Assembly: GCF_900113655.1 (NCBI RefSeq)
Contig: NZ_FOQF01000007.1
Location: 1 to 64,000, forward strand
Length of the DNA: 64,000 nucleotides
DNA from: Pseudobutyrivibrio sp. OR37
GTDB taxonomy: Bacteria; Bacillota; Clostridia; Lachnospirales; Lachnospiraceae
Reading direction: 5' to 3'
Shown: piece by piece, positions 1 through 64,000 of the stretch
How positions within the stretch are numbered: the first letter of the stretch is position 1
How the letters are laid out: each line of letters opens with the position of its first letter
Translations under genes and position numbers: made by a program
The notes under the pieces: model-generated
Database searches by the model: none
What the model saw: only the letters and a program-made list of their open reading frames with translations
Told to the model about the DNA's origin: nothing

Positions 1-671
1 TTACCATCACCGTAAACAGGAAGATCCTTGCCCTGAAGTGCGTTATTGATGATAAGTGGAATAAGCTTCTCAGGGAACTGGTAAGGGCCATAGTTGTTAG
101 AGCAGTTTGTAATGTTTGCAGGGAACTTGTATGTATCCATGTAAGCCTTTACAAGCATGTCTGAACTAGCCTTTGAAGCTGAGTATGGTGAATGTGGATC
201 GTATGGTGTTGTCTCATAGAAGAATGCGTTGTCATCGTCTGGAAGAGAACCGTAAACTTCGTCTGTAGATACATGAAGGAACTTCTTGCCTTCCTTGAAT
301 GTACCATCTGGAAGCTCCCATGCTTCCTTTGCACAGTTAAGCATTACAGCTGTACCAAGTACGTTTGTCTGAACGAAAACCTCTGGATTCTTGATTGAAC
401 GGTCTACGTGTGACTCAGCAGCGAAATGTACAACTCTATCGATATCGTTCTCAGCAAATACCTTTCGGATTGCTTCCTTATCGCAGATATCTGCCTTTAC
501 AAATGTATAGTTATCGCGGTTCTCGATATCCTTAAGGTTCTCGAGATTTCCAGCGTATGTAAGCTTATCTACGTTGATAATTCTGATTTCGTTATCGTAC
601 TTCTTAAACATGTAGTGAATATAGTTACTTCCGATGAAGCCTGCTCCACCAGTTACTAAATATGTTCTCAT
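1..671 (-). CDS. rfbB: dTDP-glucose 4,6-dehydratase, C-terminus beyond window edge
   Basis: Converts dTDP-glucose to dTDP-4-keto-6-deoxyglucose, the second step of dTDP-L-rhamnose synthesis, in the cytoplasm. About 223 codons are visible. They show the NAD-binding TGGAGFIG motif (residues 7-14), the STDEVYG motif carrying the catalytic Asp-Glu (135-141) and the YSASK motif with catalytic Tyr163 and Lys167. The ATG at 669-671 follows an AAAGGAG ribosome site. The gene is partial only because the window ends. rfbD lies just upstream on the same strand, separated by structured element B, which ends 18 nt before this start codon. Identification is secure from the SDR motifs and the rfbD partner. 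Confidence 0.95.
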   Translation of the reverse strand, partial: MRTYLVTGGAGFIGSNYIHYMFKKYDNEIRIINVDKLTYAGNLENLKDIENRDNYTFVKADICDKEAIRKVFAENDIDRVVHFAAESHVDRSIKNPEVFVQTNVLGTAVMLNCAKEAWELPDGTFKEGKKFLHVSTDEVYGSLPDDDNAFFYETTPYDPHSPYSASKASSDMLVKAYMDTYKFPANITNCSNNYGPYQFPEKLIPLIINNALQGKDLPVYGDG

Positions 672-689
672 ATTTTTCTCCTTTATGCT

Positions 690-826
690 GGGCTTTTCCA
701 ATTTACTTTTTCTCCCGGTTGTTACGCTCTCAAGCCTAAGTATTGCTTTCGTCGACTGGATGTCTCCTTCAGCAATTCTTATGCTTGATAGCTACAACCT
801 ATCTGTAGCTAATCTAGGAAAAGCCC
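690..826 (-). ncRNA. Structured RNA element B (family 1), rfbB leader
   Basis: Minus-strand hairpin of 137 nt. The outer stem GGGCTTTTCC/GGAAAAGCCC (817-826 with 690-699) is perfect. Inside are the family internal loop AGCUA/GAGCGUA and an apical unit G-GA-GAC-AUCCA-GUC-GA-C. The centre is nearly identical to element A at 3510-3638, but the outer stems differ completely in sequence while still pairing. It lies in the probable 5' leader of rfbB, directly before the ribosome site. Function unknown; a cis-regulatory RNA is the simplest inference. Confidence 0.6.
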
Positions 827-917
827 ATGTAATTAATATAAACTATTTATTCAATAATAATTCTTAAGAATTATTAAAGTTAACGATGTAATTGTTTAAG
901 ACACGGCTTGACGTTAT

Positions 918-1778
918 TTACGCGAGGTACTCGCGGAGGGCGTCGTGCCAGTCTGCCATGCGGTAATCTGTTGTGAGACGTAGCATGTAGTTATCAAGGA
1001 TGCTGTAATGTGGTCTGTCAGCGCTAGCAGGATTCATCTTTTTGTATTCCTCACTAGTAACGTGATTAACCTTTACATTGATTCCCTTGATTCGGAAGAT
1101 TTCCTCTGTGAAATCCGCCCAGTTTGTATCACCTTCACAGGTACCGTGGAAGATTCCATAGTTGTCTGTAGGCTCAAGATGATGAATCATTCTAGCAAGT
1201 TCTGCTGCTGATGTAGGTGAACCAAGCTGGTCACATACTACTGAAAGCTCGTCATGTGTCTCTGCAAGACTAAGCATTGTCTTAACAAAGTTCTTTCCAT
1301 CGCCGTAAAGCCATGCTGTACGAACGATAAACCACTTATCAGCAAACTGCTGAACGAATTTCTCGCCTTCGTATTTTGTTTTGCCGTAAGCACTGATTGG
1401 CGCTGGCTGGTCAAATTCTGTGATAGGCTTTGTTGCATTGCCAGGGAAAACATAATCTGTGCTAACATGAACAAGCTTGGCACCAACCTTTGTAGCCGCA
1501 ATAGCCAGGTTTCTAGGGCCAAGTGCATTAAGCTTATATGCAAAATCCCAGTCCTTTTCACAACCATCTACGTTTGTAGCTGCTGCGCAGTTGATGATTA
1601 CATCAGGCTTTTTATCCTGAACAAAATTTAGAACCTCGTCCAAATCCATAATGTTAAGAGGAGAAATCTTCTCGCCCTCAACAACGTCTGTTAGAATAAA
1701 TTCTACCTCATTGCCATATTCTTTCTGGATGGCTCGTCCAAGCTGACCGTTACAGCCTGTTACCAAAATTTTTCTCAT
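918..1778 (-). CDS. rfbD: dTDP-4-dehydrorhamnose reductase
   Basis: NADPH-dependent last step of dTDP-L-rhamnose synthesis. The 286-residue length is normal for RfbD. The N-terminal Rossmann motif is GCNGQLG (8-14), STDYVF is at 106-111 and the catalytic YGKTK has Tyr131 and Lys135. The start at 1778 follows AGAAGGAAG, which overlaps the stop codon of leuA, so rfbD appears to be translated in an operon with leuA (15 bp gap). rfbB follows downstream. The rfbA and rfbC partners are not in the window. Rhamnose is probably used for cell-surface or flagellar glycans, which is inference only. Confidence 0.95.
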   Translation of the reverse strand: MRKILVTGCNGQLGRAIQKEYGNEVEFILTDVVEGEKISPLNIMDLDEVLNFVQDKKPDVIINCAAATNVDGCEKDWDFAYKLNALGPRNLAIAATKVGAKLVHVSTDYVFPGNATKPITEFDQPAPISAYGKTKYEGEKFVQQFADKWFIVRTAWLYGDGKNFVKTMLSLAETHDELSVVCDQLGSPTSAAELARMIHHLEPTDNYGIFHGTCEGDTNWADFTEEIFRIKGINVKVNHVTSEEYKKMNPASADRPHYSILDNYMLRLTTDYRMADWHDALREYLA

Positions 1779-1793
1779 CTTTAATACTTCCTT

Positions 1794-3482
1794 CTATACA
1801 TAATCCTTTGCCTTAGCAATTAGGCGATTATACGCGCTAAACATACCGCGAATTGATGCACGAGTGATATTTGAGCTTACACCAACACCAAAGGTTGTGT
1901 TGCCATGACGCTCATCACGCATCTCAATATATGCAGCCGCCTTTGCTCCAGAACCCTGGCTCTGAGCAAGTGTGTGCTCACTATAATCAATAAGTGTGAA
2001 ATCAAGAGTTGGAACACACTGCTTGATAGCAAGCTTAACCGCATCGATAGGTCCATTACCTTCTGCCTCTGAATGGAAGTGCTCTCCATTGTATGAGAAA
2101 TCAAGGAATGCAACTGTATCATCAGTCTCCTTATCATCCTTGATAACCACATATTCAAGTGTAAGTGGCTGCTTATTCTCAAGATATGCATTTTTGAAGG
2201 CTTCCATAATGCGCTGAGGTGTAACCTCTCCACCATCTCTTTCAGAGATACGCTGAATAATATCAGCAAATTCACGCTGCATCTTCTTTGGAAGCTTGTA
2301 TCCATAAACAGTATCCATAACAAATGCAACGCCACCTTTTCCAGACTGGCTGTTGATACGAACCACTGGCTCGTACTTTCTACCAATATCTGCAGGGTCG
2401 ATTGGAAGATATGGAACCTCCCAATACATATTCTGGCGCTCCTTCATAGCCGCAACGCCCTTATTTATAGCATCCTGGTGTGAGCCAGAGAATGCAGTAA
2501 ACACAAGCTCACCTGCATAAGGGTGTCTTGCGTCTGTTGGCATTTTAGTAACTCGCTCACAAATCTCTACGATTTCCTTGATGTCCTCAAGATTAAGCTC
2601 TGGGTTAACACCCTGTGAGAACATATTGTAAGCAATTGTAAGTATATCTACATTACCTGTACGCTCGCCGTTTCCAAGAAGTGTTCCTTCCACACGGTCT
2701 GCGCCTGCAAGAAGACCAAGCTCCGTAATAGCTACGCCTGTTCCTCTATCATTATGTGGATGAATTGAAAGGACGATGTTTTCTCTATCCTTAAAATGTG
2801 TGCTCATCCATTCTATCTGATCAGCGTAAACATTAGGTGTATTCATTTCAACAGTTGCTGGCAAATTGAAAATAATTGGCGCATCTGTTGCATGGTCCCA
2901 GGTATCCTGCACCGCTGTACAAATATCAAGGGCAAACTCCACCTCAGTACCAGTAAAAGATTCTGGGGAATACTCAAGCTGAAGATTGCCATCGTATCTA
3001 TCAAGTCTATCCTTCACCATCTGTGTACCAGCTTTGGCGATTTCGATTATTTCGTCCTTGTCAGAATTAAATACTACATCACGCTGCAAGGTAGATGTTG
3101 AATTGTAAATATGGAAAATAACATTTGGAATTCCCTGAATTGCTTCAAAGGTACGGTCGATTAATTCCTCGCGGCACTGTGAAAGTACCTGTACCTTTAC
3201 ATCTGAAGGAATCTTATTTTCCTTAACAAGTTGTCTTAAAAAGTCATACTCAATTTGGCTCGCTGCAGGAAAGCCAATTTCAATCTCTTTAAAGCCTAGT
3301 TTTAGTAGGAGGTCAAATAGTTCCATTTTTTCGTCGACATTCATAGGTTCGACGAGGGCTTGATTACCATCACGTAGGTCTACAGAACACCACAATGGAG
3401 CTTTGGTGATTGTCTTATTAGGCCATGTACGCTCTGGAAACTGTAACACTGGGTTCGCTTTGTAACGCTTGTAGTTCAACAT
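1794..3482 (-). CDS. leuA: 2-isopropylmalate synthase, long (type II) form
   Basis: Condenses acetyl-CoA with 2-ketoisovalerate, the first committed step of leucine synthesis. The 562-residue protein has the HMGL-like TIM barrel with SVDLRDGNQAL near residues 33-43 and metal-binding HPHNDRG in the middle, then a C-terminal LeuA dimer/allosteric domain that usually binds leucine. I place the start at 3482 (MLNYKRY), preceded by AGGAGGAAGAATA; an in-frame ATG at 3512 has no ribosome site. The ~230 bp leader holds structured element A but no T-box or attenuator peptide that I can see. Its neighbours rfbD, rfbB and an HPr are not leucine genes, an unusual setting. Confidence 0.92.
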   Translation of the reverse strand: MLNYKRYKANPVLQFPERTWPNKTITKAPLWCSVDLRDGNQALVEPMNVDEKMELFDLLLKLGFKEIEIGFPAASQIEYDFLRQLVKENKIPSDVKVQVLSQCREELIDRTFEAIQGIPNVIFHIYNSTSTLQRDVVFNSDKDEIIEIAKAGTQMVKDRLDRYDGNLQLEYSPESFTGTEVEFALDICTAVQDTWDHATDAPIIFNLPATVEMNTPNVYADQIEWMSTHFKDRENIVLSIHPHNDRGTGVAITELGLLAGADRVEGTLLGNGERTGNVDILTIAYNMFSQGVNPELNLEDIKEIVEICERVTKMPTDARHPYAGELVFTAFSGSHQDAINKGVAAMKERQNMYWEVPYLPIDPADIGRKYEPVVRINSQSGKGGVAFVMDTVYGYKLPKKMQREFADIIQRISERDGGEVTPQRIMEAFKNAYLENKQPLTLEYVVIKDDKETDDTVAFLDFSYNGEHFHSEAEGNGPIDAVKLAIKQCVPTLDFTLIDYSEHTLAQSQGSGAKAAAYIEMRDERHGNTTFGVGVSSNITRASIRGMFSAYNRLIAKAKDYV

Positions 3483-3509
3483 TATTCTTCCTCCTAGTCT
3501 TGTATCTCG

Positions 3510-3638
3510 CATGCTTTCTACACTTTCTCTCGCTTGTTACGCTCTCAAGCCTGATTTTTGCTTTCGTCGACGGGGATGTCTCCTACAGCAAAACTCATGC
3601 TTGATAGCTACAAGCTATTTTTACCTTTTTTAGCATGC
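3510..3638 (-). ncRNA. Structured RNA element A (family 1), leuA leader
   Basis: Minus-strand hairpin of 129 nt upstream of leuA. The outer stem is GCATGCT/AGCATGC, then GCTTGT/ACAAGC, the internal loop AGCUA/GAGCGUA, the stem TCAAGC/GCTTGA, and the apical unit G-GA-GAC-AUCCCC-GUC-GA-C. It ends 27 nt before the leuA start. It is the closest relative of element B at rfbB. Whether it senses a ligand, binds a protein or only stabilises RNA cannot be told from the sequence. Confidence 0.6.
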
Positions 3639-3716
3639 TACTTTTTGTCTATATATGAATTTGTGGAACAATACCGTGATTGGATTGTCACAAAAACATT
3701 AACTGATTGGTAACAA

Positions 3717-3983
3717 CTATTCTCCGAGTCCTCCCTCGATTGAAGAAACGATATCTTCCAAGGCTTCCTCTTCGTCTTCACCTTCACAGGTGATGACTAT
3801 TTCTTCACCAGACTTTACACATGCGCCGAGGACGCTTAGAACTGATTTTGCGTTGGCTTCGTAGTGATTGTCTGTGTTAAAGCAAATCTTACTTTTATAT
3901 TTCATGGCAGTCTCGCACAAGACCCCTGCTGGTCTTAGATGCAAGCCTGTTGCATTAGCTATTTTAACTTTCTTTGAAACCAT
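3717..3983 (-). CDS. HPr-family phosphocarrier protein
   Basis: An 88-residue HPr-like protein with the phosphorylatable His15 in TGLHLRPAG and a regulatory-site-like serine at 47 (AKSVLSV). It shares only the family pattern with the second HPr at 43513-43776, which sits next to PtsI and is the likelier general PTS carrier. This copy is acidic at its end (GEDEEEALED). It lies between glmM and leuA, not next to any PTS gene, so it may be a Crh-like regulatory paralogue; that is inference. The start at 3983 follows AGGAT, and element C lies directly upstream. Confidence 0.85.
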   Translation of the reverse strand: MVSKKVKIANATGLHLRPAGVLCETAMKYKSKICFNTDNHYEANAKSVLSVLGACVKSGEEIVITCEGEDEEEALEDIVSSIEGGLGE

Positions 3984-4002
3984 ATCTTATCCTAGTCTGA
4001 AA

Positions 4003-4084
4003 CAAATCCTACGTTCACAATCGATTTTTTCTTTCAGTCACTAGATGTTCCTTACAGAACAAAAAAGATTGTTAACTGGATTTG
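4003..4084 (-). ncRNA. Structured RNA element C (family 1), HPr-paralogue leader
   Basis: Minus-strand element of 82 nt between glmM (stop 4093) and the HPr paralogue (start 3983). It has the outer stem CAAATCC/GGATTTG, the loop AGUUA/GAACGUA, the stem ACAATC/GATTGT, a U/A-rich helix, and the apical unit G-GA-AC-AUCUA-GU-GA-C. Stem sequences differ from A and B, but both internal loops match. No T-run follows, so it does not look like a plain terminator. Confidence 0.55.
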
Positions 4085-4092
4085 AATATGCT

Positions 4093-5442
4093 TTATAAAA
4101 TTGTCTTAGTAATCAAATCAGCGAGTGCGTGAGCGTCGGCCTCGATTTCCTCCTGGTTCTTGCCTTCAATCATTACACGTACAAGTGGTTCTGTACCTGA
4201 TGGGCGAATGAGTACACGGCCTTCACCAGCAAACTTTGCCTCAAGAGCTTCGATTGCCTTTGCAATCTCTGGATATTCCATGTAGCTCTCCTTCTTATGA
4301 TTTGGAACCTTGGCATTTACAAGAGCCTGTGGTAATACTTCCATGATAGATGCAAGGTCTGAAAGTGACTTGCCAGTCTCTACCATTACGCGAAGAAGGT
4401 GAAGTGCTGATAAAAGTCCATCACCTGTTGTGTTATCGTCTAAGAAGATAACGTGTCCACTCTGCTCGCCACCGATGTTGTAGCCATTTGCAAGCATATT
4501 CTCTAATACATATCTATCGCCTACTTTTGTAGCTTCAACGTTGATTCCCTGTTCCTTAGCCATTAGTGTGAAGCCAAGGTTTGTCATTACAGTAACAACG
4601 CATGTATTCTTCTTAAGTGTTCCTTTATCCTTCATGTGCTTTGAGCAGATAGCCATTACCTGGTCACCATCAACAAGGTGTCCCTTTTCATCTACTGCAA
4701 GCATTCTGTCGGCATCGCCATCAAAAGCTAAACCAACCTGAGCGTTCTCGGCAACAACTCTTGCCTTAAGCTCGTCCATGTGTGTACTTCCACAGTTTGA
4801 ATTGATATTTGTTCCATCAGGATTGTTGTGGATAGTGATAAGCTCTGCGCCCATCTCTGAAAGGCATGCAACGCTAGTTCTGTAAGAAGCGCCCTCTGCA
4901 CAGTCGATAACAATCTTAAGTCCTGATAAATCCATAGGTACTGTGTTCTTTAAGAAATCAACATACTCTCTACCAAGGTCAAATCTGTAATCTATCTTAC
5001 CAATTTCTGCACCTGTAGGAAGGTTTACACCTGCCATGTTGTTTTCGATAAGAGCCTGAATCTCGTCCTCTAATGCATCTGAAAGCTTGAAGCCTTCGCC
5101 ATTGAAGAACTTAATTCCGTTGAATTCCATAGGATTGTGGCTAGCTGAAATAACAACTCCAGCGTCAACCTTGTGCTTACGTGTAAGATAAGCGATAGCT
5201 GGTGTAGGAAGTACTCCTACATATACTGCATTTGCACCAACTGAGCAGATACCGCTCATAAGTGCTGATGCAAGCATTGTTCCTGAGATTCTAGTATCGC
5301 AACCTACGATAATTGTAGGCTGATGACTTGCTTCCTTTGTAAGTACATAAGCGCCTGCCTGTCCTAACTGCTTAGCAAGCTCGATTGTAAGTTCTGAGCC
5401 AGCTACTCCTCTGACTCCGTCTGTTCCAAATAATCTTCCCAT
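4093..5442 (-). CDS. glmM: Phosphoglucosamine mutase
   Basis: Interconverts glucosamine-6-phosphate and glucosamine-1-phosphate for UDP-GlcNAc and peptidoglycan synthesis. At 449 residues it has all four alpha-D-phosphohexomutase elements: the phosphoserine loop ISASHNP (Ser101), the metal loop DGDADR near 240, the sugar loop GGEQSGH near 327 and the phosphate loop RPSGTEP near 409. The start at 5442 ([12 protein letters not shown]) has AAAGGAG upstream, inside the end of cdaR, so the two are translationally coupled. It is the last gene of the cdaA-cdaR-glmM operon, a known Firmicutes arrangement in which GlmM can inhibit CdaA. Confidence 0.96.
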
Positions 5443-5443
5443 A

Positions 5444-6709
5444 TTACTCCTTTGTATCTTCTGCAGATGAATCATTCTCTGCAACATTTACCGTCACCGA
5501 TGTGTTTTGAATGGTGACTCCTTCAATATTTTCAAACTGTAAAACAGCATTTTGCGATTCTCCAACAGTAAGTCCAGAACAATCTACATAGCCTTTGACA
5601 TTCTTAGCATTCAAATCCGAAAGCACTGATTCGGTACCGAATACATTTACCTTAATATCATTACTATTAAGCTTTACAGATAATCCGTCAGGAATATTCC
5701 TTAATTCGATATTATCTGAAATAACATTTACAGTAGATGATGTCTCTCCTGCCATTAAAACTGTTATTGTAACCTTTGAGCTTGAGCTATCTGCCAAAGT
5801 TACTCCAGCAGGAAGATATGAACTGATATCTACCGTGGTGATGAAAGAACCTGTCAAATCTGAAAGGTTGATTACCGACTCTGGTATGGTGATACTTGTG
5901 ACATCGTTAAGAGCACTTGCTTCACCAATAATCATTACTGATGATGGATCAGTCTTTATAGAATCAAGTGATAAACCTTCTGGAAGTGTTCCGCTGGTTT
6001 TTACCACTACATCTACGGCCTTTGTATTAGAGAAAACTACGCTTACGCTTACAGTAGATACAGATAATGAAAGCTCTCTTGCATCTACCTCGTCTCCGCG
6101 TTCTGTATAAAACTTAGGAATAACACTCTCTGTAAAATTGGTACTTACTCCTGAGATATTAGCTGTAGCAACAACAGAATTAATGGTTGAAACCACTGCC
6201 TCTGGACCAGTAACTGTAAGTACAGTTGGACTGCATGTAACTGAGTCTACCGCCAAGCCTTCTTCTATCTTACCTGTGGTCTGAGCGCTGATAACAAATC
6301 TTTCTGTTTTTTCATCCTCCAGCACTACGTATAAATAGTTCTGTTTGCTGGAAATAGTGATGTAATTAGCGTAGGATTTTGCGGCAATAGTTACAGGAAT
6401 TCTTTCCTCGTTTTCCAGATTGTTCATATCTGCTACAGCAGAAAAATCTGAAGGTGAAAGCTTTTCTATGATAGAACGCTTTGCTGTAACTCTAAAGCTT
6501 ACCGTGTTAATTCCATCCTTTATTTCATATAGCTTGCCCGAGCTCTTAAGAACATCCGCATTGGTAACTGTAACAACAGAAGTGAAGGTTCTAGTCTGAG
6601 TTGGGTCATCAATATTGACCACTACAAGCCATAATAAAAAAGCAAAAATAAATGCTAATATTTTTAATCCGACGTCCTTGGTGAGGGCTTTGATAATGTT
6701 CTGCTTCAT
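5444..6709 (-). CDS. cdaR: CdaA regulatory protein with YbbR repeats
   Basis: A 421-residue membrane-anchored protein. One transmembrane helix lies near residues 14-32 ([19 protein letters not shown]), followed by an extracytoplasmic region made of about four YbbR repeats. CdaR proteins bind and modulate the diadenylate cyclase CdaA. The context proves the assignment better than the sequence alone: cdaA lies immediately upstream (1 bp gap) and glmM downstream. The C-terminus is acidic and probably disordered. Confidence 0.9.
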
Positions 6710-6710
6710 G

Positions 6711-7577
6711 CTACCCCTCCTTTTCCGTCATACCATTGCCAGCTTCATCTTCTGTATCCGGATTTTGAATCTTCTTAAGCTCAGCGATAAGCTCATCTTC
6801 TTTTACATCTCTAACAATTCGTCCCTCTCTTGCGTAGGAAACCTTTCCTGTTTCCTCAGAAACAACGATTGTTAGTGAATCAGACACCTCACTGATACCA
6901 ACAGCAGCTCTGTGTCTTGTTCCAAGATCCTTAGATAAAGCCATGTTATCTGAAAGAGGTAAATAACAGGTAGCGGAAACCACTCTGTCTCCTCTAACGA
7001 TAACAGCACCATCATGCAATGGTGTATTCTTTTCAAATATATTTATAAGAAGCTGTCTGGTTACAAGAGCATCAAGGCTGATACCTGTTCTCTCGAATTC
7101 AGTCAGCTGCATATCATTTTCAACAACAATAAGTGCACCAGTTTTAACTGCACCCATTTCATAACAGGCAGTTACCATTCCGGTAATTGTAGAATCATCG
7201 AACTTCTTAGCACCAGTCTTTAGTAGGTTCCAAGAAAACATTGATGTGATTTTTCTACGACCGATTTGCTCTAGGGCTCTTCGAAGCTCTGGCTGGAACA
7301 CTACGATGAGTACTGTTACCGCAACCGAGATAAATCTCTCACCCAACCACAAAATGGTGTTCATCTGGAATATGGCTGCAATCACAAAAAACAGCATGAT
7401 AATAAGGACACCTCTGATAAGCATCCAAACCCTGCTGTTTTTCACCCATATTAAAAGGTGATACATAAAATATGTAATTATGACAATCTCAATAACATCT
7501 GTGATGGAAACATCTGGAATATTTACATTGAAATAATCATCGATGAAGGCATCTACAGCATTCACGAAATCAACCAC
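6711..7577 (-). CDS. cdaA: Diadenylate cyclase (c-di-AMP synthase) CdaA
   Basis: Makes c-di-AMP from two ATP at the membrane. The 288-residue protein has three N-terminal transmembrane helices within residues 25-95 and a DAC domain with the catalytic DGA (189-191, HDGAVIV) and RHR (221-223, GTRHRAAVG) motifs intact. It uses a GTG start at 7577, placed 8 nt after AAGGAAG. It heads the cdaA-cdaR-glmM set; two unknown membrane proteins lie just upstream on the same strand. c-di-AMP usually controls potassium and osmolyte balance; no effector gene is in this window. Confidence 0.95.
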   Translation of the reverse strand: MVDFVNAVDAFIDDYFNVNIPDVSITDVIEIVIITYFMYHLLIWVKNSRVWMLIRGVLIIMLFFVIAAIFQMNTILWLGERFISVAVTVLIVVFQPELRRALEQIGRRKITSMFSWNLLKTGAKKFDDSTITGMVTACYEMGAVKTGALIVVENDMQLTEFERTGISLDALVTRQLLINIFEKNTPLHDGAVIVRGDRVVSATCYLPLSDNMALSKDLGTRHRAAVGISEVSDSLTIVVSEETGKVSYAREGRIVRDVKEDELIAELKKIQNPDTEDEAGNGMTEKEG

Positions 7578-7608
7578 AGATTCACTTCCTTACTACCCTT
7601 TTTGGGAA

Positions 7609-8520
7609 CTATATTTTTTTAATTTCTTTTTCTTCTTCTGCAATTCTAATCTTTGGAACAGCAGTTACATAATAGTAATAATCATCATCTTCGAACTGAA
7701 CCTTTTCGATTCTTGAATAATCCAAGTCCAGAATGAAATAGTTCAAAAGAACACCAACGATAATTACTATTAGATTTCCCAGCATAAGTCCTGGTACTTC
7801 TGTCTTTTGGCTGGTGAGGAGATAGCCTGTAAGCATAATAATAAATTCAACAGCAACACCAGCTAAGTTTGCCACTATCCAAGACATATTAATCTTGGAC
7901 TGACGCAACATATAAACTATCAAAAACATTGATGTCATTGCTGCAAGGAAGAAATAGAACATTCTTCCCTTAAGCATCTGCTCGTTTAAGAGAGAAATAA
8001 CAGATACATCTGATGTTTCATCTATAATAGCAGCTGCATTATCTTTTACAATATGAAGATAATAAGCTGTTACAGAGCCGCAAATAACACTACAAAGCTC
8101 GTTAATGCTAGAAAGCAAGCCTGCTCCCAAGGCGATAACGAATGGCGAATGGAAGGAATAGCAGATTGGAACTACTACTGTATTATAGGTATTCTTGCTT
8201 CGGAAATAAGCGCACACTAAGTAGGATGCTACTATTAAAGCAAGAGCAACTACAGCAGCTTCTGTGCTAAGCTCAAGCAAATCAAGTAGTAGCACGATTG
8301 TTAATACTACAGATACACCTTGAATCGGGAAAAATGCGCATAATAACGCAATAACTATAAGAAGCCATGTCTGGCTAACAGTTTTGTTGTAACCAAAATT
8401 AACCTTTATACATATCAGTCCAACAAAAGCAACGATTGCGCTCCATATTTTTATGAATAACATCTCCCTGGAGAGTATAAATTTACGTATGTCATCTCTT
8501 AATCTAATAAATGCATTCAT
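7609..8520 (-). CDS. Polytopic membrane protein of unknown function
   Basis: I do not recognise a named family. The 303-residue protein has about seven or eight hydrophobic helices between residues 20 and 265, and a charged cytoplasmic tail with a run of acidic and tyrosine residues (EDDDYYYY) and a lysine-rich end. Its start overlaps the stop of the preceding gene (stop 8524-8526, start 8520), so the pair is translationally coupled. It is placed directly before cdaA and may work with c-di-AMP or envelope synthesis, which is inference from position only. Confidence 0.75.
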   Translation of the reverse strand: MNAFIRLRDDIRKFILSREMLFIKIWSAIVAFVGLICIKVNFGYNKTVSQTWLLIVIALLCAFFPIQGVSVVLTIVLLLDLLELSTEAAVVALALIVASYLVCAYFRSKNTYNTVVVPICYSFHSPFVIALGAGLLSSINELCSVICGSVTAYYLHIVKDNAAAIIDETSDVSVISLLNEQMLKGRMFYFFLAAMTSMFLIVYMLRQSKINMSWIVANLAGVAVEFIIMLTGYLLTSQKTEVPGLMLGNLIVIIVGVLLNYFILDLDYSRIEKVQFEDDDYYYYVTAVPKIRIAEEEKEIKKI

Positions 8521-8523
8521 TAA

Positions 8524-8967
8524 TTAATCCTCAAGTAAATCTCCATTGTTTCTAGCAAGTAAAGGTCTTGTCTGCTGAACCTCATCCTCATACATCATGT
8601 TCAGCTTTGAATATTTAAGGCCAAGTTCTTTTATAAGTCTTTGGCCTCTTCGATAATGCTTGGCAGCTCTTCTTCTAGTGTTGTGTACATGAACAATAAT
8701 GTACAGAGAATAAGCTAAAAGCCCTAGCAATATCATAAGTAGTATATACATTGTAGTGATATTTTCAAGCACATTGCCAGCTACATATAAAACAACTGCT
8801 ACATATATAATTCCAAAGAATATGGTGCCTGCCAAAAATCCACCCCAGCCCTGAAGAGCTACATACTCTTTCTTGGAATAGCGAAGCATTGGCTGATAAT
8901 CTGAGCCATATTCTTTTTCAAATATAGCCATTGATGTCATGTGCTTTACACGTTCTTCATTAATCAT
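8524..8967 (-). CDS. Small membrane protein of unknown function
   Basis: A 147-residue protein with two adjacent transmembrane helices (about residues 42-66 and 72-92), a hydrophilic N-terminus, and a basic segment after the second helix (HNTRRRAAKHYRRGQR) that suggests a cytoplasmic C-terminus. The start follows AGAGGT. It is the first gene of a run with the 303-residue membrane protein, cdaA, cdaR and glmM. No catalytic motif is visible. Confidence 0.7.
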   Translation of the reverse strand: MINEERVKHMTSMAIFEKEYGSDYQPMLRYSKKEYVALQGWGGFLAGTIFFGIIYVAVVLYVAGNVLENITTMYILLMILLGLLAYSLYIIVHVHNTRRRAAKHYRRGQRLIKELGLKYSKLNMMYEDEVQQTRPLLARNNGDLLED

Positions 8968-9067
8968 TGATTAACCTCTTATAATAGGTAATTGGGTATA
9001 ATTAGAGCAATTATTTAAACTCTACCTAATCATACAGAATGAGTATAGCATAAATCATGCGTAAAAA

Positions 9068-9102
9068 GAAATACCTACTAGCTTTTGCTAGCAGGTATTT
9101 GA
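9068..9102 (-). terminator. Intrinsic terminator after yvyF
   Basis: A 14-bp stem (AATACCTGCTAGC pairing with GCTAGTAGGTATT, one G-U) with an AAAA loop, then TTTCTTTTT on the minus strand. It starts 13 bp past the yvyF stop. Confidence 0.85.
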
Positions 9103-9114
9103 ATAAGTACATTT

Positions 9115-9528
9115 TTATTTTTCCAAGAAATGCATTTTGTTCTTGCTATCCGGTTTCTTCTTTGGTTGTTCAAGTGCTGGCTTTGGCTTCTCGATAGCTT
9201 CGCTTAAGCTATTAGCCATACTGTTTTTACAGTTATCGCAGAATCTACCTGTTTTAATGGAAGCACCACAATTCTCACATTCGATTCCAATGTCGGAATC
9301 ATCTGTAAACTGCAATCGTTCTTCACGAATCCACTGACGAAGTTGATTTGTAGAAACCTCGTTATCATCCGCAATTTGCTGAATTGAAGCCTTAGGATTC
9401 TCTCTAATATACTCCTTTACCTTTTGGAACTTCTTTTCAACTTCCTCACGGCAGGCAGGACACATATTAGCCGGCCCTCCAATATAGTTAAATAATCTGC
9501 CACAAGTTCTACAATTACGTACATCCAT
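9115..9528 (-). CDS. yvyF: YvyF-like flagellar-operon zinc-ribbon protein
   Basis: A 137-residue protein with an N-terminal zinc-ribbon pattern (CRTCGRLF and CPAC), a helix-turn-helix-like middle (SIQQIADDNEVSTNQLRQWIREE) and a second ribbon (CENCG and CDNC near residues 84-100), then a lysine/proline-rich tail. This matches the YvyF / TIGR03826 family, which in Bacillus lies between comFC and flgM. Here it follows comFC by 23 bp, preserving that half of the arrangement, while flgM is 20 kb away. Role uncertain; regulatory in motility is inferred. Confidence 0.8.
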   Translation of the reverse strand: MDVRNCRTCGRLFNYIGGPANMCPACREEVEKKFQKVKEYIRENPKASIQQIADDNEVSTNQLRQWIREERLQFTDDSDIGIECENCGASIKTGRFCDNCKNSMANSLSEAIEKPKPALEQPKKKPDSKNKMHFLEK

Positions 9529-9551
9529 AGGTAATACCTCCTATTTAGCTA

Positions 9552-10280
9552 TTATAGCTGCCCTGCACAAATGCAAAGACCATAAACTTCCTTTACTCCC
9601 CCATCCTTAAGAACTCTGGCCACTTCGTCTAAAGTTGAACCAGTTGTGTAAATATCATCAACTATAAGCACTTTTCTAAATTGTACATCATTTTTAATGA
9701 TTGTAAATGCTTTTAACAGATTTTTCTTTCTTTTTAGGCGATTTAACTGTTTCATTGCCACGGTATCCGTGTTACGTCTAATAAATCCGCTTTCAACAGG
9801 TATCCCTGCTATCTTACTTAGGCTATTGGCGAATACCTCGGCCTGATTATAACCACGTCTCTTTTTCTTCTTATCATACATCGGTACAGGAATGATGACA
9901 TCGATTTGCTTTTCTTTAATCCAGTTGCCATAATTTTTTATAGCGTGATTTGCAAATTTATCACCATAGCATCTTCGATTTCCATACTTGAATCTATACA
10001 TGGCATTTTTCATTTCACCTGTATATCTAAAAACTGATTTAGCCTGGTCAAAGCTATGGCCAGCTGTTTTGCAGGTGATGCAGTATTGCTCATTTTCCTT
10101 CACTGCTATCCCTCAGGTTAGACAATAGTTGGGGCCAATCAGCCTGATTTTTTTAGCGCAGCTTTTACAAAATCCAGATTCTTTTTCTATTTTCAATAAA
10201 ACTTTATCACAAGCAATACATCGTTTTGGGTATAATAACTCTATACAAGAGGCTATAATACCTTTGATAAATTGATTCAT
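9552..10280 (-). pseudogene. comFC: ComFC-like phosphoribosyltransferase interrupted by an in-frame TGA
   Basis: Reading from the ATG at 10280 (after GGAG) gives an N-terminal zinc finger with CIAC and CKSC pairs, then YCLT, then TGA at 10113-10115. The same frame continues with KENEQYCITC and a complete phosphoribosyltransferase domain with the PRPP motif VLIVDDIYTTGSTLDEV. The TGA sits exactly where the third CxxC pair needs its second cysteine. Total length (about 242 codons) fits ComFC. The downstream part could be translated from the ATG at 10103 as a 183-residue protein lacking the zinc finger. A simple nonsense mutation or sequencing error is likeliest. Confidence 0.8.
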
Positions 10281-10295
10281 TATTAATACTCCTAT

Positions 10296-10324
10296 TTGAC
10301 TAATTTGGGATAACAAACTATTAT
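10296..10324 (+). promoter_or_regulatory. Sigma-A promoter for the lipoprotein gene
   Basis: TTGACT (10296-10301), a 17-nt spacer and TATTAT (10319-10324), ending 30 bp before the ATG at 10354. It lies in the gap divergent from comFC. Confidence 0.7.
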
Positions 10325-10353
10325 TTAGTAATTGAATCTTTGAAAGGAATATT

Positions 10354-11709
10354 ATGAGAAAGAGATTATTAAGTATAATGATGGCACTGACTATGTGCCT
10401 ATCTATCACCGCATGTGGCACAAAGACTAAGTCCGAGCCTGTAAGCGATAATAAAAACGAATCCGCTGAGGATTCATATTCATATAATATATCAGCACTT
10501 TTATCTAAAGACAATAGCATGGATGAAATTCTTTTACAGGGGTTCTCAGATGCGTTAACTGATTATATTGGAGAAGACCACTTCACAATCACTACAGCTT
10601 ACTCTACTGAGGAAACTCCAAGTGAAACTATCGCAGCTAATGCTGTTAAATCCTCTGCGGATATGATTTTTACCACCGGTAAATCTACCCTACAGGCTGC
10701 TGCTGATGCAACAGATACCATTCCTATTGTTGCAACAGACATTATCGATTTTAAAGGCACACTACGTATTGCCAGCCTTGGCGGTAAATCCTGGGACAAA
10801 ACCACCGGCCGCAATATCACTGGCGTAAGCAGTAAGCCTAGTATTGTAGATCAGGTTTCCCTTATGATTGAATCTACAAAGGATTTACAGACTGTTGGTA
10901 TTCTATTTTCACCAGAGGATACCGATGCTATTTATCAGAATGAAATTTTTGAAGCTTATCTAGATCAGGCTGGTATACCTTGGAAGGAATATTTAATCCC
11001 ATCAAGCAACACAGCCGCTAAGAGTACAGGCGATGAAAAGAACTCCACTGCTCTTAGCCCTAGTAAATATGTAGCTTTTTCTGCTAAAGAGGGCATGGAC
11101 AATGACGTTGTCAGCCTTGGAGATAACCCACTTTTCGGTCTTAACTCTCCATCCTCAACACGAGTTGCTTTGATTTCAGATTTCTGGACTGGTCCAAAGG
11201 TAATCGCTAAACAGTCCGAGGATGAAGTAGAAGCTTCTACCGATGAAAAATCCGATGAGGATGCTAAGAATTCTGATTCAGATATTGAAGTTACACTTGA
11301 AGACAGAATCAAAGAAGCCTGCAACGAATGTTCTGCAATATACGTTCCATTCGAAAGCATGCTTACAGATCAAATGGATGTTATTGGTGATATAGCCAAA
11401 TCAGAGGACGTTGTTACCGTAGCTGGTGACACTAGCATTGGGCAGAACTCTTTGGTAACCCTTTTCATGGATCCTTATTCTTTAGGATATGCTGCTGGTA
11501 AAAAAGCCGTTCGTGTATTTAACGGCGATGATATAACTACTATTAAAATTGGTTATGGCGACACTGATGAATGTGTCAAGCTATACAATGGCGAAATTGC
11601 CGAAAAGTTTGATATGGAATTTCCTAAATCCTTTAATGAATTCAACGATTTCCTTTCAACTTATACCTATGGTAGCAACACTATCAGATATTCTTTCTCA
11701 GGAGAATAG
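10354..11709 (+). CDS. ABC-type substrate-binding lipoprotein
   Basis: A 451-residue exported lipoprotein: basic N-terminus, hydrophobic core and lipobox SITAC with Cys21, then a low-complexity linker. The body resembles the ABC_sub_bind (PF04392) family, with lobe motifs such as DMIFTTGKSTLQAA, IPIVATDI and AGDTSIGQNSLVTLFMDPYSLGYAAGKKA. A charged Glu/Asp/Ser-rich insertion lies near residues 288-312. No permease or ATPase gene is adjacent, which is odd; partners may be elsewhere, or it may serve as a sensor. Start follows GAAAGGAAT. The substrate cannot be told. Confidence 0.75.
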   Translation: MRKRLLSIMMALTMCLSITACGTKTKSEPVSDNKNESAEDSYSYNISALLSKDNSMDEILLQGFSDALTDYIGEDHFTITTAYSTEETPSETIAANAVKSSADMIFTTGKSTLQAAADATDTIPIVATDIIDFKGTLRIASLGGKSWDKTTGRNITGVSSKPSIVDQVSLMIESTKDLQTVGILFSPEDTDAIYQNEIFEAYLDQAGIPWKEYLIPSSNTAAKSTGDEKNSTALSPSKYVAFSAKEGMDNDVVSLGDNPLFGLNSPSSTRVALISDFWTGPKVIAKQSEDEVEASTDEKSDEDAKNSDSDIEVTLEDRIKEACNECSAIYVPFESMLTDQMDVIGDIAKSEDVVTVAGDTSIGQNSLVTLFMDPYSLGYAAGKKAVRVFNGDDITTIKIGYGDTDECVKLYNGEIAEKFDMEFPKSFNEFNDFLSTYTYGSNTIRYSFSGE

Positions 11710-11711
11710 TT

Positions 11712-12242
11712 ATGACAAAACAAGAATATAAAGCCTTACTTAGAGCTGATTATTTAAGATATTCTACAGACACTTCCTTGATAGGAAGAATCAAAACTAA
11801 AAAAATGAAGCCTGGCTACGAATGGAGCTGCTGGTACAGAAAGCTTTGCTATCAAAACAGCCACAAGTATCTTAAGCCACTAGCCTTTTTTACCAGGCTC
11901 AAATTCCATAAGGTATCTGTTAAATATGGAATTGATATTCCAAGCCATATACCTCAGATTGGGGCAGGCTTTCTCATTGAGCATTTTTCATGTATCGTGA
12001 TTCATACAGATGCAGTAATTGGAAAGAATGTTACCATTCACCAAGGTATTGTTATTGGTACAAATGATAAAGGCGTCCCTGTAATTGAGGATGACGTTAA
12101 TATTGGTGCAGGCGCCGCAGTTATCGGACCTATCACCGTAGGCAAAGGTGCTATAATAGGCGCCAATGCAGTGGTTACCCATGACGTTCCACCTAATGCG
12201 ATTGTTGCAGGAAATCCTGCAAAAGTTCTTCGCACACGATAA
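11712..12242 (+). CDS. Serine O-acetyltransferase-like hexapeptide acetyltransferase
   Basis: A 176-residue left-handed beta-helix acyltransferase. After an alpha-helical N-terminus come hexapeptide repeats with the serine acetyltransferase signature IGAGFLIEHFSCIVIH, IHQGIVIGTND and GANAVVTHDVPPNAIVAGNPAK. It starts 2 bp after the lipoprotein stop with GGAG in that gene's end, so they are co-transcribed. It is shorter than CysE, like polysaccharide- or cluster-associated serine acetyltransferases, and no cysteine synthase is adjacent. Acceptor could be serine or a sugar; I favour serine at moderate confidence. Confidence 0.75.
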   Translation: MTKQEYKALLRADYLRYSTDTSLIGRIKTKKMKPGYEWSCWYRKLCYQNSHKYLKPLAFFTRLKFHKVSVKYGIDIPSHIPQIGAGFLIEHFSCIVIHTDAVIGKNVTIHQGIVIGTNDKGVPVIEDDVNIGAGAAVIGPITVGKGAIIGANAVVTHDVPPNAIVAGNPAKVLRTR

Positions 12243-12262
12243 TTAAATTTCGTTTTAGCATT

Positions 12263-12319
12263 AAACCCCCTAGATTTTGGTAAAGTTATCTGACAACGTT
12301 ACCAAATCTAGGGGGTTTT
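12263..12319 (+). terminator. Intrinsic terminator after the acetyltransferase gene
   Basis: A long stem AAACCCCCTAGATTTGGTAA pairs with its complement around a 15-nt loop and is followed by TTTTC. It separates the lipoprotein operon from the FliD-like gene. Confidence 0.85.
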
Positions 12320-12383
12320 CAAATTACTTGACTTATGGTATTATGATAATAACTATAAGTATAGGTTTCTCTGCCCTGGCATA

Positions 12384-12397
12384 GACAAAGGATTGTC
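12384..12397 (+). promoter_or_regulatory. Predicted CsrA-binding hairpin, fliD-like leader
   Basis: GACA-AAGGAT-TGTC folds as a 4-bp stem with GGA in the loop and closely fits the CsrA SELEX consensus (ACARGGAUGU). An outer TGCC/GGCA pairing may extend it. A second GGA is in the ribosome site AAAGGAGGGG 25 nt downstream, giving the two-site layout typical of CsrA repression. Confidence 0.6.
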
Positions 12398-12436
12398 GAA
12401 GGCACCATATTTCAAGGAAGAAAGGAGGGGCGTCTA

Positions 12437-13714
12437 ATGGCACGCATAGATACTGCGTATAATTATTTCATGACCACCTATGGCGACAACATAGGCAATC
12501 GTTATGAATCCCACAAAAAAAGCGAATTACGCGATACCTACAATAAAATAGTCAAAGCCAATAAAGATTCTCCTCTGTATAAGATAAAAGACACTGAGGA
12601 TATGGGCCGGTTTGCGATTGATATTAAAGAGCACGCCAATTCTATGGCTCTTTCTGTATCTAATCTTACTTCTGCCGGGGACGATATTTCTGCAATTATG
12701 GATAAGCGCATTGCATCAGCTTCTCAGCCTGATGCTATTGGCGTTATGTATGTAGGCGATGATGACGCTGATGTAGAGCCTTTCTCAATTGAGGTAGACG
12801 CTTTAGCTGTTCCTCAGATTAATACAGGGAACTTCCTTCCTATTGATGGACATGACTTTGAACAGGGACAGTATTCCTTTGATTTAGACATTAAGAATCA
12901 CTCATACGAGTTCCAGTTTAATGTCAACGATGGAGAGAACAATCTTAACGTCCTCAGTAAAATTGTACGTTTACTTAATACTTCAGATGTTGGATTAAAC
13001 GCTAACCTTATATCGGACGAAAAAGCTAATTCCAAGGCTATTCAAATATCTTCAAAAGCTACTGGACATGAGCCAGAGGATAATCTTCTATTTAGTATTT
13101 CTTCCTCTATTTCATGGCGTGAGCTGAACACTCTTGGAATAGATAAGGTAACACAATTGCCATCAAATTCCAGCTTTAAGCTTAATGGCAATGAGCATCA
13201 ATCCCTTTCAAACACCTTTACTGTAAACAAGATGTTTGAGCTTACACTTAAGTCACTTTCTGATGGTCCTGTACAGGTAGGACTTATGCAGGATACAGAA
13301 GCACTTTCCCGTGGCATCAATCAGCTACTAGACAGCTACAATGGAATGATTGATATCGGCCTTAAATACAATGGAGCTCATCAAAACAGAACACTTTTTA
13401 ATGAGATTTCTTCCATTGCAAATAATCAGGCTGATAAATTGAACCAGGTGGGAATCACTTCTGATGAACTTGGGCATCTAACCTTAGATAAAGAAGCATT
13501 AGCTGATACTGTTAACAGTGAAAACAGCAGGACTGCATTTAATACACTTAACGAACTTAAAAATTCCATCAGTAAGGCTGCACAGAAGGCCTCCATTAAT
13601 CCGATGGCCTATGTGGATAAGGCAATAGTTGAGTACAAAAATCCAGGAAAGACATTGTCGGCGCCTTATGCTACCAGTGCTTATTCTGGAATGATGGTGA
13701 ATTACGGCTTGTAA
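12437..13714 (+). CDS. FliD-like flagellar accessory protein
   Basis: A 425-residue protein with a C-terminal third like the filament cap FliD: INQLLDSYNGMIDIGLKYN, LNQVGITSDELGHLTLDKEALAD and a helical end. It lacks the canonical FliD N-terminus present in the true fliD at 20836-22974. No signal peptide is visible, as expected for a type III-exported flagellar protein. It has its own leader with a predicted CsrA site and lies apart from the main flagellar operons, close to the flagellin glycosylation genes. A TTGACT at 12328 may be part of its promoter, but no good -10 follows. Exact role unknown. Confidence 0.6.
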   Translation: MARIDTAYNYFMTTYGDNIGNRYESHKKSELRDTYNKIVKANKDSPLYKIKDTEDMGRFAIDIKEHANSMALSVSNLTSAGDDISAIMDKRIASASQPDAIGVMYVGDDDADVEPFSIEVDALAVPQINTGNFLPIDGHDFEQGQYSFDLDIKNHSYEFQFNVNDGENNLNVLSKIVRLLNTSDVGLNANLISDEKANSKAIQISSKATGHEPEDNLLFSISSSISWRELNTLGIDKVTQLPSNSSFKLNGNEHQSLSNTFTVNKMFELTLKSLSDGPVQVGLMQDTEALSRGINQLLDSYNGMIDIGLKYNGAHQNRTLFNEISSIANNQADKLNQVGITSDELGHLTLDKEALADTVNSENSRTAFNTLNELKNSISKAAQKASINPMAYVDKAIVEYKNPGKTLSAPYATSAYSGMMVNYGL

Positions 13715-13725
13715 ATAAATCTTAC

Positions 13726-13854
13726 GCAACACGCGTAGTTTTTCATGCTCCCGCAGGCCACCTCCCATTGCAGTCAAGGGAACCTCCCCTTCGGGGTCCC
13801 TCCTTAACTACATGGGGCCCTCCTGCTCGCGCTTGCCTAGACTATGTGTGTTGC
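13726..13854 (+). repeat. GC-rich structured repeat R1 (family 2)
   Basis: Outer stem GCAACAC/GTGTTGC encloses the conserved segments TGCTCCCGCAGG and CTGCTCGCGCTTGC plus inner stems around CTCCCAT/ATGGGG and CCCCTTCGGGG. The core is nearly identical to R2 (23565-23696). It is followed by TTATTTTTTG and lies 11 bp past the FliD-like stop, so it may also end transcription. Confidence 0.75.
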
Positions 13855-13865
13855 TTATTTTTTGC

Positions 13866-15026
13866 TTATTTTATAGCTTTTAATAATTCTTTTAATCTCT
13901 TTTCGTAGGTGCAGTAATTTTCCACGTAGATTCGGCCGTTAGTTGCAATTTCATTTCTCTCGGTGTCGTGGGTTAGGTAGTAGGTAGTTTTTTCGTATAG
14001 ATCCTGGTTGGAGTAGTACCAGACCAAGTGGTTTGCGTTTTCGAATTGCATTGGAAGCTCGGCCTGGAAGTTTGTCAGGCAGAAGCCGCCTGCACCTAAT
14101 ATATCGTACACACGTAGTGGAACGCCGCTTTTAATATTTGGAATAGTAATATTTAGATTGATTTTGGAATTCTTAAATACCTGGGGCATTTCTCTCCAGT
14201 AATCTATGCTTCCCCTATTTTTTACTCTCAGCAAATCATCTGTTTTCGAATTGGTATATACACTTACATCATGATTCTTGGAAAGATCTATTAGTATTCG
14301 TCGTCTTTGCTTTTCCGCTATTTTAAATCCAAGGGTAGTAACCGAAAATATAAGATTCAAATCTGACAATGAATCTTCAGATTTATCAAGCTTAAAATAG
14401 TTTTCCAGCTCCATGAGAATATCAGGAGTCAACATCCTATCAACGATATTTACGCCCTGTAGATCACGTTGGGCTTCCATAAGGGCCTCGAAATAACCTC
14501 GCAAATAATCTGGCAAGGTATACTCCATCTTATCGTAGGAATTCTTCTCATACAAAGAGCCTACAAAGCTAATGTCGTTGCGATATATGTCTTCATCTTT
14601 AGAATTAGCAAAAAGGTAGTCAAGTCTCTCGCAATTTACAGCCAGCGGCAAATGGTAAACATGCTCCACACCCATCCCCTTGAATTCTTCCACATTGGTA
14701 AGATCAAAAAGAAAGATACGGTTCACATCATTAAACACCGACTTGTGATACATAGAAATCAGTGGATTATCGCAGCTCCAGCACACGTACAAAATGCCAC
14801 ATTCCTGACACACGTTGGAGATCAGCGGAAAATAATTTACGTTAAAAACAAATTCAAAGCTATCCCCTTTAATTATTCCACGAAGCTTCTCGGCAAACTC
14901 CTCGTCCACATCATAATTAAGAAGGTCCTGATAAACCTCCTCAACCTCATAGCCTAGCTTCTCAAAGCTAAATTTTATATCCATGTAGTTATACGCCTTC
15001 CAGCGATACATTAATATTTTTCTCAT
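13866..15026 (-). CDS. CgeB-type glycosyltransferase (DUF3880-like)
   Basis: A 386-residue protein with the CgeB pattern: an N-terminal DUF3880-like domain (VCWSCDNPL, then HLPLAVNCE near 130) and a C-terminal glycosyltransferase domain ending in KSGVPLRVYDILGAGGFCLTN, a nucleotide-sugar-binding signature of GT-B enzymes, and GRIYVENYCTYEKRL. It starts 22 bp after the GT2 gene and is likely the last gene of the post-flagellin set. CgeB-like enzymes next to flagellin usually glycosylate the filament; this is inferred from position. Confidence 0.75.
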   Translation of the reverse strand: MRKILMYRWKAYNYMDIKFSFEKLGYEVEEVYQDLLNYDVDEEFAEKLRGIIKGDSFEFVFNVNYFPLISNVCQECGILYVCWSCDNPLISMYHKSVFNDVNRIFLFDLTNVEEFKGMGVEHVYHLPLAVNCERLDYLFANSKDEDIYRNDISFVGSLYEKNSYDKMEYTLPDYLRGYFEALMEAQRDLQGVNIVDRMLTPDILMELENYFKLDKSEDSLSDLNLIFSVTTLGFKIAEKQRRRILIDLSKNHDVSVYTNSKTDDLLRVKNRGSIDYWREMPQVFKNSKINLNITIPNIKSGVPLRVYDILGAGGFCLTNFQAELPMQFENANHLVWYYSNQDLYEKTTYYLTHDTERNEIATNGRIYVENYCTYEKRLKELLKAIK

Positions 15027-15048
15027 AACTATAGTATCATCGTAAAAT

Positions 15049-16914
15049 TTATAGATGCAATGTATCTACTCCAAATGCTGTTTGTAGTAGGTTTATCAGT
15101 TGACGATATGTTGCGATTGCCTCTTTGGTGTGGCCGGTAGAATCAAGCTCTGCAATTTGGCCAAGGAGAGCTTCCTCCAGGTTGTACATTTCTTTAAATT
15201 TATCAGGTTGTGTACGTTTTGCCAGTTGAATCTTTTGGTAGACACTGTACTGCTGCAGCAATGCTAAAAGTGGCTTATCCATCAAAGGTCTTCGCTCCAT
15301 GGCATCCTTGATGGCATTCATAGCTCCTGTTATGTCTGTATCTTCAAGCTCGGTGAAACGAAGAATATCCTCTGCCACAAGGACTTCACGATAGACTTTT
15401 TCTGTCTCGGCTTGTGGCTCCATCCACTCTAGGTGAGTCTTGTGCCAAAGCAATACAGTCTGGGCATATTTGATTAAATCATCCAATATATTAGAATATG
15501 TTCCAAAATCCTCAGCTTCATTTAGCCTGTGCTCCATCAGGCGCACCTCAAGGAATAAATCCATTTCCTTTTTGCCCTTGGTTTCCGCAAAAGCCGCCTT
15601 CAGATTTTCTAAATCTGTAATATCAAGCTTATCTGCATGGATATCTATTTCGTTTTCGATTGCATCTCTTGAGCCTGGGCGAATAAAGAATTTTTCCAGT
15701 ACATCCCTTAGCTCCTTTTTTGGACCAAGTTCAGAAGATTTCGAAAGAATCTCTACTAAAAAGCCTCTGTTAAGGCGAAGTACGGGACTATTCCAGGATA
15801 GTCTTCTGTAATAGTGAACCAGTGGACCATAATCGTTGTTTCTCAGGCCACAGCTCATTAAATAGGCATATATAGATTCTACGTAGTTATCGTCGAATAC
15901 ATCGTTTATAAAAATACCGCCCTGTAAGAATACCATGCCCTCATCATCTTTATGCTTTTCGTATATCTTCAAATAATAATTAGATGCCTTCACGCATTCA
16001 TCATTCATTTCCTTCATAAACATGATACGGGCCGCATATAATGTGAGCTTTGCTTTTGGTATCTCCATGATTTCATCAGAAGACATTTGCTTGTTATACA
16101 GCTCTAAAAGCTCATCCCATTTCTTTAAATCCGTCATGGCTATCGCCATTCCTACTACGAAGGTGGCGCGGTACCTGATGGAATCGCTTTCGTCTATTTC
16201 AAAGGACTTCTTGTACCCCTCCTGACAAATTGACAGTAGGTCCTCATACTCTTCGATAGCTCTATACTCCTGGGCCAGCTGGAATGGCCAACGCAGATTG
16301 TTTGGCTGTTCTACCATCATATCCTTTAATAAAGGAATATTTCGCATTGAATGTCTTCTATTATCCTCGGCATTTTTGTAGATATATCCAAAATGACCTG
16401 CTCTGGCGTCTAAAAACATTGCGTTACCAAAGGCTGGCTCGATATATTCGTGAACCTTGCCGATGAATACGGTCTCTGGGGTGACTGCGCACATTCTTAC
16501 AACCCCCACATCCTGATATTCAATGGCTTCAAAATCCAGATAGTTCCTTTGGAAATAGCCGCCTATATTATAGGTCAAGCAATCATCTTCCTTGAAAAAT
16601 TTGATGATATTTGTGGTATCCAAAAACCATTCATCATCATCTATAAATAAAAACATTTTTCCGTTTGCCTGATCAAGCTGGAAGTTTCTTGCCTTAGCGA
16701 AATCGTTGCACCATTCAAACTCAAAGACTTCATCTGCATACTTTTCCACGATAGCTCTGGTTTCAGGGCTGCAGCCTGTATCTACCACCTGAATTTCAGA
16801 ATCGATTGCTTCTCTGATTGGCATCAAGGATTTAAGGCAGCGCTCTGTTGTTTCTGCCCTGCCGCAACACAATAGTCCAATTGTAAGAAGCTTTGTCTTT
16901 GGTTTATTATTCAT
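15049..16914 (-). CDS. Family 2 glycosyltransferase with helical-repeat C-terminus
   Basis: A 621-residue protein. Residues 8-220 form a GT-A (GT2) domain with LLCCGRAETTERCLKSL, VVDTGCSPETRAIVEKYAD and the metal/nucleotide motif FIDDDEW. The remaining 400 residues are alpha-helical and look like TPR-type repeats. This layout is like the SunS-like glycosyltransferases that modify polypeptides directly. With the CgeB-like gene downstream and flagellin upstream, it is a good candidate for the flagellin O-glycosyltransferase that adds the first sugar (inference). Start follows GGAAGAGGG. Confidence 0.75.
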   Translation of the reverse strand: MNNKPKTKLLTIGLLCCGRAETTERCLKSLMPIREAIDSEIQVVDTGCSPETRAIVEKYADEVFEFEWCNDFAKARNFQLDQANGKMFLFIDDDEWFLDTTNIIKFFKEDDCLTYNIGGYFQRNYLDFEAIEYQDVGVVRMCAVTPETVFIGKVHEYIEPAFGNAMFLDARAGHFGYIYKNAEDNRRHSMRNIPLLKDMMVEQPNNLRWPFQLAQEYRAIEEYEDLLSICQEGYKKSFEIDESDSIRYRATFVVGMAIAMTDLKKWDELLELYNKQMSSDEIMEIPKAKLTLYAARIMFMKEMNDECVKASNYYLKIYEKHKDDEGMVFLQGGIFINDVFDDNYVESIYAYLMSCGLRNNDYGPLVHYYRRLSWNSPVLRLNRGFLVEILSKSSELGPKKELRDVLEKFFIRPGSRDAIENEIDIHADKLDITDLENLKAAFAETKGKKEMDLFLEVRLMEHRLNEAEDFGTYSNILDDLIKYAQTVLLWHKTHLEWMEPQAETEKVYREVLVAEDILRFTELEDTDITGAMNAIKDAMERRPLMDKPLLALLQQYSVYQKIQLAKRTQPDKFKEMYNLEEALLGQIAELDSTGHTKEAIATYRQLINLLQTAFGVDTLHL

Positions 16915-16942
16915 ACCCTCTTCCTTCCCCTTTAATTGCTAA

Positions 16943-16966
16943 AAGGCTCGTCCTTCGACGAGCCTT
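16943..16966 (-). terminator. Intrinsic terminator-like hairpin
   Basis: AAGGCTCGTC-GAAG-GACGAGCCTT followed by TTAGC on the minus strand, 12 bp after the stop of the 165-residue gene. The T-run is short, so read-through into the glycosyltransferases is possible. Confidence 0.6.
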
Positions 16967-16978
16967 ACTATAATCTTT

Positions 16979-17476
16979 TTAGTATGTTCCAATAATGAGT
17001 GGTCTGTACATTTCCTCTCCTTCTGTGAGGCCTTCCACCTTGCCCAGGCAACTATCAATCAATCTGTTGATTTCGTTTGCCACGATTTTCTTCTCCCCTG
17101 GGGCATCTACAAGTCCTCTAAAGTCATATACATCAATACTTCTAATTTCTATTATTCTGTTTTCTATATCCTGTATAATTTCGCTTAACACCCAAGCGAT
17201 TTTATCTGAGTGCTGTACGATTAATTCTGTGTCTTTTAAGTTCTCACTTATATCGTAAATCATATTGCAGTAGTTTTCAAACTTTTCTACGATATCTGAG
17301 TAATCCATTCCCATGGATTCGAGGTATTCTCCTAAAACTAAGGCTTTCTGCTGACATCCGATTAGTACTTGTAAGTCTGCTGAATCATTGCCAGTTGCTC
17401 CATTCTCAAATCTGTGGTTGGCTGTGTAGAGCTCTAAAACCATTGTTAACATCTTGCTTCTTGTAAAATATGCCAT
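16979..17476 (-). CDS. Unknown helical protein between flagellin and glycosyltransferases
   Basis: I do not recognise the family. The 165-residue protein is predicted mostly alpha-helical, acidic, without signal peptide or membrane segment. Its N-terminus MAYFTRSKMLTMVLELYTANHRFENG and its end EGEEMYRPLIIGTY are distinctive. The start at 17476 follows ATGAGGTAAGG. It lies 195 bp downstream of flagellin, with hairpins between, and just before the GT2 gene. A flagellar chaperone, glycosylation cofactor or filament-associated protein are all possible. Confidence 0.65.
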   Translation of the reverse strand: MAYFTRSKMLTMVLELYTANHRFENGATGNDSADLQVLIGCQQKALVLGEYLESMGMDYSDIVEKFENYCNMIYDISENLKDTELIVQHSDKIAWVLSEIIQDIENRIIEIRSIDVYDFRGLVDAPGEKKIVANEINRLIDSCLGKVEGLTEGEEMYRPLIIGTY

Positions 17477-17509
17477 AAGCCTTACCTCATTTCTATTATG
17501 TGAATCTTA

Positions 17510-17557
17510 CCACCTCATCCACCACTTCGTGGTCCCCCTTCCCCTCAAGGGGAAGGC
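17510..17557. repeat. Short GC-rich double-hairpin repeat-like element
   Basis: Contains two small palindromes, ACCACTTCGTGGT and CCTTCCCCTCAAGGGGAAGG, preceded by CACCTCATCC. This kind of element recurs in intergenic DNA of gut Lachnospiraceae as I remember it; only one copy is in the window, so the repeat label rests on memory. Confidence 0.4.
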
Positions 17558-17618
17558 TAAGTATGTAAGAGCTGTTGTCATTGTTAATTATTTAATTATT
17601 TGTTCTTTTTAGTAATTT

Positions 17619-17642
17619 CCCCACCTCTTAATCGAGGTGGGG
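17619..17642 (-). other. Hairpin downstream of flagellin
   Basis: CCCCACCTC-GATTAA-GAGGTGGGG lies 29 bp past the flagellin stop. No T-run follows on the minus strand, so it is either a weak terminator or a 3'-end stabiliser; read-through to the next gene is possible. Confidence 0.6.
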
Positions 17643-17670
17643 AGATTATTTTATGGTATCAATCTTAGGA

Positions 17671-19263
17671 TTACTGGAGTAAGTTCATAACACCCTGTGT
17701 AGCCTGATTTGCCTGAGCAAGCATTGACTGACCTGCCTGCTGGAGGATGTTATTCTTAGAGTACTCAACCATCTGGTCTGCCATATCTGTATCACGGATA
17801 CGAGACTCAGCTGCTTCTGTATTCTCAACTACGTTGTCGAGGTTCTTGATAGAGTGCTCTAGTCGGTTCTGGATAGCACCAAGTTCTGCACGCTGTGCTG
17901 ATACTCTCTGGATTGCATCTGCGATAGCATCGATTGCGTATGTAGCTGCCTTACCAGTTGCGTCTGATACGTTGATACCGTTAATACCGATTGACTTAGA
18001 GTTCATAGCCTCGATAGAAACGTTAATCTTGTTTGACATTGCTGCGTCAGCACCAACATGAAGGTTAAGTGTAAGTGCATTCTGTACGTTTACATGGCCT
18101 TTATTGATTGAGAAGCTGATTGTTGTTGCTGGCTGATCTTCACCACCAACTCTCTGTGTAATGTTGTTTGGCTTCCAATAGTATGCGCCATCCTTTTCCC
18201 AAGGATTGTCAGGGTCTGCATCGTCTGTTGAATGCATTCCAACTGTTGACTTTGGTGGATCCTGATTCTTAAGTGCATCGATTTTTGCCTGCGTTGCCCA
18301 TTTATCAACATCTGCTGCACCATCTGTAGCACCTACTGAAGATGCTGCCTTAAGCTCGATAGCTACCATATTGTAAGCTGCTGTTGCTCTGATAAGTGTT
18401 GCATTAGCTTTATCAATACCAGTATCTGGATCGTATGTATCTGAGAATCTTGATACTTCATTACCATTATATTTAAGTGTAGAGCCTGCTACGATTAGAT
18501 TATGAAGATAACCATTTGTAACCTTGGCATTTGCAACATCACTTGCAGTTCCAGAAATAATTGTGTATGTTTTTCCATCGATAGAAATTGTATCACCAGC
18601 TGTAAGATTCCAACCATCCTCAGGGTCATCTGCCTTAGTTTCATCGTACATGTCTTCAGTAAACTTAAGTGCCTTTGCTACTTCTGCATTTGTTTTAGCA
18701 CCGATTGTGTACTGTGTTCCACCGATTCTATACTTCTCACCAGCTTCAAGAGATTCCATTGTAAATGTAGCTCTTGTAGAGTTCTGTACGAGTGTGCCTT
18801 CAAGACCTGCATCATGAGCATCAATATACATCTTCTTAAGTCCGATATCACCCTTTAATAAGAATGTCTCGTTGAACTTTGTTGTAGATGCGATACGATC
18901 GATTTCCTGAGAAAGCTGTGTAATTTCGTTCTGGATATCATCACGGTCTGACTCTGAGTTTGTACCGTTGGCTGCCTGTACTGCCAATTCGTTCATTCTC
19001 TGAAGCATGTCGTGAACTTCTGTGAGGGCACCTTCAGCTGTCTGTACTGAAGATACACCGTCAGATGCGTTTGTAGAAGCCTGGCTAAGACCTCGGATCT
19101 GCTTTCTCATCTTCTCAGAAATTGAAAGTCCTGCTGCATCATCTGCTGCACGATTGATTTTAAATCCAGATGAAAGTTTCTCTGTAGACTTCGACTGAGA
19201 TGCTGTCGTAATGTTCAATGTTCTTGAAGCATTTGCTGCCTGCATATTGTGTTGTACTACCAT
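17671..19263 (-). CDS. hag: Flagellin
   Basis: The filament subunit, 530 residues. The conserved N-terminal D0/D1 (MVVQHNMQAANASRTLNI to residue ~140) and C-terminal D1/D0 (SIGINGINVSD to the end, MLAQANQATQGVMNLLQ) enclose a variable surface domain of about 250 residues. The D1 segment LQRMNELAVQAANGTNS keeps most of the region recognised by TLR5. I choose the ATG at 19263, preceded by GGAGGAATTAACT; an ATG 15 bp upstream falls in that ribosome site. Expression appears to depend on the sigma-28 promoter at 19424-19451 and on CsrA sites in the leader. Glycosyltransferases lie downstream. Confidence 0.97.
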   Translation of the reverse strand: MVVQHNMQAANASRTLNITTASQSKSTEKLSSGFKINRAADDAAGLSISEKMRKQIRGLSQASTNASDGVSSVQTAEGALTEVHDMLQRMNELAVQAANGTNSESDRDDIQNEITQLSQEIDRIASTTKFNETFLLKGDIGLKKMYIDAHDAGLEGTLVQNSTRATFTMESLEAGEKYRIGGTQYTIGAKTNAEVAKALKFTEDMYDETKADDPEDGWNLTAGDTISIDGKTYTIISGTASDVANAKVTNGYLHNLIVAGSTLKYNGNEVSRFSDTYDPDTGIDKANATLIRATAAYNMVAIELKAASSVGATDGAADVDKWATQAKIDALKNQDPPKSTVGMHSTDDADPDNPWEKDGAYYWKPNNITQRVGGEDQPATTISFSINKGHVNVQNALTLNLHVGADAAMSNKINVSIEAMNSKSIGINGINVSDATGKAATYAIDAIADAIQRVSAQRAELGAIQNRLEHSIKNLDNVVENTEAAESRIRDTDMADQMVEYSKNNILQQAGQSMLAQANQATQGVMNLLQ

Positions 19264-19286
19264 AGTTAATTCCTCCATGAGATTCT

Positions 19287-19302
19287 GCTAATTCCTTTTA
19301 GC
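19287..19302 (-). promoter_or_regulatory. Predicted CsrA-binding hairpin in flagellin leader
   Basis: GCUAA-AAGGAA-UUAGC is a perfect 5-bp stem with GGA in a six-base loop. A second GGA lies in the ribosome site GGAGGAA about 20 nt downstream. The pair mirrors the BS1/BS2 sites of the Bacillus hag leader; csrA and fliW are 5 kb away in this window. Confidence 0.75.
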
Positions 19303-19399
19303 ATCTAAATCCGTTTTTTTGATAGCCCAACATCCGTGTCTGGCCTGGTTATTAAATTTAAATTAAGATTCGAATTCGATTTTGTAAGGTAAAATATAT

Positions 19400-19419
19400 G
19401 TGTGAATTGTTCCTTACAC
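19400..19419 (-). promoter_or_regulatory. 5'-terminal hairpin of flagellin mRNA with GGA loop
   Basis: GUGU-AAGGAACAAUUC-ACAC lies at the predicted transcript start and is enclosed by UAAGGU/ACCUUA. It could be a third CsrA site or a 5' stabilising stem. Confidence 0.45.
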
Positions 19420-19423
19420 CTTA

Positions 19424-19451
19424 TTTATCGAGACTCTTTCTCAAAACTTTA
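19424..19451 (-). promoter_or_regulatory. Sigma-28 promoter of flagellin
   Basis: TAAAGTTT, 12 nt, TCGATAAA on the minus strand: a near-perfect FliA/SigD promoter. It predicts a leader of about 150 nt. The rest of 19264-19601 holds the leader hairpins, an A/T-rich stretch and the terminator of the upstream operon. Confidence 0.85.
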
Positions 19452-19506
19452 CCCTTTTTGCCAAAAATTTTTATTTTTATTCCACTTTTGTAATTTTTGG
19501 GGCATA

Positions 19507-19552
19507 ATAAAAAAGTCGCTAAACCCTTGATTTTACTGGGTTTTTGCGACTT
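19507..19552 (-). terminator. Intrinsic terminator of the flaG-fliD-fliS operon
   Basis: Stem AGTCGC...GCGACT with inner AACCC/GGGTT, followed by TTTTTTATTATG on the minus strand, 50 bp after the stop at 19602. Confidence 0.85.
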
Positions 19553-19601
19553 TTATTTTTGTTAAATTTTATAACAATTTTTTTGTATATTTTGCTATTT
19601 T

Positions 19602-20084
19602 TTACTTCTTTTTATCCACAAATGCAGGGTCTGCAGTGGTCTGAGGGCTCATCATGTGCCTATAATATGATGAAACTACATCAGATGATTTTTTGATTTC
19701 ACGTGCCTCTTTTTTTATGTTTGCAAATCTGGTTTTGGCATACTCTTTATTTCTATATTCCGACGCTTCCACATCAGCAGTAAGTGCCGTAACCTTTTTT
19801 ATTAAATCCTGCATCAAGCGAATCTCATCTGCATAAGTTTCCCTATCTGCCTCGATAATATCCTTCACCCTATTAAATAATTGTTCAAAGCCATCATCAA
19901 GCATTACGATTCGCTCGATTAGCTCTGCCTTCATATTCATATTCTTCTCCAAATCATCTGGAGTAGAATTAGGATTCTTAAGAATTGCCTCCTGCTCCTT
20001 ATTCCTAATAGTAAGCACCCTAAGCACATCAGCTTTCTTCTCTAGCGATTCCCTAAGCATCACAACATAATCCATATTTTCCAT
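19602..20084 (-). CDS. Coiled-coil flagellar chaperone-like protein (FliT/FlgN type)
   Basis: A 160-residue, almost entirely alpha-helical protein with no signal peptide (MENMDYVVMLRESLEKKADVLRVL) and a glutamate/lysine-rich coiled coil to about residue 135. Length, composition and position after fliS suggest an export chaperone of FliT or FlgN type, but I see no diagnostic motif. The start follows AGGGGG. Structured element E lies 46 nt upstream. A separate FlgN is encoded at 29994-30506, so FliT is the likelier role. Confidence 0.55.
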   Translation of the reverse strand: MENMDYVVMLRESLEKKADVLRVLTIRNKEQEAILKNPNSTPDDLEKNMNMKAELIERIVMLDDGFEQLFNRVKDIIEADRETYADEIRLMQDLIKKVTALTADVEASEYRNKEYAKTRFANIKKEAREIKKSSDVVSSYYRHMMSPQTTADPAFVDKKK

Positions 20085-20129
20085 CTACTCGTACCCCCTA
20101 ATCTTTATCATAGTCCTAGTTCTAGTCCT

Positions 20130-20224
20130 AGTCCGTATTCATTACGCAGACAATCATTATATTACTACGGTCAGCTTAGAATGCTTCCCTTTAGTAAAAT
20201 AATAGATTGTTTACTACGAGGACT
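20130..20224 (-). ncRNA. Structured RNA element E (family 1)
   Basis: Minus-strand element with stem ACAATC/GATTGT, loop AGUAA/CUGCGUA and apical unit G-GA-AGC-AUUCUAA-GCU-GA-C. The outer stem is AGTCC/GGACT with GTA/TAC. It ends 46 nt before the chaperone-like gene, the same placement as A-C. Its apex closely matches element F at 34269-34366. Confidence 0.5.
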
Positions 20225-20243
20225 CATCTAAAAATGTAACGAA

Positions 20244-20325
20244 CACTGGTAGGTAACAATTATTTATATACACAAGGAGCCACTCTCGCGACGGTGTATA
20301 TAAATGATTGTTACCGTAACCAGTG
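20244..20325 (+). ncRNA. Structured RNA element D (family 1), plus-strand copy
   Basis: Plus-strand element of 82 nt: outer stem CACTGGT/ACCAGTG, loop AGGUA/UACCGUA, stem ACAAU/AUUGU, long A/U helix, apical unit G-GA-GC-CACUCUC-GC-GA-C. It is 19 bp from element E and points the opposite way, antisense to the flagellar transcript. Together E, D and a hairpin at 20345-20364 fill the gap 20085-20372. Confidence 0.5.
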
Positions 20326-20344
20326 CACACAGCCTACATAACTA

Positions 20345-20364
20345 TAGCCCCTCAACTGAGGGGC
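20345..20364 (-). other. Palindrome after fliS
   Basis: AGCCCCTCA/TGAGGGGCT hairpin 8 bp past the fliS stop with no T-run on either side; possibly a 3'-end stabiliser. Confidence 0.5.
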
Positions 20365-20372
20365 TACGTAAA

Positions 20373-20783
20373 TTAACCTGCTATGTTTGTTTGCCCATCC
20401 ACCTTTTTGCCGTTGGCGGTGAGCTTCATTACATCCTTCCAAGTGTCGCGCATTGTACGCAGGTGCTTTAGCACCTCTTCCAATTCGTCTGGCTCCTTGG
20501 TTATCATGGCATGTCTCAAGCAGCTCCTAAGATAACTATACACTGCATGGAAATCTTTTGCCACTGGATATTTTTCATCGAGAGTAATTTCAAACTCTTC
20601 TATTATTCTATCTGTCTTGCGAATATTAATGTGAGCCTTTTCAATATCGTGATTTTCACAAGCTACAATTGCTATGTTACAAAATTTGATGGCTCCTTCG
20701 TACAGCATCAATGTCAACTCTGCTGGACTAGCTGTAAGTATTCTGTTTTTTGCATAAGCATCGTATCCGTTCATTGGTGTCAT
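20373..20783 (-). CDS. fliS: Flagellin export chaperone FliS
   Basis: Binds the C-terminus of unfolded flagellin and delivers it to the flagellar export gate. The 136-residue protein has the family pattern: NGYDAYAKNRILTASPAELTLMLYEGAIKFCNIA (residues 5-38), then helices with YPVAKDFHAVYSYLRSCLRHA. Start at 20783 is preceded by AAGGGGG. It directly follows fliD, the normal order. Together with the chaperone-like gene downstream, it is expected to be part of the flaG transcript. Confidence 0.95.
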   Translation of the reverse strand: MTPMNGYDAYAKNRILTASPAELTLMLYEGAIKFCNIAIVACENHDIEKAHINIRKTDRIIEEFEITLDEKYPVAKDFHAVYSYLRSCLRHAMITKEPDELEEVLKHLRTMRDTWKDVMKLTANGKKVDGQTNIAG

Positions 20784-20835
20784 ATTAATGCCCCCTTGTA
20801 AATCCTTTTATCGTTTCGCCTATTACTTACAATTA

Positions 20836-22974
20836 TCAACCACCGCCAAGTAGAGATGAAATTGATGAAGAATTGCCCTGCAAGGTAGCCAATGCTTTTT
20901 CCATTGCGGCAAACTTCTTATAGTAAGAATCTTCCATATCCTTAACTCTATCTGTCCAGGTCTTGATCAAATCTGAATAATTAGAGTATTCTGAAGCCAT
21001 TTCCTTGTCATTGTATACCGTGTATACGGAACGAACAGTTGTAGACTTCATCTTCTTATCCAGCTCGCCATACAAATCCGTCGTCAGCTGTTTCATAAAT
21101 TCGATAACTGAATCTGGATCCTTTGCTATGGCTGCTCTTAGCTTATCCTCACGGCCTGATGTTGCAGAATCCTCTGAATCACCATTGATGTGATAAGCGT
21201 AGTTCTCATTTTTTTCTGCATAGATTGTTCCAAGGGTACCAACACCAAATTTGGCCCAATTATATCTTTCTCCATTTATCTCATAGGTCTTCATCATTCC
21301 CATGGTAAATGTGGAGATAAGTGAGCTAAGGTTAGTATCACGTCTTAACAAGGAATCCTTAATCTTCTGCTCCCACTTTTCAATTTCTGTTTCAGACATT
21401 TCAGCCTTTTCATCATCTGTAAGTGGCTCGTAATCCTTTGCCGAATCTGCATTATATAATTTTTGCATTTCGTTAATCAAAGAATTATAAGATGTTAGGA
21501 AATCCTTTATCTTATCATACAAACCATCAGTATCATTTGATACAGTGATATTTATAGCTTCTGTAGTTTCTGCAAATGCTTCTATTGTAAGGCCATTTAC
21601 TGTAAGTGAATTTGAGTTGGAGGTGTAGGTTTCATTATTTAAAATCATAATGGCATCCTGACCTTCCACCTTCTTTGCATTGGGCGTCAACTCAAGATTT
21701 TCATAAGTTATGGCACCAACCATGCTTATATGGTAGCCAACACTTTCCATCAGTTCCTTATTATCGCTCTGAGTCCAGAACTGAACGTAACTATCACTAT
21801 CTTCAGAATCCTTTGAGCCAAACGTTGCCTCAATATATTCCTTATATGCCTTATTATTTTCTAGTGCCATCTGGGCATTTGCTCGCTCTTCATCTGTTGA
21901 GTTTTCTGAATTTAAGGTAATATACGCATCTCTGATTTGGTTGACTGCCCTAATTATATCGGTGGCATTCTCGTCCTTGGCATAAACATCATAGCTGGCT
22001 GATTCATACATTTTTGCTGCAATTGTATCCATCTGCTCTTCTGTAATGTTTGCCCAGTCTACCGCATATTCTTCATTTTCTTCAAGATATTTGGCTATCT
22101 TATAATATGTTCCACCCTCGCCTACAGTCTGCTCTGCCGATGTGCGAGTTTCTTCGTCCTCACTTGTAAGATCAGCCTTTGATGCCTTAATTAACTGTAA
22201 CAAATTCTTAAAGCCATCCTCGGTTCTGGACAAATGCTGCTCTGTCTCACCTTCACCGTCCAGTGTGAATTTAAAGGTCTTATTTAAAAACTTCTGAGCC
22301 GCCTCATCAGTTAATCTTGTTACCTCTGAATCAGAAAGCAATCCCAGTTTTGTCAGAGCTTCAAAGCCCTTATCATTATTTGCAGTAACATCGAAATTGC
22401 CATCTAAACCTGGCTTTTTTCCACTTAAGAATATACGATGATTCTCCTGGTCAAAACTAGCCTGTATGCCTGCTCCGTTTAGCTTATTTACAAATTCATC
22501 TACTGTTGTACTCTTATCAACAATAATATTGGTTGTGGATGTTCCTGTTCTAATCTGTATACTTGCATCACCTGTCGATGCATTAGTGTTAAATCCCAAC
22601 TCGGAAAGCTTTGTCTCACCTTTAACCGAATTGTCCAACTTTCCACCTGTAACGAAGGCTGTCTTTGCAAGCTGCTTAATCTCTAAGGTCTGTGTTCCAA
22701 TAATTGCTTTTCCGCTTGCAGTAATCTTTGCCTTAGTATTATCACTTGCAGATGTCTTTTTGATGGCATAATTTGAAGAGTAACGCATGTTACCCACATC
22801 AGTGTAAAGCTTATAAACCTTACTATTTAAGCTCTTCCAGGCATCCTGCTTCCAGGAAAGCTTTGTCTGAGCCTTGACATATTTGTCCTTTTTAAAACTA
22901 TAGGCAGATACAAGGGCACCTACAATAGCCTCGGTGTCGAGACCAGATGCCAAGCCCGATAATCTAATAGGCAT
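20836..22974 (-). CDS. fliD: Flagellar hook-associated protein 2 (filament cap) FliD
   Basis: Forms the cap under which flagellin polymerises. The 712-residue protein has the FliD N-terminal domain (IRLSGLASGLDTEAIVGALVSAY, then KLSWKQDAWKSLNSKVYKLY) and the C-terminal domain (DKIKDFLTSYNSLINEM, then EYSNYSDLIKTWTDRVKDMEDSYYKKFAAMEKALA). It is longer than many FliD proteins because of a middle insertion of roughly residues 240-450 rich in Asp/Glu/Ser, probably surface-exposed. It is 10 bp after flaG and 52 bp before fliS. Confidence 0.95.
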   Translation of the reverse strand: MPIRLSGLASGLDTEAIVGALVSAYSFKKDKYVKAQTKLSWKQDAWKSLNSKVYKLYTDVGNMRYSSNYAIKKTSASDNTKAKITASGKAIIGTQTLEIKQLAKTAFVTGGKLDNSVKGETKLSELGFNTNASTGDASIQIRTGTSTTNIIVDKSTTVDEFVNKLNGAGIQASFDQENHRIFLSGKKPGLDGNFDVTANNDKGFEALTKLGLLSDSEVTRLTDEAAQKFLNKTFKFTLDGEGETEQHLSRTEDGFKNLLQLIKASKADLTSEDEETRTSAEQTVGEGGTYYKIAKYLEENEEYAVDWANITEEQMDTIAAKMYESASYDVYAKDENATDIIRAVNQIRDAYITLNSENSTDEERANAQMALENNKAYKEYIEATFGSKDSEDSDSYVQFWTQSDNKELMESVGYHISMVGAITYENLELTPNAKKVEGQDAIMILNNETYTSNSNSLTVNGLTIEAFAETTEAINITVSNDTDGLYDKIKDFLTSYNSLINEMQKLYNADSAKDYEPLTDDEKAEMSETEIEKWEQKIKDSLLRRDTNLSSLISTFTMGMMKTYEINGERYNWAKFGVGTLGTIYAEKNENYAYHINGDSEDSATSGREDKLRAAIAKDPDSVIEFMKQLTTDLYGELDKKMKSTTVRSVYTVYNDKEMASEYSNYSDLIKTWTDRVKDMEDSYYKKFAAMEKALATLQGNSSSISSLLGGG

Positions 22975-22984
22975 ACTCTACCTC

Positions 22985-23404
22985 CTATCTCTTTTCATCA
23001 ACCATAATTCCTGCAAGCTCCCAAGCCTTTGCAATAAGATCGAGAGTCTTATCTGCTGGAAACTCCTTAATAACCTCTTTGGTCTCCTTATCTACCATTT
23101 TGATAGTGACACGATTTGTGCCTTCATGGATTCCAAATACAGCCTCTGCATTTCCATTTGCAGAATTAATTTTTTCAACAGCCTCTTTAAGAGAAGATGT
23201 TGCCTGCCCTGCAGGATTTTTCTCGGCGTCTTCATTTTCAGGGTTCGCCGAAAGAGTTCTATCGTATTCAGCCGCTTTATTTTCCTTCGCAACTGAGAAA
23301 TCAACTATTGCACTATCCTTTTGTACTTCTGTTGCTGGCGCTGTTTTTACTGAACTTCCTTGTCCCTGGTAGCTAACTGCGCTACTTACTTCGCCTATTT
23401 TCAT
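22985..23404 (-). CDS. flaG: FlaG family protein
   Basis: A 139-residue protein whose C-terminal half is the FlaG domain (VFGIHEGTNRVTIKMVDKETKEVIKEFPADKTLDLIAKAWELAG), after a disordered N-terminus. FlaG proteins influence filament length. I place the start at 23404 (MKIGEVSS), just after TAAGGAGGAAAG; the frame stays open to 23461 but without a ribosome site. A sigma-28 promoter and a predicted CsrA site lie upstream. It heads the flaG-fliD-fliS transcript. Confidence 0.9.
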   Translation of the reverse strand: MKIGEVSSAVSYQGQGSSVKTAPATEVQKDSAIVDFSVAKENKAAEYDRTLSANPENEDAEKNPAGQATSSLKEAVEKINSANGNAEAVFGIHEGTNRVTIKMVDKETKEVIKEFPADKTLDLIAKAWELAGIMVDEKR

Positions 23405-23463
23405 TTCTTTCCTCCTTACGCCCACACGAATAAGGTCCCATCCCCAAATCCGTACAGGCAATA

Positions 23464-23475
23464 TACATCCTTGTA
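23464..23475 (-). promoter_or_regulatory. Predicted CsrA site in flaG leader
   Basis: UACAAGGAUGUA: exact match to the CsrA SELEX core (UACARGGAUGU) and self-complementary at its ends. A second GGA is in the flaG ribosome site. Confidence 0.7.
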
Positions 23476-23505
23476 ATAATGGGAAAATTTTAGTTTTCTA
23501 ATCTC

Positions 23506-23534
23506 TATATCGACACCACGTTATCGAAAGTTTA
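23506..23534 (-). promoter_or_regulatory. Sigma-28 promoter of flaG-fliD-fliS
   Basis: TAAACTTT, 13 nt, TCGATATA on the minus strand. One base longer spacing than the flagellin and flgM promoters, otherwise a clear FliA-type promoter. Confidence 0.7.
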
Positions 23535-23564
23535 TAGCTACAGTGAAATTTTTCTAAATATTAC

Positions 23565-23696
23565 GATACGGCTCGTAGTTTTCCGTGCTCCCGCAGGCCA
23601 TCTCCCATTGCAGCCAAGGGAACCTCCCCTTCGGGGTCCCTCCTTAACTACATGGGGCCCTCCTGCTCGCGCTTGCCAAGGTTATGAAGCCGTATC
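23565..23696 (+). repeat. GC-rich structured repeat R2 (family 2)
   Basis: Core nearly identical to R1 over about 100 bp, but with a different outer stem (GATACGGCT/AGCCGTATC). Plus-strand orientation, between the csrA terminator and the flaG promoter. With R3, the csrA terminator and the flaG leader it explains the 491-bp gap 23405-23895. Confidence 0.75.
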
Positions 23697-23703
23697 TTGA
23701 TAA

Positions 23704-23745
23704 CAAAAAAAAGAAAGCCTACAGCAATTCATACTGTAAACTTTC
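23704..23745 (-). terminator. Intrinsic terminator of the flgM-csrA operon
   Basis: Stem AGAAAGTTTACAG/CTGTAGGCTTTCT followed by TTTTTTTTG on the minus strand. Located downstream of csrA and repeat R3. Confidence 0.85.
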
Positions 23746-23773
23746 TATTGTAAATTCCGTTTTTATATACCAA

Positions 23774-23891
23774 GCGGCCACACAACCTACGCAAGCGCGA
23801 GCAGGGAGGCACCATACCGAGTGAGGAGCTACTGCACCGGAGCGAAAGTATGGAGGGTGCCCTGCGGGAGCACGAAACCCTACGAGGCCGC
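23774..23891 (-). repeat. GC-rich structured repeat R3 (family 2, divergent)
   Basis: Minus-strand copy sharing the end motifs TGCTCCCGCAGG and CTGCTCGCGCTTGC with R1 and R2. It has a new outer stem (GCGGCC/GGCCGC) and a different but still paired inner stem (CCATAC/GTATGG). It begins 5 bp after the csrA stop. Confidence 0.7.
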
Positions 23892-23895
23892 GCCA

Positions 23896-24117
23896 CTATA
23901 GCAAGTTCTTAAGAGCTTCAAGGTCATCCATGCTGATTCCCTTGGCTGCTTCGTTTTCTTTCTGGATTTCAAGGTATACTTCCTTGCGGTAGATAGACAC
24001 TTCTTTAGGTGCCGAAATACCTATTTTGACTTGATCGCCGCGAACTTCAAGGACTGTAATCTCGATGTTGTTGTTGATCATAATTGCGTCGCCTGTTTTT
24101 CTTGTTAATGCCAACAT
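23896..24117 (-). CDS. csrA: Carbon storage / translational regulator CsrA
   Basis: A 73-residue RNA-binding dimer that blocks ribosome access at GGA-loop hairpins. The sequence MLALTRKTGDAIMI keeps Leu4 and Arg6, and the domain continues to IGISAPKEVSIYRKEVY, where the second RNA-binding arginine lies. It has the extended C-terminus typical of Firmicutes CsrA that binds FliW. It starts 2 bp after the fliW stop. Predicted targets in this window are the flagellin, flaG and fliD-like leaders. Confidence 0.96.
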   Translation of the reverse strand: MLALTRKTGDAIMINNNIEITVLEVRGDQVKIGISAPKEVSIYRKEVYLEIQKENEAAKGISMDDLEALKNLL

Positions 24118-24119
24118 CG

Positions 24120-24572
24120 CTACTCACCATCCTTTCCATGTAATGCGTCATGAATCAGGAATCGTACTGGCTCGTCTCCATCGATAATAATCTGGTCGCC
24201 AACATTTGTATCGGTGTTGATGATGATAGGAGCCTTTAAGTTAATTGATGCTTCTTTTGGATTCTTAGGAACTCTTACAGTTACAAGCATGTAAGTGTTT
24301 TCATCTGTAAGGTCCCCCAGCTGTGATAATGAATCTACATTTAAAGCTGGTGCATAATCTGGTTTTACTACATGTGGCAACATTACGGGCATAGCAAAAT
24401 CTGTCTCGTCTAATGACTGTAACCACATGATGTTACCCTTGTCTTTCTTTTCTTCGTCGAAAATGAGTGTGTATCTCTTCATGTCTGGAAAACCAATGAG
24501 CCCATGAAGTAGATTGATAATCTTTTCATCGGAAATCTCAATTTCTCCGAATAGTCTAGTTTTTACCTGCAT
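24120..24572 (-). CDS. fliW: Flagellar assembly factor FliW
   Basis: Binds either flagellin or CsrA; free flagellin releases FliW, which then sequesters and inactivates CsrA. The 150-residue protein matches the family: TRLFGEIEISDEKIINLLHGLIGFPDMKRYTL, FAMPVMLPHVVKPDYAP and a C-terminal beta region with INLKAPIIINTDT. The acidic end fits partner binding. It is in the invariant fliW-csrA order, last but one in the flgM operon. Confidence 0.96.
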   Translation of the reverse strand: MQVKTRLFGEIEISDEKIINLLHGLIGFPDMKRYTLIFDEEKKDKGNIMWLQSLDETDFAMPVMLPHVVKPDYAPALNVDSLSQLGDLTDENTYMLVTVRVPKNPKEASINLKAPIIINTDTNVGDQIIIDGDEPVRFLIHDALHGKDGE

Positions 24573-24630
24573 TGTCCCTTCTCCTTTGCATGTTCTAATT
24601 CAGCATAAAAACCCAAAAACCACTGAATTG

Positions 24631-26205
24631 TCAAATGTAGTTAAGTAACGTTGAATCGCCCAGCTTTCCAGCTGCTGTAAGCGATGCCTGATATGCGGTG
24701 TAGGCTGCTGTGTAATCAATGATAATCTTTGATAAATCAATGTCGTCATTGAGTGACTGCAAGCTCTGTACTGTCTGCTGTTGATCCCCCACTCTGTTTT
24801 TTGTCAAATCCAAAGAGTCCTTTTTACACCCCAAATCAGTAATTGCTAAGTTTATTTTAGCATAATACTTATCAATTTTGCCTATTTCTGCATCAAAAAG
24901 TTTGCGCATATTATCGTGATAGAAATCAAATTCCTTTTCAGCTGCTTTGTACCAGATGTCCAACCATTCCTGGTCTTCGTTGGATGCATATTGAGATTCG
25001 GACTTCATATCCTTTAAGGCCTGCATCTTATCATAAGCTGAAACTGCATGCTGACAGGCATCAATCATTTCTGTCACGTCTCTGTATATTGAACTGTCAA
25101 ACACATCAGCTGCCTCAGTATTGATACCGATAGTCTGACTTGCAGCGATAGTGTATTCAATATCAAAGTGCTTGCGCTCGCCGTTCTCGTTATATTTAGT
25201 GTAAGTTACTGGAACGTGAACATCAAGAGGATCTTCGGTTTTCACACAATTATAATAATATTCTGGGCGAAGCTCCCCTTCCTCAAAGCCCTTCTTGTTG
25301 TATTTGATAGTCAATTCCGCATCAGCCTTTTTCAGGTCTTCTGCCGTATCATTAGACAAAATCAAATCACCTGTTTCTCTAATAAGAACGGCTGTCTTTG
25401 CAGGTATCACCTTTCCACCTTGTGCTGCGCTCCATGCTGCCTCACTTTCGTAAGATATTACAGTGTAATCATCAGGATTAACTGCAGGACTGTTTACCTT
25501 AATATTGATATTTTCTGCCAAGCCAGCGATTTTGTCGTAAGCTAATCTGATTCGATAAAAATTGGTCTTAACTATGTCTGATATTGGTTTGTTCACTGCT
25601 GGGTCATAGCCTGGATCACCAGCCTTTAGGCTAGGTGCCAGAAGCTCGCCCTCTGTTGTAGGGATTATAACATCACCATCATAGTATCGATGGTCTTCCA
25701 TATTTCCTTCGATAGCAATAGTCTGTGTGATTTCGTAGGCAGTGTTTAATTCATCCTCTGTAAATGTAAGGTTACAGTTTGTTCTATATCCGGTAAACAC
25801 TGTTCTATTGGCATAATCAGCATTACCTTCTGCAAACAGCTGCTTTTGGAGCTGTTCCAACTCCTTCAGCATTGTTTTTCTATCATCCTGAGAATTAAAT
25901 GTATCTGTTGCACCTTTATTAGCAATTTGCTTACAGTCATTTCCGATTTCACGCATGTTGATTAGAGCTGTCTCCGTAACACTTATCCACTGTGCAGCAT
26001 CAGGAATATTCTTCTCGTGATACTGAGTCACCTGAGATAATGTTGTTGAAAGACGTAAAGAGCGAACTGCAATAACAGGATCATCAGAAGGTCTATCGAT
26101 CTTCTTCTGTGAAGTCATTTGCGTGTTTCTCTGATTAACGAACTCCTTTGTGGTATTGATGTTAGAAGATGCGTTATTCATTATCATTTTGTTTGTAACT
26201 CTCAT
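24631..26205 (-). CDS. flgL: Flagellar hook-associated protein 3 (hook-filament junction) FlgL
   Basis: Joins hook and filament. The 524-residue protein begins MRVTNKMIMNNASSNIN and has the flagellin-like N-terminal helix with KIDRPSDDPV, while the C-terminal helix (DIDLSKIIIDYTAAYTAYQASLTAAGKLGDSTLLNYI) is typical of FlgL. It is longer than the 300 residues of enteric FlgL because of a central variable domain (about 150-370). It lies 19 bp after flgK1. Confidence 0.93.
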   Translation of the reverse strand: MRVTNKMIMNNASSNINTTKEFVNQRNTQMTSQKKIDRPSDDPVIAVRSLRLSTTLSQVTQYHEKNIPDAAQWISVTETALINMREIGNDCKQIANKGATDTFNSQDDRKTMLKELEQLQKQLFAEGNADYANRTVFTGYRTNCNLTFTEDELNTAYEITQTIAIEGNMEDHRYYDGDVIIPTTEGELLAPSLKAGDPGYDPAVNKPISDIVKTNFYRIRLAYDKIAGLAENINIKVNSPAVNPDDYTVISYESEAAWSAAQGGKVIPAKTAVLIRETGDLILSNDTAEDLKKADAELTIKYNKKGFEEGELRPEYYYNCVKTEDPLDVHVPVTYTKYNENGERKHFDIEYTIAASQTIGINTEAADVFDSSIYRDVTEMIDACQHAVSAYDKMQALKDMKSESQYASNEDQEWLDIWYKAAEKEFDFYHDNMRKLFDAEIGKIDKYYAKINLAITDLGCKKDSLDLTKNRVGDQQQTVQSLQSLNDDIDLSKIIIDYTAAYTAYQASLTAAGKLGDSTLLNYI

Positions 26206-26224
26206 AGCTCTACCTCATTGCATT

Positions 26225-28096
26225 TTAAACACCCGTATTAAGTATCAATCTATCATATATTTCGGAGAAAACAGAAATACATTTAGATGCCAGATTGTAG
26301 GCGTTTTGGAACTTCATCAAATCCAATGCCTCATCATCTTCATCTACGCCAGAGACAGACATTCGCTGCTCAGTTATTGTTTTCTTTATGTTTGTAAAAT
26401 TGGTTGAAAAAATCTTACATTCCTGGGCATCAATGGTGACATCTGCGTAAATACACTGAAGGAAGGCATCGCCTCCACCGCCTCTAAACAATGTTTCCTT
26501 TCGCTGAAGCTTCTGAAGCTCAACTATCAAATCTGCTGCATCCACACCTGAAGAATAATTTTCCTTTGTGGTAGTAGCAAATATTCTTGCATCCTTATCT
26601 GTCTTTTTTGCAATTGAAACTGTGTCTGCTGTCAAAAGATAGTAGGTCTTGCTATCGCTGTTTAGGGTTACACCTATCTTTGAATCTGGATCTGCTGGGT
26701 CTTCCACTGTTAATGGGTCCACCATCTGATATTCAATATGTGAATCCACCAAATTCTTTGCTATAAAGAAGGCTCCCATATCGTCACCGTTTAAATCTAC
26801 GCCGCTTTCCTCAATCTTGTTAAAGCGTTCGCAGAAGTTTCTTAAGAAAAGATTCATCTGATTCTGATAATATGGAATTCCCATGTAATCCACATCATCA
26901 CCAATCTGGAAGGTCTTATCCACAAGACCTTTGGCGATATCCTCACGAATTGGATCTATCAGATTAAAGGTTACAGACTCAACCTTTCCTTTGCTATTAG
27001 TTGTAAAAGAAAAGCCATCATAGGTAAACAGCTTGTTGTTTGTGCTAATCTGCCCCTTATCAGGCATATTGAATTCGTTCAAATCTGTTATGGTCAAATC
27101 CTTAATAGTGATAGTGGTTGTAGTTGCTTCCGAAACTATGCCATGCATATTCTCGTTGTTGTTACCGTCTCGCACCTCATACATGGATTTGAGCTGACCT
27201 CCGCTAGAGCTTGGCACAGGATTAAATCTGTCTCCATCCTTTGCCCAGATAATATCGTACAAGCCATCAATATCTGACTGATTGTACATCTGCTCTGTAG
27301 CTCTTGATTTTACTGCAAGTGTATTATATTCGTAGGTATCAACCAGCTGCTGGCCATTGATATAAACCATGAAATAGGTTGCACCTGTCTTTGTGTCAGG
27401 GTCATTACTATTAAGTACGTCTGTCTCTTTTGTGCTGACATCACATATCTCTGAAAGCTCATCGATAAGAAGAGCTCTTTGGTCTCTAAGCTCATTGGCA
27501 TGGCCACCGCCCTGCTCAATAACGTTTATCTGCTTATTTAAAATCGCAACCTTTTCAGCTATTGCATTAATATTATCAACTGCAGTTTTAATTTCATCGT
27601 TGATAGAGTTCTGCAAATCCTTAAGCTTTGTTGATAACTGATTGAAGTACTCTGTCAGCTGTTTTGCATTTGAGATAAACTGCTTTCTAACAGTATCATC
27701 ACCAGGACTTCCCTGCATTGTGCTCATTGCGTTGAACATCTTGGTATAGATAGTTGTGAAGCCTGTGTTAGAGGTGTTTTCATTGTAGTAATCCTCTATC
27801 TGATTCATGTAATATTGCTTCTTTTCGTAATATCCCAAGGCTGACTGGTTGTTCCAGTATTTCTCATCATAGTATAAATCTCTACGCTGAGTTACAGACT
27901 CTGCTTCAACACCCATTCCAGTAGTTCCATAGCTTTGGTAAACACGAAGTGCTGATGATGCCACTGTGTTGACAACCTGTCGGCTATAGCCATTGGTATT
28001 TACATTTGAGATATTATTTGCAGTTGTATTAATCTGAGCCTGTGAAGTATTCAAGCCAGATGATGCAATTGTTAATCCAAAAAATGTTGAAGACAT
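26225..28096 (-). CDS. flgK: Flagellar hook-associated protein 1, FlgK copy 1
   Basis: The 623-residue protein has the FlgK/rod family N-terminus (FFGLTIASSGLNTSQAQINTTANNISNVNTNGYSRQVV) and C-terminus (VSGVDEDDEALDLMKFQNAYNLASKCISVFSEIYDRLI). The SGVDEDDEALDLMKFQNAY signature is canonical, so this copy is the likelier classical FlgK. A second FlgK-like gene lies 23 bp upstream, so two junction proteins may be made. Confidence 0.92.
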   Translation of the reverse strand: MSSTFFGLTIASSGLNTSQAQINTTANNISNVNTNGYSRQVVNTVASSALRVYQSYGTTGMGVEAESVTQRRDLYYDEKYWNNQSALGYYEKKQYYMNQIEDYYNENTSNTGFTTIYTKMFNAMSTMQGSPGDDTVRKQFISNAKQLTEYFNQLSTKLKDLQNSINDEIKTAVDNINAIAEKVAILNKQINVIEQGGGHANELRDQRALLIDELSEICDVSTKETDVLNSNDPDTKTGATYFMVYINGQQLVDTYEYNTLAVKSRATEQMYNQSDIDGLYDIIWAKDGDRFNPVPSSSGGQLKSMYEVRDGNNNENMHGIVSEATTTTITIKDLTITDLNEFNMPDKGQISTNNKLFTYDGFSFTTNSKGKVESVTFNLIDPIREDIAKGLVDKTFQIGDDVDYMGIPYYQNQMNLFLRNFCERFNKIEESGVDLNGDDMGAFFIAKNLVDSHIEYQMVDPLTVEDPADPDSKIGVTLNSDSKTYYLLTADTVSIAKKTDKDARIFATTTKENYSSGVDAADLIVELQKLQRKETLFRGGGGDAFLQCIYADVTIDAQECKIFSTNFTNIKKTITEQRMSVSGVDEDDEALDLMKFQNAYNLASKCISVFSEIYDRLILNTGV

Positions 28097-28119
28097 AAGC
28101 TATTACCTCGTCATTCTGT

Positions 28120-29946
28120 TTACTGGTGTCCAAGTGATGTAATTAAATGCTCAATCATTTCATTTACTACATTTATATATCGGCTAGCTGCGTTATAAGC
28201 TGACTGATATTTAATCATTGTTGTAAGCTCTTCGTCGGAAGATACGCCGATAACGCCCTGGCGGCTAAATTCGATTTCCTCTCTGGTACCTTCAAGCGAA
28301 CGTTCTGTAGTCTTATAAACGTTACCTGTATTGGCCATCTCACCAATCCACTTAACATAAAATCCGTTGTAACCGCATGGTGTGGTATCACTTGGATTCA
28401 GGTGGAATTCTTGCTCGTTCCAAATAGCACTAAGTCTGATTCCTAAATCGTAATCTACAGCCCCCTTGTTATCTCCATATTTTAGATGAGGGATGTATGA
28501 TTCCTGCTTAATCAGTTCCTCATTTATGAAAGTGGATTTCAGTGTGTAACACTGTCCCAAATCCTCTGGGTTTTCCTCGTTGAATAAATATATGGTCTCT
28601 TCATGGCTTACATTTTCTGAATCCACATAAGTAAGCTTTGCCTCTTTATATCTGTCGCAGCCTACTCTTATGAACAATTCTCTTGGTGGAAGCTCCCCAT
28701 CAGAACCCACTGAACAGTGCACCTTATCAAGGATTCTTAGGTTTTGTGGAATATCTGCTCCAGTGACTGTTACTGTGTTTCCATCCTTATCAAGATATGA
28801 GTAGCTCAAATCCGACATTCCTAAATATGCGCTATCTAAAGTTGTAAGTGGACTATAAATATCATTTATATTTGTTGCCAGCTGATGAAAAAGTGTGTCT
28901 AGCTCCGACTCAGAATTCATCATAATGGAATTTGCTATTCCTGTCTTATAAGCATCTGATGTAAGTGGTGCGCCCTCTTCATCGAAGAAATCAAGATATG
29001 TACTCCAGCCTTCACCTCTGGCAAGAAGCAGAGCCTTTATCTCACCTATATCAGTGTTTTTATCTGCCGCAACATTTGTTGTATCAAACATTTTATAGTA
29101 GGTATTTAGAGACTCATCCTCCTCGCTAACGATTTCCGAAAGCTGAGGCCAGTATGGAGTAACATACTTTGTTCTCTTATCCTCTAGGGTTCCTACTGGG
29201 TAGTAATTAATATCATCGATAAACTCTACGCTTTCGATTTCTACATGAACCACGCCTGTGTGATCCTCGTTGTAGGAAATTTTAACCAAGCCTGAGAGCT
29301 CGTCCAAAAGCAAATCTCTCTTATCTCTAAGGTCCATGGCCTTTTCCACTCCTGCTGCTTCAATGGCCTGAATCCTCTTATTGTAATCAACAATCTTCTT
29401 TCCTATTTCGTTGATTCTATTCAAATCTTCCTTAATTTTGGAATTGATAATGGTCTGATAATCCTCAAAACCCTGCTGCACCGCCTTGCCACGGGCCAAA
29501 AAAAGACTAGCCTTCTGCAATACAAGGTTCTGCTTCACGGTATCAGACGGTTCCTTGGCGAATTCCTCAAATGCCACTTCGAAATCCCTAATGGCCTCCT
29601 TGAACGCCACGCCATCTACCTCCTGAAGATGTGTGTAAACCTCTTGTACTGCTTCAGAGCTAGCACTATAAAAAGAATATCGCCCATTCTCCTGACGATA
29701 TGCCTTATCTAAAAAGATATCGCGGTTATGGACGATTGTTCCTACCTGCACGCCAAGACCAGCATACTGTGTGCTGATCGCTGCGTTGCCTATTTTTCTA
29801 TATGTTCTATCTTCGTAAACAACCTGCTCACGTACGTAACCTTCGGTATTAACGTTAGTGAGGTTGTTTGCTGTTGTATTTAAACCATGTGATGCTGACT
29901 GTAGGCCCGATGCCCCAACATATAAGCTTCCAAAACTATTAGCCAT
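28120..29946 (-). CDS. flgK: FlgK-like hook-associated protein, copy 2
   Basis: A 608-residue paralogue with the same N-terminal helix (SLYVGASGLQSASHGLNTTANNLTNVNTEGYVREQVVYEDRTYR) but a C-terminus where SGVDEDDE is replaced by GVSSDEELTTMIKYQSAYNAASRYINVVNEMIEHLITSLG. The middle shares little with copy 1. Start chosen at 29946 after GGAGGG. The tandem arrangement between flgN and flgK1 suggests duplication and specialisation in the hook-filament junction. Confidence 0.88.
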   Translation of the reverse strand: MANSFGSLYVGASGLQSASHGLNTTANNLTNVNTEGYVREQVVYEDRTYRKIGNAAISTQYAGLGVQVGTIVHNRDIFLDKAYRQENGRYSFYSASSEAVQEVYTHLQEVDGVAFKEAIRDFEVAFEEFAKEPSDTVKQNLVLQKASLFLARGKAVQQGFEDYQTIINSKIKEDLNRINEIGKKIVDYNKRIQAIEAAGVEKAMDLRDKRDLLLDELSGLVKISYNEDHTGVVHVEIESVEFIDDINYYPVGTLEDKRTKYVTPYWPQLSEIVSEEDESLNTYYKMFDTTNVAADKNTDIGEIKALLLARGEGWSTYLDFFDEEGAPLTSDAYKTGIANSIMMNSESELDTLFHQLATNINDIYSPLTTLDSAYLGMSDLSYSYLDKDGNTVTVTGADIPQNLRILDKVHCSVGSDGELPPRELFIRVGCDRYKEAKLTYVDSENVSHEETIYLFNEENPEDLGQCYTLKSTFINEELIKQESYIPHLKYGDNKGAVDYDLGIRLSAIWNEQEFHLNPSDTTPCGYNGFYVKWIGEMANTGNVYKTTERSLEGTREEIEFSRQGVIGVSSDEELTTMIKYQSAYNAASRYINVVNEMIEHLITSLGHQ

Positions 29947-29993
29947 AAGTCTGCCCTCCAAGTTTACACTAAAACTCTAAGGACATCCTTTTC

Positions 29994-30506
29994 CTACTGT
30001 TTAGCATCAAATCCTCTATTACCCAAAATGTTTCCTGTAGTTTCAGCATTCTTTCCATAATTGGAGGTCTGTGGGGCTTGCTTTGAACTTTTGATAAGTG
30101 TTATATCAAACTCCACCATCTCTATAGCCATCTTTAGAAGATTCTGGGTTTGAAAATTCAATACCTGAACTTCATCAGCGGCTTTTACAAGCTTGTCCTT
30201 TGCAAGGCTAAGCTTCTTTTGCTGTACAGGTTGGTTTGCAAGATTATCAATCATCCATGACACTGTAACCTGCTCACCATCATGTCCCATAACTGCAGCA
30301 ATGTTCTGCAGTATGTTCAGACGTTTCTTCTCTAGTACGCACAAGGTATCAGCAATGGCCTGCTCCTTGACGGTAATATCTTCCAGTACGTCAAGCTTCT
30401 TATAGATAATAGAATCCTTCTTCTTACCATTAAGACTGATTAACTTTTCATACTGCTCCGTTTCACCATCCATAGTTAAGAGCAACTCATCCATTAAACT
30501 AGCCAC
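29994..30506 (-). CDS. flgN: FlgN-type export chaperone
   Basis: A 170-residue helical protein between flgM and the flgK genes, the standard place of flgN, the chaperone for FlgK and FlgL. It starts MASLMDELLLTMDGETEQYEKLISLNGKKKDSIIYKKLDVLEDITVKEQAI, matching the FlgN pattern of an N-terminal helix with a Leu-rich face, then a helical bundle and a disordered Gly/Asn-rich tail. Confidence 0.85.
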   Translation of the reverse strand: MASLMDELLLTMDGETEQYEKLISLNGKKKDSIIYKKLDVLEDITVKEQAIADTLCVLEKKRLNILQNIAAVMGHDGEQVTVSWMIDNLANQPVQQKKLSLAKDKLVKAADEVQVLNFQTQNLLKMAIEMVEFDITLIKSSKQAPQTSNYGKNAETTGNILGNRGFDAKQ

Positions 30507-30523
30507 GCCATACCCTCACTAAA

Positions 30524-30805
30524 CTAAAGAATTGATCCATACTGAGACAATAGCTTTTCAGCGAAATCGTCTGTGCTGACTTCGTAAGTACCGGCTTTAA
30601 TTCTAGCCTTGATATCAGCAACTAAGTCTTCTCTGATGTCCGCAGCCTCAGATACAGCGGCCTTTGCAACATGGTAATCACGGCCAGTAGATGAAATCTG
30701 AACCTCATCACGACCCATTCCATTTGCCTTAGATGCCTGTGTTACGTTTTTAGTGTTTGATGTTTGATAGAGCTGAGCTACCTGGTTGTAAGCCTCTATA
30801 CGCAT
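30524..30805 (-). CDS. flgM: Anti-sigma-28 factor FlgM
   Basis: Holds sigma-28 inactive until the hook is finished and FlgM is exported. The 93-residue protein has a disordered N-terminus and a C-terminal sigma-binding region (ADIREDLVADIKARIKAGTYEVSTDDFAEKLLSQYGSIL), as in the family. The ribosome site AAGGAGTGTGG is preceded by another GGAGGAAA. A consensus sigma-28 promoter upstream gives negative feedback. It heads the operon running to csrA. Confidence 0.93.
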   Translation of the reverse strand: MRIEAYNQVAQLYQTSNTKNVTQASKANGMGRDEVQISSTGRDYHVAKAAVSEAADIREDLVADIKARIKAGTYEVSTDDFAEKLLSQYGSIL

Positions 30806-30882
30806 ATCGCCACACTCCTTTCCTCCCTTTTTCTGTCGATTTTTGTCTAAATCTCAAGGTACATTTTTCTCTTTACACTTCA

Positions 30883-30910
30883 TTTATCGGTACCACTTAA
30901 GAAAACTTTA
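30883..30910 (-). promoter_or_regulatory. Sigma-28 promoter of flgM operon
   Basis: TAAAGTTT, 12 nt, CCGATAAA on the minus strand: textbook FliA/SigD promoter with the same spacing as the flagellin promoter. Confidence 0.87.
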
Positions 30911-30944
30911 TAGTATTTTTGAAATTTTTTCAATTTTTTATTTG

Positions 30945-30973
30945 TTGACACCTTTTTTACTTTGTGATATATC
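30945..30973 (+). promoter_or_regulatory. Sigma-A promoter of the ytrA-type operon
   Basis: TTGACA (30945-30950), 17 nt, TATATC (30968-30973) on the plus strand, back to back with the flgM promoter. Confidence 0.75.
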
Positions 30974-30994
30974 TGTATTAGAACACGTAATACA
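30974..30994 (+). promoter_or_regulatory. Operator for the YtrA/GntR repressor
   Basis: TGTATTA-GAACACG-TAATACA: perfect 7-bp inverted repeat directly after the -10 box, placed for autorepression by the regulator encoded next. Confidence 0.75.
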
Positions 30995-31029
30995 GTATAG
31001 GTCACACTGCCTAACACAGGAGGTATTAG

Positions 31030-31416
31030 ATGATCCAATTGAACTACAGAGATGCTAAGCCTATCTATGAGCAGATAAAGGATGGTCTTAGGAAGCTGGT
31101 AGTAACCGGAGCTGTGAAAACAGACGAAAAGCTACCTAGCGTGCGAGAGCTGGCCACCAGCCTCTCAATCAATCCTAACACTATTCAAAAAGCTTATAGA
31201 GAACTAGAGCAGGAAGGTTATATTTACACGATTGCAGGCAAGGGAAGTTATGCGGCTAAGAAAGCTGATGTTGCCTCTGGGAGGAACGAAGAATTGATGA
31301 AAGAATTCGATGAAATTGTAAAAGAACTTCTATATCTGTGTGAAGATAAGGATATCCTTATTAAACGAATTGAAGAGCTTGCGAAAGGAGGACCAAAGGA
31401 TGATAGAAGTAAATAA
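31030..31416 (+). CDS. GntR-family (YtrA subfamily) transcriptional regulator
   Basis: A 128-residue regulator: N-terminal winged helix (PIYEQIKDGLRKLVVTGAVKTDEKLPSVRELATSLSINPNTIQKAYRELEQEGYI) and a short C-terminal helical dimer region of the YtrA type with no ligand domain. Start follows AGGAGGTATTAG. Its end overlaps the ABC ATPase start by 17 bp. YtrA-type repressors usually control their own ABC operon, often in response to cell-envelope stress or antibiotics. Confidence 0.9.
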   Translation: MIQLNYRDAKPIYEQIKDGLRKLVVTGAVKTDEKLPSVRELATSLSINPNTIQKAYRELEQEGYIYTIAGKGSYAAKKADVASGRNEELMKEFDEIVKELLYLCEDKDILIKRIEELAKGGPKDDRSK

Positions 31417-32299
31417 TGTAACAAAGCGATTTGGCGATTTTGCTGCCCTTGATGGCTTAAACATGCACGTTGAACGCGGAGCTATCTATGGACTTGTTGG
31501 TCCTAATGGCGCAGGTAAATCTACTATTATTAGACACTTGAGCGGAGTCTACAAACAGGATTCGGGAGAAATCACTATAGATGGTCAGCCTGTTTATGAA
31601 AATGAAAAGCTTAAGCAGCGCTTCACAGTCATTCCTGATGAAATTTTCTTTTTCACTCAGGCCAATACCATGGATATGATGAAGTTTTACAAAACTCTTT
31701 ATCCTACCTTTGATGAAGGATTGTTTAAAAAGATATTAAGCTGCTTTCCTGAAATCAATCCTAAGAAAATGGTTAGAACACTTTCAAAGGGTATGCAAAA
31801 GCAGGTGGCTTTCATGCTTTCTATTGCTGCACGTCCTGAGCTTATGATTTTGGATGAGCCAGTAGATGGACTGGATCCAGTTATGCGCCGTCAGATTTGG
31901 AGTCTTATCATGTCTGATGTGGCAGAGCACGGCCTAACTGTTCTTGTAAGCTCACATAACCTTAGAGAGCTTGAGGATGTTTGTGACCATGTAGGAATCA
32001 TGAATCACGGCAAGATTCTCATTGAACGCTCATTGGACGAGCTGCAAACATCAATCACTAAAATACAGCTTGCTTTTGAGGATGAATTGCCTACTCTTCC
32101 ACCTGAAATTCAGGTGCTTAAAAGAGTATCAACAGGTAGAGTTCATACACTTATCGTAAAGGGAGAGCCAAGAGCTGCCGAACAGCGTATAGCCGCTTTA
32201 AACCCACTTCTTATGGATGTGCTCCCTCTTACACTTGAAGAAATATTTATTTATGAACTAGGAGGTGAGAATTATGCAGTCAAAGAAATCATTTTTTAA
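31400..32299 (+). CDS. ABC transporter ATP-binding protein (YtrB-like)
   Basis: A 299-residue ATPase with Walker A GPNGAGKST (about 34-42), a degenerate signature TLSKGMQKQVAF in place of LSGGQ, and Walker B LMILDEPVDGLDP. The C-terminal ~80 residues form an accessory domain as in bacitracin/YtrB-type exporters. The start at 31400 follows AAAGGAGG within the regulator gene; the frame extends 20 codons upstream without a better signal. It overlaps the permease gene by 26 bp. Confidence 0.9.
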   Translation: MIEVNNVTKRFGDFAALDGLNMHVERGAIYGLVGPNGAGKSTIIRHLSGVYKQDSGEITIDGQPVYENEKLKQRFTVIPDEIFFFTQANTMDMMKFYKTLYPTFDEGLFKKILSCFPEINPKKMVRTLSKGMQKQVAFMLSIAARPELMILDEPVDGLDPVMRRQIWSLIMSDVAEHGLTVLVSSHNLRELEDVCDHVGIMNHGKILIERSLDELQTSITKIQLAFEDELPTLPPEIQVLKRVSTGRVHTLIVKGEPRAAEQRIAALNPLLMDVLPLTLEEIFIYELGGENYAVKEIIF

Positions 32300-34256
32300 T
32301 CTGGCTCTGTTTAAGAAAAACATAAGCAGGACATGGATAGTCGGACTGTTATATTTCATCATTCTTCTTATTGTTATGCCAATACAATTTATTATTAATT
32401 TGGCTAATTTCGATGAGATAAATTATGAAGAGGGCTACACAAAAACTCTCAACTTAATAGACGACATTTCATATGTTCCTATAGGCGTATGGGGCATATT
32501 TATCGCGATTGCGGTAACAGGAATCACATTTTGGTATTTATTCTTCAAAAGAGATAATTACATGATGCATTCCTTCCCTGTCAGCAGACGTAGCCTTTAT
32601 TTTACTGGCTTAATTTCAAGTATTGTTGTATCTATCTTACCTGTCATACTTACAGCACTTGTTACAACAATAGTTGCAGCCGCTGAAAAGATTTACGCCT
32701 TCGACGTTATTTGGTTTTGGGCACTTGGCGTCAGCGCAACCACACTGCTATTTATTGGTATTGCAATAATCTCCCTTATGGCTTCTGGGCAGATTGTAAC
32801 CAGTATTATATTTTATGGTATCTTCAATTTCCTATATTTAATGATGGAAGTTGCGTTTAGAATTACAGCAAGCATATTGATGTTTGGTATGTCAAATGCT
32901 ATGAATAATATCAGCTATACACCACTCACACCGGTATTTTTCGTGGATGATGCCTGCAAGATTAAAGTATTTAAAATGTATGATAATCTTGGAAATATAA
33001 AAACCTATACTTATACTTTACCAGGCTTAAAATATTTACTTATCTATATAGCTGTTGCGATAGCCTTGATTGTTGTTTCCTACATACTTTATGAATTCAA
33101 AAAGCTTGAAACCGTACAGGATTTCATTGCAATCCCATTCTTAAAGCCTGTATTTACAATTGGAATGTCTTTCTTTATTTCAATGGTTGCAGGTGCTTTA
33201 GTGGCTGGAATGATTGAAGCGCTAAAGCCTATGTACTATAACACAAGATTTATTGTTGCAATTATATCTGCACTAGTTATAGGCTGTATTGTTTTCTATG
33301 CGACACAAATGTTAATCGAAAAGACATTTAGAGTCTTTTCAACAAAGAAGTTCTTCTTCTTGGCCGGTTATTCACTTGCATCACTAACAATGTTGATATG
33401 TCTACGAATGGACGTATTCAATGTTGAAAACAAAGTTCCTGATGCAGCCGATATTCAGTGGGTAGGAATCGATTCTAACTATGTAATGGTATTCTCTAGA
33501 CCTGAGGACATTTCTGCTGTAAGAGATTTGCATAAGAATTTCTTAAGTGACAAAAAGGAACTTAGAGATGTAAATAAAATTTATAATGATGTGGACAGCG
33601 GCTACTTTACAATCAAGTATAAGCTAAAAAGCGGAGGTTTCATTGAACGTACATACTCAGTAGTAAATACTGAATCTGATAAAGTTTCTGCTAACTACTT
33701 AGCTGCAACACAGCCAATCCTTGATTACCTGAACAACCCAACACGAATCAAGGAACACGTAATTGGTAACATTTGGGATGATTGCACTATCCCTGATTTG
33801 TCCTTTTCTCAATATGTATATAATGAAGAGGCTGACGATTATTGGCCTGAATATGCCGAATTCGAAACATTATCCGACAAAGAACTGACGGATAAAAACG
33901 AAAATATATATCAAGCCTTCCTTAAGGATATTGACGAAGGTAATGCGTTTGTGACTACATTCGGTGATAGATATAATAATACTGAACTTGCTAAAATCAC
34001 ACTTTATAATGATTTCAATTTCACAGTAGCCAATAATAAAAAAGAATATATCTCTGATGAGATGACTTTCTGGGATTGGTATGGTGATGACACTTATTAT
34101 CGAACTCCAGAATATGAAAGAAGCATCTTTGCTCAGCTAACCACAAACTGCACTAACACCCTAAAAGCCCTAAAGGATGAGGGATTCTACACAGACGACT
34201 CTCAAATAATAACAACCTACGAGTACAACAAGGCGATGGGTTACTTGGAAGAATAA
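32274..34256 (+). CDS. ABC transporter permease, six or more transmembrane helices plus large C-terminal domain
   Basis: A 660-residue protein with two helix groups: about residues 18-270 (six segments, including IIAFA-type helices) and 290-400. The last ~250 residues are hydrophilic and rich in Asp and Tyr, likely extracytoplasmic or cytoplasmic sensing. The ATG at 32274 follows GGAGGTGAGAATT. It forms an exporter with the ATPase upstream under YtrA-like control. The substrate is not evident; antimicrobial peptide or envelope-stress export is the usual role of such operons. Confidence 0.8.
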   Translation: MQSKKSFFNLALFKKNISRTWIVGLLYFIILLIVMPIQFIINLANFDEINYEEGYTKTLNLIDDISYVPIGVWGIFIAIAVTGITFWYLFFKRDNYMMHSFPVSRRSLYFTGLISSIVVSILPVILTALVTTIVAAAEKIYAFDVIWFWALGVSATTLLFIGIAIISLMASGQIVTSIIFYGIFNFLYLMMEVAFRITASILMFGMSNAMNNISYTPLTPVFFVDDACKIKVFKMYDNLGNIKTYTYTLPGLKYLLIYIAVAIALIVVSYILYEFKKLETVQDFIAIPFLKPVFTIGMSFFISMVAGALVAGMIEALKPMYYNTRFIVAIISALVIGCIVFYATQMLIEKTFRVFSTKKFFFLAGYSLASLTMLICLRMDVFNVENKVPDAADIQWVGIDSNYVMVFSRPEDISAVRDLHKNFLSDKKELRDVNKIYNDVDSGYFTIKYKLKSGGFIERTYSVVNTESDKVSANYLAATQPILDYLNNPTRIKEHVIGNIWDDCTIPDLSFSQYVYNEEADDYWPEYAEFETLSDKELTDKNENIYQAFLKDIDEGNAFVTTFGDRYNNTELAKITLYNDFNFTVANNKKEYISDEMTFWDWYGDDTYYRTPEYERSIFAQLTTNCTNTLKALKDEGFYTDDSQIITTYEYNKAMGYLEE

Positions 34257-34268
34257 GTAAAAATAAAA

Positions 34269-34366
34269 AGCCCCCCTAGTTACGGTCACAAGCCAAATTA
34301 TTTCTACGCTCAGCATAGAAAGCTTCGCTTAAGAAATATTTGAGCTTGTTACCTACTAGGGGGGCT
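34269..34366 (-). ncRNA. Structured RNA element F (family 1) merged with a two-way terminator
   Basis: Minus-strand element: outer stem AGCCCCCCTAGT/ACTAGGGGGGCT, loop AGGUA/GACCGUA, stem ACAAGC/GCUUGU, apical unit C-GA-AGC-UUUCUAU-GCU-GA-G. It ends in CTTTTTATTTTTAC on the minus strand after glcT and also has CATTTTTAC on the plus strand after the permease, so it likely terminates both. Its apex closing pair is C-G where the other five copies have G-C. Confidence 0.65.
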
Positions 34367-34377
34367 CATTTTTACGA

Positions 34378-35214
34378 TTACGATTCCAATACGTCAGCTT
34401 TTACACGTTCAATGTGCATCGCCAAATATCCAATCTCCATCTCGTCTGTAGGGGAGCCCAGACTTTTGCTTAGATCATGGCATATTTCCGCTGCAATCGC
34501 GAAGGATTCAGGGAACGTTGTAGAAACATAATCATTCATATTTATTTTTAAATCTTCGTGCTTTTGGATACGTGCGACCATGTACCTAATATGATTCATC
34601 ATTCGATTATATGAAAATGAATCTGTAGGAATAGTGCGTCCGGTAATCTCTTCTATTTTTGTTATGCAATTACGAACCGCATGAGCAGTCTCAAGGGTTT
34701 GAGAAAGCTTATCCTGGGAAGTGGCGGAATGAATATGCATTGCAACATATCCGATTTCATCGTCCATAATATCAAGACCAAGACTGTTTTTTAGCAAATC
34801 CCTAACAATTTCTGCTGCCTTATACTCTTGATAAAAGAGCAGCTTAATATCATTTAGAAGAGGGTTTATGATTTGGTCATTGTTCTGAATTCGCTTAGCT
34901 GCGTACTCCAAGTGATCAGCCATCGGAAATACGATATTATGATCAACACTATCAAAGTACTCTTCAGCATGCTGCAAAACTGCTTCAGCAATTTCTAAGT
35001 AAACAGGATCTACATGCTTGACGATATCCTTAGCATCGCCTCTCTCTGATGATTCCGCCAAAGAAAAAACCTTGCAGTCAGAGCTTACTGTGAGCTCCTG
35101 AGTAGGCTTCATACCGAAGCCCACTCCCTTGCCCATAATCAAGTACTCCACTAATTCATTTGTTTCTACGGCAATAACCGAATTATGATTTAATACTTTT
35201 TTTACTTTATACAT
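34378..35214 (-). CDS. glcT: Transcription antiterminator GlcT (BglG family)
   Basis: A 278-residue antiterminator: RNA-binding CAT domain (1-58), PRD1 with candidate phosphohistidines in MADHLEYAAKR and EIGYVAMHIHS, and PRD2 with NHIRYMVAR and EIGYLAMHIER. It follows ptsG by 19 bp, and the ptsG leader has a terminator it can override, so it is probably the glucose-responsive regulator GlcT. I use the ATG at 35214; no clear ribosome site is present, so translation may be weak or coupled. Confidence 0.88.
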   Translation of the reverse strand: MYKVKKVLNHNSVIAVETNELVEYLIMGKGVGFGMKPTQELTVSSDCKVFSLAESSERGDAKDIVKHVDPVYLEIAEAVLQHAEEYFDSVDHNIVFPMADHLEYAAKRIQNNDQIINPLLNDIKLLFYQEYKAAEIVRDLLKNSLGLDIMDDEIGYVAMHIHSATSQDKLSQTLETAHAVRNCITKIEEITGRTIPTDSFSYNRMMNHIRYMVARIQKHEDLKINMNDYVSTTFPESFAIAAEICHDLSKSLGSPTDEMEIGYLAMHIERVKADVLES

Positions 35215-35233
35215 AGTCAAATATTATAACTTC

Positions 35234-37369
35234 TTATTCAAAGAAATCAACTTCAAACAATGGTTCGCCAGCCTTAATATCGCCAGCCTTTACAAGACGC
35301 ACGTCAATCTTGTCTTCATCAACATCTGTGCAAAGTACAGGTGTTGCAATTGATGGTGCATTTGCCTTTAAGTAATCAAGGTCGATTTTAAGAAGTGGAT
35401 CACCCTTCTTAACCTTCTGTCCCATAGTTACAAGAGTCTCAAAGCCCTGACCACCAAGCTTAACAGTGTCGATACCAACATGAACAAGAAGGTTAAGTCC
35501 GTCGTCGCCCATGAAACCAATTGCATGCTTTGTATCGAATATAAATCCTATTGTACCATCAAATGGTGCATATATTGTGTCGCCTACTGGAGTAACAACT
35601 GCACCGCTACCCATCATTCCGCTTGCGAAAGCTTCATCAGGAGTAGTTGATAAATCATCAGCCTTACCATCTGCTGGACTGTAGATTGTAACTGTCTTTA
35701 CAACCTTCTTTGGAGCTGCCTGTACTGGCTTTTCCTCTGCTACTGGAGCAGCTTCTGTAGCATCTGCTACGTAAAGCTCGTTTGGAGCCTTCTCAAGGTA
35801 ATCCTCAAGATGTGCCTTAACAACTGTAACGTTTGGTCCATAGATAACCTGAACACTGTTACCACGAAGTACAACACCTGAAGCACCTGTTGCTGTAAGC
35901 ATTGCCTTGTTTACAAGACTTCCATCGGTTACTGTAACACGAAGTCTTGTTGCACAGCAATCTACATCAGAAATATTCTTCTTACCACCAAGACCATTTG
36001 TAATCTGCTCGCTAACAGCATCCTTGTCTGATGCGCCAGCCTGCTTTGCCTTGTAATCTGCCTTTGTGTAAAGCTTTGTCTCTTCATCATCATCTTCACG
36101 ACCAGGGGTTTTAAGGTCGAGCTTCTTAATTAAGAATGTGAAGATAAAGTAGTATAAGAAGAAATAAATAATACCTACTGGGATAACTCTAAGCCAGCTT
36201 GTCTTTTCATTGCCCTGTAAAATACCGAATAAGAAGAAATCGATTAAACCGCCTGAGAATGTAAGTCCAACGGCGATATTAAGCATGTGGGCAATCATGT
36301 ATGCACTACCTGCTAAAATAACCTGAACACCAAAGAGGATTGGAGCTACGAATAAGAATGAGAATTCGATTGGCTCTGTAATACCTGTGAACATTGATGC
36401 AAGTGCTGCAGAAAGAAGGAGACCTCCTACCTGCTTCTTCTTCTCAGGACGTGCTGTACGATACATAGCAAGAGCTGCACCTGGAAGACCGAAAATCATG
36501 AAGATAAACTCACCTGAGAAATATCTTGTAGCATCAGCGCTGAAGTGAGAAATCTCACCTGAATGAGCAAGCTGTGCAAAGAAGATGTTCTGTCCACCTT
36601 CAACCATCTGACCAGCTACATCTGCAGTACCACCTACTGCTGTCTGCCAGAATGGCATATAGAATACGTGGTGAAGACCAAATGGGATAAGAGCACGCTT
36701 AATCAAACCAAAGATAAGTGTTCCTGCATAGCCTGAACCAGTAACTAAATCACCAAGTGCATAGATACCGTTCTGTACAACTGGCCATACGTAGAAAAGA
36801 AGGATACCAACAAATAAGTAAACTACTGTTGATATGATTGGTACGAAACGTGTACCAGCAAAGAATGAAATAGCGCTTGGAAGCTCAATGTTGTAGAACT
36901 TGTTGTGAAGAGCTGCAACACCAAGACCTACGATGATACCACCGAAAACACCCATCTGAAGTGTTGTGATACCACAAGCCTGTGTGATTGTACCACTTAA
37001 AGCTCTTGCTTCGTAGTTAGTGATTTCAATCATTGCACCGATTGCTGAGTTCATTACGAAGAATGAAATCATCGCTGCTAAAGCTGCAACGGCCTTTTCT
37101 TTCTTTGCCATACCGATGGCAACACCTACTGCAAACATGATATGAAGGTTAGCAAAAATTACGTTTGCAACTGCGTTCATAACTGTAAGCAAAATGTTAA
37201 GAATAGTTCCCTGTCCAAGAACTGATTCAAGATGATAAGTAGCGATTGTTGTCTCGTTAGTGAAGGATGCACCTAAACCAAGGAGAAGACCTGCTACTGG
37301 AAGAATTGCGATTGGAAGCATGAAGCTTCGACCAACTCGCTGTAAAACATTAAAAATTTTGTCTTTCAC
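35234..37369 (-). CDS. ptsG: PTS glucose-type transporter, EIICBA fusion
   Basis: Imports and phosphorylates glucose or a close hexose at the membrane. At 711 residues: EIIC (about 1-400) with the sugar-binding GITEPIEFSFLF; EIIB (about 440-530) with phosphocysteine in DVDCCATRLRV; a Pro/Ala linker; and EIIA (about 570-711) with the phosphohistidine in LLVHVGIDTV. Domain order is as in Gram-positive PtsG. The leader contains a terminator regulated by glcT downstream. Glucose versus GlcNAc cannot be proved, but PtsG fits better. Confidence 0.92.
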   Translation of the reverse strand: MKDKIFNVLQRVGRSFMLPIAILPVAGLLLGLGASFTNETTIATYHLESVLGQGTILNILLTVMNAVANVIFANLHIMFAVGVAIGMAKKEKAVAALAAMISFFVMNSAIGAMIEITNYEARALSGTITQACGITTLQMGVFGGIIVGLGVAALHNKFYNIELPSAISFFAGTRFVPIISTVVYLFVGILLFYVWPVVQNGIYALGDLVTGSGYAGTLIFGLIKRALIPFGLHHVFYMPFWQTAVGGTADVAGQMVEGGQNIFFAQLAHSGEISHFSADATRYFSGEFIFMIFGLPGAALAMYRTARPEKKKQVGGLLLSAALASMFTGITEPIEFSFLFVAPILFGVQVILAGSAYMIAHMLNIAVGLTFSGGLIDFFLFGILQGNEKTSWLRVIPVGIIYFFLYYFIFTFLIKKLDLKTPGREDDDEETKLYTKADYKAKQAGASDKDAVSEQITNGLGGKKNISDVDCCATRLRVTVTDGSLVNKAMLTATGASGVVLRGNSVQVIYGPNVTVVKAHLEDYLEKAPNELYVADATEAAPVAEEKPVQAAPKKVVKTVTIYSPADGKADDLSTTPDEAFASGMMGSGAVVTPVGDTIYAPFDGTIGFIFDTKHAIGFMGDDGLNLLVHVGIDTVKLGGQGFETLVTMGQKVKKGDPLLKIDLDYLKANAPSIATPVLCTDVDEDKIDVRLVKAGDIKAGEPLFEVDFFE

Positions 37370-37413
37370 GATAAAGACCTCCTATAAATATTCTTTGAGG
37401 CGGTTTTTATGCA

Positions 37414-37470
37414 TAAAAAAATAGGCATAAAAACAGAAAACGCCTCTAGCGTCTTGTGTCGTTTATGCCT
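37414..37470 (-). terminator. Regulated terminator / antiterminator in the ptsG leader
   Basis: Stem AGGCATAAA/TTTATGCCT with an inner ACGC/GCGT hairpin, followed by ATTTTTTTATG on the minus strand. It lies between the promoter and ptsG in a ~140-nt leader. The upstream arm overlaps the place where a GlcT-bound antiterminator would form; the exact RAT is not clear to me. Confidence 0.8.
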
Positions 37471-37514
37471 ACTTAAAGTTACATACTTCACAAAATTTAA
37501 AATTTTACTTCGAT

Positions 37515-37543
37515 AAGATACCATGTTTACGCGGTACTGTCAA
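37515..37543 (-). promoter_or_regulatory. Sigma-A promoter of ptsG-glcT
   Basis: TTGACA (37538-37543), 17 nt, TATCTT (37515-37520) on the minus strand. Confidence 0.8.
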
Positions 37544-37568
37544 CACTTAATCGTTTAAGCAATATAAC

Positions 37569-37606
37569 CAAAAAACAGCTGCCACTTTTGTGACAACTGC
37601 TTTTTA
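37569..37606 (-). terminator. Intrinsic terminator of coaBC
   Basis: AGCAGTTGTCAC-AAAA-GTGGCAGCTG followed by TTTTTTGG on the minus strand, 8 bp after the coaBC stop. Confidence 0.88.
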
Positions 37607-37613
37607 AGCTACA

Positions 37614-38804
37614 TTATTTACCCAATATTGTATCAAAAATGGCATTAGCCACTTCTTCCTTAGACATGATTGGAAGCTGCCAGGTTTCGTCAGCCATAAT
37701 GATTGTAACTACATTTGTGTCTGTACCAAAGCCTGCACCTTCAGTGCGCAAATTGTTTGCCACAATCATATCTACGTTTTTCTTCTTGAGCTTATTCTTG
37801 GAGTTTTCCAGCATATTTTCCGTTTCCATGGAGAACCCACAAATAAACTGGCCTTCCTTCTTGTGAGCCCCAAGGTAAGATAATATATCTTCTGTGCGCT
37901 CAAGCTGAATGCTAGAACTCTCTCCATCCTTTTTCTTTATCTTTTCTGCAGCAACGGTTACCGGTCTATAATCTGCCACTGCTGCACTCTTTATAATAAT
38001 ATCATTCTCCTCTGCTCGCTGTTTCACAGCATCAGCCATTTCGGCTGCGCTTCGAACCTTTACCACATCAACAAACATAGGTGGCTCAATTGCTACAGGC
38101 CCTGAAACAAGAGTAACCTTTGCTCCTCTTTCCATGGCAACCTTTGCAATGGCATAGCCCATCTTACCTGTGCTGTGATTTGTGATATAACGGACAGGAT
38201 CAATAGCCTCCTCAGTAGGTCCTGCCGTAATCATTACTCTTTTGCCTGAAAGGTCGTGCTCGTGTGCAAGCTCTCTTAAGATGTACTGAAGAAGTACATC
38301 TGGCTCAGGCATCTTCCCCGCTCCTGTATCCCCACAAGCAAGATACCCACTAGCAGGATCTATTATCTCATATCCGTATTTACGAAGCGTTTTAAGATTG
38401 TCCTGCAGGATAGGATTTTCAAACATATTTGTGTTCATAGCAGGGCTAATGATTTTCTTGCATTTTGCAGCCATGATTGTGGTTGTAAGCATATCATCTG
38501 CAATGCCATGTGCTATCTTCCCAATAACATTTGCACTGGCAGGTGCCACCATAAAAATATCTGCACGCTTTGCAAGGGCCACATGCTCTACGTTAAACTG
38601 AAAATTTCTATCAAATGTATCTACAAGACATTTATTTGAAGTAAGTGTCTCGAAGGTTATTGGGTTAATAAAATTTGTTGCATTCTTAGTCATGATGACA
38701 TTAACATCTGCGCCTAACTTTACCAACGCTGATGCAAGATTTGCAATTTTGTATGCTGCAATGGAGCCTGTTACTCCAAGAACTACGCATTTACCTTTTA
38801 ACAT
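37614..38804 (-). CDS. coaBC: Bifunctional phosphopantothenoylcysteine decarboxylase / phosphopantothenate-cysteine ligase
   Basis: Two consecutive steps of coenzyme A synthesis. The 396-residue fusion begins with the CoaC flavoprotein domain (GVTGSIAAYKIANLAS; active-site MAPASANVIGKIAHGIADDMLTT; SPAMNTNMF) and ends with CoaB (ITAGPTEEAIDPVRYITNHSTGKMGYAIA; SAAVADYRP; FSMETE). It lies 71 bp after a pantothenate-type ECF transporter gene, giving vitamin uptake and use in one unit. Confidence 0.96.
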   Translation of the reverse strand: MLKGKCVVLGVTGSIAAYKIANLASALVKLGADVNVIMTKNATNFINPITFETLTSNKCLVDTFDRNFQFNVEHVALAKRADIFMVAPASANVIGKIAHGIADDMLTTTIMAAKCKKIISPAMNTNMFENPILQDNLKTLRKYGYEIIDPASGYLACGDTGAGKMPEPDVLLQYILRELAHEHDLSGKRVMITAGPTEEAIDPVRYITNHSTGKMGYAIAKVAMERGAKVTLVSGPVAIEPPMFVDVVKVRSAAEMADAVKQRAEENDIIIKSAAVADYRPVTVAAEKIKKKDGESSSIQLERTEDILSYLGAHKKEGQFICGFSMETENMLENSKNKLKKKNVDMIVANNLRTEGAGFGTDTNVVTIIMADETWQLPIMSKEEVANAIFDTILGK

Positions 38805-38875
38805 AAATACCTCCGAGTTATATATCCTAAACTAATATTGCTGTTTGTACGCTTACCATTTTATAACTTTATTCT

Positions 38876-39793
38876 CTACTGTGCCATCTGCTTTTTAGAT
38901 GTTTCTGATGTTACAGCCTTGATTTTCATTTCTTTGCCTGCATATACACCTGCTGGCTTAATCTTATCAAGAACGATACCAACTAAGTAAACAATAACTG
39001 CTCCGACGATAGCTTCGATAACACCATTGAAGCTGATAATTCCGCCGATTACTCCCATAAGAGCGCTTGGATCAATCTGAAGAACTTCTGAATATGGGAT
39101 TCTGTAGAATGCGTAAATGCTACCCATAACAAGAAGTGTATTTGTCATGGCACCAGAAATACCTGCTGTGATAAATCCAAGTGCCTTCGCATCTTTATTC
39201 ATAAATAAATACTCGATAGCTGCAAAAACTATGATTCCGATAACTGCTCCGATAACCTGAGCAACTGTAACTGAAAATCCTATCTTACCTTCAGACACCA
39301 TCTTGTTGAAGAAAGCGAATACACCAAAGCCCATGATAAATGAAATGATTACGTTGATGATTGATCCGTAAACGAGCTTCTTTTCTGAGCTGATTGCCTT
39401 CTTGATTCCTACATAAACAAAATAAGGTATTACACCAATAAGAATTCTAGGAACAATAGCGATGAATGTACTCTTGAATACAAGCCCAATAGCCTGTCCA
39501 ATTGTATCATGTGGAAGCATAGTAAGCGCTGCCACTGGTGAGAAAGCAAATGCTGATGGAGTTGGTGTAAGTGAACTCTTTACAAAACTTGTTACGCCAA
39601 ATACTCCGCCAAGGAATCCGCCCTTCTTTGGTCCTAAAAATAATGAACCAATGATAACTGGAATATGAAGTGTGGTTGCATTAATAACTACAAGTGGAAT
39701 ATATCCGAGTGGTGTTGATGCCATTACTACAATAATGGCTACGAATAACGCTGTGAGCACAAGCTCATAGGTCTTAGAATTGTTGCTTTGCAT
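38876..39793 (-). CDS. panT: ECF transporter substrate-specificity component, probably for pantothenate
   Basis: A 305-residue integral membrane protein with about six or seven helices. The N-terminal region (LVLTALFVAIIVVMASTPLGYIPL, then ATTLHIPVIIGSLFLGPKKGGFLGGVFG) is typical of ECF S-components, including the conserved small-residue helix that docks on EcfT. The C-terminus is extended by about 100 residues relative to most S-components. Pantothenate is inferred from the coaBC neighbour. Start is preceded by AAAGGAGGAAATTT. Shared Ecf ATPases are not in the window. Confidence 0.8.
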   Translation of the reverse strand: MQSNNSKTYELVLTALFVAIIVVMASTPLGYIPLVVINATTLHIPVIIGSLFLGPKKGGFLGGVFGVTSFVKSSLTPTPSAFAFSPVAALTMLPHDTIGQAIGLVFKSTFIAIVPRILIGVIPYFVYVGIKKAISSEKKLVYGSIINVIISFIMGFGVFAFFNKMVSEGKIGFSVTVAQVIGAVIGIIVFAAIEYLFMNKDAKALGFITAGISGAMTNTLLVMGSIYAFYRIPYSEVLQIDPSALMGVIGGIISFNGVIEAIVGAVIVYLVGIVLDKIKPAGVYAGKEMKIKAVTSETSKKQMAQ

Positions 39794-40046
39794 AAATTTC
39801 CTCCTTTTGGTAGAAGCCTATTAATGGTCTCCTCCTAGTACACTATGCGTAAGCGCGGCAATTTCAAGCTAAAGCTCGAAATTACCTACATATAACAGCA
39901 TCAAGTATTTTATCATCTATTTTATCGGATGGCAATAAAAACCACATTATAGCCTTTGTTAAGAAAGATTTTATAATTTTTTATTAGTAATAATGGGATA
40001 CAAATACTATACTTATAAAAAAAGGAAAATGTAGGAGGATAAAGAC
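39794..40046. other. Divergent intergenic region with panT leader hairpin
   Basis: On the minus strand a hairpin GGTAATTTCGAGCT/AGCTTGAAATTGCC (39857-39886) precedes panT, then a strong ribosome-site-like AGGAGGAGACC, then the real one (AAAGGAGG). The double site and the hairpin may regulate panT. The plus side is A/T-rich with no promoter I can define well. Confidence 0.4.
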
Positions 40047-40751
40047 ATGTATTATGGTTACGGGTACTATTATGACCCAACAATAATTCTGGTTATTATC
40101 GGCGCAATCATTAGTGGTATTGCCTCAATGAATGTGCAAAGAACTTATAAAAAATATAGTAGGGTAAGAAATTACAGAGGACTTACATCTAACCAGGTGG
40201 CAGAGCATATTCTTCATGCTGCCGGCATATACGATGTAAGAATCGAAAGAATCAGAGGTAATCTGACAGACCATTATTCACCAAAGGAAAAGGTGCTTCG
40301 TTTATCAGATGCAGTTTACGGACAGACCAGCGTTGCAGCTTTAGGTGTTGCAGCTCACGAATGTGGACACGCTATCCAGCATCAGCAGGGTTATGCACCA
40401 CTTAAGCTTCGCTCAGCTTCTGTGCCACTTGCAAATATTGGTTCATGGATTTCATGGCCAGTGATTCTTATTGGTCTTTTAATTGGATACACTCCCCTTG
40501 CAGAGGCTGGTGTGTTCCTGTTTACATTTGTTGTTGCCTTCCAGCTTATTACTCTTCCTGTAGAGTTTGATGCTAGTGCAAGAGCCCTTAGAATCCTTGA
40601 CCAAGACCATATACTTGAGGGCGATGAGCATGCAGGTGCTACAAAGGTATTAAAGGCCGCAGCCCTTACCTATGTAGCAGCATTGTTTGCAACAATCTTA
40701 CAGTTACTTCGTTTAGTTATGATTGTCAGCGGTAGTCGCAGAAGAGATTAA
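40047..40751 (+). CDS. yugP: YugP-type membrane zinc metallopeptidase
   Basis: A 234-residue membrane protein with the zinc motif HECGHAIQH (about residues 109-117), N-terminal helix at 11-28 and two or three more helices in 130-230. It matches the YugP family (peptidase family M79-like) of unknown physiological role. Start follows GTAGGAGGATAAAGAC. Its last 39 bp overlap the convergent dus gene. Confidence 0.9.
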   Translation: MYYGYGYYYDPTIILVIIGAIISGIASMNVQRTYKKYSRVRNYRGLTSNQVAEHILHAAGIYDVRIERIRGNLTDHYSPKEKVLRLSDAVYGQTSVAALGVAAHECGHAIQHQQGYAPLKLRSASVPLANIGSWISWPVILIGLLIGYTPLAEAGVFLFTFVVAFQLITLPVEFDASARALRILDQDHILEGDEHAGATKVLKAAALTYVAALFATILQLLRLVMIVSGSRRRD

Positions 40752-41684
40752 CTGATTCATGTAATCGCGATATTCAATAATACGATTTGCTTTTCTTAGC
40801 TTTTTGATAAGCTTTTCCTCATTAGGGAAATTGCCCTGCCAGAAGCTTAAGAACTCCTTCATGCGATGGAGCACAGGTTTTTCACCTGAAAGGATTTCAG
40901 TGTATTGATTAAGCAAATCGTCGTGGAACTTTTTAAATAATACAAGGTCTAGCTTGATGTCAGCATCGGCTAGGCCCTTTTTGTATCCTATCGCCAAGCC
41001 TGGATTTGCTATCAGGCCGCGGCCTATCATCACGGCGTTTAGTTTATTGTATTTACCATATGTATCATTGATGCCTTCAATACTAGTAACATCTCCATTA
41101 AATACCAGTGGCGCCTTACTATGTTCTACAGCGTACTCAAAAAATTCTGGCCTGATTGGTTCTTTATAAAAATCCGTCTGAATTCTAGGATGAATAGTTA
41201 GCTCGCTAATTGGATATTTATTATAGATGTCTAAAATCTCGTAAAACTCTTCAGGCTCGCTTTTACCAAGTCTTGTTTTTATAGAGATTTCTACACCTGA
41301 AGGCAGACCTTCAAACACTTCATAAAGCAATTTATCTAATTCCTCAGGATAGAATAGCAATCCAGAGCCCTTTTTCTTAGCTACAACAGTGCCACTAGGA
41401 CAGCCTAAGTTATAGTTTATTTCTTTATATCCTAGAGCTGCCATTTCATTTACTGCCCACAGGAAGTGTTCACTATTGTTTGTAAGAATCTGTGGCACTG
41501 TTTTGTTTATATCATTCTTTTCAGGATCGATATCCTTAAACTCCCTAGTTGTAAATTTGAAAGTAGAGTTAGGCGAAATAAAAGGCGTGAAGTATTTATC
41601 CACGCCCCCATAATATCTTTCAAATGTGTTTCTATATATACTATCTGTCACGCCTTCAAGTGGCGCCAAATAAATTCTATTCAT
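40713..41684 (-). CDS. dus: tRNA-dihydrouridine synthase
   Basis: FMN-dependent reduction of tRNA uridines. The 323-residue TIM-barrel protein has MNRIYLAPLEGVTDSIYRNTFERYYGG at the start, the active-site segment NYNLGCPSGTVVAKKKGSGLL with the catalytic cysteine, and FNGDVTS and MIGRGLIANP as FMN phosphate loops. The start at 41684 follows GGAGTAAAACGTT; the frame runs open to 41771 without a ribosome site. It is convergent with yugP. Confidence 0.93.
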   Translation of the reverse strand: MNRIYLAPLEGVTDSIYRNTFERYYGGVDKYFTPFISPNSTFKFTTREFKDIDPEKNDINKTVPQILTNNSEHFLWAVNEMAALGYKEINYNLGCPSGTVVAKKKGSGLLFYPEELDKLLYEVFEGLPSGVEISIKTRLGKSEPEEFYEILDIYNKYPISELTIHPRIQTDFYKEPIRPEFFEYAVEHSKAPLVFNGDVTSIEGINDTYGKYNKLNAVMIGRGLIANPGLAIGYKKGLADADIKLDLVLFKKFHDDLLNQYTEILSGEKPVLHRMKEFLSFWQGNFPNEEKLIKKLRKANRIIEYRDYMNQLISSATTADNHN

Positions 41685-41794
41685 TAACGTTTTACTCCTT
41701 GGTGTAACATCCCTCCACAATATGGATATTATAACATTAAAAATAGGGACTGCAACAAATTGCAGTCCCATAAAAATGACAAATCACTATATTT

Positions 41795-43498
41795 TTATTT
41801 AGCCTCAGCCTTTAAAAGCTCAACGATTTCCTTTTCTGTTGTAAGGCTAAGAACCTTTGCTGCAAGAGCATCAGCCTCTTCCTTAGACCACTTAGAAATG
41901 ATTGAACGAGCTGTAAGCACAAGCACAGGGTTAACACTGTACTCGTTAAGACCAAATGATATCAAAAGTGGAATCATAAGTGGATCTGCTGCTGCCTCAC
42001 CACACATACCAACTGTGATACCTGCCTTGTTACCAGCTTCGATGATGTTCTTGATTGAACGAAGAACTGCTGGCTGGAATGCTGAATAAAGGTAAGCAAC
42101 ATTAGCGTTTCCTCTATCAACACTCATTGTATACTGTGTTAAATCGTTAGTACCGATTGAGAAGAAATCAGCTTCCTTTGCAAGGATATCTGCAATAAGA
42201 GATGCTGCCGCAGTCTCAACCATGCAACCAACTTCTATATTTTCGTCAAATGCAATGCCTTCTGCCTTAAGCTCATTCTTGCACTCTTCCACTAAAGCCT
42301 TTACGCTACGTACCTCTTCTACGCATGTAACAAGTGGAATCATAATCTTAACCTTACCAAATGCACTGGCTCTGAGGATTCCTCTAAGCTGCATCTTGTA
42401 AGTCTCAGAATTGCTTAAGCAATATCTAACTGCACGGTAGCCCAAGAATGGATTTTCTTCCTTCTCAAGACCAAGATAAGGAATATCCTTATCACCACCA
42501 ATATCAAGTGTACGGATGATAACTGTTCTACCCTTCATAGTCTCAACAGCTTCCTTGTAAGCCTCAAACTGCTCATCCTCTGTAGGAAGATGTGGTCTAT
42601 CCATGAATAAGAACTCTGAACGGAATAATCCGATTCCTTCACCATCACACTCAACTGCCTTCTTGGCATCCTTAGGAGTACCAATGTTGCAGAAAAGTTC
42701 TACCTCAGTGCCATCAGCTGTAACTGTCTTCTTACCAAAGAAGTTCTTAAGCTCAGCCTGTGCTTTAATGAATTCCTCACGCTTAATAACGTACTGAGAT
42801 ATTACATCTCCATCTGGATTAATGTAAACATCGCCCTCTGTACCATCAACAATTGCTGTATCCTTGTCTTTGACAAGCTCAGTAATGTTTGGAACTGAAA
42901 GAACTGCTGGAATCTCAAGTGCACGTGCAAGGATTGCAGAGTGAGATGTCTTACCACCTACCTCTGTGATGATACCTACAACATTATCCTTTACAATCTG
43001 TGAAGTCATAGATGGTGTAAGATCATGTGCAACCAATACTGTTCCTGGTGCAACTTTGCTAATATCAACATCCTCAACGCCAAGTAAAAGCTTGAGTAAG
43101 CTGATTTTGATATCAGAGATATCAGATGCACGCTGGCGCATCATATCATCTTCCATCTTTGAGAACATACCAATGAACATATCGCAAACTGCTGTAACTG
43201 CAGCTTCAGCGCACTGGCCTGCCTCAATCATCTTTGTCATTTCTCCTGCCATGGTAGGGTCAGCTATCATAGCAAGATGTCCTTCCATTATTTCAGCTTC
43301 CTTAGGACCGATGTTATTTCTGATGTTTTCAGCCATAGCAGCTGTCTCGGTTTTAAACTTATCAATTGCTGAATTAAATCTAGCCTTCTCAGACTCTGTG
43401 TCATCAATGTGCTTTGACTCGAATGAAAGGTCGTGCTCTACTATTAAACAGATACTACCTATTCCTATTCCCCTAGATGCTTCTATGCCCTTATACAT
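41795..43498 (-). CDS. ptsI: Phosphoenolpyruvate-protein phosphotransferase (enzyme I)
   Basis: First PTS phosphoryl donor: takes phosphate from PEP and gives it to HPr. The 567-residue protein has the HPr-binding N-terminus, the active-site GGKTSHSAILARALEIPAVL (His near 190), and the PEP-binding TIM barrel with GEGIGLFRSEFLFM, IRTLDIGGDKDIPYL and the GMCGEAAADP segment. It is 14 bp after ptsH. Confidence 0.97.
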   Translation of the reverse strand: MYKGIEASRGIGIGSICLIVEHDLSFESKHIDDTESEKARFNSAIDKFKTETAAMAENIRNNIGPKEAEIMEGHLAMIADPTMAGEMTKMIEAGQCAEAAVTAVCDMFIGMFSKMEDDMMRQRASDISDIKISLLKLLLGVEDVDISKVAPGTVLVAHDLTPSMTSQIVKDNVVGIITEVGGKTSHSAILARALEIPAVLSVPNITELVKDKDTAIVDGTEGDVYINPDGDVISQYVIKREEFIKAQAELKNFFGKKTVTADGTEVELFCNIGTPKDAKKAVECDGEGIGLFRSEFLFMDRPHLPTEDEQFEAYKEAVETMKGRTVIIRTLDIGGDKDIPYLGLEKEENPFLGYRAVRYCLSNSETYKMQLRGILRASAFGKVKIMIPLVTCVEEVRSVKALVEECKNELKAEGIAFDENIEVGCMVETAAASLIADILAKEADFFSIGTNDLTQYTMSVDRGNANVAYLYSAFQPAVLRSIKNIIEAGNKAGITVGMCGEAAADPLMIPLLISFGLNEYSVNPVLVLTARSIISKWSKEEADALAAKVLSLTTEKEIVELLKAEAK

Positions 43499-43512
43499 AT
43501 CCCTACTCCTTC

Positions 43513-43776
43513 TTAGTCGCCAAGACCACTCTCTACAAGCTCAACAGCCTTTGCAAGAGCTGCTTCTTCATCAGAACCGTTGCAAACGATTTCGATTTCA
43601 GCACCACACTTAATGCATGCTGCCATAAGCATCATAACGCTCTTACCATCATACTCGTTACCATTGAATTTGATCTTTACATCAGCATCAAATGGAGTAA
43701 CTGCAGCTGAAAATACTGTAGCTGGACGCATGTGCATTCCCTGCTCATTTGTAACCTTAACTATTTTTGAAACCAT
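43513..43776 (-). CDS. ptsH: Phosphocarrier protein HPr
   Basis: An 87-residue HPr with phosphohistidine His15 (EQGMHMRPA) and the regulatory Ser46 (GKSVMMLMAA), the site of HPr kinase. Next to ptsI, it is the general PTS carrier; a second HPr-like gene lies at 3717-3983. Start follows GAAAGGAG. It is transcribed after the terminator of fruA, probably from its own promoter in 43784-43880. Confidence 0.96.
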   Translation of the reverse strand: MVSKIVKVTNEQGMHMRPATVFSAAVTPFDADVKIKFNGNEYDGKSVMMLMAACIKCGAEIEIVCNGSDEEAALAKAVELVESGLGD

Positions 43777-43873
43777 AAAATAACTCCTTTCGTTTCAACA
43801 AGTTGACAAAAATATTATTTTCTTTTTTATATCTCTATACTCCATAGCTTCCCAGGGTCTACAGAGTACAAAA

Positions 43874-43915
43874 ACATAAAAACCCACTCCGAGAGCCGAA
43901 GCTCTCGGAAAGGGT
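43874..43915 (-). terminator. Intrinsic terminator of fruA
   Basis: CCGAGAGC-TTCG-GCTCTCGG, extended by ACCC/GGGT, then TTTTTATG on the minus strand, about 70 bp after the fruA stop. Confidence 0.88.
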
Positions 43916-43982
43916 AATTATATAATAATTTCTGATTTTTTTCAAAACTTATTTATATCTTACTCAATAAATTATTAATTTA

Positions 43983-45890
43983 TTATTCTTCCACGTTCTT
44001 CTTAAGTAATCCTAAGAGTAAGCAGCTTACTACAGAACCGATTGCAAGTGCTACAAGGTAAAGTGCCCAGTTTCCAACTACAGGGAATACGAAGATTCCA
44101 CCGTGAGGAGCCATAAGTGTACACTTGAATACCATTGAAAGTGCACCAGCTACACCAGAACCTACCATAAGTGATGGGATTACGTGAAGTGGATCTGCTG
44201 CTGCATAAGGGATAGCACCCTCTGTGATGAAGCAGAAGCCCATGATAAAGTTAACTGGACCAGCCTTTCTCTCAGCAACTGTAAACTTCTTAGGGAAGAT
44301 AAGTGTTGCAAGAGCGATAGCGATTGGAGGAACCATACCACCAACCATAACTGCTGCCATAATCATCCAGCCTACTTCGTTCTGCTCTGCAAGAGCTGCT
44401 GTACCGAATACATAAGCTGCCTTGTTAAGTGGGCCACCCATATCTGTTGCCATCATTGCACCAAGGATAATTCCAAGAGGTACAAGTGATGTTGTTCCCA
44501 TGCTAGAAAGAACACCAGAAATCCAAGCGTTAAGTGCACCAACGATTGGGTTGATTGCACACATAATGATACCGATTACTGTAATACCACAAAGTGGGTA
44601 AATAAGTACTGGCTTAATACCTTCAAGAGACTGTGGAAGCTTATCGCAAAGCTTCTCAAGCCACTTCATGAAGTAACCAGCTGCAAAACCTGCTACTAAT
44701 GCGCCAAGGAAAGCTGAAGGAACAGCTCCACCTGGATTAGCAAATGTAGCACCACTTGCTGCAAGAGCACCACCTACGAAACCAACTGCAAGACCTGGTC
44801 TGTCAGCGATTGACTGTGCAATGAAACCAGCAAGAATTGGAAGCATGAAGCCAAATGCTGCGCCACCAATTGTCTTGAACCAAGCAGCTACAGGTGTGTT
44901 AGAACCGAAGTTGCTAGGATCAATTGAGTAATCATCAAGCAAGAATGCGATAGCGATAAGGATACCACCACCAATAACGAATGGAAGCATGTGTGATACA
45001 CCATTCATCAAATGCTTATAAAGCTGTCTACCAAGTGACTCGTTAGAATCATCAGACTTCTTTGATACAGCTCCTGTATGATGATATACAGATGCTGTCT
45101 TTGCCTTTTCAAATAACTTCTCTGGCTCATGAATAGCTTCCTTTGTTGAAGCGAAAACTACCTTCTTGCCATCGAACTGACCCATATCAATATTCTTGTC
45201 TACAGCAACGATAACTGCGTCAGCCTCTTCAATTTCCTTTGCTGTAAGTGGATCCTTAGCTCCGCCTGAGCCATCCTTTTCTACTCTGAAGGCTACACCA
45301 AGTTCCTTAGCCTTCTGCTCTAATGACTCTGCTGCCATGAAAGTATGTGCAATACCTGTTGGGCATGCTGTAACAGCAACAATCTTTGTTGTGCCTGCTG
45401 CTGGAGCATCCTTCTTTGCAGAAGCTGCATCCTTCTCTGCTTCCTTAGCATCGATAAGCTTTAAGAACTCATCTACTGAATTTGCCTCTACAAGTGTCTT
45501 GCAGAATGCTGGGTCCATAAGAAGCTGCATAAGCTTTGCTAATACCTCAAGATGTGTATCAGCGCCACCCTCTGGTGCTGCAATCATGAATAAGAGATTA
45601 GATGGCTTACCATCCATAGCCTTGTAATCAACACCTTCTGGACATGTGATAGCAACAAGACCTGCCTTTGCAACAGATGCTGATTTGCCATGAGGAACAG
45701 CGATGCCGTTTCCTATAGCTGTGCTACCTTTTGCCTCACGAGCAAGGATAGCCTCCTTGAATCCTGCCACGTCCTTTAAGTTGCCTACTTCGTTGTGAAG
45801 AGCAATAAGTTTGTCGATTGCTTCATCCTGGTTTGCTAAAGAAACCTGAAGCTTAATCCCTCTAGGATCAATGAACTCTGAAATTTTCAT
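43983..45890 (-). CDS. fruA: PTS fructose transporter, EIIABC fusion
   Basis: Imports fructose as fructose-1-phosphate. The 635-residue protein is EIIA (1-150; phosphohistidine in GIAVPHGKSA), EIIB (about 168-265; TACPTGIAHTFMAAE with phosphocysteine) and EIIC (about 290-635; GLAVGFVGG, GPLNKAAYVFG, CFITEGAIPYAAADP). Operon order fruR-fruK-fruA is canonical, with 11 bp to fruK. Confidence 0.96.
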   Translation of the reverse strand: MKISEFIDPRGIKLQVSLANQDEAIDKLIALHNEVGNLKDVAGFKEAILAREAKGSTAIGNGIAVPHGKSASVAKAGLVAITCPEGVDYKAMDGKPSNLLFMIAAPEGGADTHLEVLAKLMQLLMDPAFCKTLVEANSVDEFLKLIDAKEAEKDAASAKKDAPAAGTTKIVAVTACPTGIAHTFMAAESLEQKAKELGVAFRVEKDGSGGAKDPLTAKEIEEADAVIVAVDKNIDMGQFDGKKVVFASTKEAIHEPEKLFEKAKTASVYHHTGAVSKKSDDSNESLGRQLYKHLMNGVSHMLPFVIGGGILIAIAFLLDDYSIDPSNFGSNTPVAAWFKTIGGAAFGFMLPILAGFIAQSIADRPGLAVGFVGGALAASGATFANPGGAVPSAFLGALVAGFAAGYFMKWLEKLCDKLPQSLEGIKPVLIYPLCGITVIGIIMCAINPIVGALNAWISGVLSSMGTTSLVPLGIILGAMMATDMGGPLNKAAYVFGTAALAEQNEVGWMIMAAVMVGGMVPPIAIALATLIFPKKFTVAERKAGPVNFIMGFCFITEGAIPYAAADPLHVIPSLMVGSGVAGALSMVFKCTLMAPHGGIFVFPVVGNWALYLVALAIGSVVSCLLLGLLKKNVEE

Positions 45891-45901
45891 TATATTCCCT
45901 C

Positions 45902-46807
45902 CTACAATCCTTTATATAATTCTTCTATATCAGCGGCTTTTGCTAAGCCGTCTGAGAACGCTGTTGCCGAGCCAGCTGCTGTCCCCATCTTAAGAGCTGT
46001 CTCGTAATCCTTTGATTTCATATAGCCTGCAACAAAGCCTGCTACCATGGAATCACCTGCACCAACGGAATTTCTAACAGTTCCCTTTGGTACGCCGATA
46101 CGATAACGATTACCGTTTTCATCAACAAGCATCGCACCGTCACCAGCCATTGAAATAAGCACGTTTCTTGCACCCATTTCCTGGAGCTTCTTTGCTCCCT
46201 CATATATCTCATCGTCGGTAGTTAAAATCTTTCCAACGATTTCACCAAGTTCAAAATTGTTTGGCTTAATTAAGAATGGATGATATTTTAATACGTTTGT
46301 AAGAAGATCCTTTGTAGCATCAACTACAAATTCAATACCCTTACCATCTAGCATTGAAAGAATCCTTTCGTATACATCGTCTGGTAGTGTCTTTGGAATA
46401 GAACCAGCAAGTACAAGCACATCACCTGCAACAAGCTTTGAGAGCTTATCGAAAAGTGCCTTCTGAGATTCATCATCAATCTTTGGACCCTGAGCATTAA
46501 TCTCTGTCTCGTCTGTTGCTTTAAGCTTTACGTTGATTCGTGAGATTCCTTCTTTTAATTCGATGAAATCTGTATCAATTCCAGCGGCCTTAACACCTTC
46601 ATCGATAGCATGACCTGTAAATCCGGCGATAAAACCTAATGCGGTACTTTTTAAACCGAGTTCTGAAAGAACCATTGAAACATTGATTCCCTTTCCTCCA
46701 AAGTAGTACTCTTCACTTGCGGAACGGTTTGTCATGCCCGGAAGTAAATCACCATCCATACGCACAACATAATCAAGTGCTGGGTTAAAAGTAACTGTGT
46801 AAATCAT
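45902..46807 (-). CDS. fruK: 1-phosphofructokinase
   Basis: Phosphorylates fructose-1-phosphate to fructose-1,6-bisphosphate. The 301-residue PfkB/ribokinase-family enzyme begins MIYTVTFNPALDYVVRM, has the glycine-rich GGKGINVSMVLSELG near residue 38 and the catalytic GAGDSMVAGFVAGY (Asp near 247). It sits between fruR and fruA. Confidence 0.96.
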   Translation of the reverse strand: MIYTVTFNPALDYVVRMDGDLLPGMTNRSASEEYYFGGKGINVSMVLSELGLKSTALGFIAGFTGHAIDEGVKAAGIDTDFIELKEGISRINVKLKATDETEINAQGPKIDDESQKALFDKLSKLVAGDVLVLAGSIPKTLPDDVYERILSMLDGKGIEFVVDATKDLLTNVLKYHPFLIKPNNFELGEIVGKILTTDDEIYEGAKKLQEMGARNVLISMAGDGAMLVDENGNRYRIGVPKGTVRNSVGAGDSMVAGFVAGYMKSKDYETALKMGTAAGSATAFSDGLAKAADIEELYKGL

Positions 46808-46825
46808 TAGCTTTCCTCCTAAATA

Positions 46826-47587
46826 TTACTCCTCGCATACCTTAACAACAGTATGATTCATGTATTCCTTAGCAGCGGCCTTGTCTGTAATAATGGTACA
46901 TTCATTGATAGCCGCAAAAGTAACGGAATTTATTTGGTCGAATTTGCTATGGTCAGCCAATATAAATGACTTATAGGAATGCCTAATGGCCTCTGTCTTT
47001 ATCATGGCTTCATCAACATCTGGTGTGGTGTAGCCTGCCAGCATGGAAATACCGTTTGTTCCCATGAAAGCCTTTGTAAAATGATATTTACGGATAAATT
47101 CCACACAATCTGGACCAACTACTGCTTCAGTAGAGCCCTTTAGACGACCTCCAATCATAATGGTCTCCAGGCCTTTATCCATAAGCTTTTTAGCATGTAC
47201 AACACCGTTTGTGATGTATTTAGCATTTCGATTGTCTATGTAATCAATCAAACTAAGTGTAGTGGTGCCTGCATCGATATATACAAAATCATTATCCGCA
47301 ATAAGGCTGGCTGCATATCTGCTAATCAAATCCTTTTCAGCTACATGCTTTTTAGCCTTCTGACCAACTGCATCCTCCTTGGTATTAACATCCAAGGCTG
47401 ATTTGGCAGTAGCGCCTCCGAAAACCTTTACTAAAAGCTGTGCCTTATTCAATTCCGTAATATCCCTACGAATAGTAGCTGCTGATGTATCAAGTAAATC
47501 CACCAGCTCATTTACTGAAACAGCTTTCTTTTCATTTACTATTTCAACTATTCTAGTTCTGCGTTCTTCTGTAAGCATCTCATACAC
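46826..47587 (-). CDS. fruR: DeoR-family fructose operon repressor
   Basis: A 253-residue repressor: N-terminal winged helix (MLTEERRTRIVEIVNEKKAVSVNELVDLLDTSAATIRRDITELNKAQLLVKVFGGA) and a C-terminal sugar-phosphate sensor domain (VYIDAGTTTLSLIDYI, TNGVVHAKKL, MIGGRLKGSTEAVVGP). DeoR-type FruR releases DNA with fructose-1-phosphate. It heads the fru operon and probably represses itself via the operator at 47593-47620. Confidence 0.93.
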   Translation of the reverse strand: MYEMLTEERRTRIVEIVNEKKAVSVNELVDLLDTSAATIRRDITELNKAQLLVKVFGGATAKSALDVNTKEDAVGQKAKKHVAEKDLISRYAASLIADNDFVYIDAGTTTLSLIDYIDNRNAKYITNGVVHAKKLMDKGLETIMIGGRLKGSTEAVVGPDCVEFIRKYHFTKAFMGTNGISMLAGYTTPDVDEAMIKTEAIRHSYKSFILADHSKFDQINSVTFAAINECTIITDKAAAKEYMNHTVVKVCEE

Positions 47588-47592
47588 CCCTT

Positions 47593-47620
47593 GAACAATT
47601 TCGATTACTTTTGATTGTTC
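47593..47620 (-). promoter_or_regulatory. Predicted FruR operator
   Basis: GAACAAT and ATTGTTC arms enclose TCAAAA and TCGAAA half-sites; a TTTGATTG half-site lies further upstream (47652-47662 region). Position is at the predicted transcription start, suitable for autorepression. Confidence 0.6.
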
Positions 47621-47627
47621 TAAGGTT

Positions 47628-47656
47628 AGAATAACATCATTTGTTCATTCATGCAA
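47628..47656 (-). promoter_or_regulatory. Sigma-A promoter of the fru operon
   Basis: TTGCAT (47651-47656), 17 nt, TATTCT (47628-47633) on the minus strand. Confidence 0.7.
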
Positions 47657-47734
47657 TCAAACTCAATCATAAAAACTCACAGATAATCAATTTCAGTCAT
47701 TTTAACCAAAACCGTGTGTCACTTTTTGTATGTT

Positions 47735-50700
47735 TTACTTATGGGTTTCCTTGTCCTCATACATATGTCTATCTGCAATATTGATTAATTCATGCTCATC
47801 CTTGGCTTCTGAGTAAAAGGCAGAACCAATTGATGCCCGAACCTTTATATCTAAGCCTGCAATTCTACGTATTCTATTAAACTTTACGTTCAACTCATGT
47901 ATGATGCTTTTATTTTCTATTTCTGATTTGAACTGATGTAAAACTGCAAATTCATCTCCGCCAATTCTGAAGGCCACGCTATTATTTGCGGTTACATTTC
48001 TAATGATTGATGCCGCCTTCTTTAGGACTTCATCTCCAAAATCATGGCCGTACATATCGTTGATTTGCTTGAACCTATCTATATCGATTAAAAACATCAC
48101 AAAATCTGTGTTGTCCTCTTCAAATTGAGCAATGTATTTTTTTATGATGTCGTCGAAGGCACGGCGGTTTAACATACCAGTTAATTCATCTGTCCTTGAT
48201 AGATATTCCAGCTTGTCTCGTTCTGCAAGCTGCTCCGTCACATCACTGAAAAATCCTATCAGACCAAGAGTTTCACCATTCACCTTAAATGGCTGTTTGC
48301 TGGCTCGAATCTTTCTTACTTCACCATGAACAATGCATTCACCTTCAACATTTTTAATGATTTCTCCATTATTGATTACCGCAAGTTCATCCTTTTTGAA
48401 TGGTTCGGGGTTGATATGCCAACCCATATCTTCATCGGTTTTGCCAATAATGCTATCAACACTCTTTAGTCCGTAATAGTCAAGAAACATTTGATTTGCG
48501 CCAACAAATCTACGATGCATATCCTTCCAAAATACTCCCACTGGCACCAATCTCAATATGTTCTCAAAAGCATATTTTTCAACCTTATCCTTTGGATTCT
48601 CAAAGGGATTAATCATTTCCTCTTTGCCATTTTCTATAAAAGCATTCATGAAATATGAGAATTCTTTGGTTGCCATAGATAGCGCCGCCAACATAACCTC
48701 TTTTTCTAGGAAATTTATGATCTTTATTGTAATTGACTTCCAGGTATAATTATTATCTGGCTCACGCACTCTGAAAAAGGCTATCTTTACTCCATTCTTT
48801 TCACTGGCAAGCCTCTCCCTAACTGTGGTGATATCCATGTATTGTAAAAATACTTCTTTATCATTCTTATGAATTTTTACCTCAGAAATTTTTTCTATTA
48901 TTTCATTTGGCTTTTTTCCCTTTGTATCAACGTGAAGTGCACTATTGGTCAGATATATATTTTCATAATAATCATTGTCTAAACCATATAAATCTATACA
49001 CTCATAGAAGGAAAAAAGATAGTTGCTGACGATAGAGTTCTTATGCTCATAGCTTTCGTTCAAATGCTTTGACAAAGACCTCAGTGAAAATAAAAATGCT
49101 TCATTCTGGTTTTCTTTATTTAGTGCAAGATACCTTACTCTGATATTAATTATGCGACCGCTGGATACATATTCCATGCTCTCTGCTTTGCCGGAAAGCT
49201 TTGAGGCGTTGCATAAATCAATAAATCCGTCACGCCTCATCCAGTTACGGCCCTGATTGTTAATCAAACGTTCAACTATATCTATACTGTCGCAACCGAA
49301 TAAACTCATTTCTCTTCTAAAGGCTTCGTTGCTATAGGCAATTGTCCACTTGCCATTGTTTAATAATCCAATTGCCAGTGGTAAATCATGGCTATAATCC
49401 ATAGTCTTGGCTTCGCCCTCTAGTGGATTTTGCTTCAGCAAATCTACCTTACCAACTTCGTTGTAGAATTTCCTATTTTCGTATTTCTCATATTGAAGGC
49501 CAGCTCTTTCTAAACATTCAATTCCTTCATCAAAAGGCATAGGCCTGCCGATTAAATATCCTTGAATCAGCTCGCAGCCTATAGTTTTTAAGAAATCTCT
49601 CTGCTCCTCTGTCTCCACGCCCTCTGCAAGTGTGTGGAAGCCTAGATTTTTCAGCATTGAAACCATGTGTCTGATGATAATCTTGCCATCATCAGAGGAT
49701 TCAAAGCCTCGCAAAAATTCCATATCGATTTTTACAAGATCAAATTCAAAATTCTTTAATACATTAAGGGATGAATAGCCACTTCCAAAATCATCCATCC
49801 ACACGCCGTAGCCCTTTTCACGAAGACGTGCTATCTGCTCCTGGATAAACCTTGGATTCTCCATCAACACACTTTCTGTAATCTCAAATTTGAACAGGCT
49901 TTTATCTATATCATATTTTTCAGAAAGTTCATCAATAAATGGAACAATGTCTAGTGACTCGAAATCTAATCTAGACAGATTGATAGATACAGGTACCGCC
50001 TCTTTTCGGCCCTGCTTACGAATTCTCGAAATATTAGAAAACACCTGCTCCATAACATAGGTGTCCAATTTATGAATCAGTCTGTGCTCTTCAAGAACAG
50101 ATATAAATTCGTTTGGATACACTACGCCTTTGACAGGATCAATCCAGCGCACCAACGCTTCCCAACCACATACTTTACCCGTAAGGGTTCTAACTATAGG
50201 CTGGTAATAAACCTGAATATAGCCTTCTCTTAGGGCCTCATCCAGATTGTCTAAAATAAATTGCTTACGAATTAATGTGCCACCTAGCTCATCATCGTAA
50301 AACTTGTAATCTACATCGTATTTCTTTTTAATGCTGGTGCAGGCCATTCTTGCCCTGTCACTGCACCTTACAACATCTGTAATCTCACCATCTAAAACAT
50401 AAACACCTGCCTTCAGCTCCAGATTTATGTTTTTCTGTATTTCTTTAACTCTATTTTTTATCTTAGAAATAAATGGAATGAGCTGAGTAGTTCCTACGCA
50501 GGCCACAAAATGATCCCCCGAAAATCTTGCTATCAGCTGATTTTCGAAAACATCCTTGAGGATTTCTGAAATTTTAATGAGGAGCGCATCACCTTTTTCA
50601 AAGCCATAATTTGCATTGAATAATTTAAAATTATCCATATCAAAAAAGACAAAGGCATATTTTGTTACATCCTCAGCGGTATCTATAAGCTCCTGAGCCC

Positions 50701-50776
50701 ACACATAAAAGGCTTGTTTTTCAAGCAAGCCAGTCAGCTCATCCCTGTTATCTTTCAACAACTCTGTCTTATCCAT
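47735..50776 (-). CDS. c-di-GMP enzyme with degenerate GGDEF, EAL, PAS and intact GGDEF domains
   Basis: A 1013-residue cytoplasmic signalling protein. First GGDEF (about 10-165) has SGDHF (86-90) in place of the active motif, so it is likely catalytically dead and may bind GTP. EAL (about 170-420) is intact: EALVRW (206-211), NLSRL, EITES, DDFGSGYSS, KIDMEFL, EGVET and QGYLIGRP. A long middle with no named motif follows, then PAS (about 730-850) with PVGVFWKDMHRRFVGANQMFLDYYG, and a C-terminal GGDEF at 939-943. It could both make and hydrolyse c-di-GMP. The order with EAL before PAS-GGDEF is unusual. Confidence 0.9.
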   Translation of the reverse strand: MDKTELLKDNRDELTGLLEKQAFYVWAQELIDTAEDVTKYAFVFFDMDNFKLFNANYGFEKGDALLIKISEILKDVFENQLIARFSGDHFVACVGTTQLIPFISKIKNRVKEIQKNINLELKAGVYVLDGEITDVVRCSDRARMACTSIKKKYDVDYKFYDDELGGTLIRKQFILDNLDEALREGYIQVYYQPIVRTLTGKVCGWEALVRWIDPVKGVVYPNEFISVLEEHRLIHKLDTYVMEQVFSNISRIRKQGRKEAVPVSINLSRLDFESLDIVPFIDELSEKYDIDKSLFKFEITESVLMENPRFIQEQIARLREKGYGVWMDDFGSGYSSLNVLKNFEFDLVKIDMEFLRGFESSDDGKIIIRHMVSMLKNLGFHTLAEGVETEEQRDFLKTIGCELIQGYLIGRPMPFDEGIECLERAGLQYEKYENRKFYNEVGKVDLLKQNPLEGEAKTMDYSHDLPLAIGLLNNGKWTIAYSNEAFRREMSLFGCDSIDIVERLINNQGRNWMRRDGFIDLCNASKLSGKAESMEYVSSGRIINIRVRYLALNKENQNEAFLFSLRSLSKHLNESYEHKNSIVSNYLFSFYECIDLYGLDNDYYENIYLTNSALHVDTKGKKPNEIIEKISEVKIHKNDKEVFLQYMDITTVRERLASEKNGVKIAFFRVREPDNNYTWKSITIKIINFLEKEVMLAALSMATKEFSYFMNAFIENGKEEMINPFENPKDKVEKYAFENILRLVPVGVFWKDMHRRFVGANQMFLDYYGLKSVDSIIGKTDEDMGWHINPEPFKKDELAVINNGEIIKNVEGECIVHGEVRKIRASKQPFKVNGETLGLIGFFSDVTEQLAERDKLEYLSRTDELTGMLNRRAFDDIIKKYIAQFEEDNTDFVMFLIDIDRFKQINDMYGHDFGDEVLKKAASIIRNVTANNSVAFRIGGDEFAVLHQFKSEIENKSIIHELNVKFNRIRRIAGLDIKVRASIGSAFYSEAKDEHELINIADRHMYEDKETHK

Positions 50777-50878
50777 ATTTTATCCTCAGGATATCTCCAC
50801 TTTAATAGAACTATATTAACATTCAATTGTGAATAATCTTTAGACAAAATATGTTGCTTATTTGACAAAAATAGTGGT

Positions 50879-52072
50879 CTATCTGATTTGGCACTCCTTG
50901 GCCAGATTTTCGAAGGCACTTAAGGAACGCTTAATCATTTCGTAGTCTACACAGTAGGCAATTCTTACATATCCAGGGCATCCGAAGGTGGTGGTGGAAA
51001 CCATGATTATGTGTTGTTTTTTACCTAATTCTACAAATTTATTCTCATCCTCAAATGGAGATTTCACCAAAAGATAAAAGGCACCTTCTGGTTTTACCAC
51101 TTCAAAGCCAAGCTCTGTAAGCTTTTCGTAAAGTAGCCTTCTATTTCTGTCGTAAAATTCCAAATCTACACCAACGTCCTGACATCTTCCGATTACAAGC
51201 TGGAATAGGGATGGAGCATTTACAAATCCCAATACTCTGTTGGCTACAACAAGTGCTCCTATAAGCTCCTTATATCCATCTGCATCCTTTGAAAGGGCGA
51301 GATAACCGATACGCTCGCCCGGCAATGAAAGTGTTTTGCTGTAGGAGTAGATGTAAATGCTGTTTTTGATGATTGAAGGAATATATGGAACAGTTGCATT
51401 ATCGTAGGCAAGCTCCCTGTATGGCTCATCACAAAGCACATAGATTGGATGTCCTACTCTAGCTTCTGCCTTTTCTACTATATCCCTTAATTTTTCGATA
51501 GTTTCCTTTGGGTAAATTCTTCCTGATGGATTATTAGGATTATTTACGATGATACACTTTGTTTTCTCAGTGATTTTTTCATCAAGCTCGGCCAAATTCA
51601 AATCAAAATCTGGCAAGCAAGGAGGTACTACAACAAGCTTTCCACCATAATTTGAAGCATAATTTTTGTATTCTCCAAAGAAAGGTGCAAAGGCTATAAC
51701 CTCATCCTCAGGATTAAGCATCGCTCTAAAGATGCAGTTCATAGCACCTGCAGCGCCTACCGTCATGATTATATCCTCCATAGAATAATCCATTCCAAAT
51801 GCTTTATTCAGATGCTTTGCAACAGCCTCTCTAGTCTCATCAAAGCCTGCGTTTTTCATATAGCCATGGACATAAGCATCAGTGTTCTCCTTTAGCACAT
51901 CACCAATAGCCTTTGTTACCTGTTCAGGCACTGGCGATGCAGGATTTCCCAAGCTGAAATCATACACATTTTCCTTGCCCACTACCTGAGCCATCTGCAG
52001 GCCTTCCTCAAACAGCTTTCTTATTACAGAACTTCCAGCCACCAGGCTTTCCATATTTTTTGAAATAACCAT
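50879..52072 (-). CDS. Class I/II pyridoxal-phosphate aminotransferase
   Basis: A 397-residue fold-type I aminotransferase. Hallmarks are YDFSLGNPASPVPEQV, GAAGAMNCIFRAM, NNPNNPSGRIYP, the PLP-lysine motif YSYSKTLSLPGERIGY (Lys near 238) and the C-terminal GCPGYVRIAYCV with the carboxylate-binding arginine. Substrate most likely aspartate, alanine or an aromatic amino acid; the sequence does not decide. Its leader shows a terminator (52141-52183) that follows the MCP gene. Confidence 0.85.
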   Translation of the reverse strand: MVISKNMESLVAGSSVIRKLFEEGLQMAQVVGKENVYDFSLGNPASPVPEQVTKAIGDVLKENTDAYVHGYMKNAGFDETREAVAKHLNKAFGMDYSMEDIIMTVGAAGAMNCIFRAMLNPEDEVIAFAPFFGEYKNYASNYGGKLVVVPPCLPDFDLNLAELDEKITEKTKCIIVNNPNNPSGRIYPKETIEKLRDIVEKAEARVGHPIYVLCDEPYRELAYDNATVPYIPSIIKNSIYIYSYSKTLSLPGERIGYLALSKDADGYKELIGALVVANRVLGFVNAPSLFQLVIGRCQDVGVDLEFYDRNRRLLYEKLTELGFEVVKPEGAFYLLVKSPFEDENKFVELGKKQHIIMVSTTTFGCPGYVRIAYCVDYEMIKRSLSAFENLAKECQIR

Positions 52073-52358
52073 ATCCTCACCTCTTCGTCACTTTAAATCA
52101 TTAAACTGATAGTTATTATAACAAAAAATAGCCAAATAGCAAAAAAAGAGCTGCCCTCCAATTCATAGAATTAGAAAGCAGCCCCTATCCAATAACTGTT
52201 AACTCCATATTTAGTTTCCTTTCACGAATCATCCTTTAACTCAGCCCTTCGCATCAACCGGTAAGACCACTGCCAAATCGGATAATGGAGAATTGGTCCG
52301 AATGCTTGGACAATTCTTTTATTTCTTACCTTAATTATCGGATGATTCCATGGAAACT
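52073..52358 (-). other. Structured intergenic region between chemoreceptor and aminotransferase genes
   Basis: On the minus strand, GGTAAGA/TCTTACC encloses a hairpin GAATTGTCC/GGACCAATTC with one bulge, followed by purine-rich segments with GGATG and AAAGGAAACT, and then a terminator. This could be a leader of the aminotransferase gene or an MCP 3' UTR. I do not recognise a riboswitch. Confidence 0.4.
52141..52183 (-). terminator. Intrinsic terminator upstream of the aminotransferase gene
   Basis: GGGCTGC...GCAGCTC stem with inner AATTC/GAATT, then TTTTTTTG on the minus strand. Confidence 0.8.
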
Positions 52359-53840
52359 TTATACTTCACTCATACCTTTTCTTGAAATCTGCAAAATCTC
52401 ATGAAGGATATCCTTTGTTACCTCCATATCACTTTCGCAATCCTTGCTGATTGTTATGCTTGATTCAGATGATGCTGCAACCTCTTCAGATGTAGCTGAC
52501 AGGTTACTGATGGCATCCATAACCTTACCATTTGCATCAACACATCCGTCTACATTATCTGAAATAGCAGCCACACGCTTGCTCAAATCTGTAATCTTTT
52601 CTAGTATGATTCCAAATTTTTCGCCTGTCTCAACAATCATAGCGCTCTGCTCGTTTGCCGAATCTACGCTCCGCTTCATATTCGTAGATGCTGTATCTAC
52701 TCGATTAAGCAAATCGTCTATAGTAGATTCTATTTCTTCAGCAGATTCCTTTGTATGCTCGGATAATGCTCTAATTTCATCTGCAACTACAGCAAACCCC
52801 TTTCCTGCCTCACCAGCACGAGCTGCCTCGATTGAAGCATTAAGTGCAAGCAGGTTGGTCTGACCGGAGATATCAAGAATTGTTCCTACAATATCCTTAA
52901 CTGTTGAAGCTGATTCCTGAAGCTCCTCTGTCATTGTAGCTGTCTCTGCATTTATAGTAGAAGCCTCATCTGACTTTGCTCGTAGCCTTTCAATCAGATC
53001 ATTACCTTCGCTAATATTGCCTGTAACTTCATCAGAATTCCTTCTCATCGCCCTAGCCTGGTGTGCAATCTGCTCCAGGGATTCTGTAATATTGGAATTC
53101 ATTTCAGTTTGAGTCTGAATAGCCTCAGCCGTCAATGTGATAGATTGGCTAATCTGTTCTGCGGCATCTGCGCTAGAGCTTACCTTTTCTGCTAAAGCTT
53201 CCATAGCATCATTAGCATCCTCAAGCTTTGCTGCAATCTGACTGCCCGTAGCACTCATAACATCCGCATTTTCCTGTTGCTTTTTAGCAGCCTCTTCCAT
53301 TTCGTCTATTGTTTCTTTGTTCTGTTTTTCATTAAGTCTTACATAAACAATGCACATTAGAGAAATAAGAAACATAAATATGGTATCAGTTGTAACTGCA
53401 TTATGCCTATCTGCAACCTCTACTGAATATTTATAAAACAGCGGAATATACAATATGTTAATTACTACTGCTGCAATAGATGCAATTATTGTTACCGTTG
53501 TGTCTGTGAATAAAAGGGTTAGCATAAGTATTGCTGGTCCGAAGGCCCACATGTATGTAATGTGAACACAGCCTGACATCAATACGAAATAACTGGCGGT
53601 AAGACAAGCCATAAGCAAATATCTACCTCTTGTTCTGTGAGCATATTTAACAAAAACAATAATGCTCGCAATAAGTATAATCGTTTGGCTTACAGCCATC
53701 GAAGTAGTATTTATAAATGCTGGTCCCACTCGCTGAGCCTGATAAAGCACGGTGGCTAATAGTTCAAACACCTGGACAATAATCGCATATCTAAAAGCCA
53801 ACTTATTACTTTCAAATAAATGTTTCTCTTTAAGACTCAT
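52359..53840 (-). CDS. Methyl-accepting chemotaxis protein with multi-helix membrane sensor
   Basis: A 493-residue chemoreceptor. Residues 15-170 form about six transmembrane helices with no periplasmic ligand domain, followed by a coiled coil (about 175-230) and the signalling tip [34 protein letters not shown] (about 340-375). No HAMP domain is evident. It may sense membrane or intracellular signals. Start follows ATAGGAGGCAGAAT. Sits among motility-compatible genes but is alone in its transcript as far as I can see. Confidence 0.9.
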
Positions 53841-53890
53841 ATTCTGCCTCCTATTATCCCTTTGATTACAGAATAGAATCTTTTTAGATT

Positions 53891-55417
53891 TTACGCAACT
53901 GATTTCACAGAATCTTTAGACTTTGCAGCCTTTTTCTTTTCATATCGTGTGTAAATTACCCATGCAATTAAACCGAAGATGACTGGACCACTTAATGACC
54001 AAAATGTAGTTTTAATATCTCCATCTAATGCTGGCTGGATAATAGCAAATACATTTGCAAATAATAATGTGAGTGTTACAACATATCCCCAGAAATTTGC
54101 GGACTTCTGAGACTTGTAAACCTCGAAGCTACGGTCAACACCTTTCATTCTCTTGAATTTAGGGAATGCGAAGGAAATAAACATGTAAGGTACTGTCATA
54201 CCAACATTAACCATTGCAGTAAGAATTACAAAGAACTGCTGCATTGTATCTCCACCAAATGATACTAAAAGAATCATTACACATACGATTGCGCACTGAA
54301 TCCACATAGCGTTCTTTGGCATACCATCAGCCTCAATAACACCCATCTTACCTGGCCAAAGCTCTTTATCTGTACCATCGATAAGCTGCTTAAGAGGTGA
54401 GTAAACAAGTGTAAACATAGCTCCCATAAGCGCTAGAAGCATAATAAGAGCATAAACTCTAGCGAAGCCATGTGCTAATACAATCTGTGTTGCCTCTGTA
54501 GCACCAAATGCCTTACCAAATGCTGCTGCAAAGTTTGACATAATTACGTATGAAACATTTCCGAGAGTGATGTTATCTGCTCCAAGAACCTCGCTGTAAT
54601 TTGTAAACGAACCTACAAGCATAATAAGCAATGCATAACCAACTACAATGACCATAGCTGCAATGATAATTCCCTTAGGGAAGTTCTTCTTAGGATTCTC
54701 TGTCTTATCAACAAGACCACCAACTGCTTCGATTCCGCCGTAAGCAAATAATGCGTATACGATAAATGAGAGAATCATGATTGGGCTACCCTGGTATGCC
54801 ACATTAAGTGGAACCTTAAGTGATTCCATACCTGCAAATGGCTGCTCAAGCTGACCATGTCTTGCAATAATCATTACGATAGAACCAACAACAACCATGA
54901 TGTTGATAGCAAGTACGGCTGTACCACCGATTGATGTTACCTTGCTGATTTTATCAATACCCTTTGAATCAAAGTATGTGATAAAGATGAAGAATACTAC
55001 AGCCATGATACCAAGTAATCTAGAACCTGATAAAAACTGTGATCCGAAGAATGACCAGTTTGCTGTACAATCCTCTCCGAAAATGAGGTTAGATACAGGA
55101 ACCCAAATACCTGATGAAACATTTACCATCCAAAGTACGTAAGATGTGTACCACATAAATGTTCCGATGAATGCGTACTTAGGGCCAACTGATTTTTCCA
55201 TCCATGAGTACATACCACCTGTTTCCTCACGGAAAGCTGAACCAAATTCGGCTACCATAAATGCAAATGGAATAAAGAATAATATTCCTGCAATTACGAA
55301 CCAAGGGATTGCTGCATATCCCATTAAGTAATAAGAACGTGGGATATTATTGAATCCATAAACTGATGTGAAAATCATCAGTATGAGGGACATGAGTCCT
55401 AATTTCTTTTCTTTCAT
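53891..55417 (-). CDS. APC-family amino acid permease
   Basis: A 508-residue transporter with about 12-14 helices. [36 protein letters not shown] at the start, [15 protein letters not shown] and [27 protein letters not shown] are typical of the APC superfamily, nearest to the glutamate:GABA antiporter / YjeM group. Start at 55417 follows AAGGAAG; an upstream in-frame start has no ribosome site. Substrate is undetermined. Confidence 0.85.
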
Positions 55418-55448
55418 TACTAAATACTTCCTTAATAATATAAAATAA

Positions 55449-55472
55449 CGCTGCCACATTCACGCGGCAGCG
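55449..55472 (-). terminator. Intrinsic terminator of the flavin reductase gene
   Basis: CGCTGCC-GCGTGAAT-GTGGCAGCG followed by TTATTTTAT on the minus strand. It lies between the reductase gene and the permease start. Confidence 0.6.
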
Positions 55473-55568
55473 TTACGTATTATATCATGATTTAAGAAAG
55501 ACTTCTACACCATTATCTCTTATGTTATTGTATAAATCTCTTTTATGTAAAAATAGTAGTGTAAAAAT

Positions 55569-57650
55569 TTATTTATCGCAATATTTTACAGCGCTATCAC
55601 TAGCAACCTGGCCAAATACAACGATATCAGCTACAGCATTTCCACCGATTCGGTTACCACCATGAACACCACCTGTAACCTCACCTGCAGCATATAATCC
55701 AGGAATTACCTGTCCATCAGTATTAATTACCTGACACTTAGTATCAATCTTGACACCACCCATTGTATGGTGGATACCAGGGGCAATCTTGATTGCGTAG
55801 AATGGACCAACACTTAAGTCATTTTCCATACCTGTGTCACGACCAAACTCTGCATCGTTCTGATTTGCGACCGCCTCATTCCATGTCTTCATTGTCTCAG
55901 CTAATACCGAAGGATCAACATCAATCTGTTCAGCAAGATCTTCTATCGAATCACCTTGAACAGTAATACCTGTTGAAACATATTTTTCGATAGCTTTAAG
56001 TCCATCTCTTAATCTCTGATCAAAAATGATATATGCATATCCGCCTGTCTGCTCAAGCTCCGCTGCAGATACAACATCTCTTGTAAGAAGCTCGTTTGTG
56101 AAACGCTTGCCTTCCTGGTTTACAAGGATAGCACCATCGCCACGGACGCTCTCTGTAATAAGCATAGAAGTTCCCTGCTCTACAGTAGGGTGAAGCTGAA
56201 TCTGGTCAATATCAACTAAATCAGCGCCAACCTCTTCTGCCATTACAATACCATCACCCATTGCACCAGGAGCACTTGTTGAAACTGTACCCTTCAAATC
56301 TGAACGATACTTAACAATCATATCCTGATTGTTTCCAAAGCCACCTGTTGCAAGAATAACTGCCTTAGCATTGATTGTATAATTGAACTCATCGCTTTCA
56401 GCCTTTACACCAACGATTGTTCCATTATCACTAATAAGCTCTGTGGCCTTAGTCTCATACATTACCTCGATACCAAGATCATCCATCTTGTTAAGGAATC
56501 TTGTTACAAGATAAGCACCTACACCTGAACCATCCTCTGGCGCATGGATACGTGCATTTGTAGCACCACCTGAGAAACCTACCTTTGGAAGTGGAGCTCC
56601 GATTGAATCAAGCCAATCGATTGCTGATGCTGAGTTCTCAGCCATAACAGTAACTAGGTCGCGGTTGTTCATCTGGTGACCGCCTTCCATCGTATCCTCA
56701 ATGAAAGTCTCAACACTATCATCAATGCCCTGTTCCTTCTGGTAATGTGTCTCAGCAGCATTCATTCCACCAGTAGCCTTTGTTGTATTACCACCAGCAT
56801 AAGGCATCATTTCAAGGACGACAACCTTCTTGCCCTGCTCTGTTGCATTGATAGCTGCAGTCATACCTGCACCACCTGCACCTACAATAACAATGTCACA
56901 ATCAACCGTCTTGTCTGTCTTTGCTACATTATCCTTAGCAGGCTTTGAAGGAAGTGTGCTCAAATCACATCCTGCCTGTGTAAGGGCATCCTGTAATGCA
57001 AGTAAGATTGCCTTACTTGTAACAGTAGCTCCAGCAACAGCATCAACATCAGTTGTCTGTGCCTCAAGAATACGATCTGGCATCATTGATACTGCAAAAG
57101 TACCAATATTCTCTGTCTCATGATCGCCTACTACCTGAATATCATCAATAGTGCTTTCACTAACTGTAACAGTAACTTCAACATCACCGCCGAAGCCCTT
57201 TGCTGTACCAGTATATGTTCCTGGTGTAAATGAAGGGCCCTCTGCTGATGCAGAACCACCGGCCTGTGCTAAAGCCTTAGATGCAGCTGACTTTACAGCA
57301 GTACTTGTGATTGTAGCTCCTGAAACTCCATCAATATCTGCTGACTGTTTCTCAAGAATGCTATCCTTTAAAATTGGGATGGCTGCACCACCAACTTCAG
57401 GAGTCTCATTTGCTCCTGTTATTTCAACACTTGAGATGCCGCCATTATCTCCAATTGTTAAGGTGACTTCTACATCTCCACCAAATCCGTTTGCTACTCC
57501 AGTATATGTTCCTGGTGTATAGCTACCTGATGCGCTTCCATTAGCCGATGGGTCAAACTTAGGTTTAATAACTAAAGTTGTCAACAAAGCAATAGTTAAT
57601 ACGCACACCAAAGCTCTAAGTATACGAACTCTCATAATATCGCTATTCAT
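55569..57650 (-). CDS. Flavinylated fumarate-reductase-like enzyme with two FMN-binding domains
   Basis: A 693-residue protein. After one N-terminal transmembrane helix (10-28), which would place the rest outside, come two FMN-binding repeats with flavinylation motifs DGVSGATITS (107-116) and DAVAGATVTS (near 205-214), then a FAD domain (VIVGAGGAGMTAAINATEQGKKVVVLE) and the reductase core with IQLHPT, VRGDGAILVN, HHTMGGVKID and GGNRIGGNAVADIVVFGQ. Such enzymes reduce fumarate, urocanate or other enoates in anaerobic respiration; the substrate is not decided by the sequence. Both motifs need an ApbE transferase, absent here. Confidence 0.85.
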   Translation of the reverse strand: MNSDIMRVRILRALVCVLTIALLTTLVIKPKFDPSANGSASGSYTPGTYTGVANGFGGDVEVTLTIGDNGGISSVEITGANETPEVGGAAIPILKDSILEKQSADIDGVSGATITSTAVKSAASKALAQAGGSASAEGPSFTPGTYTGTAKGFGGDVEVTVTVSESTIDDIQVVGDHETENIGTFAVSMMPDRILEAQTTDVDAVAGATVTSKAILLALQDALTQAGCDLSTLPSKPAKDNVAKTDKTVDCDIVIVGAGGAGMTAAINATEQGKKVVVLEMMPYAGGNTTKATGGMNAAETHYQKEQGIDDSVETFIEDTMEGGHQMNNRDLVTVMAENSASAIDWLDSIGAPLPKVGFSGGATNARIHAPEDGSGVGAYLVTRFLNKMDDLGIEVMYETKATELISDNGTIVGVKAESDEFNYTINAKAVILATGGFGNNQDMIVKYRSDLKGTVSTSAPGAMGDGIVMAEEVGADLVDIDQIQLHPTVEQGTSMLITESVRGDGAILVNQEGKRFTNELLTRDVVSAAELEQTGGYAYIIFDQRLRDGLKAIEKYVSTGITVQGDSIEDLAEQIDVDPSVLAETMKTWNEAVANQNDAEFGRDTGMENDLSVGPFYAIKIAPGIHHTMGGVKIDTKCQVINTDGQVIPGLYAAGEVTGGVHGGNRIGGNAVADIVVFGQVASDSAVKYCDK

Positions 57651-57681
57651 ATATCATACCTCCTCTGGCGTTAATTATAAC

Positions 57682-57715
57682 AAAAAGTGAGAACTATTCT
57701 ATGTAGTTCTCACTT
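57682..57715 (-). terminator. Intrinsic terminator of the FtsX-type ABC operon
   Basis: AGTGAGAACTA/TAGTTCTCACT stem followed by TTTTTG on the minus strand, about 50 bp after the permease stop. Confidence 0.85.
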
Positions 57716-57767
57716 CTAAATGTTGATATTTCTATGAACTTTGTGCGAAAAAATCTTTAAAATATTG

Positions 57768-60437
57768 TTATTCGTTGGCCTTTAAGCTTGCAACCATATC
57801 TATCTTTTTAAGATTACGTGACAAAGCGATACTTGTTACAAACATAATTATAAGAGTGCCTAGTATAGCAATAAGGTATGAAGATATATCAATGTTTGCG
57901 AAGAAATCATAATTATCGCCAATAGCATATTTAAACATACAGTCGGTGAATTCATAGCCCAATGGCAAACCAAATATGATTCCAACTATGGTAAGCCATA
58001 AATTCTGCTGAGTATAAATGAGTGCCAGCTTTTTGAACTTGAATCCCAATACCTTTAGTGTTGCAAACTGATACATCTTTTCTGTGAGAGCAAGGATTCC
58101 CATATTGTAAATGATAATAAATCCAAGTAAGGCTGATATAGCAATTAATAAAATAATCATGCTACTTATCATTTCAAGCATTACATTCATCTGCTCTTTC
58201 AAAGATTCGATAGATGAAATGGTGGATACTCCATCAATATCTGAATCTGTTAGATTGCTAAGGTCGTCATTTGTATAGATGGTATCGCAGACATATTCCT
58301 CGCCCAGATCTTCAAATGCGGCCCTTGTCATAGAAAACTGCTGACTTTGAGGGTCTCTATATGCAGCGGCAATGCTGGTTTCATACCAATCATCCTCACC
58401 CATGATTCTCCATTTGACCTTATCTCCTAATGAAAAACTATTTTCTTTTAAAAGCTTTTCTGTGGCAAATAAAGCCCCTGCTTTATTTATATCACCATCA
58501 GTGTTTCCTGGGATTCCTTCGTTTATATCATAAGTGTTTGTATCATGATCAGATACTCTTAAATACCCATCAGAATCATTTACTGTAATGGTGGATGTGA
58601 CGATGTTACCATCTGAATCCTTGTATTCAATAGCTACTGTTTGGCTTGTTGCATCCCCATAGGTATCAAACAATTCATCCAATCTATCATCAGATACATT
58701 TTCTGATAACGTGAGTTTATATTTATAAGCCTGTATCTTATCAAACTCCCATTCCATATAATGATTCAGCGAATCCTGCATGCCAAATGCCATTACTATA
58801 AGTAAGGTAGAGCCCATAATACCAACTATTGCCATTATGCTTCTAGATTTACTTCTGAAAATATCACGAAGATTCCACTTTACAGAAAATGGAAGCTTTG
58901 CGCTGATTCCTTTACCGCCTTCTTTTGCTTTTATTTTTATATGAGGCACTTCAAGCCTAAGGGTTTGCGCTGCAGATTCCTTCAAAATGGTCTTGATAGA
59001 ATAATATGTGATTATCGTAATTACGATAATAATTGCCGCCGCAAGAATATAGTTTTTGCTTAGAATAACTTTGTGAGCTTCTGGCAAATCAAACATGGAT
59101 AATTCCATATTTAAAAATGGCTGTCCAAGCAAAGGGGCTCCCATAGCAAGTCCTAAAATTGCCGCTATTACACTTACCCAAAATCCGTATGCAATATAAT
59201 GGATTGTAACTCTTCTATTTCTAAATCCTAAAGCTTTTAGCGTACCAATCTGTACTCGCTGCTTCTTTACAAAACGGCTCATTGTTGTTACAACAGAAAG
59301 TCCTGCAATAAAAACAAACAAGATTGTAAACATGCCGGAATATGTATCTCCTTCTTCTGACTCAGCCTTCAAGCTAGCATAAGATTGCCACACATCCCTT
59401 CCTGTTATAGCGCTTATTGATGTGTCATCCAGCTCGTACAATTCATTTTTAACTGTCTTTAGTTTATTTTCAAATTCATCTAATTCACTTGATTTAATAT
59501 ATGGATTTGGAGCTACACCTGCTACATCAACTATGGCATTAGGATAAACAAAACATTCCTCTATATCAAAATCTGGATCTACGGCTTTTATAAATGCTTC
59601 TTTATCTGATATATCTGCCTTTTTATCCTTTACCAAGCTAGCTTTATCCAAAGCTGTCTCAAGGTCCACAGCTTCATCTATATCCAACTGCTTTTTAACA
59701 AATTCAATATCAGCTCCCATAGATGAATAAGCATCCACAGCCTTCTTTATATCATCTACTGAATCAAGATATTCTACAATTTCATCTTCCTTAAGAATCT
59801 CATCATAAAGATATTCCTTAGGAAATTCATTCATAGACAAATATGCCCAGCCGAAATCCGCAGCATCCTGGAATATAACTGTTGGGTCAGATACCGTATA
59901 TACGTGATCTGGGGAAGATACGATTCCTCTAACTTTCTCTGTGAATTCATAGCCTTCAACATAAAATGTAAGTTCATCTCCAACCTGAATATCTCTGGCC
60001 TTGGCAAAATAATATCCTAGCCAGACACCATCCTTATCTGGGCTGTAATCCTCTCCATCTCTTAAATACAAAGATGAAATATTTTTTTCAGCATCCTCTG
60101 TGTCTAAGAAATTCAGCTCTGCCGGAATATTCTCAATCTCCGAATCATCTGTATTTTCTACATCAACTGAACCCTGCATGGACAGATATCTTTCCACATC
60201 TGCCACATTGTCTAAAGCTTTTATTTTTTCTAATTCATCATCTGTAAAGTTCTCACCATACAGCCATAGGTCCTGCAGATTATTCTTTTCGTAAAATTCA
60301 ACTGATGAGTATTTCAATCCATCAGAAAAAGCACTGATTCCTGAAAAAGCCATAATCGCCAAAAATATCATGGCAAATATAGTAAAGAACTGTCCAAAGT
60401 TTCCTTTTATTTCTCTGAATAATTTTTTTCTAAACAT
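57768..60437 (-). CDS. ABC transporter permease with two FtsX domains
   Basis: An 889-residue protein of the MacB/FtsX class: N-terminal helix (about 10-35), a large extracytoplasmic domain rich in Asp/Glu, FtsX helices near 370-500 with MSRFVKKQRVQIGTLKALGFRNRRV, a second extracytoplasmic domain, and C-terminal FtsX helices with KMYQFATLKVLGFKFKKLALIYTQQNLW. The ATPase stop overlaps the start region; I favour the ATG at 60437 over one at 60455 because GAGG precedes it. Probably works in peptide export, lipoprotein release or signalling. Confidence 0.85.
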   Translation of the reverse strand: MFRKKLFREIKGNFGQFFTIFAMIFLAIMAFSGISAFSDGLKYSSVEFYEKNNLQDLWLYGENFTDDELEKIKALDNVADVERYLSMQGSVDVENTDDSEIENIPAELNFLDTEDAEKNISSLYLRDGEDYSPDKDGVWLGYYFAKARDIQVGDELTFYVEGYEFTEKVRGIVSSPDHVYTVSDPTVIFQDAADFGWAYLSMNEFPKEYLYDEILKEDEIVEYLDSVDDIKKAVDAYSSMGADIEFVKKQLDIDEAVDLETALDKASLVKDKKADISDKEAFIKAVDPDFDIEECFVYPNAIVDVAGVAPNPYIKSSELDEFENKLKTVKNELYELDDTSISAITGRDVWQSYASLKAESEEGDTYSGMFTILFVFIAGLSVVTTMSRFVKKQRVQIGTLKALGFRNRRVTIHYIAYGFWVSVIAAILGLAMGAPLLGQPFLNMELSMFDLPEAHKVILSKNYILAAAIIIVITIITYYSIKTILKESAAQTLRLEVPHIKIKAKEGGKGISAKLPFSVKWNLRDIFRSKSRSIMAIVGIMGSTLLIVMAFGMQDSLNHYMEWEFDKIQAYKYKLTLSENVSDDRLDELFDTYGDATSQTVAIEYKDSDGNIVTSTITVNDSDGYLRVSDHDTNTYDINEGIPGNTDGDINKAGALFATEKLLKENSFSLGDKVKWRIMGEDDWYETSIAAAYRDPQSQQFSMTRAAFEDLGEEYVCDTIYTNDDLSNLTDSDIDGVSTISSIESLKEQMNVMLEMISSMIILLIAISALLGFIIIYNMGILALTEKMYQFATLKVLGFKFKKLALIYTQQNLWLTIVGIIFGLPLGYEFTDCMFKYAIGDNYDFFANIDISSYLIAILGTLIIMFVTSIALSRNLKKIDMVASLKANE

Positions 60438-60438
60438 T

Positions 60439-61146
60439 TTACCATTGAACCTCATCTATGTTTGCTGGGTTTACGTTCTCTTCAACACTCTTAATCTTTC
60501 CGTTTTTTACACGGATAACAACATCTGCAATGTCCGCAATGAGCGCATTATGGGTAACGATAATAACTGTGTTATTACCTCTTTCCTTCGTAGTCTGCTT
60601 CTTTAAAATCTTTAAAATCATTACACCAGTCTGAGAGTCAAGTGCTCCTGTTGGCTCGTCACATAATAGTAACGCTGGATTTTTAGCAATAGCGCGGGCG
60701 ATGGAAACACGCTGCTGTTCTCCACCTGAAAGCTGATTAGGGAGCTTATTTATGTGCTCCAATAAACCTACATCCTCAAGTGCTTCTGTGGCATCCAATG
60801 GATTCTTTACGATTTCATTAATCAACTCCACATTTTCTTTTACAGTAAGTGAAGGAAGAATGTTGTAAAACTGGAATATAAAGCCTACTGATTCTGCTCT
60901 AAAATCACTGAGCTTATTCTCAGAGTAGCCAGTTATGTTTTCCCCATTTACAATTACTTCTCCCTCTGTTGGTACATCCATACCACCAATGAGATTTAGT
61001 AATGTAGATTTTCCCGCACCTGAAGGTCCAAGTATTACTACAAGCTTTCCTTCCTCGATATCCAAATCTACATGATCTAGTGCGCGATATTCCTTCTCGC
61101 CCACGTTATAAACCTTTGATACATTTCTTAAAGATACTTTATTCAC
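60439..61146 (-). CDS. ABC transporter ATP-binding protein (LolD/MacB type)
   Basis: A 235-residue ATPase: Walker [10 protein letters not shown], signature [10 protein letters not shown], Walker [13 protein letters not shown]. The likeliest start is GTG at 61146 after AAGGAGGAGACAG; the ATG 18 bp upstream overlaps that site. It partners the FtsX-type permease immediately downstream. Confidence 0.92.
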
Positions 61147-61205
61147 CTGTCTCCTCCTTAACATCTAGCAATTACATAAGAATACATTCCAACCAGCCCT
61201 TAACT

Positions 61206-61247
61206 AAAAAAAGATAACAGCGTTATTTACATAACACTGTTATCTTA
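61206..61247 (-). terminator. Intrinsic terminator of the nucleoside phosphorylase gene
   Basis: AGATAACAGTGTTAT/ATAACGCTGTTATCT stem followed by TTTTTTAGTT on the minus strand. Confidence 0.87.
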
Positions 61248-61308
61248 AATCTTTGGGTTAGTCTTGTCAAACTCTAGTTATATAGTTGCCACTTGTTGAT
61301 TCTCTCCT

Positions 61309-62076
61309 TTATTCCCAATCTCTTAACACATCCAAACCTAATAGCAATGCTTTCTCGTGTGAACTGGTGCCAAAATCCCTTGTATCATATTCATGGACAT
61401 TAGCAAGTGAATCTGCAGTAAATAAGAACTGGCCAAAAGATGCGCCTCGCTTTCTAGCGCAGGCTGCAAGGGCAGAGCACTCCATTTCAACCACACTACA
61501 ACCTTCTTCTAATCGATACTTAACCATATCCTTGGTTTCGCGGAAAAATCCATCTGTAGTCCATGTTGTACAAGTAACAAATGGCAGCTCGTGCTTTTTA
61601 AAACAGCTTTCTATTACTTTTACAGGTTCTTCATCTAGTTCAATAAAGCGGGTTGCTGGGAGATAATGATAAGATGTTCCCTCTGCTCTAAGTGCTTTTA
61701 TAGGAACAAGAAAAGCATTCTCTGGAATATCTGCAAGTACACCACAGGAACCTGTTGCAATAATCTTCTTACATCCGCAGCTTACAAGTGTATCAAGTAC
61801 CTGCGCTGCCGCTGCGGCACCGATTGGTGACTGCACCAAACAAATATCTTCTTTTTCATCATGCAGGATATATATCTTGATATTATGCGAAACTGTTATA
61901 AGTTCCTTTGCAACGTCAGCATTGTTCTCTTTTGCATATTCATGAATAACATCACCAAGGAAAGCAAATAAGCACTTTTCAGGAAGCTGTAAATCCTCCA
62001 TGTCATGATTTGGTGCTATAACCTCAATTGAACTGTCATCATATTCAAGTATTGGTATTTCGCTTTTAATAATCAT
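61309..62076 (-). CDS. Nucleoside phosphorylase
   Basis: A 255-residue protein of the PNP/UDP phosphorylase family, with QSPIGAAAAAQVLDTLVSCGCKKIIATGSCGVLADI (phosphate-binding region) and VVEMECSALAACARKRG, the base and ribose-binding segment with Met-Glu. It salvages nucleosides to base and ribose-1-phosphate; uridine or purine specificity is unclear. Start at 62076 after AGGGAGAATTAAA; the upstream in-frame start has no ribosome site. Confidence 0.85.
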   Translation of the reverse strand: MIIKSEIPILEYDDSSIEVIAPNHDMEDLQLPEKCLFAFLGDVIHEYAKENNADVAKELITVSHNIKIYILHDEKEDICLVQSPIGAAAAAQVLDTLVSCGCKKIIATGSCGVLADIPENAFLVPIKALRAEGTSYHYLPATRFIELDEEPVKVIESCFKKHELPFVTCTTWTTDGFFRETKDMVKYRLEEGCSVVEMECSALAACARKRGASFGQFLFTADSLANVHEYDTRDFGTSSHEKALLLGLDVLRDWE

Positions 62077-62116
62077 TTTAATTCTCCCTAGCTGTCTCAT
62101 TTGGGCAGTACTACAG

Positions 62117-63181
62117 CTATTTTTTCTTTAAATACTTTGCATTAACATACTTTGTAGCTCTTGCTTGTCCAATCTTTTTTACAGAGCCCTCCTTTACCAT
62201 TTTACCAAGAACAGCTTCTACTGTTGTTGGACTAACATCTATCAGCAATTCACATATTTCAGATTTAGACACTGGTAGTACACTATTTAAAACTGTTTGT
62301 TCTATTCTTTCGCTTTTAGGAATTTTCTTTCCATTAACTGTCGAGAATCTTTTATCTAGTTCTTTATAGCATCTGTATAAAGTTGATAAAAAATTCTTCA
62401 TAAACTCAAAATAGGAATTTTCATTATCATGCCATCCTTGCGAAGAATCACGTAACGCTTCATAATAAAAATCCTTCGAATTATTAATTTGCTCCTCAAA
62501 TGAAACATATTTACAAACATCATATCCACTCTTATACAGTAATAAAATAGATAGCAATCTGGAAATTCGTCCATTACCATCTGAAAATGGATGTATACAT
62601 AAAAAATCTAAAATTACACAAGGAATTAAGAGCAACCTATTAATTTTAGGATTATCTCTAGCATCTATATAAGCTAATATAAGCTGTTCCATTGCTTCAT
62701 TAGTCTCATTTGCTGGAATTGGAGTAAAACGTACTTTTCGTCTTCCATTCTCATCAACTTGTAGAATCAAATTATCCTCTTCCTTATATTTTCCGGATAA
62801 TTCATAACCAGCTAGATTTGTCATCATATGATGCATGTGTAAAATTGTATTTTCACTAAAGCTCAAAGATTGATGATTCTTATGAATCTCATCTAATGCG
62901 TCTCTGTATCCTGCAATTTCACATTCACTATGATTTAATGGTGCACTATCACCATCTACAATTTCCTTAATTCTTGCATCAGTAGTAATGATTCCTTCAA
63001 TAGCATTAGAACCCTTTACAGACTGCACTCTAGCGATTTTTTCAAGTTCTGTATATATACTTTGATTTTCATCCTTTCTCACAGATGATATTGCATCAAA
63101 TGCAGCAATTGATGCTGTCAAATTAACCATTTCAGCAGGCAACATTCCTTCATCTAAAAATGAATAGTCAAATTTATGCAT
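62117..63181 (-). CDS. Fic-domain protein (AMP transferase) with winged-helix C-terminus
   Basis: A 354-residue Fic protein with the complete catalytic motif HPFSDGNGRISR (197-208), so the AMP-transfer active site is intact. An inhibitory alpha-helix motif SNAIEG (58-63) is upstream, the class II arrangement. The C-terminal ~80 residues resemble a winged helix (LPVSKSEICELLIDVSPTTVEAVLGKMVKEGSVKKIGQARATKY), suggesting DNA binding and autoregulation. Start at 63181 follows TTGAGGAGGTACAG. Targets unknown. Confidence 0.9.
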   Translation of the reverse strand: MHKFDYSFLDEGMLPAEMVNLTASIAAFDAISSVRKDENQSIYTELEKIARVQSVKGSNAIEGIITTDARIKEIVDGDSAPLNHSECEIAGYRDALDEIHKNHQSLSFSENTILHMHHMMTNLAGYELSGKYKEEDNLILQVDENGRRKVRFTPIPANETNEAMEQLILAYIDARDNPKINRLLLIPCVILDFLCIHPFSDGNGRISRLLSILLLYKSGYDVCKYVSFEEQINNSKDFYYEALRDSSQGWHDNENSYFEFMKNFLSTLYRCYKELDKRFSTVNGKKIPKSERIEQTVLNSVLPVSKSEICELLIDVSPTTVEAVLGKMVKEGSVKKIGQARATKYVNAKYLKKK

Positions 63182-63191
63182 ACTGTACCTC

Positions 63192-63277
63192 CTCAAGTAT
63201 CTGCATATAATATACAAAAAAATATTCAGATACTCAAGCAGTATCTGCATATAATTCTCTATTTTATATGCAGATAT
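63192..63277 (-). promoter_or_regulatory. Fic promoter with repeated operator-like sites
   Basis: Promoter TTGAGT (63232-63237), 17 nt, TATATT (63209-63214) on the minus strand. GTATCTGCATATAAT occurs twice (near 63197-63211 and 63241-63255), TATATGCAGATAT once in reverse (63265-63277), and TTCAGATACTC once (63225-63235). This is consistent with binding by the winged-helix end of the Fic protein. Confidence 0.6.
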
Positions 63278-63414
63278 TTGATTCATCTACTTGATATCAT
63301 GTGCAGTAGGATTCTTGTTGGCAGTGCTACTATCAAAATCTTCTTCGGTACTGCTTTTTCTTCAATTCATCTTTGTAGTAAAAGAATGCAATTACCTCAG
63401 CACATTTTACATCC

Positions 63415-64000
63415 CTATTTTTCCAGCGTCACTGCCACGTCCTTGCTTCCAAGCATATCTGTCAATTCTTCCTGTGTCATATCAATATGACCTAGTCTTG
63501 TGTATGCCCAGGAATTGCTACCATAGAAAATAACGATCTGATTTCCAGAATACAAAACTATATCACCATAGTCCGTTGTAGTCTGCTTGTCGTCTCTGAC
63601 AATACTTTTTCCTATGGAACCAACCTGCTCAAAGCCGCCGTACATGGACATTTCCACTGTAAGGGGACTCATTTCTTTTAAAGCTTCTACAGAAGCATTT
63701 TCTTCCCAAGTCACAGGGACTTCTGTTCCATCAATTTTCAGCTTCATTGCATCAGTTTCCTCCACCTCATCAACATTTTCATCCGTCACTACTTCACCTG
63801 TCCAGTCGATAATTCCACCAAATTCATAGACATTAGTATATCCCATATTAGCAAGCTTTTGTGAAGCCTCTTTACTTCTTCTCCCACTTCTGCAATAAAC
63901 CAATATAATCTGATTCAAGTCAGGTAATTCTGCTGGCTGGTCATTGCCAATAGTTTCATTAGGAATCAAAATTGCCTCTGGAATGTGTCCTGCGGCATAC
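63415..64000 (-). CDS. Rhodanese-like protein with cyclophilin-like domain, N-terminus beyond window
   Basis: The gene runs off the window; about 195 codons are visible. The first part is a rhodanese domain with YAAGHIPEAILIPNE and the active-site loop VYCRSGRRSKEAS with catalytic Cys. From about residue 75 a cyclophilin-like domain follows (LKIDGTEVPVTWEENASVEAL, IVIFYGSNSWAYTRLGHID). It is likely exported in other species, but the start is not visible. The function may be sulfur transfer or protein folding. Confidence 0.8.
   Translation of the reverse strand, partial: YAAGHIPEAILIPNETIGNDQPAELPDLNQIILVYCRSGRRSKEASQKLANMGYTNVYEFGGIIDWTGEVVTDENVDEVEETDAMKLKIDGTEVPVTWEENASVEALKEMSPLTVEMSMYGGFEQVGSIGKSIVRDDKQTTTDYGDIVLYSGNQIVIFYGSNSWAYTRLGHIDMTQEELTDMLGSKDVAVTLEK

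What the first reader, a model, noticed from the sequence alone, without database searches (positions are those of the whole stretch)
690..34366. A six-copy family of structured intergenic RNAs with covarying stems (family 1)
Elements A (3510-3638), B (690-826), C (4003-4084), D (20244-20325, plus strand), E (20130-20224) and F (34269-34366) share a hairpin plan. First loop, 5'/3' strands: AGCUA/GAGCGUA (A,B), AGUUA/GAACGUA (C), AGGUA/UACCGUA (D), AGUAA/CUGCGUA (E), AGGUA/GACCGUA (F). All 3' strands end in CGUA. The middle base of the 5' strand pairs with the third base of the 3' strand in every copy (C-G, C-G, U-A, G-C, U-G, G-C). The apex is always S-GA-stem-loop-stem-GA-S, with tandem GA facing GA; S-S is G-C five times and C-G in F. 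Stems outside the loops differ in sequence but pair. Such compensation points to selection on RNA structure, not to recent copying. I know no riboswitch with this pattern.
Basis: seen in the sequence. Interest (0 to 1): 0.88.

Follow-up and report, generated by a model that had tools for sequence, protein, structure and literature searches.

The report
Genus-specific mobile RNA hairpin repeat family
The six hairpins are real and belong to a large family of look-alike hairpins scattered between the genes of one genus of gut bacteria; they keep their shape while their letters change, they come and go from gene ends, and what they do in the cell is not yet known.

Summary
All six copies fold as drawn: outer stem, A/GUA internal loop, 3 bp, A·G step, long stem, tandem-GA apex. 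A covariance model from 26 copies finds exactly these six sites in the window and 59 in the genome. It hits 27 of 28 congeneric genomes and 0 of 198 other-genus genomes in a family-wide sample. All 80 listed named hits are Pseudobutyrivibrio. No Rfam match overlaps a copy. Stems covary strongly, also at single orthologous sites. Copying does happen: near-identical cores sit in unrelated but still paired stems, sites differ between species, and deletions leave scars. Downstream genes share no evident pathway. Copies are mostly sense to both neighbours and rare in divergent gaps. Best reading: a new REP/bcr-like interspersed repeat family constrained as RNA, probably acting as an mRNA-end or intercistronic hairpin and spread by an unknown route (no Y1 transposase in this genome). 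A protein-bound RNA regulon is possible but untested.

The parts
3530..3617 (-). Element A, in the gap between the HPr gene and leuA; loop A at 3609, GUA at 3540-3538; an extra outer stem (GCATGC) surrounds it
   Evidence: R1 80.6 bits; sequence and fold; copies at the same site in other species
715..801 (-). Element B, in the gap between the rmlD-like gene (918-1778) and the dehydratase/epimerase gene (3-701); loop A at 793, GUA at 725-723
   Evidence: R1 83.8 bits; fold; Pfam of neighbours
4002..4085 (-). Element C, in the gap between the phosphoglucomutase-type (glmM-like) gene and the HPr gene; loop A at 4077, GUA at 4012-4010
   Evidence: R1 62.8 bits; 10 orthologous copies with compensatory changes
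20243..20326 (+). Element D, antisense to both flanking genes, head to head with E; loop A at 20251, GUA at 20316-20318
   Evidence: R1 61.1 bits; context
20135..20223 (-). Element E, in the gap between the fliS-like gene (20373-20783) and ORF 19602-20084; loop A at 20215, GUA at 20145-20143
   Evidence: R1 72.3 bits; fold
34273..34362 (-). Element F, between convergent genes, inside a GC-rich terminator-like stem followed by a T tract; loop A at 34354, GUA at 34283-34281
   Evidence: R1 83.3 bits; near-identical core in another stem in the same genome; inverted or absent in some relatives
1794..3512 (-). leuA (2-isopropylmalate synthase), gene after A
   Evidence: Pfam HMGL-like, IPMS_D2, LeuA_dimer
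3717..3983 (-). HPr gene, between C and A
   Evidence: Pfam PTS-HPr
34378..35220 (-). gene whose 3' end carries F (PRD/CAT_RBD antiterminator-type protein)
   Evidence: Pfam PRD, CAT_RBD

Best explanation
This is a family of interspersed hairpin repeats confined, as far as tested, to the genus Pseudobutyrivibrio (tens of copies per genome in most species searched). SHOWN: each copy is a core of about 70 nt (A-[3 bp]-A·G step-long stem-apex, mostly with tandem GA-GUA) held in an outer stem. At two orthologous sites the pairing is kept while stem letters change together. Copies lie mostly between co-directional genes in sense, some in stems between convergent genes, rarely in divergent gaps. Near-identical cores occur in unrelated outer stems; sites are occupied or not in different species; losses occur by deletion. 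INFERRED: the hairpins are transcribed as part of mRNAs and act in cis as mRNA-end or intercistronic hairpins (termination, protection from nucleases, or processing), with the conserved A/GUA and tandem-GA modules contacted by a host RNA-binding factor. The family spreads as a palindromic module by a mechanism not identified here. In lifestyle it works like REP/BIME or bcr elements.
For: Model R1 from 26 copies: 59 sites in the genome on the RNA strand (E<=1.1e-5; the other 9 of the 68 listed rows are the same sites on the other strand). 27 of 28 congeners hit, 0 of 32 genomes of other genera; 0 of 198 other-genus genomes of the family. All 80 listed of at least 112 named stretches are Pseudobutyrivibrio. 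Covariation: 25 of 30 pairs changed on both sides, score 0.553 vs 0.168 shuffled and at most 0.161 slid; at the C locus 0.440 vs 0.176 shuffled and at most 0.083 slid, with all 7 outer pairs changed on both sides and the G-C next to A/GUA turned into A-U in two species; at the leuA locus 0.392 vs 0.138 shuffled and at most 0.117 slid. Loop and GA columns 96% and 94% conserved where outer-stem columns are 76% and 83%. Context of 139 copies by a simple ORF caller: 77 co-directional sense, 16 antisense, 20 convergent, 1 divergent, 25 not classified. In named loci, gaps with a copy vs gaps of 60 nt or more without: divergent 2 of 73 vs 29 of 163, p=0.0008; convergent 16 of 73 vs 11 of 163, p=0.0015. 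Same core in different stems. Presence/absence and deletion scars at leuA, HPr, aroK, xpt and F sites. Nested copies.
Against: No transcript data are held, so transcription is inferred from position. At the five sites compared (leuA, HPr, aroK, xpt, F) I saw no clean target duplication, and no transposase was linked (Y1_Tnp absent in this genome; in 10 of 29 genus genomes, not tracking copy number), so active mobility is inferred; gene conversion could explain part of the core sharing. One of five measures at the C locus (number of further pair types, 11 vs 11.3 shuffled) does not exceed the shuffles. The GA apex was not recognised in 28 of 139 copies, and the A/GUA loop is altered in one C-locus copy (G006) and one leuA copy (G003). 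In the pattern-defined set the AG and CGUA letters are fixed by the pattern, so their invariance there is no evidence. A terminator shape at convergent sites is clear in only 5 of 20 (stem of 8 or more bp plus T-rich tail). loci were not de-duplicated, and the comparison leaves out 186 gaps under 60 nt (170 co-directional, 14 convergent, 2 divergent).
Confidence: 0.72

Rival explanations
1. A cis-regulatory RNA regulon: the hairpin is the binding site of a genus-specific RNA-binding protein or small molecule that controls the downstream genes, like a riboswitch or a protein-bound leader.
For: Conserved non-canonical modules at orthologous sites; G·U over A·C excess; 77 vs 16 sense bias; median 28 nt from outer stem to the start codon in 77 sense copies; structural conservation at orthologous loci.
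Against: Downstream genes look unrelated (cysK, leuA, HPr, prfB, polA, der, purE, SMC, DHFR and others; names judged by me from the N-terminal sequences). Orthologous sites are often empty (10 of 27 at leuA, one more with a remnant). Only 1 of 114 classified copies lies in a divergent gap, where leaders of transcription units would also lie. No expression platform was recognised by eye.
Confidence: 0.3
2. Purely selfish DNA palindromes (MITE or REP type) whose RNA shape is a by-product of palindromy needed for transposition.
For: Copy number 0 to at least 73 (a cap of the search) between congeners; near-identical dispersed copies; nested copies; deletion between short direct repeats.
Against: Palindromy alone explains neither the sense bias (p=1e-10) nor the G·U over A·C excess (24 to 6, p=0.0014), nor compensatory change at fixed orthologous sites. 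No transposase partner was found, though only the Y1 family was searched. No clear target duplication was seen at five sites.
Confidence: 0.3
3. Ordinary terminators and attenuator hairpins that look alike by convergence.
For: Copies between convergent genes carry longer stems, and some a T-rich tail.
Against: Conserved core of about 70 nt with R1 scores up to 98 bits; most sense copies lack a T tract (2 of 78 with stem of 8 or more bp and a T-rich tail); simple core-less terminators occupy the same sites in some relatives.
Confidence: 0.03

Closest known systems
bcr1-bcr18 interspersed repeats of the Bacillus cereus group (PMC3446304, 7 passages seen; the original bcr papers recalled, not read)
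   Same: Restricted to a taxonomic group, tens of copies, intergenic, about half found in transcripts as parts of UTRs or operon gaps, some with conserved secondary structure, high-copy ones called MITE-like
   Different: No sequence relation was tested; here the core has A/GUA and tandem-GA modules, a sense bias, and sits in variable terminator-like stems; transcription is not shown here
REP palindromes with GTAG tag and RAYT transposase (PMC3733652, 12 passages seen, one of them from the abstract)
   Same: Dispersed palindromes mostly after genes, plausibly transcribed, dimers common, GT pairing noted in stems
   Different: REPs are 20-40 bp with a GTAG tag not involved in pairing and are linked to IS200/IS605-type transposases; here the element is about 86 nt, the G and T of 'GTAG' are paired and replaced in some copies (window C), and this genome has no Y1 hit
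Protein-bound RNA hairpins and riboswitches (recalled)
   Same: Conserved non-canonical loop modules, structure kept by compensation, position near Shine-Dalgarno sequences
   Different: No shared pathway downstream, no switch seen, few copies where transcription-unit leaders lie

Membership tests
Any Rfam 15 family | Covariance-model score at or near gathering threshold over a copy | tested here: not met
   0 gathering hits in the window; none of the 10 hits at E<=10 in the window or of the 6 in 10 loci with copies overlaps a copy
GTAG REP | Short (20-40 bp) palindrome with a GTAG tag outside the pairing | tested here: not met
   86-position element; the T and G before AG pair in the outer stem and are replaced in some copies (G at -2 in 143 and T at -1 in 155 of 163; pairing)
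GTAG REP | RAYT / Y1 transposase in the genome | tested here: not met
   0 in own genome; in 10 of 29 genus genomes, with copy-rich genomes lacking it; no copy found by pattern in the 4 Y1 loci fetched
REP/BIME lifestyle | Found in gaps after genes, rarely in divergent gaps (recalled for enterobacterial REPs) | tested here: met
MITE | Terminal inverted repeats and target-site duplication, related autonomous transposon | tested here: inconclusive
   One leuA comparison would allow a TA duplication, the other sites compared do not show one; the whole core is palindromic; only the Y1 transposase family was searched for as a partner
Riboswitch / leader regulon | Linked to genes of one pathway, in 5' leaders of transcription units | tested here: not met
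   Genes look unrelated (38 sense copies of this genome); 1 divergent of 114 classified
Kink-turn | Tandem sheared G·A directly after a 3-nt bulge on one strand (recalled) | tested here: not met
   A base pair (S-S) flanks the tandem GA on both strands in 98 of 139 copies; the unpaired A residues lie beyond that pair (read)
bcr-type repeats | Demonstrated transcription as part of UTRs | not testable with these tools

The most novel reading that the evidence does not exclude
The core is a mobile RNA-recognition module: one genus-specific RNA-binding factor reads the A/GUA and tandem-GA modules on dozens of unrelated mRNAs, and the module spreads by being placed into the loops of existing hairpins, terminators and older copies of itself, rewiring mRNA ends of the genus.
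Probability: 0.22. Interest if true: 0.8.

Novelty: new variant of a known kind. Interest (0 to 1): 0.52.

Why it matters
Interspersed structured repeats are often treated as DNA palindromes. This family shows, at two orthologous sites, that pairing is kept by paired changes, while near-identical cores also turn up in unrelated host hairpins. That makes it a good test case for how mobile hairpins become, or act as, mRNA elements. It is also a family without an Rfam match that explains many gene gaps in Pseudobutyrivibrio genomes.

Tried and rejected
RAYT/IS200-IS605 mobilisation: no Y1_Tnp in own genome, 10 of 29 genus genomes without tracking copy number. No other transposase family was searched. 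Phage or plasmid origin: two strict patterns found nothing in viral contigs and element F nothing in plasmids. Known RNA family: none over a copy. Conserved pathway downstream: none seen. An exact GTA target duplication around the core was considered and dropped because the 5' side is only A in several copies. The second GC-rich repeat family has its hallmark within 150 nt upstream of 9 of 139 copies, so it is not part of the element. The model's low score on the opposite strand is not used as evidence of polarity, since the model was built on one strand.

Paper searches: Pseudobutyrivibrio with intergenic, repeat and stem-loop (0 papers); bcr1 (5 listed); Butyrivibrio/palindromic/repetitive/intergenic (10 of 823 listed); Pseudobutyrivibrio with noncoding RNA (10 listed) or MITE (5 listed), none on this by title and abstract start; candidate motifs with tandem GA (3 listed). 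Of these only PMC3446304, PMC3733652 and PMC12306157 were opened, for passages. The library holds open-licence PMC papers only, so absence from print is not shown.

Rows dropped and limits: of the 36 pattern hits 30 had loci; A3/R1 used 26, leaving out L016 (coding false positive), L007 (no GA apex), L015 and L024 (longer apex), and the 6 without loci. The first alignment had 7 rows on the wrong strand and was replaced. The 139-copy set still contains L016. One search saw 42 of 59 copies. A5 and A6 hold only copies the model could still find; the two 157-nt leuA variants (G013, G016) and the copies at contig ends were left out of A6. Copy counts stop at 73 scored candidates per genome and at 22, and both used stricter filters.
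Full report
CHECK. The loop is best written as an internal loop with A on the 5' strand and GUA on the 3' strand, between an outer stem (P1, 6 bp in 89 of 163 copies) and a 3-bp stem whose middle pair is free to vary, followed by an A·G (or A-U, A·A) step, a long stem and an apex with GA facing GA. A loose pattern finds 6 of 6 copies in the window and none in 100 shuffles; in the genome it finds 36 places against 3 for the reversed pattern, one of the 36 being coding sequence (L016). A covariance model from 26 genome copies finds the six and, besides them, only the opposite strands of two. Rfam 15 has no gathering hit in the window, and no hit at E<=10 overlaps a copy there or in ten further loci with copies.

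EXTENT. The genome (3.56 Mb, 81 contigs) holds 59 copies on the RNA strand at E<=1.1e-5; the remaining 9 of 68 listed rows are the same sites on the other strand. A sample of 200 genomes of the family, one per genus but for this genus, gives hits in 2 of 2 of this genus and 0 of 198 of the others. Viral contigs gave none with two strict patterns, plasmids none with F.

STRUCTURE IS SELECTED. On the 26-copy alignment 25 of 30 pairs change on both sides and the covariation score is 0.553, against 0.168 in shuffles and at most 0.161 when partners are slid. Paralogues alone could mislead, so two orthologous sites were tested. At the glmM-HPr gap (element C; 10 species, 8 distinct rows) 98.7% of cells pair, all seven outer pairs show changes on both sides, the G-C beside A/GUA is A-U in two species, and the score is 0.440 against 0.176 shuffled and at most 0.083 slid; one of the five measures, further pair types, is no higher than in shuffles (11 vs 11.3). 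At the leuA gap (element A; 13 copies, 12 distinct) the score is 0.392 against 0.138 shuffled and at most 0.117 slid. Loop and GA columns are 96% and 94% conserved there, the outer stem 76% and 83%; one copy at each site has an altered A/GUA loop. Among 139 copies below 90% identity, six P1 positions give 792 Watson-Crick, 15 G·U, 5 A·C and 22 other of 834. The free middle pair gives 118, 9, 1 and 11. Together G·U outnumbers A·C 24 to 6 on this strand (p=0.0014). The GA...GA apex with a Watson-Crick S pair is found in 98 of 139 copies and 217 of 2780 shuffles; in 28 of 139 no such apex was recognised.

CONTEXT. By a simple ORF caller, of the 139 copies 77 lie between co-directional genes in sense, 16 antisense (p=1e-10), 20 between convergent genes and 1 between divergent genes; 22 had short flanks, 1 had Ns and 2 fell in a predicted ORF, one of them the false positive L016. 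In named loci (not de-duplicated), gaps with a copy are divergent in 2 of 73 and convergent in 16 of 73, against 29 and 11 of 163 gaps of at least 60 nt without one (p=0.0008 and 0.0015). In sense copies the median distance from the outer stem to the next start codon is 28 nt, but the scarcity in divergent gaps says that the copies follow genes rather than start transcription units. In this genome 38 of 59 copies are in sense between co-directional genes, 10 convergent, 7 antisense, 1 divergent and 3 with no downstream gene called. The downstream genes show no common theme by their N-terminal sequences (names from my knowledge of the families); Pfam names seven of nine neighbours examined in the window.

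COPIES MOVE OR ARE COPIED. Among 42 of the 59 copies compared, F and the copy after aroK have about 96% the same core but sit in unrelated, still paired stems (GAGCCCCCCTAGT and AAAGCCATCTAGT); so do the copies L015 and L216 (about 95%); L009 and L010 share about 97%. At the F site (nine loci read) this genome and G008 carry F as here, G006 and G025 carry nearly the same core inverted in another stem, G018 has that other stem without a core (its loop may be a remnant), G001, G021 and G007 have simple hairpins, and G023 could not be read. At aroK (28 loci) G023 has the same stem as this genome with the core lost between two GTAAC repeats; at xpt (26 loci) G008 keeps a partial core. Other species have other cores in other stems or plain terminators at both sites. 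At leuA, of 27 loci read, 16 have a copy (one cut by a contig end), 1 a remnant and 10 none. Copies nested in older copies occur; 5 of 163 show both flanking halves, some of them orthologues of each other. No clean target duplication was seen, so insertion, gene conversion and template switching are not told apart. Y1 transposases are absent here and do not track copy number in the genus; other transposases were not searched.

HOW IT PROBABLY WORKS. Shown: a conserved fold, retention with compensation at two orthologous sites, position after genes, turnover. Inferred: the hairpins are part of mRNAs; between convergent genes the outer stem is, in some copies, a terminator (stem of 8 or more bp and T-rich tail in 5 of 20, against 2 of 78 sense copies); in operon gaps they may protect or process mRNA. 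Why A/GUA and tandem GA are kept is best explained by a contact with a protein or the ribosome, but no partner is known.

COMPARISON AND NOVELTY. Lifestyle resembles REP palindromes (PMC3733652, 12 passages seen) and bcr repeats of Bacillus cereus (PMC3446304, 7 passages seen). REP membership fails on size, tag pairing and transposase. In the RepRanger paper (PMC12306157) a term search found no mention of Butyrivibrio. I rate it a new variant of a known kind: a genus-specific interspersed repeat family whose core is an RNA-structured module. The claim 'not recent copying' should be dropped; the claim of selection on structure stands.

Noticed in passing
window 13734-13846, 23574-23686, inverted parts 23775-23886: A second, GC-rich repeat family (94% between two copies); its hallmark lies within 150 nt upstream of 9 of 139 family-1 copies.
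   Followed up: partly
window 63193-63281: Long imperfect AT-rich palindrome, 42-nt arms, with a third related stretch at 62368.
   Followed up: no
window 3500-3990 versus G001 and G008: The end of the HPr gene and the A element differ between this genome and near relatives although LeuA is 98-100% identical, which suggests recombination of this segment.
   Followed up: partly
L233 3232-3388 and L234 1314-1470: leuA-gap copies in two species with an apex extended to 157 nt by further sequence.
   Followed up: no
L127, L199, L135, L138: A full core sits at the tip of the inner stem of another copy, giving two stacked A/GUA loops in one hairpin.
   Followed up: partly
G010 leuA, L249: leuA matches in pieces, some with stops, in this relative's assembly; may be an assembly or sequencing fault.
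   Followed up: no
G004, G007, G020: The three congeners with fewest copies (5, 1 and 0) are 91%, 87% and 87% identical in LeuA; the latter two are the most diverged full-length ones, so the family may have expanded after their split.
   Followed up: no
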